Below are positions 1 through 64,000 of a DNA stretch of 64,000 bases, in pieces; within the stretch, counting starts at the first letter, position 1, and each line of letters begins with the position of its first letter. The position numbers and the translations under genes are program-made. Below the pieces are notes generated by a model. It was not told where the DNA came from. It did no database searches and saw only the letters and a program-made list of their open reading frames with translations. Where the stretch lies: positions 124,001 to 188,000 of the forward strand of contig JAHFUR010000003.1 of NCBI GenBank assembly GCA_023264995.1, read 5' to 3'. The DNA is from Acidimicrobiia bacterium (lineage in GTDB: Bacteria; Actinomycetota; Acidimicrobiia; Acidimicrobiales; AC-14).

Positions 1-431
1 CATCCCCGCGACCCGGCGCTGCCGGCGGTGACCAGGAAGTAGACCAAGGCGGGCATCACCATGCCGCCGAGTGCGGCAAAGGCAGGCATGGCCGCTCTTC
101 TCGGATCCCTGAGCTCGCCCTCGACCAGCTCGCGCTTGATCTCCAGCCCCACGACGAAGAAGAAGACGGCCATGAGGCCGTCGTTCACTAGACCGTGAAG
201 GTCTGCCTCGAGGACATACCGGCCGAGGTTGACGGAGACCTCGGTGCCCCAGATCGGCTGGTACGCGGCAGCCCAGGGGGAGTTGGCCCAGACCAATGCC
301 ACCAGAGCGGCGACCAGCAGCAGGACTCCCCCGGATGCCTCGGTGTCCATGAAGTTCCGGACCGACTTCGGCAGCCGGCGTCCCGGTAGGGCGTGGCCGA
401 TTGGCTGGGGCCGGTCGGTCTCTGTCGCCAC
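1..431 (-). CDS. nhaA: NhaA-type Na+/H+ antiporter, N-terminal part (runs off the window)
   Basis: Inner-membrane secondary transporter exchanging Na+ (or Li+) for H+ in pH and salt homeostasis. Only about 143 N-terminal codons are inside the window; the gene continues past base 1. Visible NhaA hallmarks are a first membrane helix (GVLLLVAALVALVWANSPW) followed by the segment GLMAVFFFVVGLEIKREL, one of the most conserved in the family, then ELRDPRRAAMPAFAALGGM. I chose the GTG start at 431 because an AGGAGG site (441-446 on this strand) lies 9-10 bases upstream; it gives a short hydrophilic leader before helix 1. It is last in a minus-strand operon with a K+/H+ antiporter and SecDF, separated by 137 bases from the preceding gene. 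Identification is secure; the missing C-terminus, including the ion-binding aspartates, cannot be checked. Confidence 0.93.
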   Translation of the reverse strand, partial: MATETDRPQPIGHALPGRRLPKSVRNFMDTEASGGVLLLVAALVALVWANSPWAAAYQPIWGTEVSVNLGRYVLEADLHGLVNDGLMAVFFFVVGLEIKRELVEGELRDPRRAAMPAFAALGGMVMPALVYFLVTAGSAGSRG

Positions 432-568
432 GGCGCGGTTTCCTCCTGGGGTGCGAACACTGTCAGTTCGCCGACCAGGCTTCCCGGCACTCCACCACCC
501 AACTGTGGTCGTGCCAGTGTGTCACCTAGGTCGGGGCATCCGCGACCAGCGGACTCCACCACGTCCGG

Positions 569-1006
569 CTACGGGGTAGGCGGCGCCCCGGCCTCGGCCA
601 GGCGTTGGCCGACCTCGACGGGAATGTCAACCCGCCAGCCGTCTCGCTTCAGCTGCTCGCGGGTCAGGCGAAGCTCGCCCCCGCTCTTGCCCTGGGCGTC
701 GAACCGGAAGACCCACACGTCGCCCTGGTCGGAGACCTGCTCGACCACGCCCGTGGACCGCTTCGGGGCGAAGCCCGCCGGCGACCAGCCGCTTCCCGCG
801 CCGTCGCTGACATCGACACTGAGGGTGTAGGCCGTCGGGTTCACGAAGGTGATCCGAGCGACGGTGGTCGGGCCCCCCGAGAGGCCGACAAGGTACGTCA
901 CCCCCACCACGACGAGCAGCCCGGCGGCCAGCCCGGCCAGGCCCAGGGTGATACGCCGGCCGGCGCGGCCGGGGGCGTCGGGTCGAAGGATGGTCGGCGG
1001 GTTCAT
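569..1006 (-). CDS. Small membrane-anchored hypothetical protein
   Basis: I do not recognise the family. The 145-residue product has a basic N-terminus, one strong membrane helix at about residues 18-42 (ITLGLAGLAAGLLVVVGVTY), then an extracytoplasmic region with beta-type character (ITFVNPTAYTLSVDVSDG, GDVWVFRFDAQGKSGGELRL) and no cysteines. This suggests a small beta-sandwich held at the outer face of the membrane. Its start overlaps the antiporter stop by four bases (ATGA), so it is probably translated by coupling with the KhtU-like gene. The context suggests a partner or accessory of ion transport, but that is inference only. Confidence 0.75.
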   Translation of the reverse strand: MNPPTILRPDAPGRAGRRITLGLAGLAAGLLVVVGVTYLVGLSGGPTTVARITFVNPTAYTLSVDVSDGAGSGWSPAGFAPKRSTGVVEQVSDQGDVWVFRFDAQGKSGGELRLTREQLKRDGWRVDIPVEVGQRLAEAGAPPTP

Positions 1007-2247
1007 GAGGTGTCCTCTCGGTTGGTCACGGTAACGGGGAACAGGCGGGCGGGCAGGCGTTCGGCAAGGAGGTGCGACCGAGACGCGGCCAGTGGACCGG
1101 CGATGGCCAGCACCAGGACATAGCCGGCGGCGAAGGGCCCAAGCCGGCCGTCCAGGCCGGCGACGACGGCCAGGCTGGCCAGGATCAGGGAGAACTCGCC
1201 GCGGGCGAGGATGGTCAGTCCAATGTTGGCTGCGGCTGGCGGGCCCAATCGCTGGATGCGGGCCGCGACCACGCCGGCCGTCACACAGCCGGCGACGGTC
1301 ACGGCCCCCGCGGCCAGCACCGGGCCGATGACGGAGGTCAGTGCTGCGGGATCGACCGTCAGGCCGAAGGCGAAGAAGAACGTGGCGGCGAAGAGGTCTC
1401 GCAGCGGGAGGACCAGGCGCTCGACGCGTTCGGCCACAGCGGTGCCCGACATGAGCTGGCCGGCCAGGAAGGCGCCGATAGCCTCCGACACGCCGAGGTT
1501 GGCGGCGACGCCGGCGAGGAGGATGGCGGCGCCGACGAAACAGACGGTGAGCAGCTCGTCGTCACCGGTGCCCAGCAGACGTCCGACCACTCGTCGGCCC
1601 CAGCGGGCGGCGGCGGCCATGACCAGGAGGAAGGCCAGCGCCTTGGCCACAGAGGCGACCGCCTCGCCCGTGCCCTGGGCGTCGCCGAGAACAGGCTGGA
1701 GGAGGGACAGGTAGACGGCGAGGAACACGTCCTCGACCACGACGATGCCAAGCAGCATCCCCGTCTCGGGATTCGCCAGGCGGCGGAGCTCGACGAGCAG
1801 CTTGGTTACGATGGCCGAGGAGGAGATCCCGACGATGCCGGCGATGACCAGGGTCTCCCGTCCGCCCCATCCCAAGGCGGAACCCAGGGCCAGCCCGCCA
1901 CCCATGTTGATGGCCAGATAGATGCTGCCGGCGCCCAGCAGCCGCCGACCGCCGGTGAGGAGGTCGTCGAGGGAGAACTCCAGGCCCAGGTGGAACAGCA
2001 GCATGATCAGTCCGAGGGTGGCGAGGATCCCGAGGTCGGCCGGGTCGCGCACGAACACCGGCCCGGGCGTGTGGGGGCCGGTCAGAATGCCCGCAGCCAT
2101 GAACAGCGGGATGGTGGGCAGCCCGATGCGGCGGCCGGACCGGGCCAGCACGCCGGCCACCAGCAGGGCGGCGCCCAGGGCAACGAGCTCGCGCCCGACC
2201 TCCGGACCCGCGGCGGCCAACACGCCGAGGGGCTGCACCGCCGTCAC
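1003..2247 (-). CDS. khtU: CPA2-family cation/proton antiporter, KhtU-like
   Basis: Predicted K+(Na+)/H+ antiporter of the CPA2 (Kef/KhtU) family, acting in the cytoplasmic membrane. The 414 residues are almost all membrane helices. Family features include RRIGLPTIPLFMAAGILTGP near the N-terminus, the discontinuous helix region LLFHLGLEFSLDDLL, and SSSAIVTKLLVELRR. The length matches bacterial KhtU (about 410), and there is no C-terminal TrkA-N (RCK) domain as in KefB or KefC; that regulatory role is supplied by the separate upstream TrkA-C protein. Both junctions are four-base overlaps (2244-2247 with khtT, 1003-1006 with the downstream gene), indicating translational coupling. The two-gene layout is that of Bacillus KhtT-KhtU, so the substrate is most likely K+, but this is inferred. 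Confidence 0.9.
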   Translation of the reverse strand: MTAVQPLGVLAAAGPEVGRELVALGAALLVAGVLARSGRRIGLPTIPLFMAAGILTGPHTPGPVFVRDPADLGILATLGLIMLLFHLGLEFSLDDLLTGGRRLLGAGSIYLAINMGGGLALGSALGWGGRETLVIAGIVGISSSAIVTKLLVELRRLANPETGMLLGIVVVEDVFLAVYLSLLQPVLGDAQGTGEAVASVAKALAFLLVMAAAARWGRRVVGRLLGTGDDELLTVCFVGAAILLAGVAANLGVSEAIGAFLAGQLMSGTAVAERVERLVLPLRDLFAATFFFAFGLTVDPAALTSVIGPVLAAGAVTVAGCVTAGVVAARIQRLGPPAAANIGLTILARGEFSLILASLAVVAGLDGRLGPFAAGYVLVLAIAGPLAASRSHLLAERLPARLFPVTVTNREDTS

Positions 2248-2726
2248 CCGGCCACGTGCCGCACGAAGCCCTCGAGGTCCTCTGGCCTGCCCACCACGAC
2301 CACCTGGTCGCCCGTCCCCAGCACCTCGGTCGGCTCCGGGACGACGATGACATCGTCGCCCCGCAGGATGGCCACGATGGTCATGCGGGTACGCCGGCGG
2401 ACCTGGAGCTCGGCGATGGAGCGACCGGCACCCGGGGCGTCCGGCCCGATCGTCACCCAGTCGATGAGCAGCCCTCCGACGACCGACTCGATGCGGTTGG
2501 CCAGCGTGGGCTGGAAGTAGGCGCCGGCCAGCACCGCACCCAGCCGCCGGGCCTGGTTGTCCGACAGCGTGGCCACGCTGGGGGGCCGGCGGCCCGCCTC
2601 GTCAGAGAGGTAGAGATCGCGCCGCCCGCTGTGGTGGATGACCACGCTGACCTCGCCCCCCTCGGCCGGCACGGAGTAGTGCCGCCCTATGCCGGGCAGC
2701 TCCTGTTCGCGGATGTCGTCGTCCAT
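2244..2726 (-). CDS. khtT: KhtT-like antiporter regulatory subunit (TrkA-C domain)
   Basis: Peripheral regulatory subunit of the KhtU antiporter. The 160-residue protein has the two-part layout of KhtT: an N-terminal domain beginning ELPGIGRHYSVPAEGGEVSV and HHSGRRDLYL, and a C-terminal TrkA-C (RCK-C) domain at about 75-160 with VTIGPDAPGAGRSIAELQVR and the VVVGRPEDLEGF ending, which in this family binds nucleotide or second messenger (KhtT of Bacillus responds to c-di-AMP). It lies one base after secDF and overlaps khtU by four bases, so the subunits are probably made in step. The similarity to KhtT runs over the full length, so the pairing with the antiporter is well supported. Confidence 0.9.
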   Translation of the reverse strand: MDDDIREQELPGIGRHYSVPAEGGEVSVVIHHSGRRDLYLSDEAGRRPPSVATLSDNQARRLGAVLAGAYFQPTLANRIESVVGGLLIDWVTIGPDAPGAGRSIAELQVRRRTRMTIVAILRGDDVIVVPEPTEVLGTGDQVVVVGRPEDLEGFVRHVAG

Positions 2727-2727
2727 G

Positions 2728-5085
2728 TCAGCGCCTCCTGGCCGGCTTGGGCTTCTTCTTCTTCCGAGGCCGGGGCGTGGCCGCCCCCCTGGCGGCGACG
2801 GCGCCCTGGGGTAGGGCCCCGGCCGCGCTGGTCGTCACCAAGATGTCGGCCTTGGGCGCGGCGACCCGCGTGGGTCGTAGGGCCTGTGGCGGCACCCGCT
2901 CTGTCTCAGGCCGGGCGCCGCGCCCCTCGAACCACACGGCCAGCGGGGTGGCGGTGAACACCGAGGAGTAGGTGCCCACGAGGATGCCCACCAAGAGGGC
3001 CAGGGCGAAGTCGGTGAGCGTCTCGCCGCCCAGAACGTAGAGGGCAACGAGGATGAAGAGGGCGCCGAGGCCGGTGTTTATCGTCCTCGGGACCGTCTGC
3101 AGACAGGCGTCGTTAGCCACGTCAACCATGCGGTCCTTGGGCCGGGCCCGGCGCAGCTCCCGGATGCGGTCGAAGACGACCACCGAGTCGTTGATCGAGT
3201 ATCCGATCACGGTGAGAAGGGCGGCGAGGAACACCCCGTCGAGGGTCTTGCCCAGCCAGGCGAACACCCCGAGCAGCAGGACGACGTCGTGAGCCATCGC
3301 GCTCACAGCTGCCGCGGCGTAGGTCCAGCGGAACCGCACAGCCAGGTAGGCCAATTGGGCGGCCAGGGCCAACCCGAGGGCGATCAGTGCCTTCCGGCGC
3401 AGCTCGTTGCCGATGGTGGGGCCGACGAACTCATCGCGTACGACGGTCGACTCGCCGGCCGTGGCCTCGACCGCCTTCCGGATCCTGTCGACTTCGGCCG
3501 GGTCGAGCTGGGTGGTGCGGATGGCCACGTCACCGTCGCCTGACTCCTGCACGACCACCTGCGGGAACCCGGCCTCGGCAAGGGCCCGCCGCACCGCATC
3601 TGGGTCGGCCGGCCGCTCGGTGTCGTACTCGACGAGGCGGCCCCCGGAGAACTCCAGTCCCACCTCGAAGCCCTGGGTGACGATTCCGGCCCCGGCAAGG
3701 ACGAGAGCGACGCCAGACGCGGCCAGCCAGCGTGGGGAATGGCGAAGGAGGTTGGGCCGACGGCGGGCGATCCAGGCCCGGAACCGGCCGCCGACCTCGA
3801 GGCCGAGCAGCCGCGGCCGGTCGCGGAGACTGGTGCGCAGGACGGCGTCGACCAGGAAGCGGGTGACGAACAGGGCGGTGAAAACCGACACCACGACGCC
3901 GACCGACAGGGTGATCCCGAAGCCCCGGACCGCGCCGGAGGCGAAGAAGAAGAGCAGGACGGCGGCCAGCAGGGTGGTGGCGTTGGAGTCGGCGATGGCG
4001 GTCCAGGCCCGCTTGAACCCGTGGTCGGCAGCCCGCCTGGTGGTGGCCCCGCCGCTCACCTCCTCCTTGATGCGCTCATAGACGAGCACGTTGGCGTCGA
4101 CGGCCATGCCGATGGCCAGCACGAATCCGGCGATGCCGGGCAGGGTGAGCGTGGCGCCCATGGCCAGGAGCACGGCGAAGCTGATGGCTCCGTAGGCGAC
4201 CAGGGCGAGTACGGCCAGCACGCCCAGGAGCCGGTAGTAGGCGATCATGTAGAGCGCGGTAAGGCCGGCGCCGATGAGGGCGGCCAGGATGCTGGCCCGG
4301 ACGGCGGCGTCGCCCAGGGTGGGGCCGATGGTGCGCTGCTCGACCACATCCACCGGCACCGGCAGAGCACCGGCTCGGATGAGCAGGGCCAGATCCTTGG
4401 CCTCGCGCTCGGTGAAGCTGCCGGTGATGGACGTGGTCCCACCGGTGATCCCCTGGTTGCAGCCGATCCCGGGTGAGACCTGGGGACTGGAGATGACCCG
4501 ATTGTCCAGGACGATGGCGATGCGCCGGGCCGGGTCGCCCTGGGGGGCACATGCGGCTTCGCCGGTGAGGCGGGCCCACGCGCGGTCGTTGCGAAAGTCG
4601 ACCTCCACCTGCCAGAGGGCCGAGAACTCACCGGCGAGGCCGGCCCGGGCCGTACTCACGTCGTTGCCCGTGAGGGAGGCAGGTCCGAGAGGCAGCTCGG
4701 CTCCCGACTCGTCGGGGAGGGTCAGCTCGCCGGTCCCGGCGGCGATGATGGGGTGAAAGGTCAGCTGCGCGGTCTTGCCGATAACGGCGATCGCCTCGGC
4801 CGGGTCGTCCAGGCCCGGCAGCTCGACGATGATCCGGCGGTCGCCGGAGCGCTGCAGCGACGGTTCGGAGACACCGAGCTGGTCGACGCGCCGGCGCAGC
4901 ACCTCGAGGGTGCGGTCCAGCGTGTCGCCGTCGATGCGGCGACCGTCGCCATCCCTGGCTTCGAGGACGATTTGGGTGCCGCCCTGCAGATCGAGGCCCA
5001 GGCGGGCCGGACGGGTGGCGATGAGGGCGGTGGCGCCGGCCAGCAGGGCCAGGACCGCGACAGCGCGCCAGCGGAGCTTCTTCAT
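2728..5085 (-). CDS. secDF: SecD-SecF fusion, protein translocase accessory subunit
   Basis: Proton-motive-force driven partner of SecYEG that helps pull exported proteins out of the translocon. The 785 residues contain SecD first (RPARLGLDLQGGTQIVLEA, P1 ectodomain with VDQLGVSEPSLQRSG, then PGIAGFVLAIGMAVDANVLV) and SecF second (GLEFSGGRLVEYDT, then LTVIGYSINDSVVVFDRIRE). Both halves keep the conserved DANV and DSVV helix segments. The C-terminus is a lysine/arginine-rich tail ending in a KKKKPKPARRR block. Start ATG at 5085 has a GAGGAG site. Actinobacteria usually carry separate secD and secF genes, so a fused copy in an operon with antiporters suggests an extra, island-borne paralog rather than the housekeeping pair; this is inference. 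Confidence 0.93.
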   Translation of the reverse strand: MKKLRWRAVAVLALLAGATALIATRPARLGLDLQGGTQIVLEARDGDGRRIDGDTLDRTLEVLRRRVDQLGVSEPSLQRSGDRRIIVELPGLDDPAEAIAVIGKTAQLTFHPIIAAGTGELTLPDESGAELPLGPASLTGNDVSTARAGLAGEFSALWQVEVDFRNDRAWARLTGEAACAPQGDPARRIAIVLDNRVISSPQVSPGIGCNQGITGGTTSITGSFTEREAKDLALLIRAGALPVPVDVVEQRTIGPTLGDAAVRASILAALIGAGLTALYMIAYYRLLGVLAVLALVAYGAISFAVLLAMGATLTLPGIAGFVLAIGMAVDANVLVYERIKEEVSGGATTRRAADHGFKRAWTAIADSNATTLLAAVLLFFFASGAVRGFGITLSVGVVVSVFTALFVTRFLVDAVLRTSLRDRPRLLGLEVGGRFRAWIARRRPNLLRHSPRWLAASGVALVLAGAGIVTQGFEVGLEFSGGRLVEYDTERPADPDAVRRALAEAGFPQVVVQESGDGDVAIRTTQLDPAEVDRIRKAVEATAGESTVVRDEFVGPTIGNELRRKALIALGLALAAQLAYLAVRFRWTYAAAAVSAMAHDVVLLLGVFAWLGKTLDGVFLAALLTVIGYSINDSVVVFDRIRELRRARPKDRMVDVANDACLQTVPRTINTGLGALFILVALYVLGGETLTDFALALLVGILVGTYSSVFTATPLAVWFEGRGARPETERVPPQALRPTRVAAPKADILVTTSAAGALPQGAVAARGAATPRPRKKKKPKPARRR

Positions 5086-5171
5086 GGGTGTACTCCTCGG
5101 GATTCGGCCGGCCCCGGTTGGGTGGGGACGGTGACGACTGGTTCCTCATGCGGCGGGGAGCCGCTAAGACC

Positions 5172-5546
5172 TCAGGCGAACTGGAGGAGTGGTGGTGCCC
5201 GCAGGCAGATGGTGTGGCGACAGGCGCACAACGGCCGGCGGCCGCCTCCGGGGCCGAGGGACCGGCGCCAGCAGGCCTGGAGGAGGCCGAACAGCCCGGC
5301 CAGCATCGCGATGATGAGGAGGGCGCGCAGCTTCACCAATTGGGTGGTGGCCCGCAACTCGTCGGAGGCCCGGACGGGTAGGACCGCAGGAGCGGCGCCG
5401 GGCTCCAGGGCGGAGATGGCGACCAGCGGGGCTCCGGCCGCCCGTGGCGTCGGGGACTGCCCGGTGTGGTCGGTACCGACGCCCCCCAGGCACACTGCCG
5501 CCCACATGACGACCGCCCAGAGCCGAAGGTGGCGTGACCGGGCCAT
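5172..5546 (-). CDS. Small putative membrane protein, first gene of the secDF operon
   Basis: Not recognised. The 124-residue reading frame starts MARSRHLRLWAVVMWAAVCL, resembling a signal peptide or anchor, continues with a low-complexity periplasmic-type stretch, and has a second hydrophobic helix at about 75-92 (LRALLIIAMLAGLFGLLQAC) followed by a basic, cysteine-containing tail. It is codirectional with secDF, 86 bases upstream of it, and would be the first gene of the operon. Two plausible membrane segments in the right positions support it being real, but coding-type constraint cannot be proven by eye. Confidence 0.55.
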   Translation of the reverse strand: MARSRHLRLWAVVMWAAVCLGGVGTDHTGQSPTPRAAGAPLVAISALEPGAAPAVLPVRASDELRATTQLVKLRALLIIAMLAGLFGLLQACWRRSLGPGGGRRPLCACRHTICLRAPPLLQFA

Positions 5547-5607
5547 CCGACCAGGCTACTGGTGCCGCCTGGTCTCGGAGCCACAACCACTAGAGGGCGA
5601 TCTCTGT

Positions 5608-5725
5608 CAGAAAACGAACGTTTTCTGCACAGTGAGAGCGACGGAGCTTGAACGGTTCCCAGCGCTGTGCAACAAACGGTGCCGGAAACCGACGCTGTTC
5701 GGAAACCGACGTGAGCCGTTTTCTG
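5608..5725. promoter_or_regulatory. Candidate res site / tnpR operator with repeated 9-bp motif
   Basis: A 9-bp motif of the form C-R-GAAA-M-CG occurs five times in 118 bases just upstream of tnpR. CAGAAAACG and its complement CGTTTTCTG form a 20-bp dyad at 5608-5627. CGGAAACCG occurs in two 12-bp direct copies (CGGAAACCGACG at 5683-5694 and 5700-5711). CGTTTTCTG recurs inverted at 5717-5725. Resolvase binding sites upstream of tnpR typically have several inverted half-sites, so this cluster probably serves as res for cointegrate resolution and for tnpR autoregulation. Position and motif are seen; function is inferred. Confidence 0.6.
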
Positions 5726-5738
5726 TACGCTGTGCGCC

Positions 5739-6362
5739 GTGCCGCCCAGGAAGAAGGCCTTGCCGTCGGAGCTGGAGCCCGAACCCGCCGTTCTCACCGG
5801 CGCCCTCGTTGGCTACTCGAGGGTCAGCACTCGCGACCAGAACCTCGATCGCCAGACCGATGCGCTTACCGCCGCCGGCTGCCTGCGCATCTTCGCCGAC
5901 AAGCGGTCGGGCAAGACCAGCGCGCGGCCCGAGCTGGCCAAGGCCCTGGACTTCATGCGACCGGGTGACACCCTGGTGGTGGCCAGCCTGGACCGGCTCT
6001 CCCGCTCGCTGCAGGACCTGATCGCCATCGTGGCCGAGCTGCGCCGGCGGGGCGTCGGCTTCCGATCCCTGCACGAGCAGCTCGACACCACCACCCCCGG
6101 CGGCCGGCTGGTCTTCCATGTGTTCGCGGCGCTGGCCGAGTTCATCCGCGAACTGATCGTGGAGGGCACCCGTGAGGGCCTCGACGCCGCCCGGGCCCGG
6201 GGGCGGGTCGGCGGACGGCCACCGGTGATGACCCCGGAGAAGATCGCCGCCGCCCGGTCGTTGCTGCCCGACAACAGCATCTCCGCCATCGCCCGGATGG
6301 TCGGGGTCAGCCGGGGCACCCTCTATGCCCACATGGACGCCATCACCAAGGCGGCCAGCTGA
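5739..6362 (+). CDS. tnpR: Tn3-type resolvase (small serine recombinase)
   Basis: Resolves transposition cointegrates by serine-mediated site-specific recombination at res. The 207-residue protein has an N-terminal resolvase domain after a 20-residue leader: the catalytic serine is in LVGYSRVSTRDQNLDRQ (about S30), with the conserved GDTLVVASLDRLSRSL and RSLHEQLDTTTPGGRLVFHVFAALAEFIRELI helix. The C-terminal HTH is at about 165-205 (SISAIARMVGVSRGTLYAHM), giving the normal domain order and length. It lies immediately after the repeated motif cluster and is followed codirectionally by a small accessory gene and tnpA. Confidence 0.95.
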   Translation: MPPRKKALPSELEPEPAVLTGALVGYSRVSTRDQNLDRQTDALTAAGCLRIFADKRSGKTSARPELAKALDFMRPGDTLVVASLDRLSRSLQDLIAIVAELRRRGVGFRSLHEQLDTTTPGGRLVFHVFAALAEFIRELIVEGTREGLDAARARGRVGGRPPVMTPEKIAAARSLLPDNSISAIARMVGVSRGTLYAHMDAITKAAS

Positions 6363-6417
6363 TGAGCGGCGCCGCCAGTTCACGGTGCTGTCCGCGACCC
6401 GGTGCCGGGATCGGCTG

Positions 6418-6762
6418 ATGACGAAGCGGTGGGTGCGGTTCGTCGTGCCGATCATGGTCGAGGTCGACTGCGACGAGGACGAGATCCCACGGGTGGTCAC
6501 CCTCCCCGAGGAGATCCGCCACGACCGTGACGACCGGGGCCACTTCCTCGTCTACGACGAGCGCTTCGTCCGCCGCCACGGCGACGACCAGCCCCAGACA
6601 CACGCATCCTGCGTGGCCGAGCCGTACTGGGAACACGAGCGGTTCCGGCTCGGCCCGCCGGTCAACTGGCCGGAGCCGACCACGTGGGAGGAGGGGTTCG
6701 ATCTCACCGAGGCCGACGAGCACTACGGCGAGGTCAACCCCTACGGCGAGCCGCGGCGCTGA
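6418..6762 (+). CDS. Small hypothetical protein between tnpR and tnpA
   Basis: Acidic 114-residue protein of unknown family, beginning MTKRWVRFVVPIMVEVDCDE. No membrane segment, zinc cluster or HTH is visible; the sequence is rich in Asp/Glu and aromatic residues (EPYWEHERFRLGPPVNWPEP). I chose the ATG at 6418 because it opens the conserved-looking part; an ATG 93 bases upstream would overlap tnpR and adds a non-descript arginine-rich stretch. It ends nine bases before tnpA, so it is probably co-transcribed with the transposition genes, but no function can be assigned. Confidence 0.7.
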   Translation: MTKRWVRFVVPIMVEVDCDEDEIPRVVTLPEEIRHDRDDRGHFLVYDERFVRRHGDDQPQTHASCVAEPYWEHERFRLGPPVNWPEPTTWEEGFDLTEADEHYGEVNPYGEPRR

Positions 6763-6771
6763 GGCCGGGCG

Positions 6772-9700
6772 GTGGCCTCGATCGAGCGGACCGCCTACCC
6801 GCGGTTCAAGAAGGTCGTGTCCGCCCGCGAGCTGTACGAGGCGTTCACCCCCACGCCCGGAGAGACGGCGTGGGCGAGAGAGGCGACGCGGACTGAGGCC
6901 AACCTGCTCGTCCTGATGGTGCTGCTCAAGTCGTTCCAGCGCCTCGGCTACTTCCCCAAGCTCACCGAGGTACCGCCACCGGTGGTGGGCCATGTCGGCC
7001 GGCGCCTGGGCCTGGGCGACGACGTCACTGTCGCGGCTGACACCTCCCGCACGCTGGAGCGCTACCGGGGCCTGGTCCGGGACCGGGTGGGGGTGACCCA
7101 TGACCCCGAGGCGGCCCGCAAGGTCGCCGAGGAGGCCATCCGCACCGCCGCACAGACCAAGGACAACCCGGCCGACCTGATCAACGTGGCGCTGGAGGAG
7201 CTGGTCAAGGCCCGCTACGAGCTCCCCGGCTACACCACGTTGGACGAGATGGCCGGGCGTCTCCGGGCCGAGGTGAACCACGGCTTCTTCCTCGCCATCG
7301 AGGACCGGGTCGGCAACGCTGGCAAAGCCCTGCTCTTCGGCATGTTGCAGGTCGATGCATCCACCCGCCGTAGCCGCTTCGACGAGCTGAAGCGCCCGGC
7401 CCGCCGGCCCTCGCTTTCGAGGCTCAAGGAGCACATAGGCAACCTCAAGGCGCTCGACGCCACCGGCGACACCGGGACGTGGCTCTCCGGCCTCCCCCCG
7501 GCCAAGACCGCCCACTTCGCCGCCGAGGCCCGGGTGCTCGACGCCTCCGACCTGCGCAAGGTCGGCGAGTCGAAGCGGTTGGCACTTCTGGCCTGCCTGA
7601 TGCACCAGGCCCGCATCCGGGCCCGTGACGAGCTGGCGGAGATGTTCTGTCGCCGCCTGGCGGTGCTCCACAAACGGGGCCGGGAGGAGCTTGAGGCCAT
7701 CCGGGAACGCCACCGTGCCGAGACCGAGCGGCTGTGGGGGGTGTTCGGGCAGGTCCTCGCCGGCGCCCGGGAGGCCACCGGCGCAGTCCCCGACGGCGAG
7801 GACATCCCCGAGGGAGAACCAACCGCGTCAGTCCTGGAGCGGGCCGGGGCCTTGATGCTCGGCCCGCTGGCCGCCGCCGGCGGGGTTGCGAAGGTGTCAG
7901 CCGAGCACGCCGAGATCTCCGCCCACCACGGCAACAACTACATGCCGCTGCTGGCCCGGCACTTCCGCTCGCACCGCAGCGCGCTCTTCGACCTGGTCGA
8001 GGCGCTGGAGTTCGAGTCGACCAGCGCGGACCGCTCCGTGCTCGCTGCACTGCGGTTCATCCGGTCCCACCGCCACCTCACCCGCGAGTTCGTCGACGAC
8101 CATCTCGATGGCGAGGAGGCCCTCGACACCTCGTTCTGCTCCCAGAACTGGGCCAGGACGATCCGCGACCGGGACCGGCCAGCCATGTTCGTCCGCCGCC
8201 ATCTCGAGGTGTGCGTGTTCTCGAACCTGGCCGCCGAGCTGCGCAGCGGCGACATCGCCGTGGTCGGCGCCGACTCCTACTCCAACTTCTTCGACCAGCT
8301 CCTCAGCCCGGCCGAGGTCGAACCGCTCATCGCCGGGTACTGCGCCGAGGTCGACCTGCCCATCACCGCCGGGGAGTTCCGGGCGGAGATGGAGGCCCAG
8401 CTGCGCCAGACCGCGGCCGACGTCGACGCCGGCTACCCCGCCAATGCCGACCTCGTGATCGACGAGGCCGGCCATCCCGTGCTCAAGCGCCAACGCGGCA
8501 AGGAGCACCCCGCCTCCGTGGTCGCCCTGGCCAAGGCGGTCGAGGCCCGGATGCAGGAGGTCTCCCTGCTCGACATCGCCATCCGGACGGCCCACTGGAT
8601 CGGTTGGCACCGCCACTTCGGGCCGCTATCGGGATCGGACCCCAAGCTGGCCGACCCACTGGGCCGTTACGCGGTCATCACCTTCACCTACGGGACCAAC
8701 ATGGGCCCCTACCAGATGAGCCGCCATCTACGAGGAGCTGTCAGCCCGCACGAGATCTCCGCTCCCGGCAACCAGCACGTCACCCCGGCCAAGCTGAACC
8801 TGGCCAGCGCTGACGTGATCGACGCGTTCATGGCCCTCGACGTCGCCGGGCTGTGGGGCGACGGCTCCAAGGTCGGCGCCGACGGCACCCAGATCGACAC
8901 CTGGGACGACAACCTCCTGGCCGAGACCTCGATCCGCTATGGCGGTTACGGCGGGATCGCCTACCGCTACATCGCCGATGCCTACATCGCCCTGTTCAGC
9001 CATTTCATACCCTGTGGTGTCTGGGAGGCCGTGTTCATCTTCGCCGGCCTGCTGGAGAACGCCTCCGAGGCTGTCGTGCCCGAGGAGATCCACGCCGACA
9101 CCCAGGGCCAGTCGCTGCCGGCGTTCGGGTTGGCCGTGATGCTCGGGATCGAGCTGCTGCCACGCATCCGCAATTGGAAAGACCTCATCTTCTACCGGGC
9201 GGCCGCCGACTCCCGCTACAGCCACATCGACTCTCTCTTCGGCACCGACGAGGTCATCGACTGGAAGCTGATCGAGACCCACTGGGTCGACCTCATGCGG
9301 GTGGTGATCTCCATTCGGGAAGGTCGCATCTCCTCCTCGGCCCTGCTGCGGCGCCTCGGCAACGAGTCACGCAAGAACCGCATCTACAAGGCCTTCCGGG
9401 AGCTCGGCCGGGCCATCCGCACCATCGTGCTGCTTCGCTACCTCTCCGAGCCGGAGCTGCGGGAGAGCATCACCACGATCACCAACCGGGTCGAGTCGTT
9501 CCACAACTTCTCGAAGTGGCTGTCCTTCGGCAACGCCGGGGTCATCGGCGACAACGATCCCGACCACATGGAGAAGATCGTCAAGTTCAACGAGCTGCTG
9601 GCCAACTGCGTGATCTTTTACAACGCCGCCGAGCTGACGGTCGTGCTCAACCAGCTGGCCGCTGAGGGCCATGCGGTGCGCGGGGAGGACGTCGCCGCCC

Positions 9701-9837
9701 TGTCGCCCTACGCCACCAGGCACATCCTCCGCTTCGGCGACTACGTCCTCGACCTCTCGCCGCCCACGTCAGCGGTGAGCACCCACCTGGAGCTCGATGC
9801 CGGAGACGGACCAGTCGAACCGCCGATCACGCCGTGA
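6772..9837 (+). CDS. tnpA: Tn3-family transposase, full length
   Basis: DDE transposase that carries out replicative transposition of the Tn3-family element. At 1021 residues it matches the family length. The N-terminal DNA-binding domain (DUF4158-like) starts FKKVVSARELYEAFTPTPGE. The catalytic core is recognisable: first aspartate in KVGADGTQIDTWDDN, second in EEIHADTQGQSLPAFG, and glutamate in TITNRVESFHNFSKWLSFGN. No stop or frameshift interrupts the frame, so the enzyme looks functional. Start is GTG at 6772. The gene follows tnpR and the small gene in one direction and ends 80 bases before the presumed right terminus. Confidence 0.96.
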   Translation: MASIERTAYPRFKKVVSARELYEAFTPTPGETAWAREATRTEANLLVLMVLLKSFQRLGYFPKLTEVPPPVVGHVGRRLGLGDDVTVAADTSRTLERYRGLVRDRVGVTHDPEAARKVAEEAIRTAAQTKDNPADLINVALEELVKARYELPGYTTLDEMAGRLRAEVNHGFFLAIEDRVGNAGKALLFGMLQVDASTRRSRFDELKRPARRPSLSRLKEHIGNLKALDATGDTGTWLSGLPPAKTAHFAAEARVLDASDLRKVGESKRLALLACLMHQARIRARDELAEMFCRRLAVLHKRGREELEAIRERHRAETERLWGVFGQVLAGAREATGAVPDGEDIPEGEPTASVLERAGALMLGPLAAAGGVAKVSAEHAEISAHHGNNYMPLLARHFRSHRSALFDLVEALEFESTSADRSVLAALRFIRSHRHLTREFVDDHLDGEEALDTSFCSQNWARTIRDRDRPAMFVRRHLEVCVFSNLAAELRSGDIAVVGADSYSNFFDQLLSPAEVEPLIAGYCAEVDLPITAGEFRAEMEAQLRQTAADVDAGYPANADLVIDEAGHPVLKRQRGKEHPASVVALAKAVEARMQEVSLLDIAIRTAHWIGWHRHFGPLSGSDPKLADPLGRYAVITFTYGTNMGPYQMSRHLRGAVSPHEISAPGNQHVTPAKLNLASADVIDAFMALDVAGLWGDGSKVGADGTQIDTWDDNLLAETSIRYGGYGGIAYRYIADAYIALFSHFIPCGVWEAVFIFAGLLENASEAVVPEEIHADTQGQSLPAFGLAVMLGIELLPRIRNWKDLIFYRAAADSRYSHIDSLFGTDEVIDWKLIETHWVDLMRVVISIREGRISSSALLRRLGNESRKNRIYKAFRELGRAIRTIVLLRYLSEPELRESITTITNRVESFHNFSKWLSFGNAGVIGDNDPDHMEKIVKFNELLANCVIFYNAAELTVVLNQLAAEGHAVRGEDVAALSPYATRHILRFGDYVLDLSPPTSAVSTHLELDAGDGPVEPPITP

Positions 9838-9917
9838 GTCGCCCCCCAGACGACTACGGCCGGCAAGCTCTCCCCGATGTCTCTGTGGCGGGTTTCCGCC
9901 GTATTCCGGTCGTCCCC

Positions 9918-10179
9918 GAGTAAGGGTCGCGTGCATGCCAGCCTGCCGGTGCCCAGGAATGTCACAGTAGATGGTGTACCTACCGGGCTGAAGGGTGACC
10001 AGGCCATCGTCGGTGTCGCCCTTGGCGTGCACGTCAAGCTTGAACCCGTCGGCGCCCTCGATCACCAGAGTGTGCTCGATGCTGCCGTCGTTTCGGTACG
10101 TGACGTGAACCGGCCCAGCGGCGGTCGAATACCCGGACTCGGAAAGGCTGATGTCCCTGGCGACGACGGTGACTCCGGG
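9918..10179 (-). pseudogene. Cupredoxin-domain gene remnant
   Basis: An open stretch on the minus strand encodes most of a plastocyanin-like copper-binding domain: VTVVARDISLSESGYS, then VHVTYRNDGSIEHTLVIEG, and the copper site LQPGRYTIYCDIPGHRQAGM. The His, Cys, His and Met ligands are all present. It lacks a signal peptide and start (an in-frame TGA at 10180-10182 lies just upstream) and stops matching at MHATLT, exactly at the putative transposon terminus. It is best read as a relic whose 5' part was deleted and whose 3' end was hit by the Tn3 insertion. Confidence 0.75.
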
Positions 10180-10211
10180 TCACGGCCATACCAGCGACGT
10201 AGTTGTCCACT

Positions 10212-10361
10212 GGGACATCCTTCAGCCACTCGTCGAGGCCCGCCTTGTCCTTGCTGACTCCTCGAGGCCAGAGCCGATCCACGAGGACGCGGTAACCAGG
10301 GGCCCTCGTCTCGCAGATGCGACGAACCTCGATGCAGAAAGGGCCTCGCCCATGACCCATC
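10212..10361 (-). pseudogene. DUF488 family gene, 5' fragment
   Basis: About 50 codons resemble the N-terminus of DUF488 proteins: EVRRICETRAPGYRVLVDRL followed by WPRGVSKDKAGLDEWLKDV. The family normally continues for another 70 or more residues. Here the homology stops and the sequence runs into the cupredoxin remnant in another frame, so two deletions or a recombination joined two broken genes. No function is expected. Confidence 0.7.
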
Positions 10362-10965
10362 GTGTCAGATGCGGTGGGAATGTCCGGGCATACAGTACGT
10401 GGACCCTGCATCGGAACGGTCCACATATGGACTTCGGTGTTTCGAGGCGATGCCTACGAATGCGGCATGGGCACCCCGCTCAGCAATAGCGTTCGGCTAC
10501 GGACAAGACGACCACCGCTGCGCCAAGCTCCGGCGTGCTCGCGACATTGCATCCCGGTGCCGACCCACCGTGGCGGGGCGAGGGGCTTCACCGACGGTTC
10601 GCGACGGCGCCATTGCTGACGCGTTGGCTGCGGCGACGCTTGGAGATCGGATGCACGGTGGCTCCTCTACTCTTCACCAGAACAGGCCAGTGACATCTGG
10701 GATTCCCGCCTATAAGCAGCGCTTATTGTAGGGCTGTCGGGCATCATGCGAGTTGTAGCGAAATAGCCTGAGGGGACCACCGCATTTGAGCGGATCGGCC
10801 TGAGTCCACTCGCCACTCCCGGCCCCATCGCAATTGGGGGATAACGCCAACTATCCCTGACTCGGACGACGCTCGGTATGCCCAGTCCCTGTTGACGCGT
10901 GCGAGGGGCAAGGAACGGCGCCGCCACGCAAGAACCTGGCCGCGCTGCCCGAGGAGGGCAGTCGG
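10362..10965. other. 604-bp stretch without a recognisable gene, next to the integrase
   Basis: Short frames occur on both strands but none shows a recognisable domain, a ribosome site with a credible start, or the strong G/C third-position bias of neighbouring genes. Base composition is more mixed than in flanking regions. A small dyad, ATAAGC-AGC-GCTTAT, lies at 10712-10726. Because the integrase gene ends at 10966, this is where one attachment junction of the element would be expected, but no duplicated core or tRNA gene could be identified. Confidence 0.5.
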
Positions 10966-12399
10966 TCAGCCGGTCCGGTCCAGGGGAACCAAGGCCGACA
11001 ACGGGACATCGACTTTCACGCGAGACGGGTCGAACCGCGCCCCTCGTCGGGCTGGGAGCACCCAGACGCCCTCGACGATCAGCCGTAGGAGCTCCCGCCG
11101 CTGCCCGAAATCCGCCTCCGCCCAGAACGCTCTGCAGTCGGGGTGCAGAACAAGCCGCTCCTTGCTGGCTCCATCGACCGTGGCGTGCAGTCGCTCGACC
11201 TCCCGCTCCAGCTTCGTCCGGATGGAACGGTATCGCCGCAGGGCAACGGTCCCTCGGACGTAGTAGTCGTCGTCCAGCGTCTGCAGCCGGCTCTGCGCTG
11301 ATCCGAGCTCCGCAAGTGCTCGACCCAAAGACTGGTCGTCGGTCCGTCCGGACTGGCTCAGCAGAGCCTCGCGAAAGGCGGGAGTCGACAGGAGGTCGAG
11401 TACACGCCTGGCAACGAGTTCGTCGACGGGCTGGGCCAGGATGCCGAGCTGGTGCCCAGGCCGGCGACCGGCGCAGACGTAGCGCTTGGTGTGCGAGTCC
11501 CGGGGGCGGGACATCATGCGGCCGCCGCAGACCTCGCAGTAGATCAAGCCCGACAACAGATACTTCGTCGGCGTGTTCCTGAGGGTGAGCCGCTCGGGAT
11601 TCAGGAGGACCGACCGCACGTGGTCCCAGGTCTGGCGGTCGATCGCTTGCCCCCAGGTCGCCGGCGTCAGGGAACCCAGGACCTTTCCTGACGGATCGGC
11701 ACCGTGCTCTCGCAGGCCGGCGACACGTGCCGAGAGCAGCGCCTTGCGCAGCGTCGGTGCCGTCCAGGGCCGGTCCGTGGCTCCCGGCACGCCGCGAGCG
11801 TTCCAGTCCCGTGCGATCGTCATTAGACCTTGGCCCGCCAGGACCCGGCGCGCCGCTTCCCGAACAAGCTCCCGCTCGGCGTCGCTGCGCACGCCCCAGC
11901 CCAGCTGGCCGGAGGGCTTCCCCCGCTCCGCCAGCTCCAGGTGTTTGCGGCGGACTCGTCGGCTGCGATCCTCGGACTCCTTGCGAGCCACCGCTCCGAC
12001 GATGCGCGCGGTGAAACGGCCATCTGGCGTGGTGAGGTCGTAGTCTCCGCCGGTGACGACCGCCAACCGCAAACCGCTGTGCTCCACAAGGTCGATGAAG
12101 CCCTCGAGCTCTTTCGGCGAACGGTGCAGTCGGTCGTTGTGCCAGGTCACAACGGCGTCCAGGGCACCCTCTTGGACGGCGGACAGCATCCGCTCGTAGG
12201 CCCGCCGCGGCTTGCCGCTGTACGCGGAGACGTCGTTGTCCTCGAATAGCTGGGCGACCTCCCAGCCCCTGGCGGCGCAGAGTGCCTCGCAGTCCAGGCG
12301 CTGGCGCTCAACGCCGGCCCCCTGGCCGGACGGGTCCCAAGAGATCCGGGTGTAGAGGCCGGCTCGAACCGGCCTTGAGTCTTTGGAGCGATTCGGCAT
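10966..12399 (-). CDS. int: Large serine recombinase (integrase of the element)
   Basis: Serine integrase expected to catalyse integration and, with an excisionase, excision of the element. In the 477-residue product the resolvase domain has its catalytic serine in AGLYTRISWDPSGQGAGVERQ (about S20) and VVTWHNDRLHRSPKELEGF. A recombinase domain of about 220-320 follows (GQLGWGVRSDAERELVREAA), then a zinc ribbon (CEVCGGRMM with YVCAGRRPGHQ) and a coiled-coil segment. I chose ATG 12399 because it has an AGGAGG site five bases upstream; a longer frame to 12687 lacks such support. It is convergent with no partner, lies downstream of the excisionase-like gene, and is separated from it by 294 bases probably holding its promoter. 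Confidence 0.93.
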   Translation of the reverse strand: MPNRSKDSRPVRAGLYTRISWDPSGQGAGVERQRLDCEALCAARGWEVAQLFEDNDVSAYSGKPRRAYERMLSAVQEGALDAVVTWHNDRLHRSPKELEGFIDLVEHSGLRLAVVTGGDYDLTTPDGRFTARIVGAVARKESEDRSRRVRRKHLELAERGKPSGQLGWGVRSDAERELVREAARRVLAGQGLMTIARDWNARGVPGATDRPWTAPTLRKALLSARVAGLREHGADPSGKVLGSLTPATWGQAIDRQTWDHVRSVLLNPERLTLRNTPTKYLLSGLIYCEVCGGRMMSRPRDSHTKRYVCAGRRPGHQLGILAQPVDELVARRVLDLLSTPAFREALLSQSGRTDDQSLGRALAELGSAQSRLQTLDDDYYVRGTVALRRYRSIRTKLEREVERLHATVDGASKERLVLHPDCRAFWAEADFGQRRELLRLIVEGVWVLPARRGARFDPSRVKVDVPLSALVPLDRTG

Positions 12400-12693
12400 C
12401 ACAACCTCCTGAGCGAGTACGAACATCGTTGAGCCGCCGGGCTCCCGGTCGCTCGCTCGCCGCTCCTTGCCCCATCTCAAACGGCGGCCAGAACGACGGT
12501 TCCGGGGTGCGCTCCCCGCGGCGCGGGTGTCCCAGAACGTGTGCCCCAGAACATGCAGGCACAGCCGCCCGAGCGCGTGGCAAACGTGCCGTTCCGGGCG
12601 TAGGGCCGAAATGCTCGGCTTGCTCGATCGAATGAACGTTCGTGCTGAAAACCACCCGTTGCGCGGGGCCACGAGCGGCGTCGCCATCGCCGC

Positions 12694-12945
12694 TCAGTTG
12701 GGGCGTGGTGCGGCGCGCCGTGGTGTTGACCGGACATGGGTCCGCATCCCCACCGGGTCCTGTCGGCCCGCCTCCACGAACGCGTCCAGGTCGACCGGGC
12801 GAAAGCGTACGAACTTGCCCACCTTGAAGTAGCGGACCCGCTTCTCCAGGACCAGGCGGCGTACGAAGGCGTCGGTCACCCCGAGGTAGGCGGCCGCCCC
12901 TGCGACGTCGAGCAGGGCATTGCCCTCAACCGGCTGGGTGGACAC
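12694..12945 (-). CDS. Excisionase-like helix-turn-helix protein
   Basis: Small DNA-binding protein of the HTH_17 (excisionase/MerR-like winged helix) type, with NALLDVAGAAAYLGVTDAFV as helix-turn-helix and VRYFKVGKFVRFRPVDLDAF as the wing. I chose the GTG at 12945 (83 residues, MSTQPVEGN...) rather than the GTG nine bases upstream, because the AAGGGAG site then has an eight-base spacing. It lies upstream of the serine integrase on the same strand and downstream of the prim-pol gene, consistent with a recombination directionality factor or a regulator of int. The first is inference. Confidence 0.85.
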   Translation of the reverse strand: MSTQPVEGNALLDVAGAAAYLGVTDAFVRRLVLEKRVRYFKVGKFVRFRPVDLDAFVEAGRQDPVGMRTHVRSTPRRAAPRPN

Positions 12946-12999
12946 CTGCCACACACTCCCTTCGCCGAGGCCGGGTCCGCTCGGCCCACGCCTGGCGGA

Positions 13000-13983
13000 T
13001 CATCGCCGCCTCGGCTTCTGGAGCGGCTGCCATCCTGAGTTCCCTTCCCGGGCCCGCCGCGGGACCGCCATCCCCGCTCGCAGGCCGCTCCAGATGGTGA
13101 CAGTTGCCTCCAACTCGCCGAGCCCGACGGCGAGCGCCGCGCAGAGAAGGGTCTCGCAGACCAAGGCCTCGGCCAGCTCACCGCCGCCGACAAGTCGGCC
13201 CAGACAGAATGCGGCCCGGTGAAGCCCGTCGCTCCGCTGGCCCACAGCCAGGCCCCGAACGGCCTCCAGTTCCCGACTCAGTGCCCCGGCGCCGTAGGCG
13301 CTCGCCCCCCCGGTGAGCGAGAAGGTGGCCGCTCGGGTCGGCACCATCGGCCGGGGCAACATCCACGACGGCAGGTCGGCGATCCATCGGCGGTCCCACC
13401 GGTACCGGCGGCCACTGGCGTGGATGCTCGGCGGAGCGACGACGTACCCGCCGTCGCCGCGCAGGTCGATGCCGGGTAGGGCCTGAGCCAGACCGGGAAG
13501 GCGGCCGACGGCGTCGGCGATGGCGACTCCCGACGGCTGGGCGTAGAACAGGTGCAGGCCTCTCCCCCCGGTGTGCGAGGTGAGCGTCGGCGCCAGCTGG
13601 TGCCCGGCGGCGACCAGCGTCTGCAACGACTCAACGCCGCCCTTGGCCCGGTCGAGGTCGATGACGATCAGTCCGGACGCCGCCCCCGTGGCGATGCCGA
13701 CGTTGGCACCCGGTGACCGCCGCCACCACTCCTCGATGAGCACCGGGTCGGTGGTGGCCTCCTGCACGCCGTGGCGGGAAAGCGGGTGCTTGCCTGGGCT
13801 CTGGCACGACGGACCGCACCCGCACTCCCCCGCCGACGACACCCCTGCCACTGGCAGGACCGGCCATCCCTGCGCCCCGTAGGACCGGGCGGCGTCGAGG
13901 AGCGAGCGCGACCCGATCGCCCGCGGCGGCTCCCAGCCCGGGCGGACCCCGCGGCCGACGCGTCGAGGGCGCAGCGCGCTCAC
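13000..13983 (-). CDS. Bifunctional DNA primase/polymerase (prim-pol) domain protein
   Basis: Replication protein with an N-terminal prim-pol fold. The protein has 327 residues, begins with GTG at 13983, and shows the family sequence SLLDAARSYGAQGWPVLPV, a cysteine cluster (CGCGPSCQSPGKHP), the metal-binding aspartates in GLIVIDLDRAKGG and the TSHTGGRGLHLFYAQPSG motif. The C-terminal 110 residues look helical and contain no Walker A, so there is no fused helicase. The start overlaps the upstream gene stop (GTGA), so the two are translated together. In actinobacterial elements such genes initiate plasmid-like replication or priming after transfer. Confidence 0.9.
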   Translation of the reverse strand: MSALRPRRVGRGVRPGWEPPRAIGSRSLLDAARSYGAQGWPVLPVAGVSSAGECGCGPSCQSPGKHPLSRHGVQEATTDPVLIEEWWRRSPGANVGIATGAASGLIVIDLDRAKGGVESLQTLVAAGHQLAPTLTSHTGGRGLHLFYAQPSGVAIADAVGRLPGLAQALPGIDLRGDGGYVVAPPSIHASGRRYRWDRRWIADLPSWMLPRPMVPTRAATFSLTGGASAYGAGALSRELEAVRGLAVGQRSDGLHRAAFCLGRLVGGGELAEALVCETLLCAALAVGLGELEATVTIWSGLRAGMAVPRRAREGNSGWQPLQKPRRR

Positions 13984-14534
13984 CGGTCCGCGCCCTGATC
14001 GGACGCCGCGTGGCGATCATGGCCGCCATTGACTGCCGCCGGCTCCGAGCTGGTGCCGCGCTGGCGAGGAGGGTCGACTGCACCCAGCGTCCCCGCCGCC
14101 TTGCCGATGTCGGCCGACCACGCCGACGCGGCGTAGGCGGTCGCTCCCCGGGCCACGGCGGCGTCGGCCCCGCCGGGGTCGACGACGGCGGAGGCGAAGA
14201 GTTCCAGGCACCGGGCCAGGTTGGCCACCTCGGCGCCCGGAGCGAACACGATCTCCGCACCGTCCCGCCGGACCGAGGCGGAGGCCGGCCGATCTCCCGG
14301 GTCGGCGCGCCGGGCCTGGGCGTCGGCGACGGCCGCCGCCGCGTAGAGCTCGTCGACATCGGCGAGCACCTCGCGAGCCACCTCCACCGGGTCGCTCTCC
14401 GGCTGGCGGGTGGCCAAGGCGTCCGGGTGGTGAACGGCGGCTATGAGGACGCTCAGCGACGCTCCCCACCACTCGGCCTCATCGACTGCCACCCGGACGT
14501 CGCCGCCGACCACCTGCCACAGCTGCCTGATCAT
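13980..14534 (-). CDS. Hypothetical protein coupled to the prim-pol gene
   Basis: Unrecognised 184-residue protein starting MIRQLWQVVGGDVRVAVDEA. It is alanine-rich and probably mostly helical, without membrane segments, cysteines or a nucleotide-binding loop, and its C-terminus is polar and probably disordered. The start at ATG 14534 is well supported by an AAGGAGG site. It overlaps the prim-pol gene by four bases. A degenerate copy of the nested palindrome found elsewhere in the element begins 95 bases upstream, in the leader. A role in replication is suggested only by the operon. Confidence 0.8.
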   Translation of the reverse strand: MIRQLWQVVGGDVRVAVDEAEWWGASLSVLIAAVHHPDALATRQPESDPVEVAREVLADVDELYAAAAVADAQARRADPGDRPASASVRRDGAEIVFAPGAEVANLARCLELFASAVVDPGGADAAVARGATAYAASAWSADIGKAAGTLGAVDPPRQRGTSSEPAAVNGGHDRHAASDQGADR

Positions 14535-14628
14535 GTCCGACCTCCTTGTCCGCCGGGTTCGGCGTGGGCCGGGACGGAGCAGCGAGGGCGTAGCCGGCGC
14601 CGCAGTTCGGAATCTGTGCCCATACCCT

Positions 14629-14709
14629 CTACTGGTGTGCGACTGGGCCAAACGCCACAAAGAAGCTCAGATTTCTTCCTGGAGTCCCGTGTCGCGCACC
14701 AAGTGGATG
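14629..14709. repeat. Nested palindrome, copy 1 (right half degenerate)
   Basis: The left half matches the other two copies: outer arm CTACTGGTGTGCG at 14629-14641 and inner arm AAACGCCACAAAGAA at 14650-14664. The expected right arms are decayed (ATTTCTTCCTGG, then TCGCGCACCAAG), although a short AAGAA/TTCTT stem remains. It lies in the leader of the minus-strand operon that starts at 14534. It is either a decayed element or one that now functions as a half-site. Confidence 0.8.
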
Positions 14710-14826
14710 GTCCCGCCTGCCCGAAACTCGGCAGCAGCTGGCCCGCCCGGAGGGAGCCCTTCGATCCACATACCAAGACGTCGTAACCATGCCGTTCGCT
14801 CCCGTTCCGTCCTCCCGGGCATCGAC

Positions 14827-16719
14827 CTACATGTCGATGCCCAACCCGTCGAGCGCCGGGGGCTCGATGACGGGGGCGGCAGACGTGAGGTCGGGAGTAT
14901 GGGTGAGCCCGTTTGCGAAGGCCCAGCGCTGCGCTCCGGCCAGGTCAGGGTCGACGTCGGCCGGGACCAGTTCCGTATCCACGCTGCGCCGGAGATCGCT
15001 CGACCATTCCCGTACCGTCGATGCGGTGGTGTCGAGGTTGAGCTGGGCCAGGTAGGGATCGTCGACGAGCACGTGCTGGTAGGCCAGGGCCTCCAGCCGC
15101 TCGTCGAGCTCGGCCATCGCCGGCGCCGGCGGCAAGCCGGCCGTCGGGTGGAAGAGAGGCTGGTCGATGGCGCTGTCGATCCTCGCCGCGGTCGCCGTTG
15201 TCCAGTAAGCCGTCGCCTGCTCTACGCGCGCCACACTCGCCGCCGCCAGCTGCGGGTCGTCGACCAAGACGTGCTGGTAGCGGATGGCTTCCAACCGGTC
15301 GAGCAGGTCGGGCTTGGCCCAATCAGCCGCCTCACGCCGGGCGGCCGCCGCCTGGGCGTCGCGAAGACCATCGCTGTCGAGGCCAAGCGCCCCTCGTGGC
15401 TCGGGTGCCATCACGGGGCCGCCCGGGGTGTCGCCTCGACGGCTGAGGGCGACGTACCAGCCGGATGAGGTATCGGTGGCCATGACCGCCACGGCCATGG
15501 TTGCTTCCGACTCGCCCTGGGCCGCATGGAGCCGCTCCCAGGGCTTCGGCGCCGGCTCGGGCTCCCGGGCCGGCTCGTCCGCCGCCGGCACAGGGACGGG
15601 GACGGGTGGCGGGTACGGGTCGACTGCCATTGATCGCTCCGTTTCGGTTGTCGTCGTCGTTCGTCTCGCAATCGCCTGGGCCAGCTGCTCGCCGAAACCC
15701 GGCCCGGCCAGCTGCTGCCAGCCGTTCAGATCCCCGGCCGCAGCCGGCACCTGCAGGCGGCTGACCCGGTCGCCGGCGCCCCGCTCCGCCAGCAGCTCCT
15801 GGAGACGCTCGCCTCCGGCCTGGCCCGGCCCGTCGGCGTCGAAGGCCACCACCAGGCGCTCGGTGGGGAAGCGCTGTACCAGGGCGGCGGCGGTCCGCTC
15901 GTCCGGCACCCCGGCGCCGAGCACCGCGGCGGCCCGGTAGCCCGCCTGAGCCGCCACCAGGGCGTCGGGTATGCCCTCGCTGACCACGACCAGGCCGGGA
16001 TCGGCCGGTGGTCGGGGCAGGCGCACCTCGGCGGTCCGGGGCAGGCCGCCGGCCAACGCCGCGGACGGGTTGTCGTACTTGTGGCCGTTGGGTCTCAGAT
16101 AGCGGCTCTGGAGATAGGTGGCCTCCCCGTCGGGGCCCAGCACGGGCAGCACGACGGCGGGCCCGCCCCGGGGCAGGCCCCGGGGCCGGTCGAGTGCGGT
16201 GGGGCCGGGGTCGGCGCCCACTCGGTTGGCCCGCAGCACCTCCTCGCCCAGGCCCCGCTCGGCCAGCCAGCGCCGCATGGGTCGGCCCTGCTCGGACCAC
16301 AGGTGGGCCTCAGCGGCGGCCACGAAGCGCTCCATCTCGGCGCTGGGGCGGCTGGGCGGCGCCGGCTCAGCGCGCTGGATGCGTGCGGTCCGAAGGGCAG
16401 GCATGGGCCGGTCCACCTCGGCCACGCCGGCCCGGCGGGCCAGCAGCTCGATGGCCTCGGGGAAGCGCACGCCCTGGGTGGTCATCACTAGGTCGATCGC
16501 CGTACCGCCCGCCCCGCAGGAGTGGCACCGCCAGCGCTCGTCGCCGTAGCCGGTGCGGAAGATGCTCACCGGCGGCGTCTTGCCCGTCTGGTTGCCGTGG
16601 CCGGGGTCGGGGCAGGGCCAGGTCGCGCCGGCGCCACGACCCTTGTGCGGGCCGACGAGCTGGTCGGCAAGCTCGGCCAGATCGGTGCGCCCAAGCACCT
16701 CGTTGCGGTCATAGCCCAT
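14827..16719 (-). CDS. DnaG-like primase (CHC2 zinc finger plus TOPRIM)
   Basis: Primase-type protein of 630 residues. The N-terminal CHC2 zinc finger is seen in WPCPDPGHGNQTGK and RWRCHSCGAGG, followed by DLVMTTQGVRFPEAIELLARRAGV. A TOPRIM core occurs at about 245-330, with the acidic residue in GLVVVSEGIPDALVAAQAG and the DxD in ERLVVAFDADGPGQAGG. After a proline-rich linker near residue 375 the C-terminal half is element-specific and contains an internal duplication: RYQHVLVDDPQLA at about 480 and AYQHVLVDDPYLA at about 540. It shows no helicase domain. Start ATG 16719 has a GGAGG site, and nested palindrome copy 2 begins 37 bases upstream. Likely role: priming of element replication or of the transferred strand. 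Confidence 0.9.
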   Translation of the reverse strand: MGYDRNEVLGRTDLAELADQLVGPHKGRGAGATWPCPDPGHGNQTGKTPPVSIFRTGYGDERWRCHSCGAGGTAIDLVMTTQGVRFPEAIELLARRAGVAEVDRPMPALRTARIQRAEPAPPSRPSAEMERFVAAAEAHLWSEQGRPMRRWLAERGLGEEVLRANRVGADPGPTALDRPRGLPRGGPAVVLPVLGPDGEATYLQSRYLRPNGHKYDNPSAALAGGLPRTAEVRLPRPPADPGLVVVSEGIPDALVAAQAGYRAAAVLGAGVPDERTAAALVQRFPTERLVVAFDADGPGQAGGERLQELLAERGAGDRVSRLQVPAAAGDLNGWQQLAGPGFGEQLAQAIARRTTTTTETERSMAVDPYPPPVPVPVPAADEPAREPEPAPKPWERLHAAQGESEATMAVAVMATDTSSGWYVALSRRGDTPGGPVMAPEPRGALGLDSDGLRDAQAAAARREAADWAKPDLLDRLEAIRYQHVLVDDPQLAAASVARVEQATAYWTTATAARIDSAIDQPLFHPTAGLPPAPAMAELDERLEALAYQHVLVDDPYLAQLNLDTTASTVREWSSDLRRSVDTELVPADVDPDLAGAQRWAFANGLTHTPDLTSAAPVIEPPALDGLGIDM

Positions 16720-16755
16720 GGCCCGACGTCCTCCGGAAGAGAGGCCTCCATCCCT

Positions 16756-16837
16756 CTACTGGTGTGCGGCGGAGCCAAAACGCCACAAGGATTTCTCAGA
16801 TTTCTTTGTGGCGTTTTCCGTTCTCGCACACCAGTAG
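16756..16837. repeat. Nested palindrome, copy 2 (perfect arms)
   Basis: The outer arms CTACTGGTGTGCG (16756-16768) and CGCACACCAGTAG (16825-16837) are perfectly complementary over 13 bp. Inside them AAAACGCCACAA (16777-16788) pairs with TTGTGGCGTTTT (16806-16817) over 12 bp. The stem can be extended in RNA through a G-U pair. The element is between the divergent DnaG-like primase gene and the Tad operon, 37 bases from the primase start. There is no T-run after the stem, so it does not look like a simple terminator. Confidence 0.9.
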
Positions 16838-17525
16838 GTAGGTAGCGGGGTCGCGCCCCGGTCGAGAAAGGAGGTTGAAACGGGCCATGGCCGGTGACGA
16901 CGAGATGGTGGCCGGCGCCGGCCAAGTCCGATATTCTGCAGACTGGCTCGCATCGCCGATCGGCGGAGCGACCGTCGCCTCGGTGACGGGCCCATCGGAG
17001 GACGGGGCGCCGACAAGTCCTCCCTCCCAACCAGTTGGGGCGCGCACGCTGTGGCGCGGGCGCCATCGGTTGTCGTCGACGTCGGCGGTGACTGATGGCG
17101 CTCGGCTGACGGCGCGGCGTGCTGTCGTCCCTTGCGTTCGGAGGATGCAGATGGGACGATCCGGGGGCGAGACGCCTATCCGGGAGGCGGCCAGTGAGCG
17201 GACTGAGCGGGCGGACATCCGAAGTGGTGAGCTCCCGGGCGTAACCGTGCGGCAGGTCACTTCCCCCACCGCCCCCGGGAAGGGGCGTGCCCGACCGGCG
17301 GCGCCGGCGAACGCGGCCCGCCGCGCATTCTCTGCGCAGCGTGGTGGCACTTCTCGATGCCGGCGACGTGGCCGGTGGCCGGTGGGCCAGCCAGCGCTGT
17401 CTGACGGCGCTCGGGATGGACACTGCAGTTCAGATGACGAACCCCAGGGAGGAGCGACAGTAGGGGTCAGAACGACCCCGACCTCGCGCAACGGGCTAGG
17501 CCCACCGTCTTAGGAGGTCGACGAC
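16838..17525. other. Long leader before the Tad operon; one weak reading frame
   Basis: Nearly 700 bases precede cpaB. A plus-strand frame from ATG 16887 to 17513, with a GAAAGGAGG sequence about a dozen bases before the ATG, could encode a roughly 208-residue arginine-, serine- and proline-rich product starting MAGDDEMVAGAGQVRYSADW. Its third positions are much less G/C-biased than those of the flanking genes and no domain is visible, so I do not call it a gene. The region more likely contains the Tad operon promoter and an untranslated leader. Confidence 0.4.
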
Positions 17526-18245
17526 GTGGCAACGACGGCCCCGCCCGCGGCGGTTTCGCCGCCGACGGCGACAGCTCGCCCGCTGCCCAAGCGGCGAGGA
17601 AGAAGCAAGGTCCCTACCCCTCTATGGGTCGCGGTGGTCGCCGGCGTGCTCGCCATGCTGGCCTTCCTGGTGGCGACGGGCGAGAGCGGGGGCAGACAGG
17701 TGGCAGTCGCCGCTCGGGACCTGGCGGCCGGTGAGCAGCTGTCGCCCGGCGACTTCCGCTACATCAATGCCCGGCTGCCCGACGCCACGCTGAATGCGAT
17801 GTTGCGCCCCGCCGACGTCGGCGCCATCTCGGGCCGGGTGACGACCCACGCCATCACCGCGGGGGAGCCGGTCACCAAGGCCGACGTTGCCGCCGCCGCG
17901 GCGCCCAGCCAGCAGCGGGCGATGAGCATCCCGATCGAGCCCTCCCATGCCGTCAGCGGCAGCCTCCAGCGGGGCGACGTGGTCGACGTGGTGGACAGCT
18001 CGAGCGGGGAGTCCGTCTACGTGGTCACCGACGCCCGAGTGCTGGCGGCCGGCGCTCCCGAGGGAGGCAAAAGCCTCGCGGGGTCGCCGGGGAAGTACGC
18101 GGTGACGATCGCCGTGGACGAACGGTCCGCCCTCCGGGTGGCCCAAGCCATCACCGGCGGCAAGGTCGACGTCGTCCGGGCCACAGGGGCCCCGCCGGCG
18201 TTGCCGTCCCCGGCGCCGACCACGAGCACGACCGTTCGGAGGTGA
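17526..18245 (+). CDS. cpaB: CpaB/RcpC-like pilus assembly protein (SAF domain)
   Basis: Periplasmic or outer-face component of Tad-type pilus biogenesis. The 239-residue protein has a basic N-terminus, one membrane helix at about 36-52 (VPTPLWVAVVAGVLAMLAFL) and a SAF domain with the typical VAARDLAAGEQLSPGDF and ITAGEPVTKADV turns, followed by a Thr/Pro-rich tail. Start GTG 17526 is preceded by AGGAGG. It is the first gene of a long plus-strand operon and overlaps the next gene by four bases. Confidence 0.88.
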   Translation: MATTAPPAAVSPPTATARPLPKRRGRSKVPTPLWVAVVAGVLAMLAFLVATGESGGRQVAVAARDLAAGEQLSPGDFRYINARLPDATLNAMLRPADVGAISGRVTTHAITAGEPVTKADVAAAAAPSQQRAMSIPIEPSHAVSGSLQRGDVVDVVDSSSGESVYVVTDARVLAAGAPEGGKSLAGSPGKYAVTIAVDERSALRVAQAITGGKVDVVRATGAPPALPSPAPTTSTTVRR

Positions 18246-19402
18246 ACGGCTTGGTGCCCGTGGCCTTCGCGGCCAGTTCCCATCCGTGGCAGCAGCGGCT
18301 CAACCGCCACCTGCACGCCTACTCGACCGACGTGCAGGTGGTGGCCATCGTGGCCGACCCCGGGGACCTGTGGGAGAGCGAGTGGCGCGTGCTCGTCATC
18401 GACGCCGCCAGTCCATGGCTGACCACCGAGTTCTGCGAGGACATCCATCTGCGCTTCCGGGGGATCGTGGCCGTCTACGACCCCGGCGACGCCCGTCGCA
18501 AGCAGCGGGCCCTCGATGCGGGAGCAGACGTGCCGCTGGAGTGGGACGCCGAGCCGGCGGAGCTGGTGGCCACCGTGCACGCGGTGGCGGCCCGCTGGCC
18601 GGCCAGGGCGCGGGCCGCTGGCCGCCACCGCCCGCCTGCCCGGGCAGCCATCCCGCGCGGTGGCCCGGTCATCGCCGTCGGCGGCCCGTCAGGCACGCGC
18701 CCGGACCGAGTGGCGGTGGCGCTGGCCAGCGCCCTCGCCGGGGGGAAGGTGCCGGTGTGCGTGGTCGACGCCAACGAGGTTGACCCGTCTCTTGCGGTGC
18801 GGCTGGGGCTCCGTCCCCAGCCCAACATCGCCACCGCCGCTGCTCGGCCCACCACCATGCTCCCGGAGTTGGTGGCCGAGGATCTGCAGGAGGTGCCCGA
18901 TGCGGGGGTGTGGGCGCTGGCCGGGCTGGCGGACCCCGCCCAGTGGACCACGGTCACGGGCCAGGCGCTGCGGCGCACGCTGGAGACCCTCGCCGAGGCC
19001 CACGTGTACGTCGTGGCATTGCTGGGGCCCATCGTCGAGGACCAGCCCCGGTTCACCATGAGCCGCACCGCCGTCTCCATGGCCCGGGCCATCGTCGCCG
19101 TGGGAGAGGCCACGCCACCGGGCATCGCCGCTCTCACGGGGTGGATCGCCGACGCAGTACGGGCCACCGACGGCACCCCGGTCTACCCGGCGGCGGTCCA
19201 GTGGGACCTGTCGCGATCACAGCGCGCCGACGCGGCCGAGGCGCTGGCCAAGGTGGCGCGCCTGGCCCCCGGCCCGGGGACCGTCACGTTGCTGCCAGCA
19301 CCGAGCCGGCGCGACCGGGCCCGGTCCTGGGACGGGCGGGTGGCTCCTGAGCGCAAGCTGACGGCCGCCGCCCGGGAGTTGGCGGCGCAGGTGCGGACAT
19401 GA
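18242..19402 (+). CDS. cpaE: CpaE/TadZ-like protein with degenerate P-loop
   Basis: Predicted localisation or assembly factor of the Tad machine, which in the family is a receiver-like domain fused to a MinD/ParA ATPase. Of 386 residues, about 1-130 look like the receiver-like part (WRVLVIDAASPWL, RKQRALDAGADVPLEW), and the rest follows the ParA fold pattern (VPVCVVDANEVDPSLAVRLGL). The loop that should be the deviant Walker A reads VGGPSGTRPDRVAVALA and lacks both lysines, so ATP hydrolysis is doubtful. It overlaps cpaB and cpaF by four bases on each side. Confidence 0.78.
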   Translation: MNGLVPVAFAASSHPWQQRLNRHLHAYSTDVQVVAIVADPGDLWESEWRVLVIDAASPWLTTEFCEDIHLRFRGIVAVYDPGDARRKQRALDAGADVPLEWDAEPAELVATVHAVAARWPARARAAGRHRPPARAAIPRGGPVIAVGGPSGTRPDRVAVALASALAGGKVPVCVVDANEVDPSLAVRLGLRPQPNIATAAARPTTMLPELVAEDLQEVPDAGVWALAGLADPAQWTTVTGQALRRTLETLAEAHVYVVALLGPIVEDQPRFTMSRTAVSMARAIVAVGEATPPGIAALTGWIADAVRATDGTPVYPAAVQWDLSRSQRADAAEALAKVARLAPGPGTVTLLPAPSRRDRARSWDGRVAPERKLTAAARELAAQVRT

Positions 19403-20685
19403 CAGCGCCCGACGCTATGCCCGATCCCCTGGACCGTCTCTATGACGAGGTGGACGAGCTGCTGCTGGCCGAGAACATCAGCCCTCGCGACCGCGCCGGC
19501 GTGGAGCGCGTCGCCCTGCACGCCGTCGGCGACTACCAGACCAAGGCGGGGCGCGGGGTCCACTACCCGTTGGCCCACCCCGAGGTGACGGTGGCGGAGA
19601 TCGTCTCGGACGTGTGCGACTACGGGGTGCTCGGGTGGGTGTTCCGCCAGCCCGGTGTCGAGGACATCACCATCCGAGGCGCCCGGATCCGCTACTTCCA
19701 GCACGGCCGGTGGAAGGCGCCCACGCTGCCGACCACCGAGCGTCGGAACCGCCACGTCATCATGCAGCTGATCGCGGATGCCGGCGTGCCCCTCGACCAG
19801 GAGCACCCCGTCGTCGACCGCGTCCAGATCCTCGACGGCGCCGGACGCCTCGCCGCCGCCATTCCCCCCGTGGCCGCCGTGCTCGACGCCACCATCCGCC
19901 TCTACGTGGTGCGGGCGGTGTCGATGGATGACCTCGTGGAGTGGGACATGCTCTCCCAGCCCGCCGCGGAGCTCCTCAGCCTGGATCTCAGGGCCCGGGG
20001 GGCGGTGATCATCAGTGGGGAGACGGGGGCCGGCAAGACCACGGTGATGAGCGGCCTGCTGTCGCGCGTCGACGTGTCCATGCGCCCGCTGCTGGTGGAG
20101 GACTACCGGGAGATCGACTTCCACCACGACCTGGGGGGCTCGTTCCAGATCAAGCCCGGCCCGGTCGACGACCGGCCCGAACGCTCAATCGCCGGCCTCT
20201 TGCGGTTCATGCTCGGCCTGCGCCCCGACCTGGTGGCTGTGGGCGAGGTGCGGGGCCGGGAGGCGTGGGACCTGACGGGCGCCGCCGGCGTGGGGGCGGG
20301 CTTCATCGCCACCCTCCATGGGCCCGACGCCGAGCGGGCCCTGGAACGCCTGGCCCGCCTCAGCCGTGGCCACGCCGACCGCCCCGAGCCCGAGGCCATC
20401 AGGGAGACGTTCAGCGATCTGTTGCACTTCGTGGTGCACTGCGAGCGCGGTGTGTCGGTGGAGGGCAAGTACCTGCACCAGGTGACCGAGGTGCGGGCCG
20501 TCGTGCCGCCCGTCGACGCCAGCAGAGGTTTCACCTCCGACCTCATCTTCGAGCGACCGGACGGCCTCGGCACCCCCATGCGCTGGACCAAGCTCGAACC
20601 GCCGGCGCCCATCGTCGATCGCCTCGAGCGGCTGCTCCCGACCGGGGTCCACCTGCGAGACGTGCTCGGAGGTGCTCGGCTATGA
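19399..20685 (+). CDS. cpaF: CpaF/TadA secretion ATPase
   Basis: Cytoplasmic hexameric ATPase of the type II/IV secretion superfamily powering Tad pilus assembly. The 428 residues show the N-terminal helical domain (GVLGWVFRQPGVEDITI), Walker A GETGAGKTT at about 206-214, an Asp box (LLVEDYREIDF), Walker B in RPDLVAVGEVRGREAWD and the His box in GFIATLHGPDAERALERL. All catalytic motifs are intact, so this is the probable motor of the pilus system. It overlaps cpaE and tadB by four bases. Confidence 0.95.
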   Translation: MTAPDAMPDPLDRLYDEVDELLLAENISPRDRAGVERVALHAVGDYQTKAGRGVHYPLAHPEVTVAEIVSDVCDYGVLGWVFRQPGVEDITIRGARIRYFQHGRWKAPTLPTTERRNRHVIMQLIADAGVPLDQEHPVVDRVQILDGAGRLAAAIPPVAAVLDATIRLYVVRAVSMDDLVEWDMLSQPAAELLSLDLRARGAVIISGETGAGKTTVMSGLLSRVDVSMRPLLVEDYREIDFHHDLGGSFQIKPGPVDDRPERSIAGLLRFMLGLRPDLVAVGEVRGREAWDLTGAAGVGAGFIATLHGPDAERALERLARLSRGHADRPEPEAIRETFSDLLHFVVHCERGVSVEGKYLHQVTEVRAVVPPVDASRGFTSDLIFERPDGLGTPMRWTKLEPPAPIVDRLERLLPTGVHLRDVLGGARL

Positions 20686-21551
20686 GGCTGCTCGGGGCGA
20701 TGGCCGCCGGGGTCTGTGTGTTCATGGTCGTTGGCTGGCGCGGGGGCCACCTCGACCGGTTCAGCCTTGGTGGCCGGCGGCGCAACCATCTCTCCCGCGG
20801 GGCGTGGCTGGCCCAGGCCGGGCTGTCGGTCAGCCCGGCCCAGTTCGCCGCCGCCTCGGCGCTGAGCGGCCTGGCGGCCATGGCGCTGGCGTGGGCGGTG
20901 AGCGGCTCGCCGGCCATCGGCCTGGTGCCGGCCGTCGCCGCCGGTTTCGCCCCCCGCGCCTGGTACGCCAACCGCCGCAAGGCTCGCCTCCACGCCGTCA
21001 CCGAAGCCTGGCCCGATGGCATCCTCCATGTGCTGGGCGCCCTCCGCAGCGGCCTGTCGGTGCACGGCGCCACCGTGGACCTCACCATCTCGGGGCCGGA
21101 GGCCCTGCGCGAGGCGTTCGCCCACTATGAGGCGTGGGCCCGGGTGTCGAGCCCGGCGGCCGCCCTGGTCCGGGTGCGCGAGGAGCTGGCCGAGCCGGTG
21201 AGCGACAAGGCCATCGGAGTGCTGATCGAGGCCAACCGCCACGGCACCGAAGTGGCGCTGTCCATCCTGGCCGCACTGGCCGAGGACGTACGGGCCGACG
21301 AGCGGGTAAGCCAGCAGATCCGCCAGGCCCAGCATGAGCCTCGACTGACCGGGGCGATCGCCTTCGGCTTCCCGTGGCTGGCGCTGCTGTTCTCCTGTGC
21401 CGCCGCTCCCGAGGTGCGCAGCTATTACGCGACCGGCGCCGGCCACGTCGCCCTGGTGCTGGGCGCGGTGCTGTCGCTCTCCAACCTCGTGGTGATCCTG
21501 CGTCTGGCTCGGGAGGACCCCGAGCCCCGGGTGGTCGGAGAGGGGTGGTGA
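20682..21551 (+). CDS. tadB: TadB-like inner-membrane platform protein
   Basis: Type II secretion F-family (T2SSF) platform protein for pilus assembly. The ATG at 20682 overlaps the cpaF stop; it gives a 289-residue protein with two N-terminal membrane helices, a cytoplasmic four-helix bundle containing WPDGILHVLGALRSGLSVHG and the family sequence QIRQAQHEPRLTGAIAFGFP, and C-terminal helices (GHVALVLGAVLSLSNLVVIL). The layout and place before a second T2SSF gene identify it as TadB. Confidence 0.88.
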   Translation: MRLLGAMAAGVCVFMVVGWRGGHLDRFSLGGRRRNHLSRGAWLAQAGLSVSPAQFAAASALSGLAAMALAWAVSGSPAIGLVPAVAAGFAPRAWYANRRKARLHAVTEAWPDGILHVLGALRSGLSVHGATVDLTISGPEALREAFAHYEAWARVSSPAAALVRVREELAEPVSDKAIGVLIEANRHGTEVALSILAALAEDVRADERVSQQIRQAQHEPRLTGAIAFGFPWLALLFSCAAAPEVRSYYATGAGHVALVLGAVLSLSNLVVILRLAREDPEPRVVGEGW

Positions 21552-22474
21552 CCGCGCAGCGCATCCTCCTCGCCCTGCCGGTGGGTGTGTTCACGGCATC
21601 GGTCGTGCTGCTCTTCTGGCGGGTGCCACGCCGGCTCGGCCCGCGCCTCGACCCCTACACCGTCGGCCAGCGCGTGCGCCTGGGCGAGCGGGCCGCGGAG
21701 CTCGAGGTGCTGCTTCCCCCGCCGGCGGCCAGCGCCTTCGCCCGCCTCTTCGGCCCCATGCTGCGCTCGGTCGAGGACCGGGTGAGCCGCTTCTTGGGCC
21801 ACCGCGACGAGGCCGCCACCGCCCGGGCGCTCGAGCACGCCGGCCTCGAGGATGTGACGCCCCGCCAGTTCCGGGACCAGCAGTTCGCCTTCGCCACCGG
21901 CGGCGTGCTCCTGGGGGTGGTGGCCGGTGTGCTGTCGGGGCCCCGCACAGGGCTGTTGATCGCCGCGTTCGCCGTACCCATCGGGTTCATGCGCAAGCGC
22001 AACGCCCTCGAGAGGCTGATCAAGCTGCGCCGGGAGAGGATGCGCGCCGAGCTGTGGCAGGTGAACGGGCTGCTGGCCGTCAAGCTGCACGCCTCGCTCA
22101 ACGTGCAGGCCGTCATCTCCGAGTTCGTGGCCGAGTCCCACGGCGAGATCGCCGACGAGCTGCGCCGCGTGCTCGTCGCCATCGAGACCGGGACCGCCGG
22201 CGAGCGGGCACTACGCGACCAGGCCGAGCGCACCGCCGAGCCGTTCGCCGCCCGGCTGTACCGCGTCCTCGCCGACGGCATCGAGAAGGGGGGCAACGTC
22301 TCCCTCGCCCTCCTGGACCAGGCCGCCGACATCCGACACGCCCATCGCGACGACCGCCTGCACGCGGCCACTGTGCGCACCGTGCTCATGGCCGGGCCGT
22401 CGGTGCTCATGGCCGCCGTCATGCTGCTGCTGGTCGGTGCTCCCGCCGTCAACCTCCTGTTCCACATCACCTGA
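21548..22474 (+). CDS. tadC: TadC-like inner-membrane platform protein
   Basis: Second T2SSF-family platform subunit, 308 residues, starting with GTG 21548 in a four-base overlap with tadB. The N-terminal helix is ILLALPVGVFTASVVLLF; central helices follow (GGVLLGVVAGVLSGPRTGLL), then the cytoplasmic bundle (ELWQVNGLLAVKLHASLNVQ, ALLDQAADIRHAHRDDRLHA) and a last helix (VLMAAVMLLLVGAPAVNLLF). It is expected to form a heteromeric platform with TadB at the base of the pilus. Confidence 0.88.
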   Translation: MTAQRILLALPVGVFTASVVLLFWRVPRRLGPRLDPYTVGQRVRLGERAAELEVLLPPPAASAFARLFGPMLRSVEDRVSRFLGHRDEAATARALEHAGLEDVTPRQFRDQQFAFATGGVLLGVVAGVLSGPRTGLLIAAFAVPIGFMRKRNALERLIKLRRERMRAELWQVNGLLAVKLHASLNVQAVISEFVAESHGEIADELRRVLVAIETGTAGERALRDQAERTAEPFAARLYRVLADGIEKGGNVSLALLDQAADIRHAHRDDRLHAATVRTVLMAGPSVLMAAVMLLLVGAPAVNLLFHIT

Positions 22475-22503
22475 AGCTGACAACTGAAAGAGAGGGTCCC
22501 AAA

Positions 22504-22725
22504 ATGAACGACACGCTGCTGAGGCTGTGGCTGGCCATCGACGGCCGTCTCAAGAGGTCCCAGGAGCCGCTCGGTCCCGAGGCCGGGCTGTCCCAGACCG
22601 TCGAGAACCTCCTGTGGGCCATGTTGGCCATCGCCGTGGTGGTGGCACTGATCCCCACTGCCCGAACCCGCGTGGTCGAGGCCGCCAACAACATCTTCGA
22701 CCAGGTGGTCGACGCCACCGGCTGA
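22504..22725 (+). CDS. Flp-type pilin candidate
   Basis: 73-residue protein starting MNDTLLRLWLAIDGRLKRSQ, with one membrane helix at about 38-57 (NLLWAMLAIAVVVALIPTAR) and a short polar C-terminus. Size, position after tadC and the single hydrophobic segment suggest the structural Flp pilin. The N-terminal leader of about 30 residues is longer than usual, and the classical GxxxxEY cleavage motif is replaced by GLSQTVENLLWA, so processing is uncertain. An AGAGAGGG site precedes the ATG. Confidence 0.72.
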   Translation: MNDTLLRLWLAIDGRLKRSQEPLGPEAGLSQTVENLLWAMLAIAVVVALIPTARTRVVEAANNIFDQVVDATG

Positions 22726-22738
22726 GAGACGAAAGGGC

Positions 22739-23113
22739 GTGGCTATCGACGAGCGAGGAAGCGCCACCGTGCAGAACGTGATCCTGATGCCGACCATGTT
22801 CCTGTTCGTGTGCATGGTGCTGATGCTGCTGCTGTGGGCGTACGCCCAGGGCGTCGTCCACGCTGCCGCCGATCAGGCGGTGCGGGCCGGGAGCCGCATC
22901 GACGTCGAGTCGGTGGCCACCTGCCAGGACCGGGCCGCCCAGACCCTGGCCAACGCTCTACCGGGCCTGGGCCCGGGCGACGTCAGCTGCTCGGAGTCGG
23001 CCGGGGTGGTCTCGGTCAGCATCCGGCTGCCCGTCACCGGCGGCATCCCGCCGTTCCGGTCCACCACCCTCACCGCCGCGGCCTCGGCCCGCAAAGAGGT
23101 GGCGCCGCAGTGA
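22739..23113 (+). CDS. TadE-like pseudopilin 1
   Basis: 124-residue TadE-type minor pilin. The N-terminal signature is DERGSATVQNVILMPTMFLF followed by a membrane helix, then an extracytoplasmic domain with two cysteines (VATCQDRAAQ and GDVSCSESAG) that may form a disulfide. It starts with GTG at 22739 and ends in a four-base overlap with the next TadE-like gene. In Tad systems such proteins initiate or decorate the pilus. Confidence 0.8.
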   Translation: MAIDERGSATVQNVILMPTMFLFVCMVLMLLLWAYAQGVVHAAADQAVRAGSRIDVESVATCQDRAAQTLANALPGLGPGDVSCSESAGVVSVSIRLPVTGGIPPFRSTTLTAAASARKEVAPQ

Positions 23114-23682
23114 TACTCGACTCGGGCACCCAGTGGCCGCCGGTGAGACCGGTTGCGCCGACCGAGCTGGCGGCCCGGCCCACACGGCGGCGGCGCGACT
23201 GTCGCTCCGGTCACATGGGGGCCGACCCGTCGTGGCGCTGGTGGTCACACGCCAGTGGGCTGATCCCCTTCCGCCGTCGTCGCAGTGACGACGGGTTCAC
23301 GACCATCGAGTTCCTGCTGTGCTTGGCGCTCATCATCTTCCCCGTCATCGGGCTGTCGGCCGCCGCCCTCGACTGGCCGGGGCGGCTGAACGCTGCCTCC
23401 GGTGCGGCCTACGAGGCGGCGCACTCGGTGGTGCACTCGCCCGCCGCCGACCCCGAGGAAGGACGGGCCCGCGCCGTGGAGGTGTGGATCAACCACGGCT
23501 ACGACGCCGGCGACATCGAGGTGGCCTTCGAGGGCGACCCAACGTCCCGTGGGGGCGTCTACACCTCGACGGTGACGGTGGTGCTGCCGGCCATCGTCCT
23601 CCCAGGCGTCGGCCGTATCGCCGGCGGCTCCGTCTCGCGCTCGCATTCCGAGCGGGTTCCCGACTTCGAGAGCATCCAGTGA
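23110..23682 (+). CDS. TadE-like pseudopilin 2
   Basis: 190-residue protein with a long, arginine-rich cytoplasmic leader of about 60 residues and then the TadE signature DDGFTTIEFLLCLALIIFPV with its membrane helix. The rest is an exported domain (GRARAVEVWINHGYDAGDIE). The GTG at 23110 overlaps the previous stop; an internal ATG at 23215 would shorten the leader and remains an alternative. A glutamate five residues into the hydrophobic signature, as in type IV pilins, is visible. Confidence 0.8.
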   Translation: MILDSGTQWPPVRPVAPTELAARPTRRRRDCRSGHMGADPSWRWWSHASGLIPFRRRRSDDGFTTIEFLLCLALIIFPVIGLSAAALDWPGRLNAASGAAYEAAHSVVHSPAADPEEGRARAVEVWINHGYDAGDIEVAFEGDPTSRGGVYTSTVTVVLPAIVLPGVGRIAGGSVSRSHSERVPDFESIQ

Positions 23683-24155
23683 CCGGTTCGCGCCGCTCGC
23701 GTGTTCGCCGTGGCCAAGGCGGTGCTGGCATGAGTCCGTTCAGGCGCGACGAGGCTGGCTTCTCCATGGTCATCTGGACGATGAGCCTGGCGGTGGTGTT
23801 GTTCGCAGTCATCTACCTGGTCACGGACACGTGGCGCCTGATCGCTGCCGATCGCGCCTTGTCCGCCGCCGTCGACGCCGCCGCAGCGGCCGGCGCCAAC
23901 GCCATCGACGAGGACTCCTACCGGGCCGGTGCCAACGTGCGCCTGGACCCGGCCCGGGCGGAGGCCCTGGCCCGCCAGTCCCTCGCCGAGCAGGACGATG
24001 CGGACCAGTTCGTTGGGGTAACCGTCTCAGCCGCCCCCGACCAGATCACCGTCGCGGCCGACCGCAGTGTTCAGCTGCTGCTGCTGCGCTTCATCGGCGA
24101 GTCCGGCCGACTGGTGCACGCTGAAGGACAGGGCACCCCAAGGACGTCGCCGTGA
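23679..24155 (+). CDS. TadG/TadE-like pilus protein 3
   Basis: 158-residue protein with the signature RRDEAGFSMVIWTMSLAVVL, a membrane helix, and an exported part beginning AADRALSAAVDAAAAAGANA, which resembles the TadG/RcpC-associated Flp assembly family in which such an alanine-rich amphipathic segment follows the anchor. GTG 23679 overlaps the preceding gene; ATG 23730 is an alternative start. Third of three consecutive pilin-like genes. Confidence 0.75.
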   Translation: MTGSRRSRVRRGQGGAGMSPFRRDEAGFSMVIWTMSLAVVLFAVIYLVTDTWRLIAADRALSAAVDAAAAAGANAIDEDSYRAGANVRLDPARAEALARQSLAEQDDADQFVGVTVSAAPDQITVAADRSVQLLLLRFIGESGRLVHAEGQGTPRTSP

Positions 24156-24231
24156 GCGGTCTTGGCGTCCCCTGCCTTATCTCGTCGGGCGACGATCGCC
24201 CGAGTGGTTCTATGAACAAGGAGGACCTGGA

Positions 24232-24900
24232 ATGAGTTGGCGACACAACGCCGGAAGCGACATCTCCACGGTTCCCAACGTCGGCGTACCGCCGACACCA
24301 CCTGGTGGGCCGGAGACGCCGACGCCGAGCTCGCGGCGCCACGTGGTCGTCGGCCTGATCATGGCCCTCATGGCTGTGGGCCTTGCAGCGGTGCTCATCC
24401 AGCGCGCCAACACCGACGAGGGAGCTGCCACCTTGCCGACGGCCGCCTCGCCGACGTCGGTCACGGCGCCGCCTGCCGACCAGCCGCCGGCGCTCATTAA
24501 CACCGGCGAGGACTGGGATGCCATCGTGCGCAGCATGGTCGCCTACAGCGACTGGCTGTATCTGCACCCGAAGCCCGAGCTGCTCGACACATACTCGCTG
24601 CCCTCGAACCCGAGCTATGCCGACACCAGGCTGGCGCTGACCAACCTGGCCACCAAGGGGTGGCGGTACGATCCGCCGCGGGTGGCGGCAAGGGTTGAGA
24701 TCGTGCGGCTCAACAGCCGCATCAACCCGACCGCAGCCGCCGTGTTCGTGCGCTTCGGTCCCGCCCCTCAGTACCGGGTGGTTGACCAGTCCGGCGCGGA
24801 GGTCGCCAACAAGCCAGCCACCGCGGTTGGCAACAGCGTCATCTGGACGCTGGCGCAGAAGAACGGTCGTTGGTACCTGGCCGACGTGGACGCTCTGTGA
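24232..24900 (+). CDS. Single-pass anchored protein of the Tad operon
   Basis: 222 residues: a proline-rich cytoplasmic leader, one membrane helix at about 40-60 (HVVVGLIMALMAVGLAAVLI), a Thr/Ala/Pro linker, and an outer domain with an alpha+beta look (MVAYSDWLYLHPKPELLDTY, WTLAQKNGRWYLADVDAL). The C-terminal pattern ending in NGRWYLADV is typical of NTF2-like/VirB8-like folds, but this is a fold-level guess. ATG 24232 has an AAGGAGG site. It ends in a four-base overlap with the following exported protein. Confidence 0.75.
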   Translation: MSWRHNAGSDISTVPNVGVPPTPPGGPETPTPSSRRHVVVGLIMALMAVGLAAVLIQRANTDEGAATLPTAASPTSVTAPPADQPPALINTGEDWDAIVRSMVAYSDWLYLHPKPELLDTYSLPSNPSYADTRLALTNLATKGWRYDPPRVAARVEIVRLNSRINPTAAAVFVRFGPAPQYRVVDQSGAEVANKPATAVGNSVIWTLAQKNGRWYLADVDAL

Positions 24901-25910
24901 GCCGCCGCCGTCACTTCACCGCTTCGGCCGGTGTCCTGCTCGTCCTGATGGCGGTCTCGCCGGTGAGCGGCCAGCAGTCGCCTCCGGTCACGGCAGTCGG
25001 CAATATCGGATCAGACGTCGGCGTCGGGCTCGGCGCCCCGGGAGGGCCAGGCGGCCCGGGCAGCCAGCCGACGTCGGCCGGGAACGCCGGCGCTAGTAGC
25101 AACGGCAACACCGGCGTGATACCGACGGCATCGGGCGGAGGTGGATCCAGCAGTGGCGGCTCAAGTGGTGGATCGTCAGGGCCTCCGCTTACATGGGTGC
25201 GGACGTACCCCAATGTCGGCAGCCTGGGTGGTGAGCAGGCCGTCAGCGCCGGAGCGTTCTGCCTCGACGACGCCGGCAACCGGGGCGTCAGCTACGTCGA
25301 CAATCTAACCAACACCCAGACCGGCGAAGTGGTGAGCACCCGTAGCGGCTGTGCCACGTCGGCCACGCCGGCACCCAACGCCCAAAGCAACGGGTCCACG
25401 ACGGCGGCCCAACCCCCGCCGACGCCGGCCGAAATCTGGGCACGGACGCCGATCGCCACCCCGACCTTCGGAGTCAACCCCGACCAGGGCTTGACCGGAT
25501 TGGCCACCTGGCTGTGGGACCCGAACGGAGGCGCTGCGGTCAATGCCACGGTGCAGCTGCGCGGCTACTCGGCGCAAGCCTCGGCCACGCCGGTGCGCTG
25601 GGAATGGACGATGGGCGGCCGGCCGGGTGACACCGAGTCGCGCCAGAACCCGCCCTACCGGGTGGTGAGCACTCAGCCGGGTCGGGCGTGGGCGCCGGGC
25701 GGGCGGGGAGGTCCGCCGGCCGCCACCTACATGTACGAGACGAAGGGCGACTACACGCTGACTCTGACCGTCACCTGGACTGGCTCCTACACCTACACCG
25801 ACCCTGCCGGTGCAGTGCAGAGCGTCGACCTGGGCACGACCACGCGGACGGCAACCAGGAACTACCAGGTGGCCGAGCTGCGGCCCGTGCTGACGGCGAC
25901 GGGCCCATGA
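24897..25910 (+). CDS. Secreted PKD-like protein
   Basis: 337 residues with a signal peptide (RRRHFTASAGVLLVLMAVSP, cleavage near SGQQ), a Gly/Ser-rich low-complexity stretch at about 35-95, and a C-terminal Ig/PKD-like domain recognised by WEWTMGGRPGD and TYMYETKGDYTLTLTVTW. Two cysteines (AFCLDD and SGCATS) could pair. It is probably an extracellular adhesin or pilus-associated protein made with the Tad machinery; its substrate is unknown. Confidence 0.75.
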   Translation: MSRRRHFTASAGVLLVLMAVSPVSGQQSPPVTAVGNIGSDVGVGLGAPGGPGGPGSQPTSAGNAGASSNGNTGVIPTASGGGGSSSGGSSGGSSGPPLTWVRTYPNVGSLGGEQAVSAGAFCLDDAGNRGVSYVDNLTNTQTGEVVSTRSGCATSATPAPNAQSNGSTTAAQPPPTPAEIWARTPIATPTFGVNPDQGLTGLATWLWDPNGGAAVNATVQLRGYSAQASATPVRWEWTMGGRPGDTESRQNPPYRVVSTQPGRAWAPGGRGGPPAATYMYETKGDYTLTLTVTWTGSYTYTDPAGAVQSVDLGTTTRTATRNYQVAELRPVLTATGP

Positions 25911-25941
25911 CCTACGGGACGGCCCCAGAGGGAGAGTACGC

Positions 25942-28900
25942 ATGAGACGGCTGCGCTCCGTGGCGTCGCTTATCGCCTTGGTGGGCTTCGAGGCTGCTGC
26001 CATGCTTATCCTCCGCCGGGCCGGCCAGGTCGAGGCGTGGCGGGTCGACTGGCAGCACTTCAGTCGGTGGCTCGACGCGGCGCCGATCGAGGACGTGGTG
26101 GCGGGGCTGGCCCGATCGGCCGGACTGGTCATCGTCGGATGGCTCTGCGTGTCCACGACGCTCTACCTCCTGGCCACAGTGTGCCGTGCGCCACGTCTCA
26201 TCCGCGCCGCCGGGCTGTTCACGCTGCCGGGAGTGCGCCGCATGGTGGAGGGCACCGTCGCCGTGTCCATGATGGCCACGGCCTTGGCCAGCCGCGTGGG
26301 GCCGGCGATGGCCCAGGAGCCGGCCGGGGGCTGGGCGAGAAACCCGGTGGTGGCGGCTGCCTCGCCGGCGCCCCCAGCCTTCACTTCCGCCGTCCGCATC
26401 GAGCTACCCCCCGACGTCGCCCACGCGGTCGAGCCCACCGCCACCGAAGCGGGCCGGTGGGTGGTCGCTCCCGGGGACAACTTCTGGGACATAGCGGCCG
26501 CCGACGTAGCCCACCGGCGGGGGGTGCCCGTCGAGACGCTGCGGGCGGCCGACATCGCGGACCGTTGGCGAGAGATCATCGAGGCCAGCGAGTCCGCCGG
26601 CGGGGTGCCGTCGGGTGACGCGAACCTGATCTACCCGGGAGCCGTCCAGGTCCTGCCGCCCTCCCGGGCCGTGGCTGCCGCGCCAGCTGCCTCTTTACCG
26701 ACGGCCCCTCCTGCGGTGGCGGCCCCGGCTCCCGCCGGCACATCGGCTGCGCTCACACCGCGACCACCACCGCCGCCGCCTGCGACTGCCGCTCCGCCCG
26801 CCAGCGTGGCCACACCTACCCCCACGCCGGCCGTGGTCGACGGGTCATCCACATCGGGCGTCGTGGAGTCTTCGGCGTCAGCGCCGACCACACCCCCGTC
26901 GATGCCGGCGACCACCACGGCGGCAACCACTACCGCCGCCTCTCCAGGAGGCGCGGTCTCGCCCTCCACGGCGGTTACCGCCACGACGTCGCCGGCTGCG
27001 CAGACTCCGCAGGTACATGAGCGATCAGGTGCTGCAAGGCAGCGCGTGCCGCTCGCCCAGGCCGCAGTTGGGGTGTCCAGCCTGCTCGGGGGGATCTTCG
27101 TGTGGCGGATGCGCCGAGAGGGCATGGCCGCCCAGCGCCGGCGGCGGCGGGGCCGAGACCTCGTGTCCCAGCCGGATCCCGTGGCGGAACCGGTGGAGCG
27201 CCGGGTGCGCGCCATCGCCGAGGTGGAGACCGTGCACTGGGTCGACGCCACCCTCCGCTACGCCAGCGCAGTCTTGGCCGAGGCCGGCGGCGGGGAGGTG
27301 GAGGGCATCCTATGCGTGCGCCCGGGCCAGCTCGGCATGGAGCTGGTCGTAGACCCTCCCGCTCCGCCGGTCGGACGCTTCGACTCTACCGACGACGGCC
27401 GCACCTGGACGCTGGATCCCGACTTGGAGCTGAGAGAGCTGCAGGACTTGGCCTGGGGCCAAGTCCTGGTGCCGGCGCTGTGCAGTGTCGGCAGCACGCC
27501 CGACGGGCCCGTGCTCGTCGACCTGGAGCAGGCCGGCGTGCTCTCCGTGGAGGGCGACCCAGCCCGAGTCGAGGGGTTCCTGGCTGGCGCCGCCCTGGAG
27601 ATGGCCAGCGCCCCGTGGGCCAACGACACCGCCGTATACCTCCTGGGCGGCGATGGGCGCCTGGCTGGGCGGGACCTGGTGGAGGCGATCGACGACGTGG
27701 CTGGCTTCATTGCCGACCTGGACCAGCTGACCAGCCTGGTGACCGACGAGGAGCTGGTCGCAGCGCCGTCGACGCTGGCCGCCCGGGTGGCCCCGGGCAA
27801 CGCCGAGGGGTGGTTTCCCGCGGTGGTGGTAGCCCATCCCGGCACCGACATCGATGCGTTGTCGCCGCTGGCGGCCCGGGCCCGGCCCCGCCGCTCGGGC
27901 CTCGCCCTTGTCGGGCCGGGGCCCCTGCCCGGCGCCACCTGGCGGCTGGTACTCGAGCCCGACGGCGGAGCAGTGCTTGAGCCGCTCGGCCTCGAGCTCG
28001 ATTCCCATATCGACGCCGACGTGGTCGCTGCCTTGACCGGTCGCATTGCGGCCCGGGCTGACCAGGCAGGCCTGGCCCCGGTCATCGACCTGGTCCCCGA
28101 GCAGGCTGCTGCAGTCCCCACCCCTGCGCCGACCGATGAGGTCGACGAGGAGCCGATGGAGGGCGAGGTGCGCTTCCTGGGGCCAGTGGAGATCACCTGG
28201 GCCGCCCACGTCGACGAGGCCGGCCCTGACCGGGCCATCCTGCTGGCCGCCGCGGCCGCTTTCCTGGGAGCACACTCCGACCACCCCGTACCCGCCCCAC
28301 GCCTGCAAGAGGCGCTGTGGCCGCTGGGCCTCGACGACAGCGACGTGCGGGCCGGCTCGGTCAAGGACGGCACCCTCCGCTCCACCATGTCGCGCCTACG
28401 CACCGCCCTGGGCAAGGACTCATTGGGCCGCAACCATCTCCCGGCAGCGAAGAACGGCACCTACACGCTCGGGCCCCGTTTCGGCTGCGACTGGAGCCGG
28501 TTCCAGGCGCTGGTCGCCGCCGCCCAAACGGGGTCCTCCGCGGAGGCGATCGAGTTGCTGCGCGAGGCGCTGGGGCTGATCCGGGGCCGCCCGTTCGAGG
28601 ACGCGCCGCCGATCTACTTCAGCTGGGCGGACGATTCGCCCCTCGTGTCGGACATCGAGAAGGCGGTGGCTATGGCAGCGGAGGAGCTCGGCGAGCGGGC
28701 GCTGGAGGCGGGCGATCCCGAGCTGGCGGAGTGGGCCGCCAGCCAGGGACTGCGGGTGGTGCCGGTACGCGAGGACCTGTACCGGGTGCGCTTCCAGGCC
28801 GCCTTCGACGCCGGCGACCACGACGGCCTCGACGCCGCCCACACCGAGGCGGTCCGGGCGGTCCGGACCCACATCGACCCGACTGAGGCCCTCCAGGATG

Positions 28901-29001
28901 AGACCGAGCGCCTCTACCAGCGGCTCAAGCGGGCCTGCCGGTCCCGGGACTCTCAGGGCGATGCGGAGGGGGCGCGACGTGCACGAACGACGACGGGCTG
29001 A
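25942..29001 (+). CDS. Membrane-embedded LysM plus BTAD (SARP-like) protein
   Basis: 1019-residue multidomain protein. Two N-terminal membrane helices (about 7-25 and 59-80) precede an extracytoplasmic LysM-type module at about 170-230 (RWVVAPGDNFWDIAAADV, ANLIYPGAVQVLP). A 130-residue Pro/Thr/Ala linker follows, then a third helix at about 368-387 (LAQAAVGVSSLLGGIFVW), a large cytoplasmic middle region, and at about 741-1010 a winged-helix-like plus BTAD domain (VRFLGPVEITW, LRSTMSRLRTALGKDSLGRN, ERALEAGDPELAEWAASQGL). The layout suggests a cell-wall sensor connected to a SARP-type output, but DNA binding by a membrane-tethered protein is unproven. It overlaps the start of the next HTH gene. 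Confidence 0.85.
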   Translation: MRRLRSVASLIALVGFEAAAMLILRRAGQVEAWRVDWQHFSRWLDAAPIEDVVAGLARSAGLVIVGWLCVSTTLYLLATVCRAPRLIRAAGLFTLPGVRRMVEGTVAVSMMATALASRVGPAMAQEPAGGWARNPVVAAASPAPPAFTSAVRIELPPDVAHAVEPTATEAGRWVVAPGDNFWDIAAADVAHRRGVPVETLRAADIADRWREIIEASESAGGVPSGDANLIYPGAVQVLPPSRAVAAAPAASLPTAPPAVAAPAPAGTSAALTPRPPPPPPATAAPPASVATPTPTPAVVDGSSTSGVVESSASAPTTPPSMPATTTAATTTAASPGGAVSPSTAVTATTSPAAQTPQVHERSGAARQRVPLAQAAVGVSSLLGGIFVWRMRREGMAAQRRRRRGRDLVSQPDPVAEPVERRVRAIAEVETVHWVDATLRYASAVLAEAGGGEVEGILCVRPGQLGMELVVDPPAPPVGRFDSTDDGRTWTLDPDLELRELQDLAWGQVLVPALCSVGSTPDGPVLVDLEQAGVLSVEGDPARVEGFLAGAALEMASAPWANDTAVYLLGGDGRLAGRDLVEAIDDVAGFIADLDQLTSLVTDEELVAAPSTLAARVAPGNAEGWFPAVVVAHPGTDIDALSPLAARARPRRSGLALVGPGPLPGATWRLVLEPDGGAVLEPLGLELDSHIDADVVAALTGRIAARADQAGLAPVIDLVPEQAAAVPTPAPTDEVDEEPMEGEVRFLGPVEITWAAHVDEAGPDRAILLAAAAAFLGAHSDHPVPAPRLQEALWPLGLDDSDVRAGSVKDGTLRSTMSRLRTALGKDSLGRNHLPAAKNGTYTLGPRFGCDWSRFQALVAAAQTGSSAEAIELLREALGLIRGRPFEDAPPIYFSWADDSPLVSDIEKAVAMAAEELGERALEAGDPELAEWAASQGLRVVPVREDLYRVRFQAAFDAGDHDGLDAAHTEAVRAVRTHIDPTEALQDETERLYQRLKRACRSRDSQGDAEGARRARTTTG

Positions 29002-29728
29002 GGAGTCGGCCCCTACTGAGGCGGACCGGGTCTCCGCCGTCCCGGGCCGCCCGCAGGGGCCGGCTTCTCAACCCGTCGTGGTCAGCGACTCAGCCGGTGA
29101 ACCGCCGGCACCGGCCAAGGTGCGGGACGCGAACCAAGTGGTGGCCTACAACTTCCGAGCCGCCCGCAAACTGCGGGGCTGGACCCAGGAGGAGGCGGCC
29201 CGCCGGCTTGCGCCCTACCTCGGCCAGAAGCTTCCGAAGGCATCGATTTCCGGAATCGAGCGTTCCTTTGACCGCGAGCGCCGGCGGTCCTTCGACGCCC
29301 AGGATCTCGTAGCCTTCTCCCTCGCCTTCGACCTGCCCGTGGTGTGGTTCCTGCTGCCGCCGCCGAGTGCCGCTGACTATGAACTGGCGGCGGCCAGCCG
29401 GTCGCTGCAGCTACTCGCCACTCTGCTTATGGGTCGCGACGACCAGCTCGACCACATCAAGGGGCGGATGCGGGAGCTACGGGCGGCCGACCCCGGATCA
29501 TCAGGGGATGTGCTGGCCGAGGCCGGCGGGTTCCCGCCGGAGCTGAGCTGGGAGCAGTTCCAACGCAGCCGGGAGAAGGCGCTGTTCGCGCTCGTCGAGG
29601 AGGAGGCCTCCGACCTCGAACGACTGATGGGCGATCTGCGGCGGGTGATGGTCCGCTTTGACGATCTGTCCCTGCGTGCGCACTATGCCTCGTACCCACG
29701 GACCGGCTTGGGCTCCTCGCATGACTGA
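28979..29728 (+). CDS. XRE-family HTH protein
   Basis: 249 residues when started at GTG 28979, preceded by GGAGGGGG at 28965-28972; an in-frame ATG at 28961 is possible. After a disordered 50-residue leader there is an XRE-type helix-turn-helix at about 60-120 (NFRAARKLRGWTQEEAARRL, SISGIERSFDRERRRSFDAQ), then a helical C-terminal half with a possible coiled coil (KALFALVEEEASDLERLMGD). It is probably the local regulator of the conjugation genes. The gene overlaps its upstream neighbour by 23 bases and the next gene by eight. Confidence 0.85.
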   Translation: MHERRRAEESAPTEADRVSAVPGRPQGPASQPVVVSDSAGEPPAPAKVRDANQVVAYNFRAARKLRGWTQEEAARRLAPYLGQKLPKASISGIERSFDRERRRSFDAQDLVAFSLAFDLPVVWFLLPPPSAADYELAAASRSLQLLATLLMGRDDQLDHIKGRMRELRAADPGSSGDVLAEAGGFPPELSWEQFQRSREKALFALVEEEASDLERLMGDLRRVMVRFDDLSLRAHYASYPRTGLGSSHD

Positions 29729-30452
29729 TCCGGCGCCGAGCATTGTCGGCGCCGGCGCCCGCGGAGGACGAACGGACGAGCTGCTGCCCCTGGTCACCAC
29801 GGTGCTGCGTCCGGCCGAGGTGACCGAGTTGCGCCGGCGCGTGGCCGCCCTCCCGGCCGACTGCGACAGCGGCCTCGATCGAGCGACCGCCTACGACGTG
29901 CTCTCCCAGCTCGCCGAGCTCCAGGCCCGGCGCAAGCACGGCCCCAACCACGTCCACTGCCCCTACTGCGGCGAGGGCTTCGACGTCGCCCACGGGGTGA
30001 CGACCAGGCCCCCGGGATGGCGCAAGCCGCCGCCCCGCCATCCCGACCCGGTGGCCGCGTCGTCGACCGTGGCCGGCGCCGAGGAGGTCACCAGGGTGCT
30101 GGCCACGGCGATGGCATGGGGCAGCGACCGGCTGGCGGGAAAGGATGCGTTCTGGGTCGACTTCGCTCGCGACATCCTCTGGCCGCTGCTCTACCTGGCG
30201 AACGCCACCGGCCGCGAAATGGAGCAGGTCCGCTGGTGGACGCACTCGCTGCCAGTGGCCGAAACGATGGCCACCGTGGCCATCGAGCTGGAGGCTCTCG
30301 CCCCGGGAGCCGACGCCGATCGGGCCCGGCGCCAGTGGGCCAGGATCGCCGGCCAACGCGAGCAGGCCCAGCGCACCGCCTTCCCCTACGCGTACGGGAT
30401 GATCCGCCATTGGGAGCTTTCACCTGCGGCCCCCGGAGAAGCCAGCGCGTGA
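29721..30452 (+). CDS. Zinc-ribbon protein carrying a coupling-protein-like segment
   Basis: 243 residues from ATG 29721, which overlaps the XRE gene stop by eight bases. A small zinc-binding element HVHCPYCGEGFDVAHG lies at about 76-90. The region around residues 137-175 (DRLAGKDAFWVDFARDILWP, LLYLANATGREMEQVRWW) closely resembles a stretch of the coupling protein encoded at 39554-41557 (ADFWMQSAKELLWPLLYVAA, MRDVVRWVTTHD). It lacks Walker motifs. It may be a stand-alone partner or competitor of the VirD4 all-alpha domain region; this is inferred from the similarity. Confidence 0.72.
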   Translation: MTDPAPSIVGAGARGGRTDELLPLVTTVLRPAEVTELRRRVAALPADCDSGLDRATAYDVLSQLAELQARRKHGPNHVHCPYCGEGFDVAHGVTTRPPGWRKPPPRHPDPVAASSTVAGAEEVTRVLATAMAWGSDRLAGKDAFWVDFARDILWPLLYLANATGREMEQVRWWTHSLPVAETMATVAIELEALAPGADADRARRQWARIAGQREQAQRTAFPYAYGMIRHWELSPAAPGEASA

Positions 30453-30528
30453 AGGGTGCAGCCTCGGGTGGCCGGGGCTGGACGCGAGCTGCCCGGCCGA
30501 CACCGACCTGTTCGCAAGGCGCTGAAAG

Positions 30529-30924
30529 TCAGGCGGCTCCGCCGGGTTCCAGGCCGGGAAGAGTCGGCTGGGTGACTGTGCCAGCTTGACACCGAGGTCG
30601 GCGCAGTGGCGCCACTCCAGCGGACTGAATAGCGATCGGCGCCGACGGTCCGGCGGCCCTCGAGGCGGCGTCGCAGAGCAGGCTGACGGCGGCCACGATC
30701 TCCTCGTCGGTGGCGTCGTCGCCCCCGCGGACGATGAGCCGTACCGCCCAGCCCAAGCGGCCGGGCTGGGCGGGCAGGGTGGCCAGCTCCGTCCGGGCCC
30801 GGCCGAGCTCGTCGACGTCGCCCTCGCCGGTGGCCACCAGGCCCCGGTACCAACGGACCAGAGCCACGCTGGCCCGCCCCACGGCGCCGAGGTCGACCAC
30901 GACCGCGTCGGCCGGCCCGCTCAC
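30529..30924 (-). CDS. Small hypothetical protein, last gene of the hydrolase operon
   Basis: 131-residue product from GTG 30924, which overlaps the stop of the upstream gene (GTGA). It starts MSGPADAVVVDLGAVGRASV and is probably a soluble helical protein (ELGRARTELATLPAQPGRLG, IVAAVSLLCDAASRA) with a short C-terminal tail ending TLPGLEPGG. No family is recognised. It is convergent with the zinc-ribbon gene, 76 bases apart. The role is presumably tied to the peptidoglycan hydrolase/T4SS set. Confidence 0.68.
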   Translation of the reverse strand: MSGPADAVVVDLGAVGRASVALVRWYRGLVATGEGDVDELGRARTELATLPAQPGRLGWAVRLIVRGGDDATDEEIVAAVSLLCDAASRAAGPSAPIAIQSAGVAPLRRPRCQAGTVTQPTLPGLEPGGAA

Positions 30925-31487
30925 GCCGGGAGCTCCCAGGAGTGCAGCGCCACCCACTGGGCACCGCGCCGGGCGAAGTAGAACACCGTGTTCGCGTCGC
31001 TGATCGCCGGGCCGCCGTCGAGGCGGGTGGCCGACCAGACGACGGCCACCTGGACAACGTCGGGATGGCCGGTGCTGGAGGCGCCGGCGGCATGGACGAC
31101 AACGTCGGCGCAACAGGGCTGGGCCCGGCCGCTGCCCCAGTAGCCGTAGAAGGCGTCGCGCCCGTCTCCGGTGGCGTCGGCCCGCAGCAGGGCGGCGCCG
31201 AGGCGGCTGGTCTCGGTGGCCACCGCCGGTCCCAGGTTGGAGCGGGCTGGGTCACTGAGCTGGGCCCAGTAGCCGGCCTTGGTGGGGGCGCCCTCGCCGA
31301 TGGCAGCCCAGGGAGGCGAGGCGACCGCGGATGTCGTCGCCGAGGTGGTGGACGACGGTGCTGGTACCGCGGAGGGCCCCCTGGCGCTGGTTGCGGTGAG
31401 CGGCCGGGTGGTCCCGGGGGGCCGAAGGAGGGCCCAGGCGCCGACGAAGGCGCCGACTACGGCAACAGCGGCCAAGGCCCGCCTCAC
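30921..31487 (-). CDS. Exported or membrane-anchored hypothetical protein
   Basis: 188 residues with an N-terminal signal anchor (MRRALAAVAVVGAFVGAWAL), a Thr/Ser/Pro linker, and an exported domain containing a vicinal cysteine pair (AQPCCADVVVH) and a final strand-rich part (VFYFARRGAQWVALHSWEL). The general plan resembles the anchored T4SS accessory proteins of Gram-positive conjugation, but I could not match a family. It overlaps the hydrolase gene upstream and the small gene downstream by four bases each. Confidence 0.75.
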   Translation of the reverse strand: MRRALAAVAVVGAFVGAWALLRPPGTTRPLTATSARGPSAVPAPSSTTSATTSAVASPPWAAIGEGAPTKAGYWAQLSDPARSNLGPAVATETSRLGAALLRADATGDGRDAFYGYWGSGRAQPCCADVVVHAAGASSTGHPDVVQVAVVWSATRLDGGPAISDANTVFYFARRGAQWVALHSWELPA

Positions 31488-32608
31488 GGCCGCTCCTGGG
31501 GGCCTGTGCCCGCCAGCAGGATCGCGGTCTGAAGGTGCTTGCGGCAGCGACGGTGCCGGCCGGTTCGGACAAGCTGGAGGCCGAAGCTAATCAGCACCAG
31601 CCGCCCGTCGCCAAGGAACCCGATCCCGACAAGGGCCGAGGCTCGCCATCCGACGTGAAGGTGGTCAGCGTGATCGGAGTCGCTGAAGGCGCCCGGGTAC
31701 CGCTCCAGATCCGGCCACGGTGAGCCGAGCTCGTCGGGGCGCAGGGGAGGAGCCGATCCCAGGCTCTGCTCGGCCACGGCCCGGGCCCCGTCGGCCGAGG
31801 CGCTCACGTCGACACCGTCGACGGCGTAGATGTCCACCGCCCGGCCGTAGTAGTGGTTGGAGACGCGATCGGTGCCGGCCACGAACTGGTTGTGGCCGGT
31901 CTTGAACACGCTGACCGAGATGCGGTGGTTGACCACCAGGGCGGCCAGGTAGTCGACCACCCGCTGGTCGACGACGCCGGCGAGCAGGTCGGCCCGGGCC
32001 CGCTCGGTCAGGATCAGGTTGGGGTTGTCGGCCAGTGCCGCCGCGCTGGTGGCGCTGGCCGCGGTCAGGCTGGCGGCGTCGGAGTAGCGGGCGGCCCGGG
32101 CCAGCACGTCGTCGATGTAGGCCTCGGAGTGGTTGTAGTGCCAGATGGCTCTGCGGAGCTTGTCGGGTTCGCCGACGCCGTTGGCGCACAAGTAGTTGGC
32201 GGCGCCGAAGACGGCGTCGGTGGGGTCGTAGCGGTCCTTGTCGCCGTCGCCATCGCCGTCGACGCCGTAGGCGTCCCAGGTGCCCTGAAGGAACTGCATG
32301 GGCCCGCCGGCGCCGGCGAAGTTCTCCCCGCTGTGGACCCCAGGCAGGGTGGAGCGGCCGTGGTCGGTCTCCACCGAGCCGATGCCGGCCAGCACCGCCC
32401 ACGACAGGCCCGGGCAGGTCTCGGCCGCCTTGCGGTAGATGGCCAGCATCTCGGGAGGGATGTCGGCCACGGCGTAAACGCTGGGGTTGCCGGCGGGGGC
32501 CCCGGCCGCCTTCGACGCCCCCAACATCATCCCGCCGATGGCGAGCACCGCGAGCAGGACGGCGATCAGCGCGCCGCCCACCCCCAGGGCGACCGCAGCG
32601 GGCTTCAT
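31484..32608 (-). CDS. Two-domain peptidoglycan hydrolase (SLT plus M15-like)
   Basis: Likely opens the cell wall for the T4SS. 374 residues: an N-terminal membrane helix at about 5-30; a soluble lytic transglycosylase (SLT_2-like) domain with the catalytic glutamate in GIGSVETDHGRSTLPG and the motif GAGGPMQFLQGTWDAYGVDG; and a C-terminal part resembling M15/VanY-type peptidases, with NHYYGRAVDIYAVDG (His and Asp) and DHADHLHVGW supplying putative zinc ligands. The ATG at 32608 is chosen; an upstream extension would run through the nested palindrome. It is divergent from the T4SS operon and leads a three-gene minus-strand operon. The last 50 residues are hydrophobic and basic, with no clear homology. 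Confidence 0.87.
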   Translation of the reverse strand: MKPAAVALGVGGALIAVLLAVLAIGGMMLGASKAAGAPAGNPSVYAVADIPPEMLAIYRKAAETCPGLSWAVLAGIGSVETDHGRSTLPGVHSGENFAGAGGPMQFLQGTWDAYGVDGDGDGDKDRYDPTDAVFGAANYLCANGVGEPDKLRRAIWHYNHSEAYIDDVLARAARYSDAASLTAASATSAAALADNPNLILTERARADLLAGVVDQRVVDYLAALVVNHRISVSVFKTGHNQFVAGTDRVSNHYYGRAVDIYAVDGVDVSASADGARAVAEQSLGSAPPLRPDELGSPWPDLERYPGAFSDSDHADHLHVGWRASALVGIGFLGDGRLVLISFGLQLVRTGRHRRCRKHLQTAILLAGTGPQERP

Positions 32609-32694
32609 GGCGTGGGGCCTGGTCGGCGCGGCCAGGTCGGGGCAACGACGAGCCCGACGCCGACCAGTTGGCGAGAAACGTGCCCCACATCCCT

Positions 32695-32775
32695 CGACTG
32701 GTGTGCGGCCGGGCGAAACGCCACAAAGAAACTTCAGAAATCTTTGTGGCGTTTCCCGTTTTCGCACACCAGTCG
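32695..32775. repeat. Nested palindrome, copy 3 (perfect arms)
   Basis: Outer arms CGACTGGTGTGCG (32695-32707) and CGCACACCAGTCG (32763-32775) are perfect 13-bp complements; inner arms AAACGCCACAAAGA (32716-32729) and TCTTTGTGGCGTTT (32741-32754) pair over 14 bp. Compared with copy 2, the second base of the outer stem changes from T-A to G-C on both arms, a compensatory change. It lies between the divergent hydrolase gene (87 bases away) and the T4SS pilin gene (44 bases away), where it could act on both. Confidence 0.92.
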
Positions 32776-32818
32776 GGGGTGAAGGCCTTTTCGCCGAAAC
32801 CCCAGGAGGGACTCACAC

Positions 32819-33154
32819 ATGCTGGTGCTGCAACTGGTGGCCAACGCCAACCCGCGCCTGGCCGGGGCCGTGTTCGGCTTCCTCGCCCAGGTCGAGCTCA
32901 ACCCCACCCCCGACGGCATGCCGGGGGCCAGCTTCGCCCAGACGCTGATCAACTGGACCGGCCAGATCGCCCTGTGGGGCAGCCTGGTGTCGATCCTCAT
33001 CGGCGCCGCGATCTACGGCGTGTCCCAGCACGTGGGCAACACCTACGGCGCATCCAAAGGCCGGCTCCTAGCCCTGGCGGGGGCCATCGGCGCCGGCCTG
33101 ACCGGGTTGGCGCCGACGATCGTCAACCTGATCAGCAAAGCCGCAGCGGCCTAG
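32819..33154 (+). CDS. VirB2-like T4SS pilin or pore protein
   Basis: 111 residues with two membrane helices: TLINWTGQIALWGSLVSILI at about 41-62 and LLALAGAIGAGLTGLAPTIV at about 82-104, separated by a short polar loop. This is the arrangement of VirB2/TrbC-type subunits and of small membrane proteins heading Gram-positive T4SS operons. The ATG at 32819 follows a CAGGAGGG site. It is the first gene of the T4SS operon. Confidence 0.75.
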   Translation: MLVLQLVANANPRLAGAVFGFLAQVELNPTPDGMPGASFAQTLINWTGQIALWGSLVSILIGAAIYGVSQHVGNTYGASKGRLLALAGAIGAGLTGLAPTIVNLISKAAAA

Positions 33155-33163
33155 GCCGGCGGC

Positions 33164-33898
33164 ATGTCCAGCTCTGCAACCGGGACCCCCCGCCGGCTGT
33201 CGTCGCCGGTGCTCGTCGCCGCGGTGGCCGCTTTCGTGGTGATCGCCACCGTGGTCCTCCTGAGCCGCGATGGCGAACGTCCCGCTCCCGCTACGGCAGT
33301 GGCCGCGCCGGCGGTGACCGTTTCCGCCCCCTCGGCGCCGGGCGTCTCCCCCCCGTCCCCGGCGCCGGCGGGGGTGGGCCCCACCGCCGTGGTCGGCGGG
33401 GTCCCCATGGGCTATGCCCACAGCCCGGCGGGAGCCGAGGCTGCGGCGGTGGGGTTTCTGCGCCTCGACTCCGCACTGGTCGGGATGACCGACGAGGCCG
33501 CCTCGGCGGCCAAGCGGGTGATCGCCTCATCGTCGACCGCGGATGCCCTGGTGGCCGACGTGGTGGCCAAGCTCGGTGCGCTGCGCAAGGGCTATCCCGG
33601 CGGGGCCACCCTCTACCGCATCGGCGTGCTGGCCAGCCGGGTGAGCCCGGCCAGTGCCGATCGGGTCCGCGTCGAGCTGTGGCACGTCGGCGTCGTCAGC
33701 CCGCCGGCGGCGGTGCCCTATGAGGAGTGGACCACCCAGCGCTACGAGCTGGTGTGGGAGCGCGACGACTGGCGGGTGGCCGGGGAGGCCTCCACGCCCG
33801 GGCCCCGCCCGCTGCCTCTGCCCCGGGGCGAGCCCTCCGGCCCCGGCCAGCTCGAGGCCGCCCTGGCCGGCTTCGCACCGCTGGGGGTGACCCGGTGA
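33164..33898 (+). CDS. Anchored T4SS accessory protein
   Basis: 244 residues: a membrane helix at about 17-35 (VLVAAVAAFVVIATVVLLSR), a Pro/Ala/Val linker, and an outer domain starting GVPMGYAHSPAGAEAAAVGF that ends with a strand-turn pattern (YELVWERDDWRVAGEASTPG). Proteins of this plan, containing the MGYAHS-type opening, are usual next to SCO6880-type genes in actinobacterial elements. A VirB8-like scaffold role is plausible but unproven. It overlaps the channel gene by four bases. Confidence 0.75.
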   Translation: MSSSATGTPRRLSSPVLVAAVAAFVVIATVVLLSRDGERPAPATAVAAPAVTVSAPSAPGVSPPSPAPAGVGPTAVVGGVPMGYAHSPAGAEAAAVGFLRLDSALVGMTDEAASAAKRVIASSSTADALVADVVAKLGALRKGYPGGATLYRIGVLASRVSPASADRVRVELWHVGVVSPPAAVPYEEWTTQRYELVWERDDWRVAGEASTPGPRPLPLPRGEPSGPGQLEAALAGFAPLGVTR

Positions 33899-35406
33899 GC
33901 CTCGTGATCTTCGCAGCCCTTCCCAACCCGATCGAGGTGGTCACCGGCCCCGCCGGCGCGGTGGGCAACGCGGTGGGCGGCGCGGTCGGCGGCTATGTGG
34001 CCGACAAGGCGGCTGATGCCTTCCTGAAGCCGATCGGCGATGCCATCGTCCGGGGCCTGGCCGGGGCGGCCAAGAAGGTGAGCGACGAGGTGCTGCACTT
34101 CATCACCAACTCCGCCTCGGTGAACTTCAACGAGGGGTGGTGGGCCAACGACCGGGCTCAGACGCTGGTGCGCCAGATCGGGACCCTGGCTCTGGTCCTC
34201 ACCCTGCTGTTCCTGCTGCTGGCCGTGGTCCAGGGGCTCTTCGCCGGCGACGTCGGGGGCATGCTGCGGGCCACGCTCGTCGAGGTCCCGGTGACGATCG
34301 GGGCCACCGTGGCCCTGGTGGCGGTGACCCAGCTGCTGTTGGGCCTGGTCGACGGGGCCTCGACCATGGTCTTGTCGGGTGTGCCTGAGGCCCTGGGCCA
34401 TTTCTTCGAAGGCTTCGGGAACGCGGCCAACATCGCCAGCGGCGGCTTGGCCGGGATTCTCATGGTGGCGGTGTTTCTGCTGGGCGGCATCCTGGTGTGG
34501 ATCGAGCTGGTGGTCCGCTCGTCGCTGATCTACCTGCTGATGGCCGCCGCTCCCTTCACCCTGGCCGCCCGGGTGTGGCCGGCGGCGCGGGGCGCGTGGC
34601 GGCGCTTGGCCGAGCTCGGCCTGGCCCTGATCGTGTCCAAGTTCGCCATCGCCCTGGCCCTGGGCCTCGGCGCCGCGGCGCTGGCCGGCGGCGGGCCGAC
34701 GTCGGGTGACCTCGGCACCCAGACGGGTATGGACCTCGGCGCCATGCTGACGGGGGCCTCGCTGATGCTGCTGGCCGCCTTCACGCCCTTCATCGTGCTG
34801 CGCCTCCTGCCCATCGTGGAGGGAGCGGTGATCGCCCAGGGCATCAGCCGGAGTCCTGTGCGGGCGGCCCAGGCCGGAATGCAGGCGGGCTACTACGCCC
34901 AGGGACTCTCTCGCATGGCCGGGGGCCGAGGAGGCCGTTCCGGCGGCACCGCCGCCGCGGCCCCCGCCCCCGCCCCCGCTTCCTCCGGTGGCGGAGCCGG
35001 TGGCGCTCAGCCAGGTGCCGGAGCCGGCGGAGCATCCTCGGGGGGAGGCCCCGGCGGTGCGTCCTCGGGTGCGCGTGCCGGCGGGGCAGCGCCTGGCGGC
35101 GGTGCTGGCGGCAGCTCTTCGGGAGGCGGTGTTGGCGGCAGCTCTTCGGGCGCCGGAGCCGGTGGAGCCGCCTCCGGGGGAGGCGCCGGTGGGGCGACCT
35201 CGGGTGCCGGCGCCGGCGGGGCGTCGCCGGGCGGCGGTGCTGGCGGCAGTGTGTCCGGCGGCGGTGCCGGGGGCGTGGGGGGCGCTGCCGGGGCGGCGGG
35301 CGCCCTTCCCGTCGGGGCCATGATGGCCGCGGGCGGGGCAGCTCGCACCGCTAAGAGGACGGTGGCGTCGGCGGCGAACGGCAACGGCCGAGGACCGTCA
35401 ACGTGA
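33895..35406 (+). CDS. TrbL/VirB6-like polytopic T4SS channel protein
   Basis: 503 residues from GTG 33895. The N-terminal 85 residues are amphipathic and Gly/Ala-rich, then six or seven membrane helices follow (LALVLTLLFLLLAVVQGLFA; VTIGATVALVAVTQLLLGLV; MVAVFLLGGILVWIELVVRS; LIVSKFAIALALGLGAAALA). The conserved order of helices with a short SSLIYLLMAAAPFTLAAR segment fits TrbL/VirB6. The last 130 residues are a low-complexity Gly/Ser/Ala tail built from short repeats, probably cytoplasmic. It is part of the inner-membrane channel of the conjugation machine. Confidence 0.87.
   Translation: MSLVIFAALPNPIEVVTGPAGAVGNAVGGAVGGYVADKAADAFLKPIGDAIVRGLAGAAKKVSDEVLHFITNSASVNFNEGWWANDRAQTLVRQIGTLALVLTLLFLLLAVVQGLFAGDVGGMLRATLVEVPVTIGATVALVAVTQLLLGLVDGASTMVLSGVPEALGHFFEGFGNAANIASGGLAGILMVAVFLLGGILVWIELVVRSSLIYLLMAAAPFTLAARVWPAARGAWRRLAELGLALIVSKFAIALALGLGAAALAGGGPTSGDLGTQTGMDLGAMLTGASLMLLAAFTPFIVLRLLPIVEGAVIAQGISRSPVRAAQAGMQAGYYAQGLSRMAGGRGGRSGGTAAAAPAPAPASSGGGAGGAQPGAGAGGASSGGGPGGASSGARAGGAAPGGGAGGSSSGGGVGGSSSGAGAGGAASGGGAGGATSGAGAGGASPGGGAGGSVSGGGAGGVGGAAGAAGALPVGAMMAAGGAARTAKRTVASAANGNGRGPST
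34990..35290 (+). repeat. Gly/Ser-coding tandem-like repeats in the channel gene
   Basis: Imperfect repeats, with units of about 12-27 bases, encode the GGASSGGG-type tail of the TrbL-like protein. The clearest DNA-level copy is TGGCGGCAGCTCTTCGGG at 35106-35123 repeated at 35133-35150, a 27-base period. Such tracts vary in length by slippage or recombination. Confidence 0.8.
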
Positions 35407-36908
35407 GCGAGGCCCGCACCTACCGGCTCTCCGCCCCCGACCGCACCGGGGCCATGCTCGGCCTCAGCGGCCCCCAGGTGGGGGCTCTGGGCCTGGCGGT
35501 CATCCTGGCCGTGTTGGCCGGGTCCATGGGCGCCGGCGTGGTGGGCATGGCCGTCCCCGTTGCCCTGGCCAGCGTCGTGGCCTTCGTGCGGGTCGGCGGC
35601 CAGCCCCTGGTGGAGGCGGCGCCGCCGGGGATCCGCTTCGGACTGATCTGCCTGCGCCGGCGCCGGCGCTGGCACTCGCCGCTCTTCGCCCCCCTCGAGG
35701 AGTGCGACACCCCCGCTCTGCCGCCCACGCTGGCCGGCCAGGAGTTCCTCACCGTCGACGCCGGTGTCGGCGGCCTGGCCATGACCCGCCCCGGGCCGGT
35801 GGTGGTGGTCGTCGACCCGGCGAGTGGGACCTATGCCGCCACCCTGCGGGCCTGGGGGTCGGAGTTCGCGCTGGTGGCCCGGGGCGAGCAGGACTCCCTT
35901 CTGGCCCGCTGGGGAGTGGCCCTTTCGAGCTTCTGTCGGGAGCGGGGCGTGGTCGCCTCGGTGCGGTGGTCGGAATGGGCCGCCCCCGCCGGCGCCGATG
36001 AGCAGCTGGAGTACCTGCGCTCCCAGGGCCATGACGACGACAACGACCCCGCGGTGCGCAGCTACCGAGGACTGCTGGAGGGGGCCGGCCCGCTGGCCAC
36101 CCGCCATGAGGTGCTCGTCACCGTGACCGTGGCCGCCGACCGGGTCCCTGTGGCGGCACGGCACAAGAACAACCGCAGGGCCGCCTGTGTGGAGGCCCTG
36201 TTGGGTCAGGTCGACCAGCTGTCCAAGCGCTGCCGCAAGGCCGGGCTAAGCGTGTCGGACCCGCTGTCGCCCCACGAGCTGGCCCGGGCGCTGCGGGTGC
36301 GCCTCGATCCCACCGTTGTCCGTCGCCTCGACCGCCGGGGCCGGTCCCTGGGCGACCTGGCCGGCCTGGTCAGCCCCGCCAACGGCGGCCCCCTGGCCAC
36401 CGAGCTGGCCTGGAAGCACTGGCTGGTCGACGACTCCTACCACCGCACCTTCCTGGTGGCCGACTGGCCCCGTCAGGACGTGGGGCCGACGTTCATGTCC
36501 GACCTCATCCTCTACGGGCAGGTGCGGCGCTCGGTCGTGGTCATCTACGAGCCCGTCCCGCCCCGGGCCAGCCAGAAGGCCATCGAGGCCGCGGCGGCCA
36601 AGCTGGGCTCGGACGAGGAGCACCGCCAGCGCACCGGCTTTCGGGTCGGGGCCAGCCACCGCCGGGCCAAGGTGGCCGTCGACGAGCGCGACGAGGAGAT
36701 CGCCGCGGGCTTCGGTGAGTTCGCCTATGCCGGGATCGTCACCGTGTCGGCCCCCAGCCTTGAGGAGCTGGAGAAGGCCTGCGACAACCTCGACGACGTG
36801 GCCGCCAGCTGCCTGATGGAGCTGCGCCCCCTCAACGGCCGCCACGACCTGGCCCTGTCCGCCACCCTGCCCCTGGCCCGGGCCCTGGCCCGCAAGCGGG
36901 CAAGCTGA
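35403..36908 (+). CDS. SCO6880-family T4SS protein (PrgI/VirB3-like N-terminus)
   Basis: 501 residues. The N-terminus begins RTYRLSAPDRTGAMLGLSGP, followed by two close membrane helices (VGALGLAVILAVLAGSMGAG, VVGMAVPVALASVVAFV), as in PrgI/VirB3 subunits. The remaining 440 residues form the cytoplasmic SCO6880-type domain (LLARWGVALSSFCRERGVVA; HRTFLVADWPRQDVGPTFMS; RRSVVVIYEPVPPRASQKAI), which corresponds to the N-terminal non-catalytic part of VirB4. The ATPase domain is encoded by the next gene, so VirB4 is split. It overlaps both neighbours. Confidence 0.88.
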   Translation: MSEARTYRLSAPDRTGAMLGLSGPQVGALGLAVILAVLAGSMGAGVVGMAVPVALASVVAFVRVGGQPLVEAAPPGIRFGLICLRRRRRWHSPLFAPLEECDTPALPPTLAGQEFLTVDAGVGGLAMTRPGPVVVVVDPASGTYAATLRAWGSEFALVARGEQDSLLARWGVALSSFCRERGVVASVRWSEWAAPAGADEQLEYLRSQGHDDDNDPAVRSYRGLLEGAGPLATRHEVLVTVTVAADRVPVAARHKNNRRAACVEALLGQVDQLSKRCRKAGLSVSDPLSPHELARALRVRLDPTVVRRLDRRGRSLGDLAGLVSPANGGPLATELAWKHWLVDDSYHRTFLVADWPRQDVGPTFMSDLILYGQVRRSVVVIYEPVPPRASQKAIEAAAAKLGSDEEHRQRTGFRVGASHRRAKVAVDERDEEIAAGFGEFAYAGIVTVSAPSLEELEKACDNLDDVAASCLMELRPLNGRHDLALSATLPLARALARKRAS

Positions 36909-38215
36909 TGCGCGTCGGTCTGGCCCCCGGGCTGCGGGTGCCCCGCCACCGGGCCACCACCGCCCACCTGTGCGCCATCTACCCGTTCCAGGCTGAGCCG
37001 GGCTTCGGCGCCCGGGGCGTCTACCTGGGCACCGACTACGTCGCTGGCGAGGGGGCCTTCTGTTACGACTGCTTCCAGCTCTACACCGACAAGGTCATCA
37101 CCAACCCGAACATGATCATCATCGGCGAGCCCGGGTCGGGGAAGTCGAGCTTCACGAAGTGCCTGCTCTACCGCTCGGTGGGGGCCATGCGCTCGCCCAA
37201 CAAGGGCCCCCGCTGGTGCGCCATCGCCGACCCCAAGGGCGAGTACAACCTGTTGGCCGAGGCACTGGGCCTTGCCCGCGTGCGGCTGTACCCGGGCGGC
37301 ACCGACCGGCTCAACCCCCTCGACGCCGGACCGGGCGCCGCCCTGCTCGGTCCCAACGCAGTGTCCGACCGGCGCACGGCCATGGTCGGTGCCCTGCTGG
37401 GGGCGGTGCTGCGCCGGGATCTCAGCCCCCTGGAGGACGCCGGCGTGGGCTGGGCCATCGGCCACCTGCCCACCTCGCCCATCGGACCGCAGCCGGGGCT
37501 CGCCGATGTGGCCCGGTTGCTCGCCGATCCCACGGCGGAGATGGTGGAACGGGCAGGATGCACGAAGGACGACCTGATCCACGGCGTGCGTGACGCCCGC
37601 TTCGCCCTGGGCAAGCTGCTGGACCGGGATCTCCGGGGCATGTTCGACGGCCCCTCCACGGTGCGCACCGACTGGTCGGGCCGGGGACTGGTGCTCGACC
37701 TGTCGGCCGTTCATGGCAACCGGGCCGCCCTGCGCCTGACCATGATCGCCACGACGGCCTGGCTTCAGACGTTGATGGCCTTCCCCGAGTCAGCGGACAC
37801 CCCACGGCGCTACCAGGTCCTCGACGAGGGCTACGTGCTCCTCGGCGACGAGCAGACCGCCCGGTACCTGGAGACGTGTTGGAAGCTGTGCCGGCTCTAC
37901 GGCGTGGCCAACATTTTCATCGGCCACCGCCTTTCCGACCTCCGCTCCCAGGCCGACGACGGCACGGCCACGGCCAAGATCGCTGAGGGCCTGCTGGCCG
38001 ACACCCAGACCCGGGTCATCTTCCGCCAGTCCAGCGACCAGGTGGAGCTGACCCAGAAGGCGCTGCAGCTGACCGACCTGGAGGCCAGCCTGCTGCCTGA
38101 CCTGGAGCAGGGGAGAGCCCTGTGGAAGGTCGCCGGGCGAGCTGCGGTCGTTCAGCACGTGGTCGCCCCCGGCGAGTGGATCTTTTGCAACACCGACAGC
38201 GCCTTGGCCGTTTAA
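36908..38215 (+). CDS. VirB4-like T4SS ATPase, copy 1
   Basis: 435-residue P-loop ATPase powering the T4SS. Walker A GEPGSGKSSFTK lies at about residues 73-84, the conserved RWCAIADPKGEYNLLAEALG and RLYPGGTDRLNPLDAGP segments follow, and Walker B is in RRYQVLDEGYVLLGDEQ at about 302. The C-terminal part has ANIFIGHRLSDLRSQADDG. It shares its start base with the SCO6880 stop region (one-base overlap), so the two chains probably make up one split VirB4. It appears catalytically intact. Confidence 0.9.
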   Translation: MRVGLAPGLRVPRHRATTAHLCAIYPFQAEPGFGARGVYLGTDYVAGEGAFCYDCFQLYTDKVITNPNMIIIGEPGSGKSSFTKCLLYRSVGAMRSPNKGPRWCAIADPKGEYNLLAEALGLARVRLYPGGTDRLNPLDAGPGAALLGPNAVSDRRTAMVGALLGAVLRRDLSPLEDAGVGWAIGHLPTSPIGPQPGLADVARLLADPTAEMVERAGCTKDDLIHGVRDARFALGKLLDRDLRGMFDGPSTVRTDWSGRGLVLDLSAVHGNRAALRLTMIATTAWLQTLMAFPESADTPRRYQVLDEGYVLLGDEQTARYLETCWKLCRLYGVANIFIGHRLSDLRSQADDGTATAKIAEGLLADTQTRVIFRQSSDQVELTQKALQLTDLEASLLPDLEQGRALWKVAGRAAVVQHVVAPGEWIFCNTDSALAV

Positions 38216-38279
38216 GGCCCGGGGCGCACCCCCGTCGACCACACGTTTCAGCACGAAATCGAGACCGAGGAAACCAGCC

Positions 38280-39551
38280 ATGACTACCACCAACAGCCCA
38301 GCGCACGAGAGCCTGCTGATCTCCCTCGGCGTCAGCCCCGGCGGGCGTCGCGGCGCTCGCCCGCCGACCCCGCCCTATGACCCGGTACAGCGCTACCTCG
38401 ACGGGCTGGTGGCCAATCCCCACCTGCTGCTGCTGGGACAGCCGGGGACGGGAAAGTCGGCCCTGGCGAAGTCCCTGCTGGCCCGCCTCCTGCGTGCGCA
38501 CGCCGACGGCCCCCGCCACCTCGGTGTCCTCGACAACAGGGCCGAGTACCGGCCGCTGGCCGAAGCATTGGGCCTGGCCCCGGTGCGGTTATACCCGGGC
38601 GGGTCCGACCGGCTCAATCCCCTCGACGCCGGTCCCGACAGCGCCGGGTTCGACTACGACGACGTCCTTGAGCGGCGCAAGGATGTAGCTGCGGCGCTGT
38701 GTTCGATGAAGCTGCGACGGCCTCTCACCGCGATGGAGCACTGGGCACTGGCGGCCGCGGTGAACAGTCTGCCGGTGTCGTCGGCGGGCCCTCAGCCGGT
38801 GCTGGCCGACGTCGCCCGGCTGCTGGCCAACCCGACGGAGGAGATGACCGAGTGGGCCAAGGCGGCCCCGATGTTCGAGTCGGCCGGCGTGGACCGGCCC
38901 GTGGACGTGGCCGAGGACGGCCGTTATCTCCGCCAAGCCCTCGCCGAGCTGCTGGACCGCGAGCTGCGTGGCACCTTCGACGCAGCCAGCACGACGCCCG
39001 CCGAGCGTGCGGCCGCGGGCGTGGTCATCGACCTGTCCGCCTTCCACGGCCGCCGGGCGGTGCACACGTTCACGGCGGTGGCGGCGTGCGCGTGGCTCGA
39101 GGCCGCTGCCACCCTGGCCGAGGAGCCCGGGGGCTTCCCGCGTCGGTACAACATCGTCGACGACGCCTGGCTGGTCATGGGCGACGAGCACGCCAGCCGC
39201 TACCTCGCTTCCTTCCTGGGGCGCTCCACGCCTCACGCCGTAGCCAACCTGGTCATCGCCCATCGCCTCGACGACCTGCGCTGGGGAGCCACCAACAACC
39301 GGACCGTGGCGCGAGCCGCCGGCGACTTCGTCGAACCGGTCGGAACGCGGGTGGCTTTCCGCCACTCGACTTTCCAGATCGAGCTGACGGCGAAGGCGCT
39401 GGGGCTGGCCGCCGACGAGGCGGGCCCCGTCCCTCATCTCAACCAGGGCCAGGCGCTGTGGAAGGTGGGCGGCGCATCCGGGTTCTTCGTACGCCACGAG
39501 CTGCGCCCCGAAGACCGGGCCTTGTGCGACGACCACGCCATGACGGTGTAG
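38280..39551 (+). CDS. VirB4-like T4SS ATPase, copy 2 (paralog)
   Basis: 423-residue paralog of the preceding ATPase: Walker A GQPGTGKSALAK at about 53-64, the same RLYPGGSDRLNPLDAGPDSA segment, and a Walker B region RRYNIVDDAWLVMGDEHA. Most motifs align one-to-one with copy 1 but the N-terminal 20 residues differ, and an insert DSAGFDYDDVLERRKDVAAA differs. A 64-base gap separates it from copy 1, with a GAGG site before the ATG. A tandem duplication with divergence is the simplest explanation; the two may form a heteromer or serve different substrates. Confidence 0.88.
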   Translation: MTTTNSPAHESLLISLGVSPGGRRGARPPTPPYDPVQRYLDGLVANPHLLLLGQPGTGKSALAKSLLARLLRAHADGPRHLGVLDNRAEYRPLAEALGLAPVRLYPGGSDRLNPLDAGPDSAGFDYDDVLERRKDVAAALCSMKLRRPLTAMEHWALAAAVNSLPVSSAGPQPVLADVARLLANPTEEMTEWAKAAPMFESAGVDRPVDVAEDGRYLRQALAELLDRELRGTFDAASTTPAERAAAGVVIDLSAFHGRRAVHTFTAVAACAWLEAAATLAEEPGGFPRRYNIVDDAWLVMGDEHASRYLASFLGRSTPHAVANLVIAHRLDDLRWGATNNRTVARAAGDFVEPVGTRVAFRHSTFQIELTAKALGLAADEAGPVPHLNQGQALWKVGGASGFFVRHELRPEDRALCDDHAMTV

Positions 39552-39553
39552 CG

Positions 39554-41557
39554 GTGGAGCCCCGCCCTCCCCGCCCCCCGCTCGCACCGGCCAGCGCGGA
39601 TCCCCGCACCGGCGGCCTCGACGCCGTGCTCTTCGCCCTCATGGTCCTGCTGATGGCCGTGGTCGGCGGCGTGTGGGCCGGCGCCGCCATGGCTGCCCAA
39701 CTTGGCCCCGGCCTGCCCTTCGGCGCCGGCCTGGCCGAGGCGTCCCAGGCCCTGCGCGTCCTGCCGTCGAATCTCTCTGACCCGGCGGCGGCCTGGCCGC
39801 CCGGTGCCCGCGAGGCTCTGCCCGGGCCGGTTGCCTACTGGACCTGTCAGGCCCTGGTCATCGGGGGACTGGGCGCCGTCGCCTGGGTGGTGTGGCGGGT
39901 GTTCCGGCGCCGGGGCGAGCGCGACGGCCTGGGCGTGGAGCGCTCGGCCTATTTCGCCCGCCGCCGGGACCTGCGGCGCCTGGCCGTGCCCGGCCCGGTC
40001 AACGGTCGGATCGTGCTCGGCCGGGTGGAGGGCCAGCTGGTGGCCACCGAGACCCGCACCTCCATCTGCATCGTCGGCCCGTCACAGTCCTTCAAGACCT
40101 CGGGGCTGTGCGTGCCCGCCCTGTTGGAGCTGGGCGGGGGCGGCGGCGCCGCCATCGTGGCCAGCGTGAAGGGCGACATCCACTCCGTCACCCACCGCCG
40201 CCGCGCCTTCCTAGGCCAGGTCAAGGTGTTCGACCCCACTTGCGTGGTGGTGGCCAAGTCGGCCACCTGGACGCCGCTGCGCGCCGCCCACACCGTGACC
40301 GGGGCCCAGTCGGCGGCCCGGGGCCTGACCGACGTGGCCGGCAAGAGCGGCCTGGAAAACGCCGACTTCTGGATGCAGTCGGCCAAGGAGCTGCTGTGGC
40401 CGCTGCTGTACGTGGCCGCCCGCACCAACGGGACCATGCGCGACGTGGTCCGGTGGGTGACCACCCATGACCGGCCCGTGATCGACAAGAACGGCCACGT
40501 GCAGCAGGCCGGCCAGGTGCTGGAGCGCCTCCTGCAGCTGCGTGCCGAGGCGGCGGCCATCCGCGACGCCCAGGCGACGCCACCAGCCGGCGTCGACGCC
40601 GACACCGGAGAGGTCACCGACGCCGAAGACGACGGGAGTGGGCGCGAGACGGCCCTGGCTGGCACGCAGGACGAGCCGGAACAGCGGATCGGCTCCAGCA
40701 AGGTCGGCCCCCTCAACCCCGACGACGTCGGCCTAGCCGACAACGCCCTGGCCGGCATCTGGGCCTCCGACGAGCGCACCCGCTCGTCGATCTACACCAC
40801 GGCCCGCACCATCATCGAGGCGTGGTCGGACCCGTTGGTGGCCACCGCGGCCAACACCTGTGAAATCACCCCCGAGTGGCTCCTGAAGGCCGACAACACC
40901 CTCTACATCGTCGCCCCGGCTCGCGAGCAGGCCCGGTTGCGGCCGGTGTTCGCCTGCATGGTGGCCGACCTGGTGCACGAGGCCTTCGACGTGGCCACCA
41001 GGGCGGGCGGCGAGCTGCCCACCAAGCTGCTGGTGCTGCTGGACGAGGCGGCCAACATCTGCCCGGTGCGCGAGCTCCCGGCGTGGTGCTCCACCTGCCC
41101 CTCCCACGGCATCACCCTGATGACGGTGTGGCAGGACCGCTCCCAGCAACGCCTGCGCTACGGGCGGGAGGGGGCCGAGACGGTGTGGAACAACTCGGCG
41201 GCGAAGGTCATCCTCTCCGGCCTGGCCGACCAGGCCACCGGCGAGGTGACGTCGCTCCTGGGGGAGGAGGAGCACCAGCGCCTGGGGTCCTCGGTCGACC
41301 TAACCGGCTCGCGGCGTTCGGTGAGCGCCCAGACCGGCACCCGGCGCCTGGTCAGCGAGGACTCGCTGCGCCGCCAGCGCCTCGGCCAGGGCCTGCTGAT
41401 CTATAAGGACCTGCCGGCCATGCGCCTGGCCCTGCGGCCGTATTACGAGGACCGCAAGCTCAAGGCCCTCCATGAGGAGAAGCGGACACGGGTCGCCGTG
41501 GCGGGGGCCGAGCCCGTCGCCGGCGGCGCCGGCGACGACGTGGCCGGTGCGGCGTGA
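39554..41557 (+). CDS. VirD4/TraG-type coupling protein
   Basis: 667-residue type IV coupling protein that would deliver DNA to the T4SS. Two N-terminal membrane helices (LFALMVLLMAVVGGVWAGAA; ALVIGGLGAVAWVVWRVF) precede Walker A CIVGPSQSFKTSGLCVP at about 173 (a GPSxSFKT form), AAIVASVKGDIHSV, an all-alpha domain (ADFWMQSAKELLWPLLYVAA), Walker B KLLVLLDEAANICPVREL at about 491, and the C-terminal motif GITLMTVWQDRSQQRLRYG. Start GTG 39554, two bases after the preceding stop. The 60-residue acidic insert around 350-390 is unusual. Confidence 0.93.
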   Translation: MEPRPPRPPLAPASADPRTGGLDAVLFALMVLLMAVVGGVWAGAAMAAQLGPGLPFGAGLAEASQALRVLPSNLSDPAAAWPPGAREALPGPVAYWTCQALVIGGLGAVAWVVWRVFRRRGERDGLGVERSAYFARRRDLRRLAVPGPVNGRIVLGRVEGQLVATETRTSICIVGPSQSFKTSGLCVPALLELGGGGGAAIVASVKGDIHSVTHRRRAFLGQVKVFDPTCVVVAKSATWTPLRAAHTVTGAQSAARGLTDVAGKSGLENADFWMQSAKELLWPLLYVAARTNGTMRDVVRWVTTHDRPVIDKNGHVQQAGQVLERLLQLRAEAAAIRDAQATPPAGVDADTGEVTDAEDDGSGRETALAGTQDEPEQRIGSSKVGPLNPDDVGLADNALAGIWASDERTRSSIYTTARTIIEAWSDPLVATAANTCEITPEWLLKADNTLYIVAPAREQARLRPVFACMVADLVHEAFDVATRAGGELPTKLLVLLDEAANICPVRELPAWCSTCPSHGITLMTVWQDRSQQRLRYGREGAETVWNNSAAKVILSGLADQATGEVTSLLGEEEHQRLGSSVDLTGSRRSVSAQTGTRRLVSEDSLRRQRLGQGLLIYKDLPAMRLALRPYYEDRKLKALHEEKRTRVAVAGAEPVAGGAGDDVAGAA

Positions 41558-41607
41558 GCGCCCAGCGCCCGCCCATCAACTACTGCTGCCCCCTTGCCAT
41601 CTGAGAC

Positions 41608-41880
41608 ATGGCCATGCGGCCGGCGGGCACCCCCCTGGGCCTGCTGCTGCGCCCCACCAGCTATGCCCGACCCCCACGGCAACCCGCCCCCGGGTCGCCG
41701 ACGGACGCGGACGAGGCGTGGTGGCAGTGGTCGACGACTGCGAGCGAAGGCCCGGCGAGGCGGCTGTGGGCTGCCTGCAAGCTGGCGGCGCTAGCCGCCG
41801 CGCTGGCTGCAGCGCTAGCCACTGGCCTCATCGGGGCCGGGGCCGGTGTCTGGTGGTGGCTGGGACAGTTGCGGCACTGA
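41608..41880 (+). CDS. Small single-pass membrane protein at the end of the T4SS operon
   Basis: 90 residues from ATG 41608. The polar N-terminal half (RPPRQPAPGSPTDADEAWWQ) is followed by an alanine-rich membrane helix at about 56-84 (LWAACKLAALAAALAAALAT, then GLIGAGAGVWWWLG). Not recognised. Its place 50 bases after the coupling protein gene suggests a late T4SS accessory. A short frame like this could be chance in high-GC DNA. Confidence 0.55.
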   Translation: MAMRPAGTPLGLLLRPTSYARPPRQPAPGSPTDADEAWWQWSTTASEGPARRLWAACKLAALAAALAAALATGLIGAGAGVWWWLGQLRH

Positions 41881-41909
41881 GCTAACCGCCGGTGGCCCAC
41901 AGGGCAGGT

Positions 41910-42974
41910 TCAGTGACCTCCAACGATGATGAGCAAGACGACGAGGATGACCAGGGCGGAGATGGTGATGGCGGCGAGGCGCATGCGCTGCCGGTTGCGC
42001 TGTTGCAGCCGCGCCACCTCGACCTGGTGGCGTTGGCGGGCCTCGTCGGCCTTCCGGGCGGTGGCCACCGCCTCGGCCCGGGCCACCAGGGCGGCAGCGG
42101 CCGCCGAGGGGGTAGGGAACGACTGGGCGGCGGCGGCGTCTGTCACCGACCGGTCGGTGGCGTGGCCGAGTGCGGTAAACACCGGCACCCGGCAGTGGGT
42201 GACGGCCCGCACCAGCTGAGGCGTGTCCCAGCAGGCCATGCCGGAGCGCGCTCCGCCCCCTCTTGCGATGACGATCACCTCGGCCCCCCGGCCGCACAGC
42301 CGGGCCAGTGCTCGGGTCACCTCGCCGGCCGCCGTGGGCCCGCTCATGGCCGCCGTCTCCTCCAGGACCTCGAAGGCGATCGGCGATGATCCCAGCACGG
42401 CCAGCATGTCGGCCCGTCCCGCACCCTCAGAGCCGGCGACGAGACCGATGCGTCGGGGTAACGGCGGCACTTCAAGTCGGCGCTGGGCGGCGAGCTCGAC
42501 CGTGGCCCGCAGCTCGGCCACCAGGTTGTCGCGGGCCACCACGGCGGCGCCCAGGGTGATGCGGGGATCGACCCGGGTGGCCACGAGGCGCAGGGGTCCG
42601 TAGGCGCCATTGGCCGCCAGGCGGCCGAAGAATGCGGCTTCGAGGCCGTCGGTCAGCTCGACGTCGACGCCGGCAAGGGTGGCGGCGATGGCGGCCGCCT
42701 CGGCGCCAAAGACGCTCACCGGCAGGACCGCCTTCACCCGTTGGGCGTCAGGGTGGTACTCCACTAGCTCGAAGGAGCAGTAGCGAGGCTTGCGGCGCAG
42801 GCTCTGGACCACGCCGGTGACCCACACCTGGCAAAGCCCGGCGGAGCGCAGGGCCTCGTCGAGGGCCTCGTGGAGCTGGCTGACCGTCGTCCCTACCGGC
42901 GCCGTGGCTGGCGGGACGGGTGGGGCGGGCGGCTGGGCGCCAGCGGGGGTCGTGGCCGGTTCGGCATTGGTCAT
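41910..42974 (-). CDS. ExoVII large-subunit-like nuclease with a C-terminal membrane anchor
   Basis: 354-residue XseA relative. The N-terminal OB-fold region is TTVSQLHEALDEALRSAGL to YCSFELVEYHPDAQ, and the nuclease core keeps the family residues: GAGRADMLAVLGSS, VIVIARGGGARSGMACWDTP near 240, and FTALGHATDRSVTDAAAAQS near 268, then PTPSAAAAALVARA. Normal XseA ends in a long coiled coil that binds XseB. Here that part is only about 35 residues and is followed by a strong C-terminal helix (LAAITISALVILVVLLIIVG) that would put the enzyme on the inner membrane. The ATG overlaps the stop of a 59-residue gene. Catalytic competence looks likely; attachment to the transfer channel is a guess. Confidence 0.87.
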   Translation of the reverse strand: MTNAEPATTPAGAQPPAPPVPPATAPVGTTVSQLHEALDEALRSAGLCQVWVTGVVQSLRRKPRYCSFELVEYHPDAQRVKAVLPVSVFGAEAAAIAATLAGVDVELTDGLEAAFFGRLAANGAYGPLRLVATRVDPRITLGAAVVARDNLVAELRATVELAAQRRLEVPPLPRRIGLVAGSEGAGRADMLAVLGSSPIAFEVLEETAAMSGPTAAGEVTRALARLCGRGAEVIVIARGGGARSGMACWDTPQLVRAVTHCRVPVFTALGHATDRSVTDAAAAQSFPTPSAAAAALVARAEAVATARKADEARQRHQVEVARLQQRNRQRMRLAAITISALVILVVLLIIVGGH

Positions 42975-43150
42975 GACCGTCCCAGCCCCCAGAGGTAGCG
43001 GCGGGCACTGGCCCACGCCACCGCCGCCGCGGCGAGCTCAAGTACCGGCGCCGCCGAGCCTGGCCAGGGTGACACGCTGCTCAGCGCCGCCACGGGCGCC
43101 ACCGGCGTGCAGTCGGGCGCGTGGGCCGCAGCTCGCTGCTCCCTTGTCAC
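42971..43150 (-). CDS. 59-residue protein coupled to the ExoVII-like gene
   Basis: A short frame starting with GTG at 43150 begins inside the stop of the DUF5710 gene (GTGA) and ends in a TGA that overlaps the ExoVII-like ATG (ATGA); both junctions are exact four-base overlaps, strong evidence that it is translated. The product starts MTREQRAAAHAPDCTPVAPV and has an alanine-rich helix near its end (LELAAAAVAWASARRYLW). It does not resemble XseB, although it occupies the place a small subunit would. It could be a diverged small partner or a membrane peptide. Confidence 0.65.
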   Translation of the reverse strand: MTREQRAAAHAPDCTPVAPVAALSSVSPWPGSAAPVLELAAAAVAWASARRYLWGLGRS

Positions 43151-43869
43151 CGACTCCCCGGCCGTGGCCGGGTGAGCCTGGCCCTGCTCATCGCCGCTGA
43201 GGGCCGATTTGCCGGGGGAAACCCGGGCCGGGGCAGGGCCATCTCGTTGGCCGCCCCGGGTGTCGCCGCTTCATCGTCCGAATCATCCTCGTCCCAGTCG
43301 TCCTCGTCGTCCCCGTGGATACTTGGGAGAGCCGCGATCGGGAAGGCGAGCTCGCCGATGACCAGACGGTCGTAGGTGCCCCCGCCGGCGAGGAACTCCG
43401 TTACCGACTCCTGGAGGGGGAAGGAGCCCCACAGGGCGTCGCAGTAGCGGCAGGCGTTGGCCACGTAGCCGCCCGGATAGGCGAAGCTCGAACGCAAGCG
43501 GATCCGCCCGATGTTGTAGCGCTCGGCCAGCGGGGTGTCGTTGACCAACGCGGCCAGGGCCCGGGAGACGGAGTCGAAGCTGATGAAGCCGCAGGGGTCG
43601 AGGCTGTAGCGGTGGGAGACGAGAAGACCGGTGAGCGCGGTTCCCCGGCCCGTGCACCGGTAGCAGTGCTCGGCTTGGCCCAGGAGACGGGCAGGGATGG
43701 TGGGGCCATGGGTGCGCACCGGCGGGGGGAGCCAGCGGGCGAATGGCGTGGCGTCCCGACCGGCGGGCACGTACCAGCTCCGTGCGTCGGGATCCCAACG
43801 GGCACCGAGAGCCTTGGCCTCGTCCTTCTGGTTGATGGGAACCTCAAGCATCACGAAGGTGTCAGCCAT
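43147..43869 (-). CDS. DUF5710 domain protein
   Basis: 240 residues starting at ATG 43869, with a GAGGAGG site. The N-terminal 48 residues are a DUF5710 module (FVMLEVPINQKDEAKALGAR, WDPDARSWYVPAGRD), a domain found on primases, topoisomerases and conjugation proteins of mobile elements and thought to bind nucleic acid. Then CYRCTGRGTALTG and CRYCDALWGSFP provide two CxxC pairs likely to bind zinc. The C-terminus has an acidic run (DDEDDWDEDDSDDEAA). It heads a three-gene operon with the 59-residue protein and the ExoVII-like nuclease, so the three probably act on DNA together. Confidence 0.83.
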   Translation of the reverse strand: MADTFVMLEVPINQKDEAKALGARWDPDARSWYVPAGRDATPFARWLPPPVRTHGPTIPARLLGQAEHCYRCTGRGTALTGLLVSHRYSLDPCGFISFDSVSRALAALVNDTPLAERYNIGRIRLRSSFAYPGGYVANACRYCDALWGSFPLQESVTEFLAGGGTYDRLVIGELAFPIAALPSIHGDDEDDWDEDDSDDEAATPGAANEMALPRPGFPPANRPSAAMSRARLTRPRPGSR

Positions 43870-44149
43870 CGGGCCTCCTCGATTACCAACAGCAACGTCG
43901 ACGGGAACCGTCGAGCGGGGTTCGGTGTCGCCACCGAAGCTGGAGAAACGGGGGTAGGAGATGCGAATCTCGCCCGTTGGGCGGGACCAAGGCAGGAGCG
44001 GCGGCACCTCGACGCCTCCTGCTCTTCCAGTGTGCCAGACGGCGGCGCCGAGCGGCGCGATCCCCGGCCGGAGGCACACACGGCGCCAACAGCGCCGTAC
44101 CCTGCCGCCGTCGCCCTTGCCGGGAACACCAGACCATCATGACCGGGGG

Positions 44150-44203
44150 TGTCAACGGCGGCCGAAAACTGACCCCCCTGCGGCAGATGAAAATTGACCC
44201 CCC
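44150..44203 (+). repeat. IS21 left terminal inverted repeat with double inner block
   Basis: Starts TGTCAACGGCGGCC; GAAAACTGACCCCC follows at 44164-44177 and GAAAATTGACCCCCC at 44189-44203. The paired blocks are the expected transposase binding sites. Confidence 0.88.
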
Positions 44204-44218
44204 TGCCCGGGACCACGG

Positions 44219-44656
44219 TCACGCTCCGTCGTCAGTAGGCACCCTCCCGAGGTCTCGGTCCTTGAGCCGATAGCTGTCGCCCTTGAGGCTGACGACCTCG
44301 GCGTGGTGCACCAGGCGGTCGATCATGGCGGCGGCGACCACCGCATCGCCGAACACCTCTCCCCATCGTCCGAACTGCTTGTTGGAGGTGACGATCACGC
44401 TGGCCCGCTCGTAGCGGGCCGCCACCAGCTGGAAGAACAGGTTGGCCGCCTCAGCCTCGAAGGGGATGTAGCCGACCTCGTCGATGACGAGCAGCGGGTA
44501 GCGCCCGAGCTTGGTGAGCTCGTCGTGCAGCCGACCGCTTCCATGGGCCGCGGCCAAGCGGTCGACCCATTGCGCCGCGGTGGCGAAGGCCACCCGATGA
44601 CCCGCTTGGCAGGCCCGGATCGACAACCCGATGGCCAGATGGGTCTTGCCCGTCCC
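44219..44656 (-). pseudogene. istB: istB, 3' part (separated by the nested insertion)
   Basis: Encodes the C-terminal two-thirds of the IstB ATPase, from the second half of the Walker A motif: GTGKTHLAIGLSIRACQAGH, then Walker B PLLVIDEVGYIPFEAEAANL, VIVTSNKQFGRWGEVFGDAV and the ending RLKDRDLGRV. The missing N-terminal part is at 47457-47798. The two halves would rejoin as GPPG-TGKTHL if the intervening element excised, so the gene is interrupted rather than decayed. Confidence 0.92.
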
Positions 44657-44713
44657 TTCCGGGACAGCGACAGACTGCAACATCTCCGGCGCGTTCTGCC
44701 GTGCGAGGTCCGG

Positions 44714-44980
44714 GTGACGTCTCCGCTGCACCCGTTGTTCGGCCAGGCGCTGGCCGCGAGCGGCTTCAAGCGTTGGGAGAAGAACCTGCTCCTGGTGGTC
44801 GCGCTGCCCGACGGATCGCCGGGCACCATTCCCGCCGAGGCCACCGACATCCTCGGAACGAGGCCGGTCGAGACCATGACCTCGGTGCTCTCCGTGGAGG
44901 GCGTGCGTCATCTTCGACGGCTCCTCGACACGCTCGGCCCGGTGGAGCGTTCCCCCAAAGGCACCCAGACGCGCAAATAG
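44714..44980 (+). CDS. DUF5372-like small protein of the nested element
   Basis: About 88 residues starting at GTG 44714 (GAGG upstream), with TSPLHPLFGQALAASGFKRW and WEKNLLLVVALPDGSPGTIP as recognisable segments. Small proteins beginning with an R-V/I-T-x-P-x-HPL-x-G pattern regularly accompany this type of large serine recombinase. Function unknown; the sequence pattern suggests a small beta-rich domain. The frame stays open upstream into istB, so the start is uncertain. Confidence 0.7.
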   Translation: MTSPLHPLFGQALAASGFKRWEKNLLLVVALPDGSPGTIPAEATDILGTRPVETMTSVLSVEGVRHLRRLLDTLGPVERSPKGTQTRK

Positions 44981-45025
44981 GCTCAGCCGACCCTGTACGC
45001 GCCAACGAACCGGGAGGTGAGCCCT

Positions 45026-45211
45026 TTGCGACGGCTCAGAATAGTCGCGCCCATCCAGCTGGCCATGGTGATGCCGGAGCTGGCCTCGACACCTGCCCAG
45101 CGATGGTCGGCGCTGCCCGACGACGCCCGGACGGCGGCGCTGTCGCTGCTGGCCCGGATGATCGCCAATGGTGTCGTCGAGGAGGAGGCGGCCGATGCCC
45201 CTGAGCATTGA
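45026..45211 (+). CDS. Small accessory protein upstream of the recombinase
   Basis: 61 residues from TTG 45026 (GGGAGG about eight bases upstream), or 64 from GTG 45017. The product is helical: LRIVAPIQLAMVMPELASTP, DDARTAALSLLARMIANGVV, with an acidic end. It overlaps the recombinase start by 17 bases and the strong GGAGGAGG for the recombinase lies inside it. Comparable short helical proteins often precede this recombinase type; a directionality or regulatory role is only a guess. Confidence 0.68.
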   Translation: MRRLRIVAPIQLAMVMPELASTPAQRWSALPDDARTAALSLLARMIANGVVEEEAADAPEH

Positions 45212-47426
45212 CCTCGGCTCCAAGGTGACCGCCGCCCACCTTGGCCGCGACGCCTACGTCTATGTCCGCCAGTCGACATTGACCCAGGTCCGGGAGCACA
45301 CCGAGAGCCTGGAGCGCCAGTACGAGCTGGCCTTCCGAGCCCAGGCCCTGGGGTGGTCGCCACCGCAGGTGGTGGTCATCGACGAGGACCTCGGGCGCTC
45401 CGGCGCTGAAACGTCATGCCGTGAGGGGTTCAAGAACCTCGTCGCCGACGTCGGGCTGGGCAAGGTCGGCATCATCCTGGGCATCGAGGTCTCCCGCCTG
45501 GCCCGCAACAACGCCGACTGGTATCAGCTCCTCGACCTCTGCGCGGTGACCGACACCCTCATCGCCGACGGTGACGGGCTCTATCACCCGGGCGACTTCA
45601 ACGACCGGCTGGTGCTGGGCCTGAAGGGCACGATGTCGGAGGCGGAGCTGCACATGATCCGCCACCGCCTCACGGCTGGCCTCCGTCACAAGGCGGCCAA
45701 AGGAGAGCTGCGCCAGGGCCTGCCCGTGGGCTTCGTCCACGATGAGGCCGACCACATCGTGATGGACCCCAACGAGGCGGTGGTCGAGGCGATTGCCACC
45801 GTGTTCCGGCGCTTCGACGAGGTCGGCTCGGCCCGCCAGGTCATGCTCTCCCTGCGCGCCGACGGCGTGCTCATCCCTCGCCGGCCGACGGGGGCCAAGC
45901 GGGTGTCGTGGGCACCGGCGACCTATCCGGCGGTCCACGACTTCCTCACCAACCCGACCTACGCCGGGGCGTTCGTCTTCGGCCGCACCCGCACCGAGAA
46001 GCGCCTCGACGCCAGCGGGCGGCTGGTGTCGCGTGCTCGGACGTTGCCTCGCAATGAGTGGTCGGTGCTGATCCCCGACCACCACCCCGGCTTCGTGTCC
46101 TGGGAACGGTTCGAACAGAGCCAGGACCAGCTCCGGGCAAACTGGCGACCGCCGCGGGGAGAGGGCGGCGGGGCCGTGCGCGAAGGCGCCGCCCTCCTGC
46201 AGGGTCTCCTGCGTTGCGGCCGGTGCGGGCGGATGATGCAGACCGCCTACTCGGGGGCGAAAGGCAACTGCCCGCGCTATGCCTGTGCCCGGGCGGCCCA
46301 GCTCTATGGGGCCGATCGGCACTGCCAGAGCCTGGGCGGGCGCCGGCTCGAACAACGCGTCCTCGACGAGGTCTTCGCGGTGCTCGCGCCAGCGGCTCTG
46401 GCCGCGACGGCCAAGGCCCTGGGCGAGGCCGAGGCCCAGCACCGGCGGCGCCTCGCCGTCTTCGAGCTCGCCGTCGAACGGGCCTGTTTCGAGGCCGAGC
46501 GGGCCCGGCGCCAGTTCGACGCGGTGGAACCCGAGAACCGCCTCGTGGGCCGGAGCTTGGAGAAGGCGTGGGAGGCGGCCCTGGTCGCCCAGCGTCAGGC
46601 CGAGGCCGACCTGACCGCCCAGCGGGCCCGTCAACCGACACGCCTCAGCGCTGAGGAGGTGGCCTGGCTGAGCCGCGCCGGCGCCGATGTCCGGGCCGTG
46701 TTCAACGCCCCCAGCACCACCTGGCGGGAGCGTAAGCAGCTGCTGCGGGCGGTCATCGCCGAGATCGTCATCACCGTGCGGGTGACCGAGCGAGAGGCCG
46801 ACGTAAAGGTGATCTGGGAGGGCGGCGCCACCAGCGGCTTCGTGCTGGCCATGAACAAGACCGGCGGGCACTCCCGAACTACTGACGAAGACACCGTCGC
46901 CCTCGTGCGACGCCTGGCCGAGCGATACGACGACACGACCATCGCCGTGATCCTGGTCAAGCAAGGGCGAAGGACGGGGACAGGGCTGGCCTTCAACCGC
47001 AGCCGGGTCAACTCACTCCGCAACACCTACGGCATCGCGGCCTTCGTGCCGGGCGTCGTTGTCGCACCGGCCGACGATGATGGCGTGGTGGTCACCGTCT
47101 ATCGGGCTGAGAAGATCCTCGGCGTCGACAAGAGCACGATCTATCGCTGGCTGAAGGACGGGTTCATCGAGGGCGAGCAGCTCACGCCCGCCGGCCCGTG
47201 GCACCTGCGTATCACCGACGAGCTCCGCAGACGCATCGTGGCCGAGGTGCCCGAAGGCTGGGTGGACCTCTCTCAGGCGGCCAAGGTTCTCGGCGTCGCC
47301 CGTCAGACGGTGTTGCACAAGGTCCAACGCGGCGAGCTGGACGCCGTGCATGTGAACCGCGGGAAGCGGAAAGGCTTGCGGATCAACGTTCCGAGCCAGT
47401 CCGCTGGACTGTTCGCGACACCGTGA
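45195..47426 (+). CDS. Large serine recombinase with C-terminal HTH modules
   Basis: 743 residues from ATG 45195 with GGAGGAGG upstream. Resolvase domain: catalytic serine in AYVYVRQSTLTQVREHTESL (about S27) and GIILGIEVSRLARNNADWYQ. The recombinase domain contains GLRHKAAKGELRQGLPVGFV and FLTNPTYAGAFVFGRTRTEK. A zinc ribbon (CGRCGRMMQTAYSG with CPRYACARA) and a coiled coil follow. After residue 610 there are two HTH modules (KILGVDKSTIYRWLKDGFIE; AAKVLGVARQTVLHKVQRGE), making the protein longer than typical integrases. It presumably catalysed insertion of the nested element into istB. Confidence 0.93.
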   Translation: MPLSIDLGSKVTAAHLGRDAYVYVRQSTLTQVREHTESLERQYELAFRAQALGWSPPQVVVIDEDLGRSGAETSCREGFKNLVADVGLGKVGIILGIEVSRLARNNADWYQLLDLCAVTDTLIADGDGLYHPGDFNDRLVLGLKGTMSEAELHMIRHRLTAGLRHKAAKGELRQGLPVGFVHDEADHIVMDPNEAVVEAIATVFRRFDEVGSARQVMLSLRADGVLIPRRPTGAKRVSWAPATYPAVHDFLTNPTYAGAFVFGRTRTEKRLDASGRLVSRARTLPRNEWSVLIPDHHPGFVSWERFEQSQDQLRANWRPPRGEGGGAVREGAALLQGLLRCGRCGRMMQTAYSGAKGNCPRYACARAAQLYGADRHCQSLGGRRLEQRVLDEVFAVLAPAALAATAKALGEAEAQHRRRLAVFELAVERACFEAERARRQFDAVEPENRLVGRSLEKAWEAALVAQRQAEADLTAQRARQPTRLSAEEVAWLSRAGADVRAVFNAPSTTWRERKQLLRAVIAEIVITVRVTEREADVKVIWEGGATSGFVLAMNKTGGHSRTTDEDTVALVRRLAERYDDTTIAVILVKQGRRTGTGLAFNRSRVNSLRNTYGIAAFVPGVVVAPADDDGVVVTVYRAEKILGVDKSTIYRWLKDGFIEGEQLTPAGPWHLRITDELRRRIVAEVPEGWVDLSQAAKVLGVARQTVLHKVQRGELDAVHVNRGKRKGLRINVPSQSAGLFATP

Positions 47427-47456
47427 TGAAAGGAATGCGCAGTGTCAACCACGACC

Positions 47457-47798
47457 GGGCGGACCGAGGAAGACCACGTTCTCCCGGCCCTCCACGAAGT
47501 CCAGGGCGCCGAGGTGGGCGATGACGTCGCGCTTGAGGGAGCGCTGGTGGTCGAAGTCGAAGTCCTCCAGGGTCTTGCGGGCCGGGAAGCGGGCGGCCCG
47601 GATGCGGATCTCCCCACCGTTGGATTGCCGGGCCGCCACCTCCCGTTCCAGGCAGGCGGCCAGGAACTCCTCATGACTCCAGCCGTCGGCCCGGGCCCGC
47701 TCGCCCAGGCGCTCGATCGAGCGGGCGAGGGTGGGTGCCTTCAGCGCCCGGCACAGATAGGCCAAATCGGAGGCCGGCTTGGTCTTCGCCGTGGCCAT
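47457..47798 (-). pseudogene. istB: istB, 5' part (separated by the nested insertion)
   Basis: N-terminal third of IstB from ATG 47798, overlapping the istA stop as usual in IS21. It carries the helper domain (LAYLCRALKAPTLARSIERL, DGWSHEEFLAACLEREVAAR) and ends GRENVVFLGPPG, where the nested element begins; two foreign residues and a stop follow. Together with 44219-44656 it makes a normal-length IstB. Confidence 0.92.
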
Positions 47799-49009
47799 CA
47801 CGCCACCTCGGTGATGGCGTCATAGACAGCGAGGTCGCGCTCCTCGACGTCGTCGCTGTCCGGTTCGGCGGCGACGGCCTCCTCGGCCCGCATGGCCCGC
47901 AGGATGCGGGAGTGTTCGGGCGCCAGGATGCTTTGGTGGGCGGCCAGGCACCGGCGGTGGCGGGCCACCTCGGTCCCCTCGCAGGTGACCACGACGCTGT
48001 CGAGGTCGACGCGCACCTGGATGCGCCGGCCCACGTAGCGGGGGTTGACCGAGTAGTCGTTGACGTCGGCCCGCACGTAGTGGTCACGGGGCAGGCGCAT
48101 CGACCACCGCTGTGAGGTGTCGGGCAGCACCGGAGGGAAGGCGAGCATGGCTCCTCGGTCCTCGGCCATGGCCTCCCGGGGCCGCACCTTGGTGGTGGCG
48201 TGGATGCGGTGGTTGGCCGCCACCAACCAGCCGGTGATCTGGCGGTTGAAGTCGGCGACGTCCTCGAAGCGACGCCCGGGCAAGAAGCTGGTCTCGAAGT
48301 AGCCGTTGGCCCGCTCCACGAGACCCTTGGCCTCAGGGTCGCCACGCTGGCACAGCAAAGCCCCGATGCCGAGGGTGCCCCGGAAGGCCTGGAACTCGGC
48401 GGTGAAGGACATCTCCTTGCCCCGCCACCGCCCGATGGCCGACTCCTGGTCCCACACCACCATCCGAGGCAGGGCACCGAACTGGCTCAGGACCTTGAGA
48501 TGGCCGCCGAGCACGTCATGGGTCTGGCGGGAGGGGATCATCCAGGCGCCGATGAAGCGGCTGAAGCCGCACACGCCAACGAGCACCCACAACTTCTGCG
48601 CCTGGCCGTAGCCAAGTGGGATGTCGACATCCGGCTGCCACAGGTCGAACTGGGCCAGCTCCCCGGGGCGATAGGACGTGCGCTGACAAGGGTCGGGCGG
48701 CACGAACAGCGGTCGCAGCTCGGCGACGCGCTCCCGCAGCACGCGGATGGAGTGCTCCCAGCAGATGCGCTCGGCGATCACTGTCGCCGGCATCTCGGGG
48801 AACTCCCGCAGCAGCTCGAGGACCCGCGGCTCCACGGCGTCGACGATCGAGCCCTTCCTCTCGCGTTCATAGCTCGGCGGCCCCTGCGAGCGCAGCGCAG
48901 CCCGCACCGTGTTGCGGGCCAGCCCCAGTCTGCGGACGATGGCCTTGACGCTCATCCCTTCGGCTCGATGGAGCCGACGGATCTCCGCCCAGTCCTCCAC
49001 GTTGATCAC
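47798..49009 (-). CDS. istA: IS21-family transposase IstA
   Basis: 403-residue DDE transposase starting at GTG 49009 (product begins MINVEDWAEIRRLHRAEGMS), with a GGAAGGG site. An N-terminal HTH (SVKAIVRRLGLARNTVRAAL) and the rve catalytic core are visible: ELAQFDLWQPDVDIPLG, VVWDQESAIGRWRG, and GDPEAKGLVERANGYFETSF with its glutamate. The C-terminal beta domain (VNPRYVGRRIQVRVDLDSVV) is present. Intact, but IstB is broken, so the element is likely immobile unless helped in trans. Confidence 0.95.
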   Translation of the reverse strand: MINVEDWAEIRRLHRAEGMSVKAIVRRLGLARNTVRAALRSQGPPSYERERKGSIVDAVEPRVLELLREFPEMPATVIAERICWEHSIRVLRERVAELRPLFVPPDPCQRTSYRPGELAQFDLWQPDVDIPLGYGQAQKLWVLVGVCGFSRFIGAWMIPSRQTHDVLGGHLKVLSQFGALPRMVVWDQESAIGRWRGKEMSFTAEFQAFRGTLGIGALLCQRGDPEAKGLVERANGYFETSFLPGRRFEDVADFNRQITGWLVAANHRIHATTKVRPREAMAEDRGAMLAFPPVLPDTSQRWSMRLPRDHYVRADVNDYSVNPRYVGRRIQVRVDLDSVVVTCEGTEVARHRRCLAAHQSILAPEHSRILRAMRAEEAVAAEPDSDDVEERDLAVYDAITEVA

Positions 49010-49079
49010 CCTTCCTTCTCCCTGGCGCACATGGGGCCAGAGTCCGAGTTCCATCACGGTCAGTGGTGGACCCGGGAAG

Positions 49080-49133
49080 GGGGGGTCAGTTTTCGGGTGC
49101 CGATAGGGGGTCAGTTTTCACGTGCCGCTGACA
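49080..49133 (-). repeat. IS21 right terminal inverted repeat with double inner block
   Basis: Read inward from 49133 the end is TGTCAGCGGCACGT, GAAAACTGACCCCC, a spacer TATCGGCACCC, then GAAAACTGACCCCC again, mirroring the left end. It lies 71 bases upstream of the istA start on the same strand. Confidence 0.88.
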
Positions 49134-49395
49134 GGGGGGTGCGACAGTGGGCCGCTCCTAGCGCTCGCCGAATCGGGCCGTCGCCCGTGACGTGGCGACG
49201 AAGAACCGCAACGACTTCCGGGCCCGCGGCGGGCGTGACGGCGAAGCTCGATAGCGCTTCCCCGACTCGCCATAAGCGAAAAGAATCGCAAGTCAGAGCA
49301 CCAGCGTCTCGGCGGAGCGGGCTCCGCCAGGAAGACGGCCGACGAAGAGGGAGATCGCCATCACGAACCGGACGCGCCGTGCCCCGCCGTGCTGG

Positions 49396-49731
49396 GTGAT
49401 TGTCCTCGCAGCCGTGCTGTCGGGCTGTGGAGGCGGTGGGAAGAGCACGGAGGATCCGCTGGCGTTGGAGGGCAAGGCTTCGACGCCTTGTACGCAGGCG
49501 ATCATGGACGGGCACAACCACGAGGGTGCCGGGGAGCCAACACCGGTGGCCTTCCTTCCGTCGATCAGGGAGTGCCGCTCCCTGGCCGAGTGGACGGCTG
49601 CGGCCGAGGCCTTCGGCATCAACCTGCGTAGGCGCGAAGCGCAGTTCGTGGACAACACCTGTAATGCCACCACGACGAGCGCCGAGGTGAAGGCCTCCAA
49701 GATCTGCTGTCGGGGGCCAAGGCGGAGGTAG
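49396..49731 (+). CDS. Putative lipoprotein (start uncertain)
   Basis: The frame carries a lipoprotein signal: hydrophobic WVIVLAAVLSGCGGGGKSTE with the lipobox LSGC, then a small cysteine-containing exported domain (STPCTQAIMDGHNHEG, IRECRSLAEWTAAAEAFGIN, VDNTCNATTTSA). GTG 49396 would leave no basic n-region. In-frame codons upstream (TNRTRRAPPCW) would supply it, and a GAGGGAG site lies just before an ATC at 49360, so the true start may be that non-standard codon or a mutated ATG. The family is unknown. Confidence 0.6.
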   Translation: MIVLAAVLSGCGGGGKSTEDPLALEGKASTPCTQAIMDGHNHEGAGEPTPVAFLPSIRECRSLAEWTAAAEAFGINLRRREAQFVDNTCNATTTSAEVKASKICCRGPRRR

Positions 49732-49979
49732 CTGACCCGCGCCGGGCGCCCTGACTGTCGAGCATCCACCACGCAATATGCCGGTCGGCCAGTTGAAGGG
49801 CCGGAATCGCACCTGTCTCTACCTGCAAGCCGACTGGTCTTGGATTTGGCGAGTGCCGAGGTTGATGAACGACCTTGTCCCGTCTCCACGCCATCGACGC
49901 AGGTGTGAGGGCCCCGGGCAGCCGACGTTGGTTGGCTGGCGTAGCGAAAGCTCGGTGGGCCGGCGCCAATCGAGAGGGG

Positions 49980-52900
49980 CTAGGCCAACTCTGGGCAGTG
50001 ATGCTCGATCACCGCACGGGTGAGCTGCTCGCCTCGGAGTGAGAGGAGGCGAAGGTCCTCCTCACTCATGGGGGCGAAGTCGGTCGGGTAACCGACCACC
50101 TCACGTCGCCGCACCAGCCCCGAGGGTGTAACCGGTAGGTTCCGGTCCGACATTCCTAGGAACGGCATCGCAAAGCCCATAATCGTTCCGGCAGCGACAT
50201 GATCATGCAGGTTGCTCTTCTCCGCGTCCTGCACCTTCCGGTACAGCGACTCGAACGAGCGCTTCATCCTCGACGGCCACCACAGCGGCCAGGCGTCCTT
50301 GTCGAGCACTCCCTGCCCGGCGTCGCAGGAGATGATGTAGTCCACCGGATGGACGTTGGTGCTGTAACGAGATTTCCGTCCCGGCTCCAAACAGGTCGTC
50401 CCGAGGTTGTCGTATACCCCGCCGTCAGTCAGCATCACGCGCTCATCTCGGATTTCTCCGCCTCGTCCGTGGAAGCGCATCTGAAGGTCCAGGGCGGGCA
50501 GCAGCACGGGATAGGCCGCCGAGGCAGCGACAGCATCGGCAACTGGCACCGAGTTGTCGACTAGCCGTCCGTACCTCGTACAGCCGCTTTCGACGCTCCC
50601 GAACCTGAAGGCGCTGCCGCTCCGAAGCTCGCAGGCGTTGATCACGACGTGGAGATCCCGGAGCGGCTGGCTGATGTTCGCTTCGCCGAAAAGCTGCGAG
50701 CGGAGCACGTCTGCGAACGCGGTCGTGCGGCTCACCCATCGGCGGAACGGCGGCTCAACCGGGGACTTCCTGCGACGCGGGTGTACCGCCCGCCTGCCTG
50801 CCCCGAGAGTCGATGCAGCGACCTTGCCAGACCCAGCAACCAATGCTGAAGCAAGGGCCTGCGGAGTCCGGCGCGACACCAGCGCAGCCTTGGCGATATC
50901 CACTGTCAGGCCACGCCGAAGAAGATGGACGACTCGATTGTCGAAGCTGGCGAAGTCTTCCCCCCCGTACGCCCAGAGCGCCCCGATGACCGAACCGCCG
51001 GAAACGGCGGAGAGCACGGCGACATGGTTGAGCACGCCGCGGTCGTGAAGAGCCCGTAGAACCCCGAGATGGAAAGCGACCGCACGAAATCCTCCACCAG
51101 AGAGCGCTAGACCAATCTGGTGCGACGGCTTGACGGCGATCGGGAGGGGCTGGTGAATTGGGGGAGCCGGAAGTGCCGAGCTTCGCCTTCGGTCGTAGAC
51201 ATAGGCAGCGACGGTCCGCTCAAGGCCCAGACCACCAACGATTAGCAGAAGTTGCTGCGGAAGGGGTCGCTCAGGGTCACCGATGACCTGTTCCATGCCG
51301 CCGCGGTCCGTGGGGCTCGGATGCGGATCCGTGCCGGGGTGGGTGTGCCAAAGTCCGATCGGCTTTGAGGCATCCCTGCTCCGGGTGTTGATGGCCGCTG
51401 CCGCCTCGTCCACGCCATCCCGGCCACACACGAATCCCTCGGGGGACGCGATGCTGTCGCAAGGAGGACCGAGGACATCGGACACCCACATGACACCGAC
51501 GGCCTCGTCCCTTTCGCCGAACAGGACGCCACCCGTCTCCCAGCCTGGGCTCACACGCTCAGCGCGATTTGCCCATCCTTGGATTTCAGCGACCGCCGAC
51601 GGGGCGACACGCACCTCGTAGCCACCGAGTTGATCTGGGAGCACGACATCGTTGGGGAACACCAACGTCTCCGTACGGGCGCTACGGCCCCGTACCCAGT
51701 CGGGGAGTTCATAGAAGGCGACCGCTGCCTCAGGCTTCTCGGAGGCGAGACGCTGGGTTGCCGAGAGCAGCATGGTCGCCGCCAGTGCGGCGACCTCCGC
51801 ATCGGAACCGGTGAACGTCGGGCTGGAGCAGCCCGGCTCCGGCTGGAACAGCTCGGTCCGGGGTGGGACTGGCCAGAACTCGGCAGCGAAGCCAGCAAGT
51901 CGGGGCTTCCGTGAAGCAATGATCTTGGCCTTCCGAAGCGTGTCCGCTGGCCCGCCGACTGCGGCCGGTGGACTCACCGAGACAAGTCCCTGAGTTGCCT
52001 CATGGCCAATGATGAAGCTCAGGACCGCAGTCCGCTGGTCGGGGGTTCGGGTGCGCAGCCGTTCCAGTCGCTTCGAAACGCCGACGGACGCAGTCGCATC
52101 AATTACGACGTCGGCATCGCCAGCCCAGTCTGGGTCGAGGCTCTGGTCCTCTATGGCGTCGGCCGATATCACCGACACATCAAGACCGGGACGAATGAGG
52201 CGTAGCCGTCGGGCCAGCGCGTCCGCCTTGTCCTCGCCAAGATCGTCGTCCTCGAAGTTCTGCCGAACGAGCACCCCCGGGCTCACCGTTGAGTTGTCGC
52301 GAAGGACAAGCCGGCCGACGCCACCCCGAGTCAGGTGCTCGGCGATGTGACCGCCGAGCGCACCGCACCCCCACAGGTACACCGACTTGCCTTGCCACCA
52401 TCGCATCGGGGAACCAGAGTCTCGTGGTTGCGTCGCCTCAGGACGGTCCTCCCGGACCGGGCACCACTCGACTTCCGCCACATCCGCCCATCGGTCGATG
52501 ATGCGCATCATCTCTTGGCGGATCCCGGCTAGTTCCTCGCTGTCGGACGCCCTGGGAGCCGCGGTTCTGAGCGCGTCCGCCCACGTCGCAGCTATACGCC
52601 AGGTCGTGAGGTGCTGAACCGGCCGATCCGGGAAACGCCGCATGGGTGCTCCGAGCACGACGTACAGCGGCGCACCCTTCGGCTGAGCCAGCGCACACGC
52701 CCGCAGCAACAGAAACAGCAGCCTTCTGGAGTGTCCCTGTCTCTCAAGCTCACCGACTAGGTCCCGAAGCTTGGCCGGAAACTCCCAGGGAAGCGGCTTC
52801 GCCAGCAGGATCACTGCCGCCTGTGGGCCGTCGACGCCGCCCACCTCAAGAGGCTGCCAGCCAGTGATGTCGAACCGAGACTCTCGGGAGTTCGGCCGCA

Positions 52901-53417
52901 GTGACGCGAACCCGAGCCACTCATCACCGGAAACGGCAGGCGTATCGACCCGAGGGACGAACAGTGGTGTCCCGGCCGTTGTATAGATCACTGGTGGATG
53001 CAGTGGCTCCCCCGCAGGATCCAACTCGCCCTTAGAGGCGCTCTTCAGCCACGAGGTCAGGCGCGGGTCGATGAACCCGAACATGCCGTCGCTGGGGTTC
53101 CATTCCGTCTCTGGGGAGGCGTACACACACAGATACCGGCCCCACTGAACGTGGTTGGTACCGGCCCAGCGCCGATGGGTCACCCAAAGCGCAGGGGGCC
53201 GGAACGGGAAGGACGGTGGCATCCCGATCTGGAACCTCTCCCGGTTTCGGAGATGGATCCCGCCCTCGCGATGCTCCCACCCCCGGCAGTCGATGGACAC
53301 TGTGACGTAGAGCCAGTGGTTGAAATCCCAGTGGTGGTGGAGGACTTCTAGGCTTCCCGGTTCGGCCTCTGCGATCGAGGCCAGCTCCCGAAGTCCTTGA
53401 TCCTGACCCTGCGTCAC
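49980..53417 (-). CDS. E2-E1-JAB-patatin fusion: ubiquitin-like conjugation enzymes joined to a phospholipase
   Basis: 1145-residue multi-enzyme protein. Residues about 20-135 form a prokaryotic E2-like domain with the putative catalytic cysteine C97 (GRYLCVYASPETEWNPSDG). Residues about 340-560 are a ThiF/E1 adenylation domain (SVYLWGCGALGGHIAEHLTR, ADVVIDATASVG) with a candidate catalytic cysteine in EPGCSSPTFTGSD (C530). Residues about 595-745 are a JAB/JAMM isopeptidase with E627 (WETGGVLFGE) and a complete HxHx7Sx2D motif (H691, H693, S701, D704). Residues about 765-1145 are a patatin-like lipase with oxyanion loop SGGGFRA, nucleophile S806 (AVSGGSV) and catalytic Asp in TDGGVYDNLG. All active sites look intact. 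It is coupled by ATGA to the upstream metallo-beta-lactamase-fold gene. Separate E2-E1 (Cap2), JAB (Cap3) and patatin (CapV) proteins occur in CBASS; no CD-NTase is present here. Confidence 0.9.
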   Translation of the reverse strand: MTQGQDQGLRELASIAEAEPGSLEVLHHHWDFNHWLYVTVSIDCRGWEHREGGIHLRNRERFQIGMPPSFPFRPPALWVTHRRWAGTNHVQWGRYLCVYASPETEWNPSDGMFGFIDPRLTSWLKSASKGELDPAGEPLHPPVIYTTAGTPLFVPRVDTPAVSGDEWLGFASLRPNSRESRFDITGWQPLEVGGVDGPQAAVILLAKPLPWEFPAKLRDLVGELERQGHSRRLLFLLLRACALAQPKGAPLYVVLGAPMRRFPDRPVQHLTTWRIAATWADALRTAAPRASDSEELAGIRQEMMRIIDRWADVAEVEWCPVREDRPEATQPRDSGSPMRWWQGKSVYLWGCGALGGHIAEHLTRGGVGRLVLRDNSTVSPGVLVRQNFEDDDLGEDKADALARRLRLIRPGLDVSVISADAIEDQSLDPDWAGDADVVIDATASVGVSKRLERLRTRTPDQRTAVLSFIIGHEATQGLVSVSPPAAVGGPADTLRKAKIIASRKPRLAGFAAEFWPVPPRTELFQPEPGCSSPTFTGSDAEVAALAATMLLSATQRLASEKPEAAVAFYELPDWVRGRSARTETLVFPNDVVLPDQLGGYEVRVAPSAVAEIQGWANRAERVSPGWETGGVLFGERDEAVGVMWVSDVLGPPCDSIASPEGFVCGRDGVDEAAAAINTRSRDASKPIGLWHTHPGTDPHPSPTDRGGMEQVIGDPERPLPQQLLLIVGGLGLERTVAAYVYDRRRSSALPAPPIHQPLPIAVKPSHQIGLALSGGGFRAVAFHLGVLRALHDRGVLNHVAVLSAVSGGSVIGALWAYGGEDFASFDNRVVHLLRRGLTVDIAKAALVSRRTPQALASALVAGSGKVAASTLGAGRRAVHPRRRKSPVEPPFRRWVSRTTAFADVLRSQLFGEANISQPLRDLHVVINACELRSGSAFRFGSVESGCTRYGRLVDNSVPVADAVAASAAYPVLLPALDLQMRFHGRGGEIRDERVMLTDGGVYDNLGTTCLEPGRKSRYSTNVHPVDYIISCDAGQGVLDKDAWPLWWPSRMKRSFESLYRKVQDAEKSNLHDHVAAGTIMGFAMPFLGMSDRNLPVTPSGLVRRREVVGYPTDFAPMSEEDLRLLSLRGEQLTRAVIEHHCPELA

Positions 53418-54580
53418 CGCTTGCCGAAGCCGACGACCGAACCGTGCGGCTCATCTCCTCCACGCGCAGCCGTCACCGCTTCAGACACCTTCGACGCTTC
53501 GGACTTTGGCTCGCCGCTGAACAATGCGATCCCGTCCACATCCACGCTGAAGACGATGGGCTCATCGCTCTCCTCGTCCGGGTATTCGCCCGTGCAGAGG
53601 AACCCGCTCGGGGCAATCTCCTCGTAGCGCGCTTTTGCCAGGGCGTGCGGCGGGTTGTCGCCGAGCTGGTTGGATGCGGGCACCGGCACCGACGAGGCGA
53701 CTACCCAGCCGGTCTCGCCAGCAGCCGCTTCAATCGCGTCCAGGATGTCCTGCTTCAGAACCTTCTCGTCGTCGCCCTCGTCCTGGAAATACATGGCCGA
53801 CTTGGAACAGTGGTGGGGTGCCAGCAGGACATCCCATGCCTTGTCCTCGGGCTTGCTGTACTCGAAGATCCGACTGAGCGGTGGGTAGTCCAGGTCACCG
53901 AAGAGCATCGCCCTTCCGGTGGCCTCACCTTCGGTCAGCGTGATCTGCATGCCAAGGCTGGTCTTGTTCCGCTCCTGGGTGCTGTCGTCTCCGAAGGGCG
54001 CATGTAGGAATGCACGGAACGTCCCGTCGAGGTGGAATCCGTCGAGAACGGTGACCTCCTCTCCGGGACGACGCTTGAATCGGTCGTCGAGGCCCTTGAA
54101 CTGGTCCTCCTCCAGAATGTCGTCGCCACCAATCACGAGGACCCGATCGCCCGAGTCGACCTCCTCCTCGCCCTTGCCGCAAATCAGCTCGACACGCCGC
54201 ATGGCCTCGTCGCAGAAGGCCTGAGCGTCCTGTGACAGTTCCTCGTGTTCGGTGTAGTCCCGCAAGATCCTGGGGGTGAACCAAAGCTCCCCGATCCGCA
54301 GCTCCCCGGCTTCGACCTTTTCGAGAAGACTCTCAAAACCCTGGCAGTGGTCGAGGTCGGCGTGAGTCAGCGCGAAGACTGCGAGGTATTTCACGCCCTC
54401 AACTTCCGGGAGAAGGTCCATCAGTCGGTCGACCATGGGGCTGAAGGGTGTGGTCTCGTCATCCGCCTGCTTCATGTGGTGGATATCGATCTGCAGCACC
54501 ACGTTGTCGTTCACCTTGACCGTGGTGCTATCGCCGCAACCGACTGGCCAGAAGATGAAGCCTCGTGCGGGCAGGTCCAT
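53414..54580 (-). CDS. Metallo-beta-lactamase-fold protein coupled to the E2-E1-JAB-patatin gene
   Basis: 388 residues from ATG 54580 with a GGAAGG site eight bases upstream. MBL-fold hydrolase of the ComEC/RNase-like branch: first strand block FIFWPVGCGDSTTVKV, zinc motif ALTHADLDHCQGFESLL (THxDxDHxxG), a later aspartate in GRAMLFGDLDYPPLSRI, and a histidine pair in VLLAPHHCSKSAMYF. An insert of about 100 charged residues lies between the metal motifs. No signal peptide, so it acts in the cytoplasm, perhaps on a nucleotide or nucleic acid. The stop overlaps the next gene by four bases. MBL-fold genes are known neighbours of bacterial E1/E2/JAB operons. Confidence 0.88.
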   Translation of the reverse strand: MDLPARGFIFWPVGCGDSTTVKVNDNVVLQIDIHHMKQADDETTPFSPMVDRLMDLLPEVEGVKYLAVFALTHADLDHCQGFESLLEKVEAGELRIGELWFTPRILRDYTEHEELSQDAQAFCDEAMRRVELICGKGEEEVDSGDRVLVIGGDDILEEDQFKGLDDRFKRRPGEEVTVLDGFHLDGTFRAFLHAPFGDDSTQERNKTSLGMQITLTEGEATGRAMLFGDLDYPPLSRIFEYSKPEDKAWDVLLAPHHCSKSAMYFQDEGDDEKVLKQDILDAIEAAAGETGWVVASSVPVPASNQLGDNPPHALAKARYEEIAPSGFLCTGEYPDEESDEPIVFSVDVDGIALFSGEPKSEASKVSEAVTAARGGDEPHGSVVGFGKR

Positions 54581-54757
54581 GGAGCCGCCTTCCTGGTGCG
54601 ATGGTTCGTTTGCGACCATTCAACCGCGTGGGTGAGACACTATCCCCCGGGTGGGAACGACCGTTCGACCTGTGGTGTCCCCCGCTGCGGTCGAGCCGAC
54701 GTCTCTCCGCTGTGCGTAGGGGGCGTCTAACTTGGCGCTTCAAGTCGTCGCCACGCC

Positions 54758-54769
54758 CGTTAGCTAACG
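54758..54769. promoter_or_regulatory. 12-bp perfect palindrome between the divergent MBL and HEPN genes
   Basis: CGTTAGCTAACG is its own complement and lies 39 bases upstream of the HEPN-gene ATG in a 227-base divergent intergenic region. It is AT-richer than its surroundings. It could be an operator shared by the two transcription units; no matching regulator is identified. Confidence 0.35.
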
Positions 54770-54807
54770 CGTCGACATGGGCATCCCGATAGCGCGACCA
54801 TCAGCGC

Positions 54808-55983
54808 ATGGCGCAGCCCCCGAGGCCCCGACCGATCCTCACGGGCCCGATCAAGAATGACTTACGGGTGCTTCGCGCAACCGCCCAGCGGGACAACATG
54901 GCCCCTACCTTGGGCGTGGCCAATTATCGGACCCTAGGACCGGACCCTGTCCGCTTCGAGGGCCTTGCGCTCATCCGATTCCAGCAGATCAGCCTCAAGC
55001 TTGCGAAGTCAGCGCTTCTTCATGGCGGGCCACTGCCTGATGTCGTCAAGGGTCTCGTCGTGGAGTTCATCCGGCTCGCCGACCGCGAGGACGAGGACGC
55101 CGCAATGGACTGGCTGGAAGCGCAGCTCTCGGCGCCCTCGGATCAGTGGACCTTCGTCCAGGGCCTCAACGCCCATCTCCGGCCAAGGAAGCTGCGACTC
55201 GGCTCCTGTACGGCGGCAACGGACCTGGAGAGCCTCGGCATCGACAGCTCCACGATGATTCCAGACGGCCTTCGACCGCCCTTCATCGCGGTGACAACCG
55301 AAGGGCGGGGCGAGACTTCGGCAAGGCTGGTTGCGATCGAGCGCATCGCCGAAGCGACCGCCTTGCTGGCCCTGATGAGTTACCCGCCCGAAGTCCCGAT
55401 CGTTGCTCACCTCCTGACACAAGACGGCGCGTTTGGGTACAGCACTGGCCAAAGAGGCACTCTCAACGTCTGGCGGGTATTCGCTTCGGGCAAGCTGCAC
55501 CCCGGCTACCACGAGCTGTCTGACGCGCTGGCGCGGCCAGAGAACCAGCGCTCTGACTGGGAGCAGCGAGTGGCCTCCGCTGCCCGTTGGTGGCACAAGG
55601 CGTCCACCACGGCTTGGCCGTCGGAGGTGCTTGTCGCCGGCATGTCAGCCCTGGAGTGCCTCCTGATGAAGCCCGGCGAGGGGACGAAGAAGGCAGCGCT
55701 GGTGTCGACGCGGATGACGACCGTCGCAACGCTCGGAGGTATAAAGAGGGCGCAGCAGATCGAATGGCTTCGTGGGCTGTACCGCCGGCGGAACGAGGCC
55801 CTGCACGGTGGTCAGTTCTACCAGGACGAACTCGATGCTGATCGACTTCTCGCATTGGTCGACCTTGGCGTCCAATGGGCAGTACGACACCTCGACCCAT
55901 GGCACGAGGGGACCAACGACGGGCCGTGCACGAACATCGACGAGGCCCTTGGACCACACGAGGAGGAGCCGACAGTGGCGTAG
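54808..55983 (+). CDS. HEPN (Apea-like) domain protein
   Basis: 391 residues. The C-terminal third has the HEPN pattern: WWHKASTTAWPSEVLVAGMS, LECLLMKPGEGTKKAALVST, and RGLYRRRNEALHGGQF, whose RNEALH is the Rx4-6H ribonuclease motif with a polar residue after the arginine. The N-terminal 250 residues resemble the extended region found before Apea-like HEPN domains. HEPN proteins with this motif are commonly metal-independent RNases in defence systems. It is divergent from the MBL-E2-E1 operon and next to a restriction system. RNase activity is inferred from the motif; RNA target unknown. Confidence 0.8.
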   Translation: MAQPPRPRPILTGPIKNDLRVLRATAQRDNMAPTLGVANYRTLGPDPVRFEGLALIRFQQISLKLAKSALLHGGPLPDVVKGLVVEFIRLADREDEDAAMDWLEAQLSAPSDQWTFVQGLNAHLRPRKLRLGSCTAATDLESLGIDSSTMIPDGLRPPFIAVTTEGRGETSARLVAIERIAEATALLALMSYPPEVPIVAHLLTQDGAFGYSTGQRGTLNVWRVFASGKLHPGYHELSDALARPENQRSDWEQRVASAARWWHKASTTAWPSEVLVAGMSALECLLMKPGEGTKKAALVSTRMTTVATLGGIKRAQQIEWLRGLYRRRNEALHGGQFYQDELDADRLLALVDLGVQWAVRHLDPWHEGTNDGPCTNIDEALGPHEEEPTVA

Positions 55984-56035
55984 ACGGCTTAGTCCGTGGT
56001 GACCGGATGCGCACCCTCGGTACGCTCTCAGCTCG

Positions 56036-56269
56036 GTGGCAGACAAGGAGGAGTGGCTCAGTGTAGAGAAGGCCAGCGGCTATTCGGGGCTGCCGGTCAA
56101 TTCGATCTACCGACTCGTCCGGGAGGGCAAGCTCACCGCCTTGCGGTTCCCGGTCAGAGTCAGCCGTCACGAGCTTGACCGAGGTTTGCAGCTATGCCGA
56201 ATCCAGCCGGGAGAGTTGGCACATCTCCACCCTCGCCGCATGAATGGCGCCATCAGTAGTTCTCCCTGA
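56036..56269 (+). CDS. Small helix-turn-helix DNA-binding protein
   Basis: 77 residues with an excisionase/HTH_17-type domain: WLSVEKASGYSGLPVNSIYR as the helix-turn-helix and LTALRFPVRVSRHELDRGLQ as the wing and third helix. Start GTG 56036; no strong ribosome site is visible. Its C-terminus overlaps the 3' end of hsdR on the other strand by 17 bases. It might regulate the flanking HEPN gene or be a remnant excision factor for the island. Confidence 0.7.
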   Translation: MADKEEWLSVEKASGYSGLPVNSIYRLVREGKLTALRFPVRVSRHELDRGLQLCRIQPGELAHLHPRRMNGAISSSP

Positions 56270-59200
56270 TGTAGGCGTAGGCACGGTCGAAAAGCTCTCC
56301 GGTGGTTGGCAGGCCGTACTTCTTGAGAATGAGACGGACCTCTTTGCGGACGGTTCGGTCGCCCTCCTGCGTCTGGTTCCAACCCGTGAACCGCACCTGG
56401 CGAACGATCGTGTCGATGTCAGCGACGATGTTCTCGATTATCACGGGCACATCAGGCGGGGCGTACTCACGAAGAATTTGCGTGAGAGCGCCCACGTTCG
56501 GGTCGGGGAGAATGCTGACCGCATCTATCTGGCCAGCATCGTCTGCCCTCTCGGCAGCGGTGACATGCTTGGCGACGTCCAACAGCTCTTTGAGGATCTC
56601 CACGGAAGCCGCTGCTTGAGTGATCTGGCGACTGCGTAGCCGCTCCAGGCGCTCAGAGATGGCGACGTATACGGGGTGGTTTCCCGACGATTCGAGCCGA
56701 CGTCGAATTCGAGCCTCGATGGTGTCGAAGGCCTCCGCCACGGTGATGGGTTCGTCGGCCTCCGGCAGCGTCACGGTCCCGTCGGGGAGCCCGAGCTGGC
56801 GGATCGCCTCGATGGTCTCGGCGTCCACGATCACCTCGTCCAGCCCGGTGCTGGTGACTCGAACCTCGGTGATGTGCCCGTGCACCAACTCCAGGGTCTT
56901 AGCCCCGAGCCGCTGCCAGAGGAGAGCATCGCTGGTGCCGGTGGGCTGAACCGACTCGTAAACCTGCGCGAGCCACCGGTGTTCGGTTCGATGGGCAGCC
57001 GTCACCGGCGACGGGTCGAGGAACTCCCACAACCCCTCCACCCGGAGGAAGTCGCGGGCAAAGGCCTCACCTTCCTCCTCGCCCCGAATCCGGTCCTGTG
57101 CGGCCATCAGGGCCTCGAAACCGATGTCGCTGCGGTCGATGCCAGCGAAGCGCTCCAACGTCGCATCCATGGCTGTGAGGAACTCCTCCGCCAAGCCCTC
57201 GACGTCGACCGGACGACGACCACCACGTTCGGGATCGGCATCACGTAATGCCGTGGCGATCTGGCTACCAAGACCCACGTAGTCCGCGATCAGGCCGTAG
57301 TGCTTCTCCTGGCCGGTGATCCGGTTCGTGTAACGGCGATTCGTCCGGCAGATGGCCTGGAAGAGTGTGTGCAGCCGGAGCGGCTTGTCGAGGTACATGA
57401 CGCCCTCGATCGAAGCGTCGAAACCCGTGAGCAGCTTGGCGGTCACGATCAAGAAGCGCAGCGGATCACCCGGGTCACGGAAGCGGGCCTTCACGGCCGC
57501 TTCCTGCTCGCGGGTGAGTTGAAACCGCTTCCGCCACTCTGCCGGTTCATCCTTCGTCGTGCCGGTGGTCATCACAACCGCGGCCTCGTTTTGATCCTCG
57601 ACGCCGCGCTCCGCCAGCAAGCGGGAGATCTCGTCGTTGTAGGCGACGCAGAGTTGACGGTCGTAGGCAACGACCTGTGCCTTTAGGCCAAGGGGAGCAA
57701 CCTTCGTCAGGTAGTGCTCAACGAGGTCGGCGCATACTTCTCGGATCCGCTCGGGGTTCCGCACGAACGTCTTGGCCGAGGCCGCACGATCGGCGAGGAC
57801 CTCACGCTCCTCGTCAGTCAACCCCTCCTCATCGGCCATCGCAGCGAACGCTTCGTCGAGCGCCTCCTTATCGATGTGGAAGTCGACCAGCCGGGTCTCC
57901 ACATGGATCGGGACGCTGGAACCGTCCGCGATCGACCGCTCGATCGTGTACCGGTTAAGCACCCATCCAGGATCATCGGGATCACCGAAAAGCTTGAAGG
58001 TATTGCGCTCGGCATCCGAGACGGCGGTGCCCGTCAGGCCAAAAAACTGGGCGTTCGGGACGGCGGTGCGAAGGTCGTCGCCTAGACGGCCCTCCTGAGT
58101 CCGGTGGGCCTCGTCAATGAGGACGATGATGTTCGCCCGGTCGTTGAGGAACCCTGCCCCCTCGAACCGGAAAATCGTCGTAACGATGATCCCCCGGGCG
58201 TCTTCGGCAAGTATCCGCCGCAGATCCTCTTTAGTGCCGGCCACCCGGAGCCGGGGTAGGCCGGCCGTCTGGAACTGGCGGACAGTCTGCTCAACCAGAT
58301 CGATACGGTCGAGCACGATCAGAACTGTCGGCCCCCCGATCGCGGGATCCTGGAGAAGGCGTAGCGCGGCGAAGGCCATGAGCAGCGTCTTCCCCGTGCC
58401 CTGTGATTGCCAGATGAGACCCTGTCGACGGAGAGGGTCGAGCACCCGCTTGTGGATCGCCTCCACTCCCTCTACTTGCGGGTACCGGGGGATTAGCTTG
58501 CTCAGCCGAGATTGACCGCCGGTCAATGATCGATCGAAGAGCACGAAGTCTCGAAGGATGCTCAGGAGCCGTGCCGGGTTCAGCAGGAGGTCCACCGAGC
58601 GGAGGACGCGCTCCGCGCCGGACAGGTCCCAGGGGTCCGTGGTGGAGCCCCACAGGAGCCACTCCTCCGGGAGTTGGCCGACTGCGCCGTAATGGAACTC
58701 TCGGCCCTCCGAGGCGAAGGACAGCAGGTTCGTGGCAAAGAAAGGTGATGCCTCCACCTCGTAGGTACCGTGGATGTCCCGAGCGGCATTGAGCCACGAC
58801 ACCGAAGCCTTGACCGGGGTCTTCGTCTCACCCACGACGAGCGGGATCCCGTTCACCCACAGCACCAGGTCGAACCGGCGGTTCTGGCCGGGCGAGCCGA
58901 ACGTCACCTCGTCTGAGACCACGAGCTGGTTGCGGGTCGGGTGCGCTAGGTCGATCACGCGCACCGGGTCGTAGTCGTCGGCTCCGATGAACTTCATGGT
59001 CTGATGACCGCGTAGCCAAGTCGTCATCCGCTCGTTGGCGAGTACTAAGCCGTCGTACGCCGCGGCGAGTGCAGCGGCACGGAGCCGTGGCAGGATTTCG
59101 TCAACCCGTACAGGTTGAGCAGCGACGAGAGGATTCAGGCGGATCAGGGCGGCGCTCAGGTCATTCTCTATGAACACCCCGTCGATCCTGCGGTCCAGGT

Positions 59201-59288
59201 CCTTTCCTGGGATGTGCGTCCAACCCAGGGAGACAAGCCGCTCAATGAGCGCTAGTTGGACCGTCGAGGACTCCGAGAACCCGGTCAC
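56253..59288 (-). CDS. hsdR: Type I restriction endonuclease subunit R
   Basis: 1011-residue motor and nuclease subunit of a type I restriction-modification complex; it translocates DNA and cuts unmodified molecules. The N-terminal PD-(D/E)xK nuclease is seen at about 135-165 (RFDLVLWVNGIPLVVGETKT). SF2 helicase motifs follow: Walker A IWQSQGTGKTLLMAFAAL at about 290, VLIDEAHRTQEGRLGD (DEAH) at about 393, FFGLTGTAVSDAERNTFKLF, and later LIVTAKLLTGFDASIEGVMY. The C-terminal helical region is intact. It overlaps hsdS by four bases. Confidence 0.95.
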   Translation of the reverse strand: MTGFSESSTVQLALIERLVSLGWTHIPGKDLDRRIDGVFIENDLSAALIRLNPLVAAQPVRVDEILPRLRAAALAAAYDGLVLANERMTTWLRGHQTMKFIGADDYDPVRVIDLAHPTRNQLVVSDEVTFGSPGQNRRFDLVLWVNGIPLVVGETKTPVKASVSWLNAARDIHGTYEVEASPFFATNLLSFASEGREFHYGAVGQLPEEWLLWGSTTDPWDLSGAERVLRSVDLLLNPARLLSILRDFVLFDRSLTGGQSRLSKLIPRYPQVEGVEAIHKRVLDPLRRQGLIWQSQGTGKTLLMAFAALRLLQDPAIGGPTVLIVLDRIDLVEQTVRQFQTAGLPRLRVAGTKEDLRRILAEDARGIIVTTIFRFEGAGFLNDRANIIVLIDEAHRTQEGRLGDDLRTAVPNAQFFGLTGTAVSDAERNTFKLFGDPDDPGWVLNRYTIERSIADGSSVPIHVETRLVDFHIDKEALDEAFAAMADEEGLTDEEREVLADRAASAKTFVRNPERIREVCADLVEHYLTKVAPLGLKAQVVAYDRQLCVAYNDEISRLLAERGVEDQNEAAVVMTTGTTKDEPAEWRKRFQLTREQEAAVKARFRDPGDPLRFLIVTAKLLTGFDASIEGVMYLDKPLRLHTLFQAICRTNRRYTNRITGQEKHYGLIADYVGLGSQIATALRDADPERGGRRPVDVEGLAEEFLTAMDATLERFAGIDRSDIGFEALMAAQDRIRGEEEGEAFARDFLRVEGLWEFLDPSPVTAAHRTEHRWLAQVYESVQPTGTSDALLWQRLGAKTLELVHGHITEVRVTSTGLDEVIVDAETIEAIRQLGLPDGTVTLPEADEPITVAEAFDTIEARIRRRLESSGNHPVYVAISERLERLRSRQITQAAASVEILKELLDVAKHVTAAERADDAGQIDAVSILPDPNVGALTQILREYAPPDVPVIIENIVADIDTIVRQVRFTGWNQTQEGDRTVRKEVRLILKKYGLPTTGELFDRAYAYIRENY

Positions 59289-60496
59289 ACCGCCGCAAGG
59301 AACGACTCGTAGGAAGCAGGTATGCGATGTTCACTCCCTAGCAGATCGTCCAGAAGGGTCGAGCGAAGCTGCCTGAGCGCCGCTACGAGATCGTCCGCTG
59401 TTCGCCCTTCAGTGTCGGCGGCCTCAACGACTTCGATAAATGAGCCTTGCGCATCAGGATCGATCATCACGACCGGCATAATCTCAATCCGCTCCGCACC
59501 GATGTGAAAGATGTTTGTGCCGGAGGCTATCGATGCGAATGCGCCCGACTCGAACGCGTATCGGGCCCACTGTTGAGCGTATCCGGGCAACGACCGCCCC
59601 AGCCGGGAGCGCAGGCGCAACAGCGTGTTCTGGAAGCAGACGACTCCCGCCCGTTCTCCGACCCACTGCGCAGAGGCGCCCAATTGAGCAATGCTGCCGC
59701 ACCCTTCCGTGATCAGCACATCTCCTGACTCAAGTCGGTACTTCGTCTGCTCGGCCGGCGTGAAGTTCATCGTCTTGATGTCCGCGAGGTCTAGCCGTCC
59801 GTCCTTAACGTTTGCCGCGCGGAGATAAGGCAGCATGTTCGCACCAGAGGCATGCCTTGGAGAACGCTGTCGACCCATCGTGACCTCAAAGAACGTGCCA
59901 ACCTGACCTACTGGGCCACTGATCTCGGCAAAGTGTTCTTGGCGTAAAGACCGAGCGAGGGCCCGACAGTCGTCGCCGACCCGAAGCGCTGCAGCAACAG
60001 CGACCTCACAGGCAAGCACCAGATCGACGATCCGCCGTTGCTCTGCGAGCGGCGGCAGGTCCACCGCAATGCTCAGCAGTCCTGCAGGCGAGAGCCGCTT
60101 TCGTCGCATCACGGTCCCCGTGGATCGGCCAAGCATCTCTGACCAAAATGATGGACGAGCGACCACGAATCCGAGGAACTCTGGAAGGGCGTGTCGCCTG
60201 TCGATTGTGAATGTCGGGAACTCAGGCGAGACGAAGGCCCCATCCAGTTCCGGTGGAACTATTCCGATCGCGCCCTCCCACGCTGTCAGCTTTCGCATGA
60301 CCATCTGTCCTGATCGCAGGACGTGGAGGTGCTGATAGCGCGTGTCATCGCCACTCAAGTCCCCACGAGGGAAGACGCCCCTAGCGGCGTTCAGAACCCC
60401 GGCTCCGCTGTACTTCATACCAGCCTTGACCGAGATGCGCTCTGTGTCGAGTCGCGCGACGTCGCTGAGCCGCACGCGCCGCCAGTTGTCACTCAT
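59285..60496 (-). CDS. hsdS: Type I restriction-modification specificity subunit S
   Basis: 403 residues determining the bipartite target sequence. Two target recognition domains are separated by the conserved helical spacer: TRD1 starts NWRRVRLSDVARLDTERISV and runs to LSPAGLLSIAVDLPPLAEQR, followed by RIVDLVLACEVAVAAALRVG; TRD2 starts SGPVGQVGTFFEVTMGRQRS and ends with a second helix (LRQLRSTLLDDLLGSEH). The PLAEQRRIV segment is characteristic of HsdS. It overlaps hsdM by eight bases and hsdR by four. Confidence 0.93.
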   Translation of the reverse strand: MSDNWRRVRLSDVARLDTERISVKAGMKYSGAGVLNAARGVFPRGDLSGDDTRYQHLHVLRSGQMVMRKLTAWEGAIGIVPPELDGAFVSPEFPTFTIDRRHALPEFLGFVVARPSFWSEMLGRSTGTVMRRKRLSPAGLLSIAVDLPPLAEQRRIVDLVLACEVAVAAALRVGDDCRALARSLRQEHFAEISGPVGQVGTFFEVTMGRQRSPRHASGANMLPYLRAANVKDGRLDLADIKTMNFTPAEQTKYRLESGDVLITEGCGSIAQLGASAQWVGERAGVVCFQNTLLRLRSRLGRSLPGYAQQWARYAFESGAFASIASGTNIFHIGAERIEIMPVVMIDPDAQGSFIEVVEAADTEGRTADDLVAALRQLRSTLLDDLLGSEHRIPASYESFLAAV

Positions 60497-62021
60497 AGCC
60501 AGCCGCCCTAAGCCGCTCTGTAAGCCGCGACTCGGCTTGGCGGAGCGCTACTTGTGTCTCTCGTAGATTCGATAGTGCCTGCTCTACTGTCATGGTGTCA
60601 GCAGCCCGAGTCTTGATGTACCGACCGATGTTGAGATCCCATCCGTTCTCTTTGACTTCTGCGTGCTCGACGAAGCGACTGCGAAGGCCGCCGTTCGCGT
60701 CGGCAAGCGAGAACGAACGGTAGGCGCTTAGAATCGCTTCGACGTCCTCGTCGCCTAACTGGTTCTGATTGCGGCCCTTGCCGAAGCGCGTAGAGCCGTC
60801 GACAAATATCACGCCCCCACGTCGGGCGGAATCCTTCTCTGCTCTAAAAATGAGAAGGGCGGCCGGGATGGTCGTTGAGTAAAATAGGTTCGACGGGAGT
60901 CCGATAACCGCTTCCAGTCTGTCGTCCTCGATCAGACATTGACGAATTACTTTCTCGGCACCGCCTCGGAACAGGACCCCGTGCGGCATGACTACGCCGA
61001 CACGCCCTGTGGCGGGCTTCATGGAGGCGACCATGTGCTGCACCCAGGCGAAGTCCGCCGTGCCGCTTGGCGGCACACCACAGAAGGCTCGACCGTAGGG
61101 GTCGTTGACCCACGTGTCAGCGCCCCAGTTCTTTAGTGAGAACGGCGGGTTGGCAACGACCACGTCGAATGTTCGAAGGCCAGAGTGCTCAACGAAGCGA
61201 GGATCGCGCAGCGTGTCTCCTCGCACGATCCGAAAGTCCTCCAGGTCGTGGAGGAAGAGGTTCATGCGAGCGATGGCCGCGGTGGTGAGGTTGACCTCTT
61301 GGCCGTAGAGCCGGAGGGTCCGTGTGTCGCCCCCTGTTTCCCGGACCTCGTTGATGGTCTCCACGAGCATGCCGCCCGAGCCACATGCCGGGTCGTACAC
61401 GGACTCGCCCGGCTGCGGATCGAGGATGCGCACCAGAAGCCGGACCACCGCCCGAGGCGTGAAGAACTCTCCTGCCTTCTTTCCAGACTCGTCTGCAAAT
61501 TGGCGAAGCAGGTACTCGTACGCAGCCCCAAGCATGTCGTTCGACACGACGTTGCGGTTCAGGACCATGCGGTCGAAAGCGTCGATGATGTTGAGAAGAG
61601 CGGACTCAGGAAGACGCTCCTTGTTCCCCCAGGCCACATCGCCGAAGATTCCCGCAAGGCTCTGCGGGTTCGCTTCCTCCAGCCGCTGGAGGATGTTTTG
61701 CAACGTGACGCCAACGTTCACGGACACCTTGCGCAAGTCGGCCCAGTGACAGCCGTCGGGGACTGCGAAGCGGTGGTAGTCCGCTTCCTCCTCGGGTGAA
61801 ACGCTCTCACCGAAGTCAGTGACCGCCTCGGTGTGGTCGAGTTCCCAGGTGTCAGACACCCACTTGAGGAATAGCAGGGGAAAGACATAGCTCTTGAAGT
61901 CAGCCGGATCGACCGGTCCACGAAGGCTGTTGGCTGCGGCCCAGAGTCGGCCCTCCAGCTCGGAGAGCGTGAGAGTGCCTGCAGTCCCACCGCCATCACC
62001 TGTGGACGAACTGCTCACCAC
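60489..62021 (-). CDS. hsdM: Type I restriction-modification methyltransferase subunit M
   Basis: 510-residue N6-adenine methyltransferase. The N-terminal HsdM domain includes LWAAANSLRGPVDPADFKSY and VFPLLFLKWVSDTWE. The SAM-binding motif I SVYDPACGSGGMLVETI is at about 207, and catalytic motif IV VVVANPPFSLKNWG (NPPF) at about 291. The C-terminus ends in a coiled coil (LRETQVALRQAESRLTERLR). Start is GTG at 62021 or the adjacent GTG at 62018, with GGAGG upstream. First gene of the operon hsdM-hsdS-hsdR. Confidence 0.95.
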   Translation of the reverse strand: MVSSSSTGDGGGTAGTLTLSELEGRLWAAANSLRGPVDPADFKSYVFPLLFLKWVSDTWELDHTEAVTDFGESVSPEEEADYHRFAVPDGCHWADLRKVSVNVGVTLQNILQRLEEANPQSLAGIFGDVAWGNKERLPESALLNIIDAFDRMVLNRNVVSNDMLGAAYEYLLRQFADESGKKAGEFFTPRAVVRLLVRILDPQPGESVYDPACGSGGMLVETINEVRETGGDTRTLRLYGQEVNLTTAAIARMNLFLHDLEDFRIVRGDTLRDPRFVEHSGLRTFDVVVANPPFSLKNWGADTWVNDPYGRAFCGVPPSGTADFAWVQHMVASMKPATGRVGVVMPHGVLFRGGAEKVIRQCLIEDDRLEAVIGLPSNLFYSTTIPAALLIFRAEKDSARRGGVIFVDGSTRFGKGRNQNQLGDEDVEAILSAYRSFSLADANGGLRSRFVEHAEVKENGWDLNIGRYIKTRAADTMTVEQALSNLRETQVALRQAESRLTERLRAAGYE

Positions 62022-62457
62022 TCATCCTCCGAACCTTCCGATGCTCGCTGTGCCGCCTCGCGAAGCTTGGAACACCATGACGCATTTATCCTCTCCACCT
62101 CGATCATCGTAAGCCCGCCGCATGCGACGGCGACCGACTCCAAGTCCTGATCTACGCGCCGGTGATCGAGGCGGCCTTACCACCCCGGCATCCGTCGTCG
62201 AAAGGCGTGGATCATGCAAAGGTGCCCGGCATGGGTGGCGGAGCACGCACCATGGCGTCGTCCGGGGCACCTTGAGCGAGGAACGAGCCAGTGCCGCCGG
62301 GCAGGGCCGATCCCGACGGAATCGCCCGCACCCTGGAGCGAAACCGTTCAGTTCGTACGCCGATCGTTGTTTCAGGCCGCTCGGCGTTGCTAGGACGCCG
62401 CTGATCTAATCGTCGCGGGATCCACCACTGCGCGACGATCTGGTCAGAGACTTGGCC
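62022..62457. other. 436-bp intergenic region between hsdM and the terminal transposase
   Basis: No convincing gene. It should hold the hsdM promoter and one end of the IS1182-like element. A near-11-bp inverted repeat, AAGGTGCCC at 62219-62227 and GGGCACCTT at 62265-62273, could form a stem with a 37-base loop. The left terminus of the insertion sequence could not be located without its right end, which lies outside the window. Confidence 0.45.
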
Positions 62458-64000
62458 ATGGCGATCGGGGCTGCGGTGAAGCAGGGCCAGTTCGAAGACG
62501 CGGCGATGGTGCTCGGCGACCGGCTGAAGGCCGGCTCGCTCTATCGGCTCCTGGCCGATGAGGGTCACCGCCTGTTCCCCGACAACTACTTCGCCGACCT
62601 GTTCGTGGCCACGCCCCGGGGCCGTCCCACCATCCCGGCCCGCACGGTGGCTACGGTCATGCTGCTGCAGAGCTTCGAGGGCCTGTCGGACCGCGAAGCC
62701 TGCGACCGCCTGGCCTTCGACCTGCGCTGGCAGGCGGCAGCCGGGTTGAGCACCGGGGCCGAGTCCTTCCATCCCACCGTGCTGGTGGGTATGCGCAACC
62801 GCCTGCGGGCCTCCGAAGGCCCCAAGCGCCTGCATGAGGACACCCTGGTGCCGGCCCGGGAGGCAGGGGTGCTCAAGGGCCGGGCTCGGGTGCTGGACTC
62901 CACCGCCCTGTATGACGCAGTGGCCACACAGGACACCGTGACCCAGCTACGAGCGGCCATCCGCAAGGTGCTGGCCACGGTCGCGCCCGCCGTGGCGGCG
63001 GAGATCCGCTCGGTGCTGCGCCGCGACGACGACTACGCCACCATCGGCAAGCCCCCTTGCGATTGGGACGACGCCGCCGCCCGGGACGCCCTGGTCGACG
63101 CCCTCGTGCGTGACGCTCATGCGGCGTTGGCCTGCCTCGACGGCCATGTCCTCGAAGGAGTTGTGGCCGAGGCCGCAGCGCTGCTGGCCCTCGTCGCCGG
63201 CCAGGACGTGGCCGCCGGAGAGGACGGGACCTTCCGCATCGTGCGGGGCGTGGCCAAGGACCGAACTATCTCCACCGTCGACACAGAGGCCCGTCACGGC
63301 CACAAGAGCTCCAACCGTCGCTTCGACGGCTACAAGACCCACGTCTCGGTCGACCCCGACTCCGAGCTCATCGCCGCCGCCACCGCCACGCCGGGCAACA
63401 CCGCTGACCGTGACGCCATCGACGAGCTGCTGGCCGAGCCCGGTGCCGATCCCGAGGAAGCCAAGCCCGAGGTGGTGGGCGACTCCGCCTACGCCGACGG
63501 CGCCACCCTCGACTCCCTGGCCCATCAGGGCTATGAGGTGGTGGCCAAGGTCCCGCCCGCCCGCAACGGCACCGGCGGCTTCACCAAGGACCGCTTCGGC
63601 ATCGACCTCGAAGCCTCGACCGTCACCTGCCCGGCGGCGCAGACGGTGGCCATCACCTTCGGCCGCCGAGGTGGGCGGGCCAGCTTCGCCGCCCACTGCG
63701 CCATCTGCCCGCTGCGGGCCGACTGCACCGCCTCTGTGGCCGGCCGCTCCATCACCATTCATCCCCACGAAGCGGCGCTGCAGCGGGCCAAGACGGCCCA
63801 GCGCAGCGAGGAGTGGAAGGACCAATACCGCACCGACCGTCCCATCGTGGAGCGCAAGATCGCCCACTTCACCCGCCGGGCCTGGGTGGGCGCAGGGCCC
63901 GGGTACGGGGGCTGGAGCGGATCAAGACCGATGTCGCCACCCGGGCCGGCGTCCTCAACTGGGCTCGCCTGGCCGTGCTGGGCCTGCATTCCACTCAGAG
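62458..64000 (+). pseudogene. IS1182-family transposase, 3' frameshift, runs off the window
   Basis: From ATG 62458 (the frame is open back to 62410) the product begins MAIGAAVKQGQFEDAAMVLG and shows the IS1182/IS4-type order: LFPDNYFADLFVATPRGRPT, LLQSFEGLSDREACDRLAFD, VLDSTALYDAVATQDT, the DDE core GYKTHVSVDPDSELIAAATA with VVGDSAYADGATLDSLAHQG, and the cysteine cluster CAICPLRADC. Near 63890 one base appears missing: the family-like sequence RVRGLERIKTDVATRAGVLN continues in another frame after RRAW. The frame reaches the window edge without a stop. It may be an inactive copy or a sequencing error. Confidence 0.85.

Follow-up and report, generated by a model that had tools for sequence, protein, structure and literature searches.

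A directional two-box half-element before transfer and replication genes of an acidimicrobial conjugative element, probably their shared promoter or operator

Introduction

The 64,000-nucleotide stretch of Acidimicrobiia DNA analyzed here (the window) holds a conjugative element. Three palindromic elements lie upstream of its operons, at positions 14629 to 14709, 16756 to 16837, and 32695 to 32775 of the window. An earlier note on this DNA had located them and had argued for selection on a stem, either in RNA or as a cruciform. Is it the pairing of the arms that is conserved, or is it their sequence, and what do the elements do for the genes beside them?

Results

Gene content of the conjugative element. 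The leftward prim-pol operon starts with a gene of no assigned function (13980 to 14534, minus strand; taken from the ORF list, with no Pfam match at the default cutoff) and contains the Prim-Pol gene (13000 to 13983, minus strand; PF09250, E = 4e-48). The gene for a DnaG-like primase with a Zn ribbon and a Toprim domain, both assigned by Pfam, lies at 14827 to 16719 on the minus strand. On the plus strand, a Tad-like pilus operon (16887 to 29001) has Pfam matches to CpaB/RcpC, the TadA ATPase, T2SSF, and others. Its last gene (25942 to 29001, plus strand) encodes a LysM-BTAD-type protein, identified by a BTAD match, with an EmbR/SARP-like winged helix at the C terminus. A gene for an XRE-family protein with a weak HTH_3 match (28979 to 29728, plus strand) and a transglycosylase gene (31484 to 32608, minus strand; Pfam SLT_2) follow. 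The type IV secretion system (T4SS) operon begins with a small hydrophobic pilin-like protein (32819 to 33154, plus strand) and includes the coupling protein TraG/VirD4 (38699 to 41557, plus strand; PF02534, E = 2e-35). One gene of this operon contains a 27-bp tandem repeat (34960 to 35301). Genes for serine recombinases lie at 10966 and 45168. An inverted pair of 54-nt sequences with many GGGGGTCAGTTTTC (44150 to 44203 and 49080 to 49133, with about 5 kb between) may represent the ends of an insertion element.

The three palindromic elements. All three elements, to none of which we assign a strand, are present where the earlier note had placed them. In the copies at 16756 to 16837 and 32695 to 32775, the outer arms pair perfectly over 13 bp, as claimed, and the inner arms over 12 to 15 bp rather than 12 to 14 bp. 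The copy at 14629 to 14709 has an intact left half, which faces the gene, and a decayed right half. The predicted fold of both intact copies is strong (-59 and -69 kcal/mol, about 110 nt each), and long hairpins are predicted from either strand. An Rfam search with the elements gave no match. No T-run and no terminator-like site, meaning a GC hairpin followed by a T-run, was found in the two intergenic regions, in agreement with the note's view that these are not ordinary terminators. Nor was a sigma-70 consensus promoter found otherwise in the two regions scanned. The genomic context needs one correction: the operon rightward of the 16756 copy is Tad-pilus-like, with Pfam matches to CpaB, TadA, and T2SSF, and it is the 14629 copy that has the prim-pol operon to its left.

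The repeated unit is a half-element. What is repeated is a directional sequence of 31 bases, TTTGTGGCGTTT-N8-CGCACACCAGT, which we call a half-element. We aligned 16 half-sites from two genomes, that of the window (G000) and its sister (G001), in gene orientation. They have in common TTTGTGGCGTTT, a variable spacer of 8 to 9 bp, and CGCACACCAGT, and the boxes TGTGGCGTT and CACACCAGT are nearly invariant across them. In spaced form, the core boxes of the window's own element read TTGTGGCG-N11-CGCACACCAG. The two conserved boxes are about 20 bp apart, or two helical turns. The outer box is proximal to the gene in every half-site, 33 to 97 nt from the start codon. The exact two-box pattern occurred once, against an expectation of 0 in shuffled sequence.

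In the window, the half-element facing the prim-pol operon (14631 to 14661, minus strand; inner box TTTGTGGCG, outer box CGCACACCAGT) is 97 nt from the ATG at 14534. The element at 16756 comprises one half-element 38 nt from the start of the DnaG-like gene at 16719 (16758 to 16789, minus strand) and one about 52 nt from the ATG of the Tad-pilus operon at 16887 (16805 to 16835, plus strand). Likewise, the element at 32695 comprises one 88 nt from the transglycosylase ATG at 32608 (32697 to 32727, minus strand) and one 45 nt from the first ATG of the T4SS operon at 32819 (32743 to 32773, plus strand). Judged from the sequence, the nested palindrome is therefore a pair of half-elements that stand back to back in the space separating two divergent genes. 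Before the prim-pol operon and the MobF relaxase genes on other contigs, the gene-facing half alone is kept; the half that faces away from such one-sided gene starts is decayed or absent, and for the prim-pol element this holds in both genomes.

Further copies and a shared gene set. In the window's genome, contigs C79 and C33 each have a half-copy immediately upstream of a MobF relaxase gene. All three elements recur at the same places in the sister genome (MAG Acidimicrobiia bacterium nzgw82), which also has half-sites at relaxase genes and a second copy at a T4SS. Its copy of the prim-pol element retains the left half with two changes, and the right half is decayed; the relaxase on its contig C165 is without a half-site. 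Among the 60 genomes searched, there was one match besides the sister genome, weak and partial, in G028. Pattern scans of viral contigs and other genomes gave chance matches only, the sister genome excepted.

In one family of conjugative elements, half-elements thus precede the genes for the T4SS, the Tad pilus, the transglycosylase, DnaG, Prim-Pol, and the relaxase, and within a single element the same motif is upstream of several transfer and replication operons. Copies upstream of homologous genes in related elements, by which the earlier note had proposed to judge its case, were therefore found. Its suggestion that the elements could coregulate replication and transfer also held up, in that the copies appear to be cis-elements common to both kinds of operon.

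Two other features were seen in these regions. On contig C78 of the window's genome (L010:7885-7975), a degenerate copy is upstream of a small HTH-like gene that looks excisionase-like by eye. A probable oriT is located just upstream of the MobF relaxase on C79 (L009:7250-7400), where a perfect 11- to 12-bp hairpin, GCAGGTTCCGC-TTT-GCGGAACCTGC, and variants of it are close to an ACACA/GAGACAC stretch. Homologous relaxase upstream regions (L011, L138, L139, L145, L146, and L159) have it as well, and its arms are changed across the relatives.

Sequence rather than pairing is conserved. We examined covariation in the five intact copies, three of which are from the sister genome. Of the 27 pairs, 23 never vary, 1 has a double change, and 3 have one-sided wobble changes. 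As many double-change pairs were present in 354 of 500 shuffles, and the covariation score was reached by 60 of 500. Compensatory changes are therefore not above background. Both changes that had suggested a stem, the double one from T-A to G-C and the one that gives a G-U pair, do exist, but at one position each. Arm agreement within copies was somewhat better than expected (10 mismatches versus 13.0, reached by 3.3% of permutations), with one position driving the difference; this may reflect correction between the arms of a palindrome. Selection on a stem is unsupported, because one-sided genes have conserved half-elements with nothing to pair with and because the arms do not covary but keep the same sequence. 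Therefore, it is the sequence, not the pairing, that is conserved, and each palindrome can be read as two control elements.

Related elements have lineage-specific motifs. Homologs of the T4SS first gene were found in 136 of the 397 genomes of the order. The oriented upstream regions of several of them contain nested palindromes of unrelated sequence, and the same genes in more distant elements of the order have in common another two-box motif, one specific to the lineage. We compared the upstream regions of T4SS-pilin and relaxase genes within genomes. The similarity scores were 64, 57, 43, and 42 in G000/G001, 35 in G307, and 29 in G074 and G048. Between genomes, the mean was 21.4 (standard deviation, 4.5); the score of 29 was also reached by some between-genome pairs, and the support in those two genomes comes from box register and position. 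A half-element shared by T4SS and relaxase genes is clear in G000, G001, and G307 and is recognized by box register and position in G074, G048, and G036.

The motif TGTCCCA-N15-GGCCCACAG in G145/G307 occurs between T4SS and SSB genes, between Tad and transglycosylase genes, and at the relaxase gene, giving five sites in G145 (two pairs and the relaxase site). G048 also has five sites, of the motif GTCGCGT-N13/14-CGCGCTTATC: a pair between the T4SS and transglycosylase genes and one each at the relaxase gene, the prim-pol operon, and a serine recombinase gene. TCGCGCC-N13/14-CGTCCCTGG precedes T4SS and relaxase genes in G036, with a weaker site at the transglycosylase gene, and CGTCGCG-N17-GCACGTGGATG precedes T4SS and relaxase genes in G074. 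In G006, TTGCCGGCAAG-N3-ACCGGCAA is found at DnaG and relaxase genes. A GGGGCCTAC or GGCTTACAGGGG box is upstream of T4SS and other genes in G011, G014, and G213. Box scans for G011/G014 and G343 with two mismatches were near background, and the sites counted are exact or near-exact ones before start codons. Conservation at homologous genes therefore extends from the sister genome to lineage-specific versions, although these motifs were defined from the very loci that they explain, and the lineages are partly nonindependent (G145 and G307 have one motif, as do G011 and G014).

A cross-scan of the lineage motifs was near diagonal: they recur in their own elements and rarely in others. The exception is the G145 motif, which is loose and had 10 matches in reversed controls when all elements were counted together. 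In lineages with two clear boxes, the box starts are 20 to 24 bp apart, except in G006 (about 14 bp). The outer box ends 6 to 7 nt ahead of an ATG in G048 and only a few nucleotides ahead of one in G011/G213. We infer that an outer box so close to the ATG would sit where a leaderless transcript has its -10 element.

Three relatives have an SSB gene, not a transglycosylase gene, diverging from the T4SS operon (L185:18262-18918, L119:3428-4066, and L187:17649-18362). A conserved protein of about 230 residues with no assigned function is encoded at L189:9481-10170, L194:9478-10284, L132:12782-13318, L201:6311-6976, and L205:2974-3591; in G011 and G213, its start codon is immediately preceded by the lineage motif.

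Candidate trans-acting factors. The best candidate for the factor that acts on the half-elements is perhaps the LysM-BTAD winged-helix protein of the Tad operon, a tentative choice. BTAD was found in the window protein; LysM was found, at the cutoff, in its homologs and not in the window copy. The C-terminal part, with its domain at 28132 to 28938, matches the EmbR structure 2fez in a profile comparison (E = 9e-8), with weaker matches to OmpR-type winged helices. Such a long BTAD protein inside the Tad-pilus operon is conserved in related elements: we scanned 17 element sets and found it in 11, and those that lack it have partial coverage or fragmentary contigs. A structure prediction of the BTAD part was poor (pLDDT, 51) and was set aside. 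The protein is possibly a membrane-anchored transcription activator. It is a lead rather than a result, because SARP sites are normally direct repeats. The alternatives are a specialized sigma factor or another regulator. A PF04542 search found no sigma factor gene in the window or in the stretches examined on G048:C6, G036:C31, and G145:C13; a sigma factor of a type that PF04542 does not detect, or one supplied by the host, could still serve.

The XRE protein, which the earlier note had put forward as the binder, is a weak candidate, because related elements with such motifs do not conserve it. It was absent from every scanned element stretch except those of the window's own and the sister genome, and the G145, G036, and G048 genomes have no homolog at E values up to 1e-5.

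Discussion

We suggest that the directional half-element is probably a dedicated promoter or an activator-dependent promoter-operator common to transfer and replication genes, with boxes specific to each lineage. The boxes are unlike a sigma-A promoter. From their spacing and their distance to start codons, the inner box would correspond to -35 and the outer box to -10, and the AT-rich center could act as an UP-like stretch. A factor encoded by the element would then switch the half-elements and thereby turn on the whole set of donor functions at once. Within each lineage, box sequence and factor would coevolve, and specificity would change coherently.

Several other explanations were weighed. 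That the stem itself is selected, as an RNA leader hairpin or a cruciform regulating the flanking operons, would suit the perfect arms, the strong predicted fold, the one double change, and the three one-sided changes, all of which give G-U on the plus strand. It is nevertheless very unlikely, given the shuffles and the conserved partnerless halves, and a transcript of the whole palindrome would have to begin inside the leader of the divergent gene. We also consider it unlikely that the elements are the operator of the XRE protein: this HTH protein is encoded within the element and conserved in the sister genome, but the elements of G145, G036, and G048 bear the same kind of motif without a homolog. 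If the elements were instead Frpo/ssi-like promoters or priming sites in single-stranded DNA, they would work on the transferred strand in the recipient, where intact palindromes could refold into duplex boxes. Long hairpins do precede the primase gene, and in G145, G307, and G036 they are beside an SSB gene; Frpo is known to occur upstream of SSB genes (PMC11541004). This reading is quite improbable, since the TTGACA/TATAAT boxes described there are lacking, half-elements that do not fold are found at relaxase, prim-pol, and recombinase genes, and most of the genes serve donor functions.

A recombination site is a highly improbable reading. Boxes of 12 to 13 bp with a variable 8-bp spacer resemble a tyrosine recombinase core, and the serine recombinases of the element could bring a res site to mind, but the two boxes do not form an inverted repeat with one another and are always placed just before genes in a single orientation. 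A mobile, MITE-like repeat with terminal inverted repeats would likewise be palindromic and present in several copies per genome. It is extremely unlikely, because the copies are at orthologous promoters in two genomes with fixed orientation and start-codon distance, half copies exist, and the sequence is replaced lineage by lineage at the same places. Finally, a more elaborate scheme would have a two-box conjugation promoter and a membrane-anchored LysM-BTAD winged-helix regulator replaced wholesale in each lineage, together with palindromes that fold in the transferred strand and fire primase and SSB in the recipient. If true, each element would have a private on-switch for transfer; we think this combination decidedly unlikely.

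The preferred reading, a shared conjugation promoter or operator, is ordinary in kind and has a clear comparative signature. It defines a regulon of T4SS, Tad pilus, relaxase, primases, and transglycosylase, to which relatives add SSB and a recombinase, and it offers a handle on the T4SS/MobF elements of an actinobacterial group whose conjugation control is little studied. Because at least six lineages, each with other box sequences, are available for comparing the motif and the gene set, the factor should be findable by its covariation with the boxes.

Among known systems, the KorA/KorB regulon of RK2 (IncP-1) has a short operator repeated at the promoters of replication and transfer operons, which element-encoded regulators coordinate (PMC4889941, PMC11790492). 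The window's element is similar in having one short cis-sequence at the promoters of both kinds of operon. It differs in that the element is two-box and directional and that no KorA was seen; a ParB/KorB-like gene is near the relaxase in some of these elements only. SARP/EmbR activator systems are matched by the encoded EmbR-like protein with winged helix and BTAD, yet this protein is far longer and in relatives includes a LysM region, and its would-be sites are two dissimilar boxes, whereas SARP proteins normally bind direct heptamer repeats in an 11-bp register (PMC10972967). Long hairpins before conjugation genes recall Frpo/ssi of F-type plasmids, but there is no -35/-10 consensus and the unit here appears to need no hairpin. 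With respect to ECF sigma promoters, the boxes are longer than the usual hexamers and the examined stretches of long-contig elements encode no sigma factor, but the likeness extends to two boxes with -35/-10-like spacing, regulon-wide use, and a specificity that differs by lineage.

Follow-up and report, generated by a model that had tools for sequence, protein, structure and literature searches.

A large serine recombinase unit in the P-loop codons of an IS21 istB gene, and relatives in other mobile-element genes

The split istB gene and the genes of the inserted unit

The locus raises the question of why a 2,800-bp unit carrying a serine recombinase should interrupt an istB gene within its Walker A (P-loop) codons, and whether these codons serve as its attachment site. 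The window, by which is meant the whole 64,000-nt stretch of DNA that was analysed, was read 5' to 3' on the forward strand, and all coordinates are positions in it. The features are as follows.

44219..44656, minus strand: C-terminal part of istB, starting inside the P-loop (GTGKTHLAIG...); IstB_IS21, E 4.2e-52, profile 102-235
44658..44659, no strand assigned: left core dinucleotide by family geometry (19-nt spacing rule); GA on the minus strand, where the intact codon would give CC
44660..44678, no strand assigned: left attachment arm, 19 nt, ending ACTGC; arm start GCAGTCTGTCGC identical in L021, L022, L023 and L024
44714..44980, plus strand: DUF5372-like protein, about 88 aa; PF17342, E 2.9e-4, below cut-off; 28-row alignment
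45017..45211, plus strand: 64-aa ORF, just upstream of the recombinase and overlapping it; homologues at the same place in, for example, L020-L024 and L026
45195..47426, plus strand: large serine recombinase, 743 aa, ATG at 45195 (Resolvase, Recombinase, zinc ribbon, coiled coil); Pfam, with profile and fold matches to the SPbeta, PhiC31 and Bxb1 integrases
47082..47384, plus strand: two excisionase-like HTH modules at the recombinase C terminus, approximate limits; HTH_17 in two stretches, TIGR01764 'excise'
47439..47457, no strand assigned: right attachment arm, 19 nt, starting GCAGT; identical arm in L021-L023 and L025
47458..47459, no strand assigned: right core dinucleotide by family geometry; CC on the minus strand
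47455..47801, minus strand: N-terminal part of istB, ending inside the P-loop (...NVVFLGPPG); IstB_IS21, E 7e-23, profile 3-104
47798..49057, minus strand: istA, the IS21 transposase, uninterrupted; rve and Mu-transpos_C_2; in relatives an intact istB adjoins

On the minus strand istB sits behind istA, and the unit splits it in the P-loop codons. Joining the two halves at the GG that they share (plus-strand CC) gives ...NVVFLGPPGTGKTHLAIG... and restores the protein motif GPPGTGKT, as the original prediction had proposed. The rejoined IstB aligned without gaps to the intact protein of L113 (85% over 260 residues) and matched that of L108 at 89% over 259 columns, both from other genomes of the class; L108 was also the top match for each istB half taken separately (88% and 90%). 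In plasmid pTC1 of Paenarthrobacter aurescens, adjoining stretches of one annotated istB match both window halves. The window's own assembly holds a single copy of the unit and lacks an intact istB. For the window IS21, 395 genomes of the class yielded no empty site nearly identical in DNA, the best intact relative among them standing at 89% protein identity; the DNA-level test therefore rests on relatives. The precise insertion of the unit in the istB P-loop codons is confirmed.

The unit contains three genes, all of them open: the 743-aa large serine recombinase, the DUF5372-like protein and the 64-aa ORF. The recombinase has an N-terminal resolvase domain (PF00239, E 4.4e-19; catalytic domain at 21-172), in which Y24, R26 and S28 of the YxRQS motif, with the catalytic Ser, are invariant in a 19-row alignment, together with a Recombinase domain (PF07508, E 1.3e-15) and a zinc ribbon (PF13408, E 3.5e-8). 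Long helices at 383-443 and 450-479 were seen in the predicted model (mean pLDDT 78, pTM 0.36). The protein thus carries the catalytic Ser, Recombinase domain, zinc ribbon and coiled coil by which large serine recombinases are recognised; profile matches include YokA (SPbeta), Bxb1, PhiC31 and TnpX, and the top Foldseek matches of the model are SPbeta and PhiC31 integrase complexes, with E values down to 1.6e-18. Within the HTH modules lies a 30-nt direct repeat (47098-47127 and 47269-47298, spacing 171 bp). An IS607-type small serine transposase was rejected on the length of 743 aa, on the HTH being C-terminal and not ahead of the catalytic domain, and on a score of 22.2 bits for NF033518 against a cut-off of 110; XisF, the fdxN element excision recombinase, was rejected at 87.2 bits against an NCBIfam equivalog cut-off of 375 bits.

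For the DUF5372-like protein the family score was 21.2 bits, below the Pfam gathering score of 25 bits, and for this reason the name is given only as 'DUF5372-like', although 27 proteins at the same place in relatives align with it at 28-56% identity. Its homologues lie upstream of the recombinase in most relatives. The predicted structure (mean pLDDT 80) did not match any fold at an E value of 0.001 or lower, and no account of DUF5372 was found in the literature searched. The 64-aa ORF had no family match in Pfam, NCBIfam or PHROGs. Pfam, HTH_17, TIGR01764 and the ORFs bear out the anatomy first proposed, namely a 743-residue serine recombinase with two C-terminal HTH modules and two small proteins.

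Recurrence at the same codon and geometry of attachment

Among 80 loci listed out of 587 relatives, 20 have the recombinase in istB at the same codon, as do L018 and L019, from complete plasmids, and L100, from a viral contig; for L025 and L030 the istB assignment depends on a single short flank. The orientation is always antiparallel to istB, and the insertions fall in two separate recombinase clades. With some 20 other loci cut at the same codon, chance is ruled out as the cause of the P-loop position. The claim that the Walker A codons of istB act as an attachment site, which was to be checked in the flanks of homologous recombinases, is upheld by this recurrence in codon and orientation. 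Flanks are mixed in some units: only one side of L020 is istB, and the halves of L088 look like two IS21 types. Distribution across the class is patchy (5 of 395 genomes at E 1e-60, the window's own included); relatives are often on plasmids (513 records), and only three are on viral contigs.

Empty sites were found at the DNA level for two relatives. The flanks of L019 are continuous in CP140907.1 at 99.6-99.9% DNA identity, with AGCG shared, and those of L013 are continuous in the intact ltrA of NZ_CP096253.1 (100 and 99.8%), with 5 bp shared. A Sinorhizobium meliloti strain with L019-type units has intact IS21 as well. Comparison with the intact copies showed that both insertions were conservative, the target being neither duplicated nor lost outside the core. 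In agreement with the original proposal, a rejoined istB matches intact IS21 copies, at the protein level for the window gene and in DNA for L019.

A common geometry, present in both P-loop clades and in a clade that targets reverse transcriptase (RT) genes, consists of the target, a 2-bp core and then 19 nt to a GCA/TGC arm. This core lies three bases from the shared CC that was read first (44655-44656 and 47455-47456), and the unit measures 2,800 bp either way. As the crossover point the family position was preferred to the shared CC, even though the CC suits the window taken alone better; of the original proposal the restored gene stands and the exact crossover point does not. In the RT clade the core is TT on both sides in all 17 loci with both sides read (40 given). 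At P-loop loci the two cores agree in 13 of the 18 with both sides read (25 given), the window and four others being the exceptions, and the core codon varies among targets (CC, AC, AG, GC). The suggestion that every IS21 copy offers a site is narrowed by this variation: not every copy is equally good.

At the family position the window cores differ (GA left, CC right), so the window copy may be frozen, unable to excise, or its crossover may have lain elsewhere (GG, the next codon). That the copy is a dead remnant, inserted once and immobile since the decay of its core, is a possibility we take seriously while judging it somewhat improbable: the mismatched core, the single copy and the lack of an intact istB in the assembly point that way; against it stand an intact recombinase whose catalytic motif is invariant, the open frames of all three genes, and arms that on both sides match those of active-looking relatives. 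The window copy is presumably active now or was so formerly.

Targets beyond istB

In 67 of the 80 listed loci at least one flank lies in a mobile-element gene; the other 13 (L026, L032, L039, L064, L071, L077, L080, L084, L089, L090, L092, L094 and L096) have no assigned target. A sister clade occupies the RT genes of group II introns, either at the FFD motif or close to LGIPT, and other clades are found in IstA/IS3 near the third DDE residue, in IS66, in IS110 and in another ATPase. The last is represented by L024, in the P-loop of a non-IstB ATPase read as ExeA/TniB-like, for which there was no Pfam family. Relatives in unrelated sites, which the original prediction named as a refuting outcome, do literally occur with these RT, IstA, IS3, IS66, IS110 and ATPase targets. 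Every clade nevertheless stays at a conserved codon position of its own, and the other targets therefore widen the attachment-site idea and do not sink it.

Targets follow the recombinase tree: target labels require 15 changes on it, against a mean of 39.9 when shuffled, and 0 of 200 shuffles were as low. Several labels come from reading translations and not from Pfam, namely IS30 (L005), IS3 (L083, L119), ISNCY (L093, L125), IstA (second unit of L068, L121) and ExeA/TniB-like (L024), and the targets of L054, L057 and L050 were assigned from a single flank or from a position judged by eye. L094, which is 84-85% identical to the istB-targeting L097 and L100 yet lies outside istB, carried the label 'tyrosine recombinase' in this tree; that target was rejected, because the junction lies outside its catalytic motif and the left flank is at odds with it. 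In a second sample of 10 loci besides the window, five targets were assigned by eye and tblastn (L119 in IS3, L121 in IstA, L122 and L128 in RT, L125 in an ISNCY-like transposase), leaving L120, L123, L124, L126 and L127 without one.

Near-identical units have inserted independently. The recombinase DNA of L012 and L013 is 98.8% identical, that of L097 and L100 93.9%, and in neither pair do the flanks show similarity; since near-identical units occur in unrelated introns, the units move on their own. Unit and flank are shared by descent in L075/L076, L021/L022 and L051/L052.

These data can also be read as relaxed multi-targeting, in which a loose target code has no link to mobile elements, and transposase, IstB and RT genes are merely the most repeated conserved DNA in bacteria. 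The clearly different target DNA accepted by L012 and L013, the varying core codons of the P-loop target and the ATPase insertion of L024 would all suit such a code, and multi-targeting serine recombinases are described in the main text of PMC10083194. We nevertheless consider it unlikely, as 67 of the 80 loci lie in mobile-element genes with a fixed codon per clade, no insertion in the P-loop of a conserved host gene was recognised among loci with a target assigned, and the Pfam matches of the window recombinase at E up to 1 do not include DUF4368, which marks the multi-targeting clade described. Very little credence is given to a host-selected brake on transposons, that is, a domesticated anti-transposon system: every insertion with an assigned target does break an enzyme that the target element needs, but there is no sign of fixation or host control, and the distribution is patchy and often plasmid-borne. 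That the unit is cargo or a co-mover of IS21, its P-loop position being the inherited coincidence of one ancestral event, would agree with the three pairs alike by descent but was rejected as next to impossible, given 94-99% identical units in targets without DNA similarity (L012/L013, L097/L100), istB insertion in two separate clades, intact IS21 copies without the unit, and complete plasmids (L012, L013, L018, L019) that counter an appeal to assembly error.

Proposed mechanism and comparison with known systems

The unit is, very probably, a minimal integrative element whose large serine recombinase uses IstB P-loop DNA as attB, within a wider family that targets mobile-element motifs. In the proposed mechanism, the recombinase would recognise the DNA coding for the IstB P-loop (GxxGxGKT) as attB and cut at a 2-bp core in the third codon of the motif, where the circular element would be inserted on the strand opposite istB, with the target neither lost nor duplicated. 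The recombinase alone presumably carries out the reaction, a circular form presumably exists, and direction would be controlled by the DUF5372-like and small proteins or by the HTH modules. The broken istB would disable that IS21 copy at little cost to the host, and the original view that such breakage is harmless to the host is plausible. As IS21 is very common, an attB would nearly always be available.

Each clade of the family would have come to use the best-conserved codons in some other mobile-element enzyme: the P-loop of IstB or another ATPase, FFD or LGIPT of the group II intron RT, the region of the third DDE residue in IstA, IS3 and others, IS66, or IS110. The pattern suggests that the whole family lives inside other mobile elements. 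We lean, with some reserve, towards a large, phylum-crossing family of dedicated transposable-element parasites, in which each clade uses one invariant motif as attB (IstB P-loop, RT motif A, RT LGIPT, third DDE residue, IS66, IS110) and the motif has been switched several times while the same attP arms were kept. If so, this niche, integrative elements whose attachment sites are the most conserved motif codons of other mobile elements, is uncharted in the literature searched, and such units would hold IS21, group II introns and DDE transposons in check in nature. No description of such mobile-element-targeting recombinase elements was found in full-text searches of open-access literature. The units account for a class of 'broken' istB and ltrA genes, and their recombinases, whose natural 40-bp sites follow protein motifs, lend themselves to work on target change in serine recombinases.

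The multi-targeting recombinases with DUF4368, as described in the main text of PMC10083194, likewise combine one recombinase lineage with many target genes, but no DUF4368 was detected in the window recombinase, and its family keeps one protein motif per clade; that main text names neither istB nor reverse transcriptase (0 occurrences). With the large serine integrases (SPbeta SprA/YokA, PhiC31, Bxb1, and TnpX of Tn4451) the window recombinase shares the Resolvase, Recombinase, zinc-ribbon and coiled-coil architecture and matches in sequence and fold; its relatives also have a 2-bp core with arms on either side and no target loss. The window recombinase differs from these integrases in its excisionase-type C-terminal HTH modules, in an element of just three small genes, and in targeting the catalytic codons of another mobile element. 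The phiRv1 prophage of Mycobacterium tuberculosis, whose serine integrase uses the repeated element REP13E12 as attB, is confined to one lineage of hosts and one family of repeats, whereas the window family spans many phyla and targets more than one class of mobile-element enzyme. Inteins and homing introns likewise sit in a gene's best-conserved codons, but their product is restored by splicing, whereas the target gene of the window element is simply broken.

Organization of the interrupted IS21 element

In the window, both parts of istB are separated by a 2,800-bp unit with three plus-strand genes, inserted in the Walker A (P-loop) codons. The features are as follows.

from 44656, minus strand: istB C-terminal part of IS21, resuming with GTGKTHLAIG...
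44714-44980, plus strand: DUF5372-like protein, unit gene
45017-45211, plus strand: 64-aa ORF, unit gene
45195-47426, plus strand: serine recombinase of 743 aa, unit gene
to 47455, minus strand: istB N-terminal part of IS21, ending with ...ENVVFLGPPG
47798-49057, minus strand: istA of IS21, upstream of istB

The flanks had been predicted to restore IstB when joined, and the joined protein aligned without gaps to an intact IstB from another genome of the same class (L113; 85% over 260 residues), reaching 89% over 259 columns with a second (L108). Because the N half and the C half each had L108 as nearest match, they derive from one kind of IS21. The predicted gene content, a 743-residue serine recombinase with two C-terminal HTH modules plus two small proteins, was also confirmed: Pfam placed Resolvase, Recombinase and zinc ribbon domains in the enzyme, followed by HTH_17 twice, and the DUF5372-like protein and 64-aa ORF are present. 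NCBIfam added an excisionase domain at residues 694-725; a DUF4368 domain was not found in the window recombinase. The genome holds one copy of the recombinase, and searching it for istB returned just the two halves and two weak matches, one of these above the family cut-off (E 1e-5).

Near the IS21, a small defence region is formed by Type I restriction-modification genes (R, S, M; 56253-62021, minus strand) and an adjoining 1,145-aa protein (49980-53417, minus strand). The latter unusually combines, in a single chain, a patatin-like phospholipase with Prok-E2, ThiF (E1-like) and JAB domains, which are known components of E1-E2-JAB defence modules; its stop-start neighbour (53414-54619) gave weak matches only. 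An exonuclease VII large-subunit domain protein (41910-43016, minus strand), matched over profile positions 3-174 of 315, may be short or else a divergent relative.

Targets of related recombinases

Relatives were found at E 1e-60 in 5 of 395 genomes of the class (own genome included), and in 513 plasmid records, mostly from rhizobia; three came from viral contigs. A one-genome-per-species scan gave 587; target counts refer to the best 80 of these (L020-L099), 13 of which have no assigned target gene. Searching the loci with the rejoined IstB located a break in istB at residues 113-118, with the recombinase between the pieces and istB invariably on the strand opposite to it, in 20 of the best 80, and likewise outside the 80 in two complete plasmids (L018, L019) and a viral contig (L100). 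These data support the original prediction that the istB P-loop codons are an attachment site. The expectation that flanks of homologous recombinases would also be istB P-loop sequences was borne out for those 20, but sister clades occupy other mobile-element genes.

Loci of the best 80 with the unit in istB
L020 (istB on one side only), L021 and L022 (near-copies), L023
L025 and L030 (each read from one short flank)
L062, L065, L067, L068, L070, L072, L074
L075 and L076 (near-copies)
L078, L079, L082, L088, L097

The sister-clade target is the group II intron reverse transcriptase (RT) gene, ltrA, accounting for 31 of the best 80 and plasmid loci L012-L017; the cut falls between two phenylalanines of the catalytic motif (VDxDLxxF/FDxIxH, slash marking the insertion). 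Recombinase frames are broken in the RT-gene relatives L016, L058 and L061, and recombinase DNA is identical between L016 (plasmid pDK1) and L061 (Pseudomonas sp. Ant30-3).

Other mobile-element genes as targets (16 of the best 80)
L024: P-loop of another ATPase (VITGE/VGAGKT)
L066, L069: RT near LGIPT
L087, L098: IstA
L050, L073, L083, L095: IS3
L093: ISNCY-like
L081, L086, L099: IS66
L085: IS110
L054: UPF0236
L057: IS5-like

Pfam backs the assignments for L050, L054, L057, L073, L081, L085, L086, L095, L098 and L099, the remainder coming from tblastn or reading. Joining the flanks at L069, L085 and L098 restored the motif within a single long open frame, the L098 junction (RGNE/KGRVES) adjoining the third catalytic residue. 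In the clade targeting DDE transposases, a ~165-aa protein with IS630/IS481-type HTH domains takes the small ORF's place (L098 4211-4711, L101, L084, L093, L095 and others). In a second, independent sample of 10 loci, all five given a target lay in mobile-element genes.

On a tree of 101 recombinases (FastTree, with some long branches and a doubtful label for L094), 14 target labels changed 15 times versus 39.9 in shuffles (0 of 200 as low), and istB is targeted by at least two separate clades.

Attachment sites and movement of the unit

Both P-loop clades and the RT clade share one geometry, in which target and two core bases are followed by a 19-nt arm ending ...TGC; on the opposite side the order is reversed, with a 19-nt arm starting GCA/GTA..., then the two core bases and the target. 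Left arms are similar across clades (GCAGTCTGTCGC, GCAGTATGTCGC, GTAGTGTGTCGT). The RT-clade core was TT on both sides in all 17 loci read on both sides (40 given). For the P-loop clades, bases one and two of the motif's third codon form the core, which changes with that codon (CC, AC, AG, GC, GT); the two sides agreed in 13 of 18 loci read on both sides (25 given), the exceptions being the window copy (CC, GA), L070, L078, L079 and L088. Since the window cores differ, its crossover position is uncertain within one codon and this copy may be frozen. Flanks are mixed at L020 (istB on the left, the right reading like a tyrosine integrase end) and L088 (istB halves resembling two different IS21 types). 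Mixed cores and flanks may have arisen by mutation or by exchange between units, or because the recombinase accepts a core with a mismatch.

Agreement of the rejoined istB with intact IS21, seen as 85-89% protein identity for the window, extended to DNA for L019 (Sinorhizobium meliloti pMl2), whose two flanks form one uninterrupted stretch of an intact IS21 in CP140907.1 (99.6 and 99.9% identity); exact comparison showed AGCG at both junctions, including the predicted core AG. The L013 flanks likewise run on without a break in an intact ltrA from NZ_CP096253.1 (100 and 99.8%, 5 bp shared). Compared with these intact copies, the interrupted genes neither lack nor repeat target sequence outside the core region, and such conservative insertion fits a serine recombinase, as expected.

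Recombinase DNA was 98.8% identical between L012 and L013, 97.0% between L013 and L060, and 93.9% between L097 and L100. Comparison of flank DNA gave no similarity for L012/L013 or L097/L100, and for L013/L060 only a 312-bp stretch (70%) on one side. Near-identical recombinases with dissimilar flanks therefore indicate that one unit entered different introns or IS21 types at the same codon, and these sequences argue that the unit moves by itself.

Proposed mechanism and relation to known systems

In the most probable scheme, a circular unit would carry a 40-bp attP in which the core lies between the two arms; the recombinase would pair this attP with IS21 P-loop coding DNA, and strand exchange would take place within the core. 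Candidate factors for binding or directionality are the HTH modules, the DUF5372-like protein and the small ORF. Since conserved motifs alone remain similar in DNA between diverged members of a common element, we infer that they form a lasting, widespread attB.

Full-text searches of one open-access library, which lacks most subscription papers, found no account of units with a serine recombinase in istB or in RT genes of group II introns; an earlier description elsewhere is possible. In the parts available, the main text of a serine recombinase discovery study (PMC10083194) mentions neither istB nor reverse transcriptase, and PMC8411920 and PMC4853749 do not describe units in either gene. A profile of 19 relatives matched SPbeta YokA, Bxb1, PhiC31, TP901-1 and TnpX, and the predicted model of the window enzyme (mean pLDDT 78, pTM 0.36) had the solved SPbeta and PhiC31 integrase complexes as its best structural matches. 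The window enzyme is a large serine recombinase of a known kind; what looks new is the family's target habit across several mobile-element classes.
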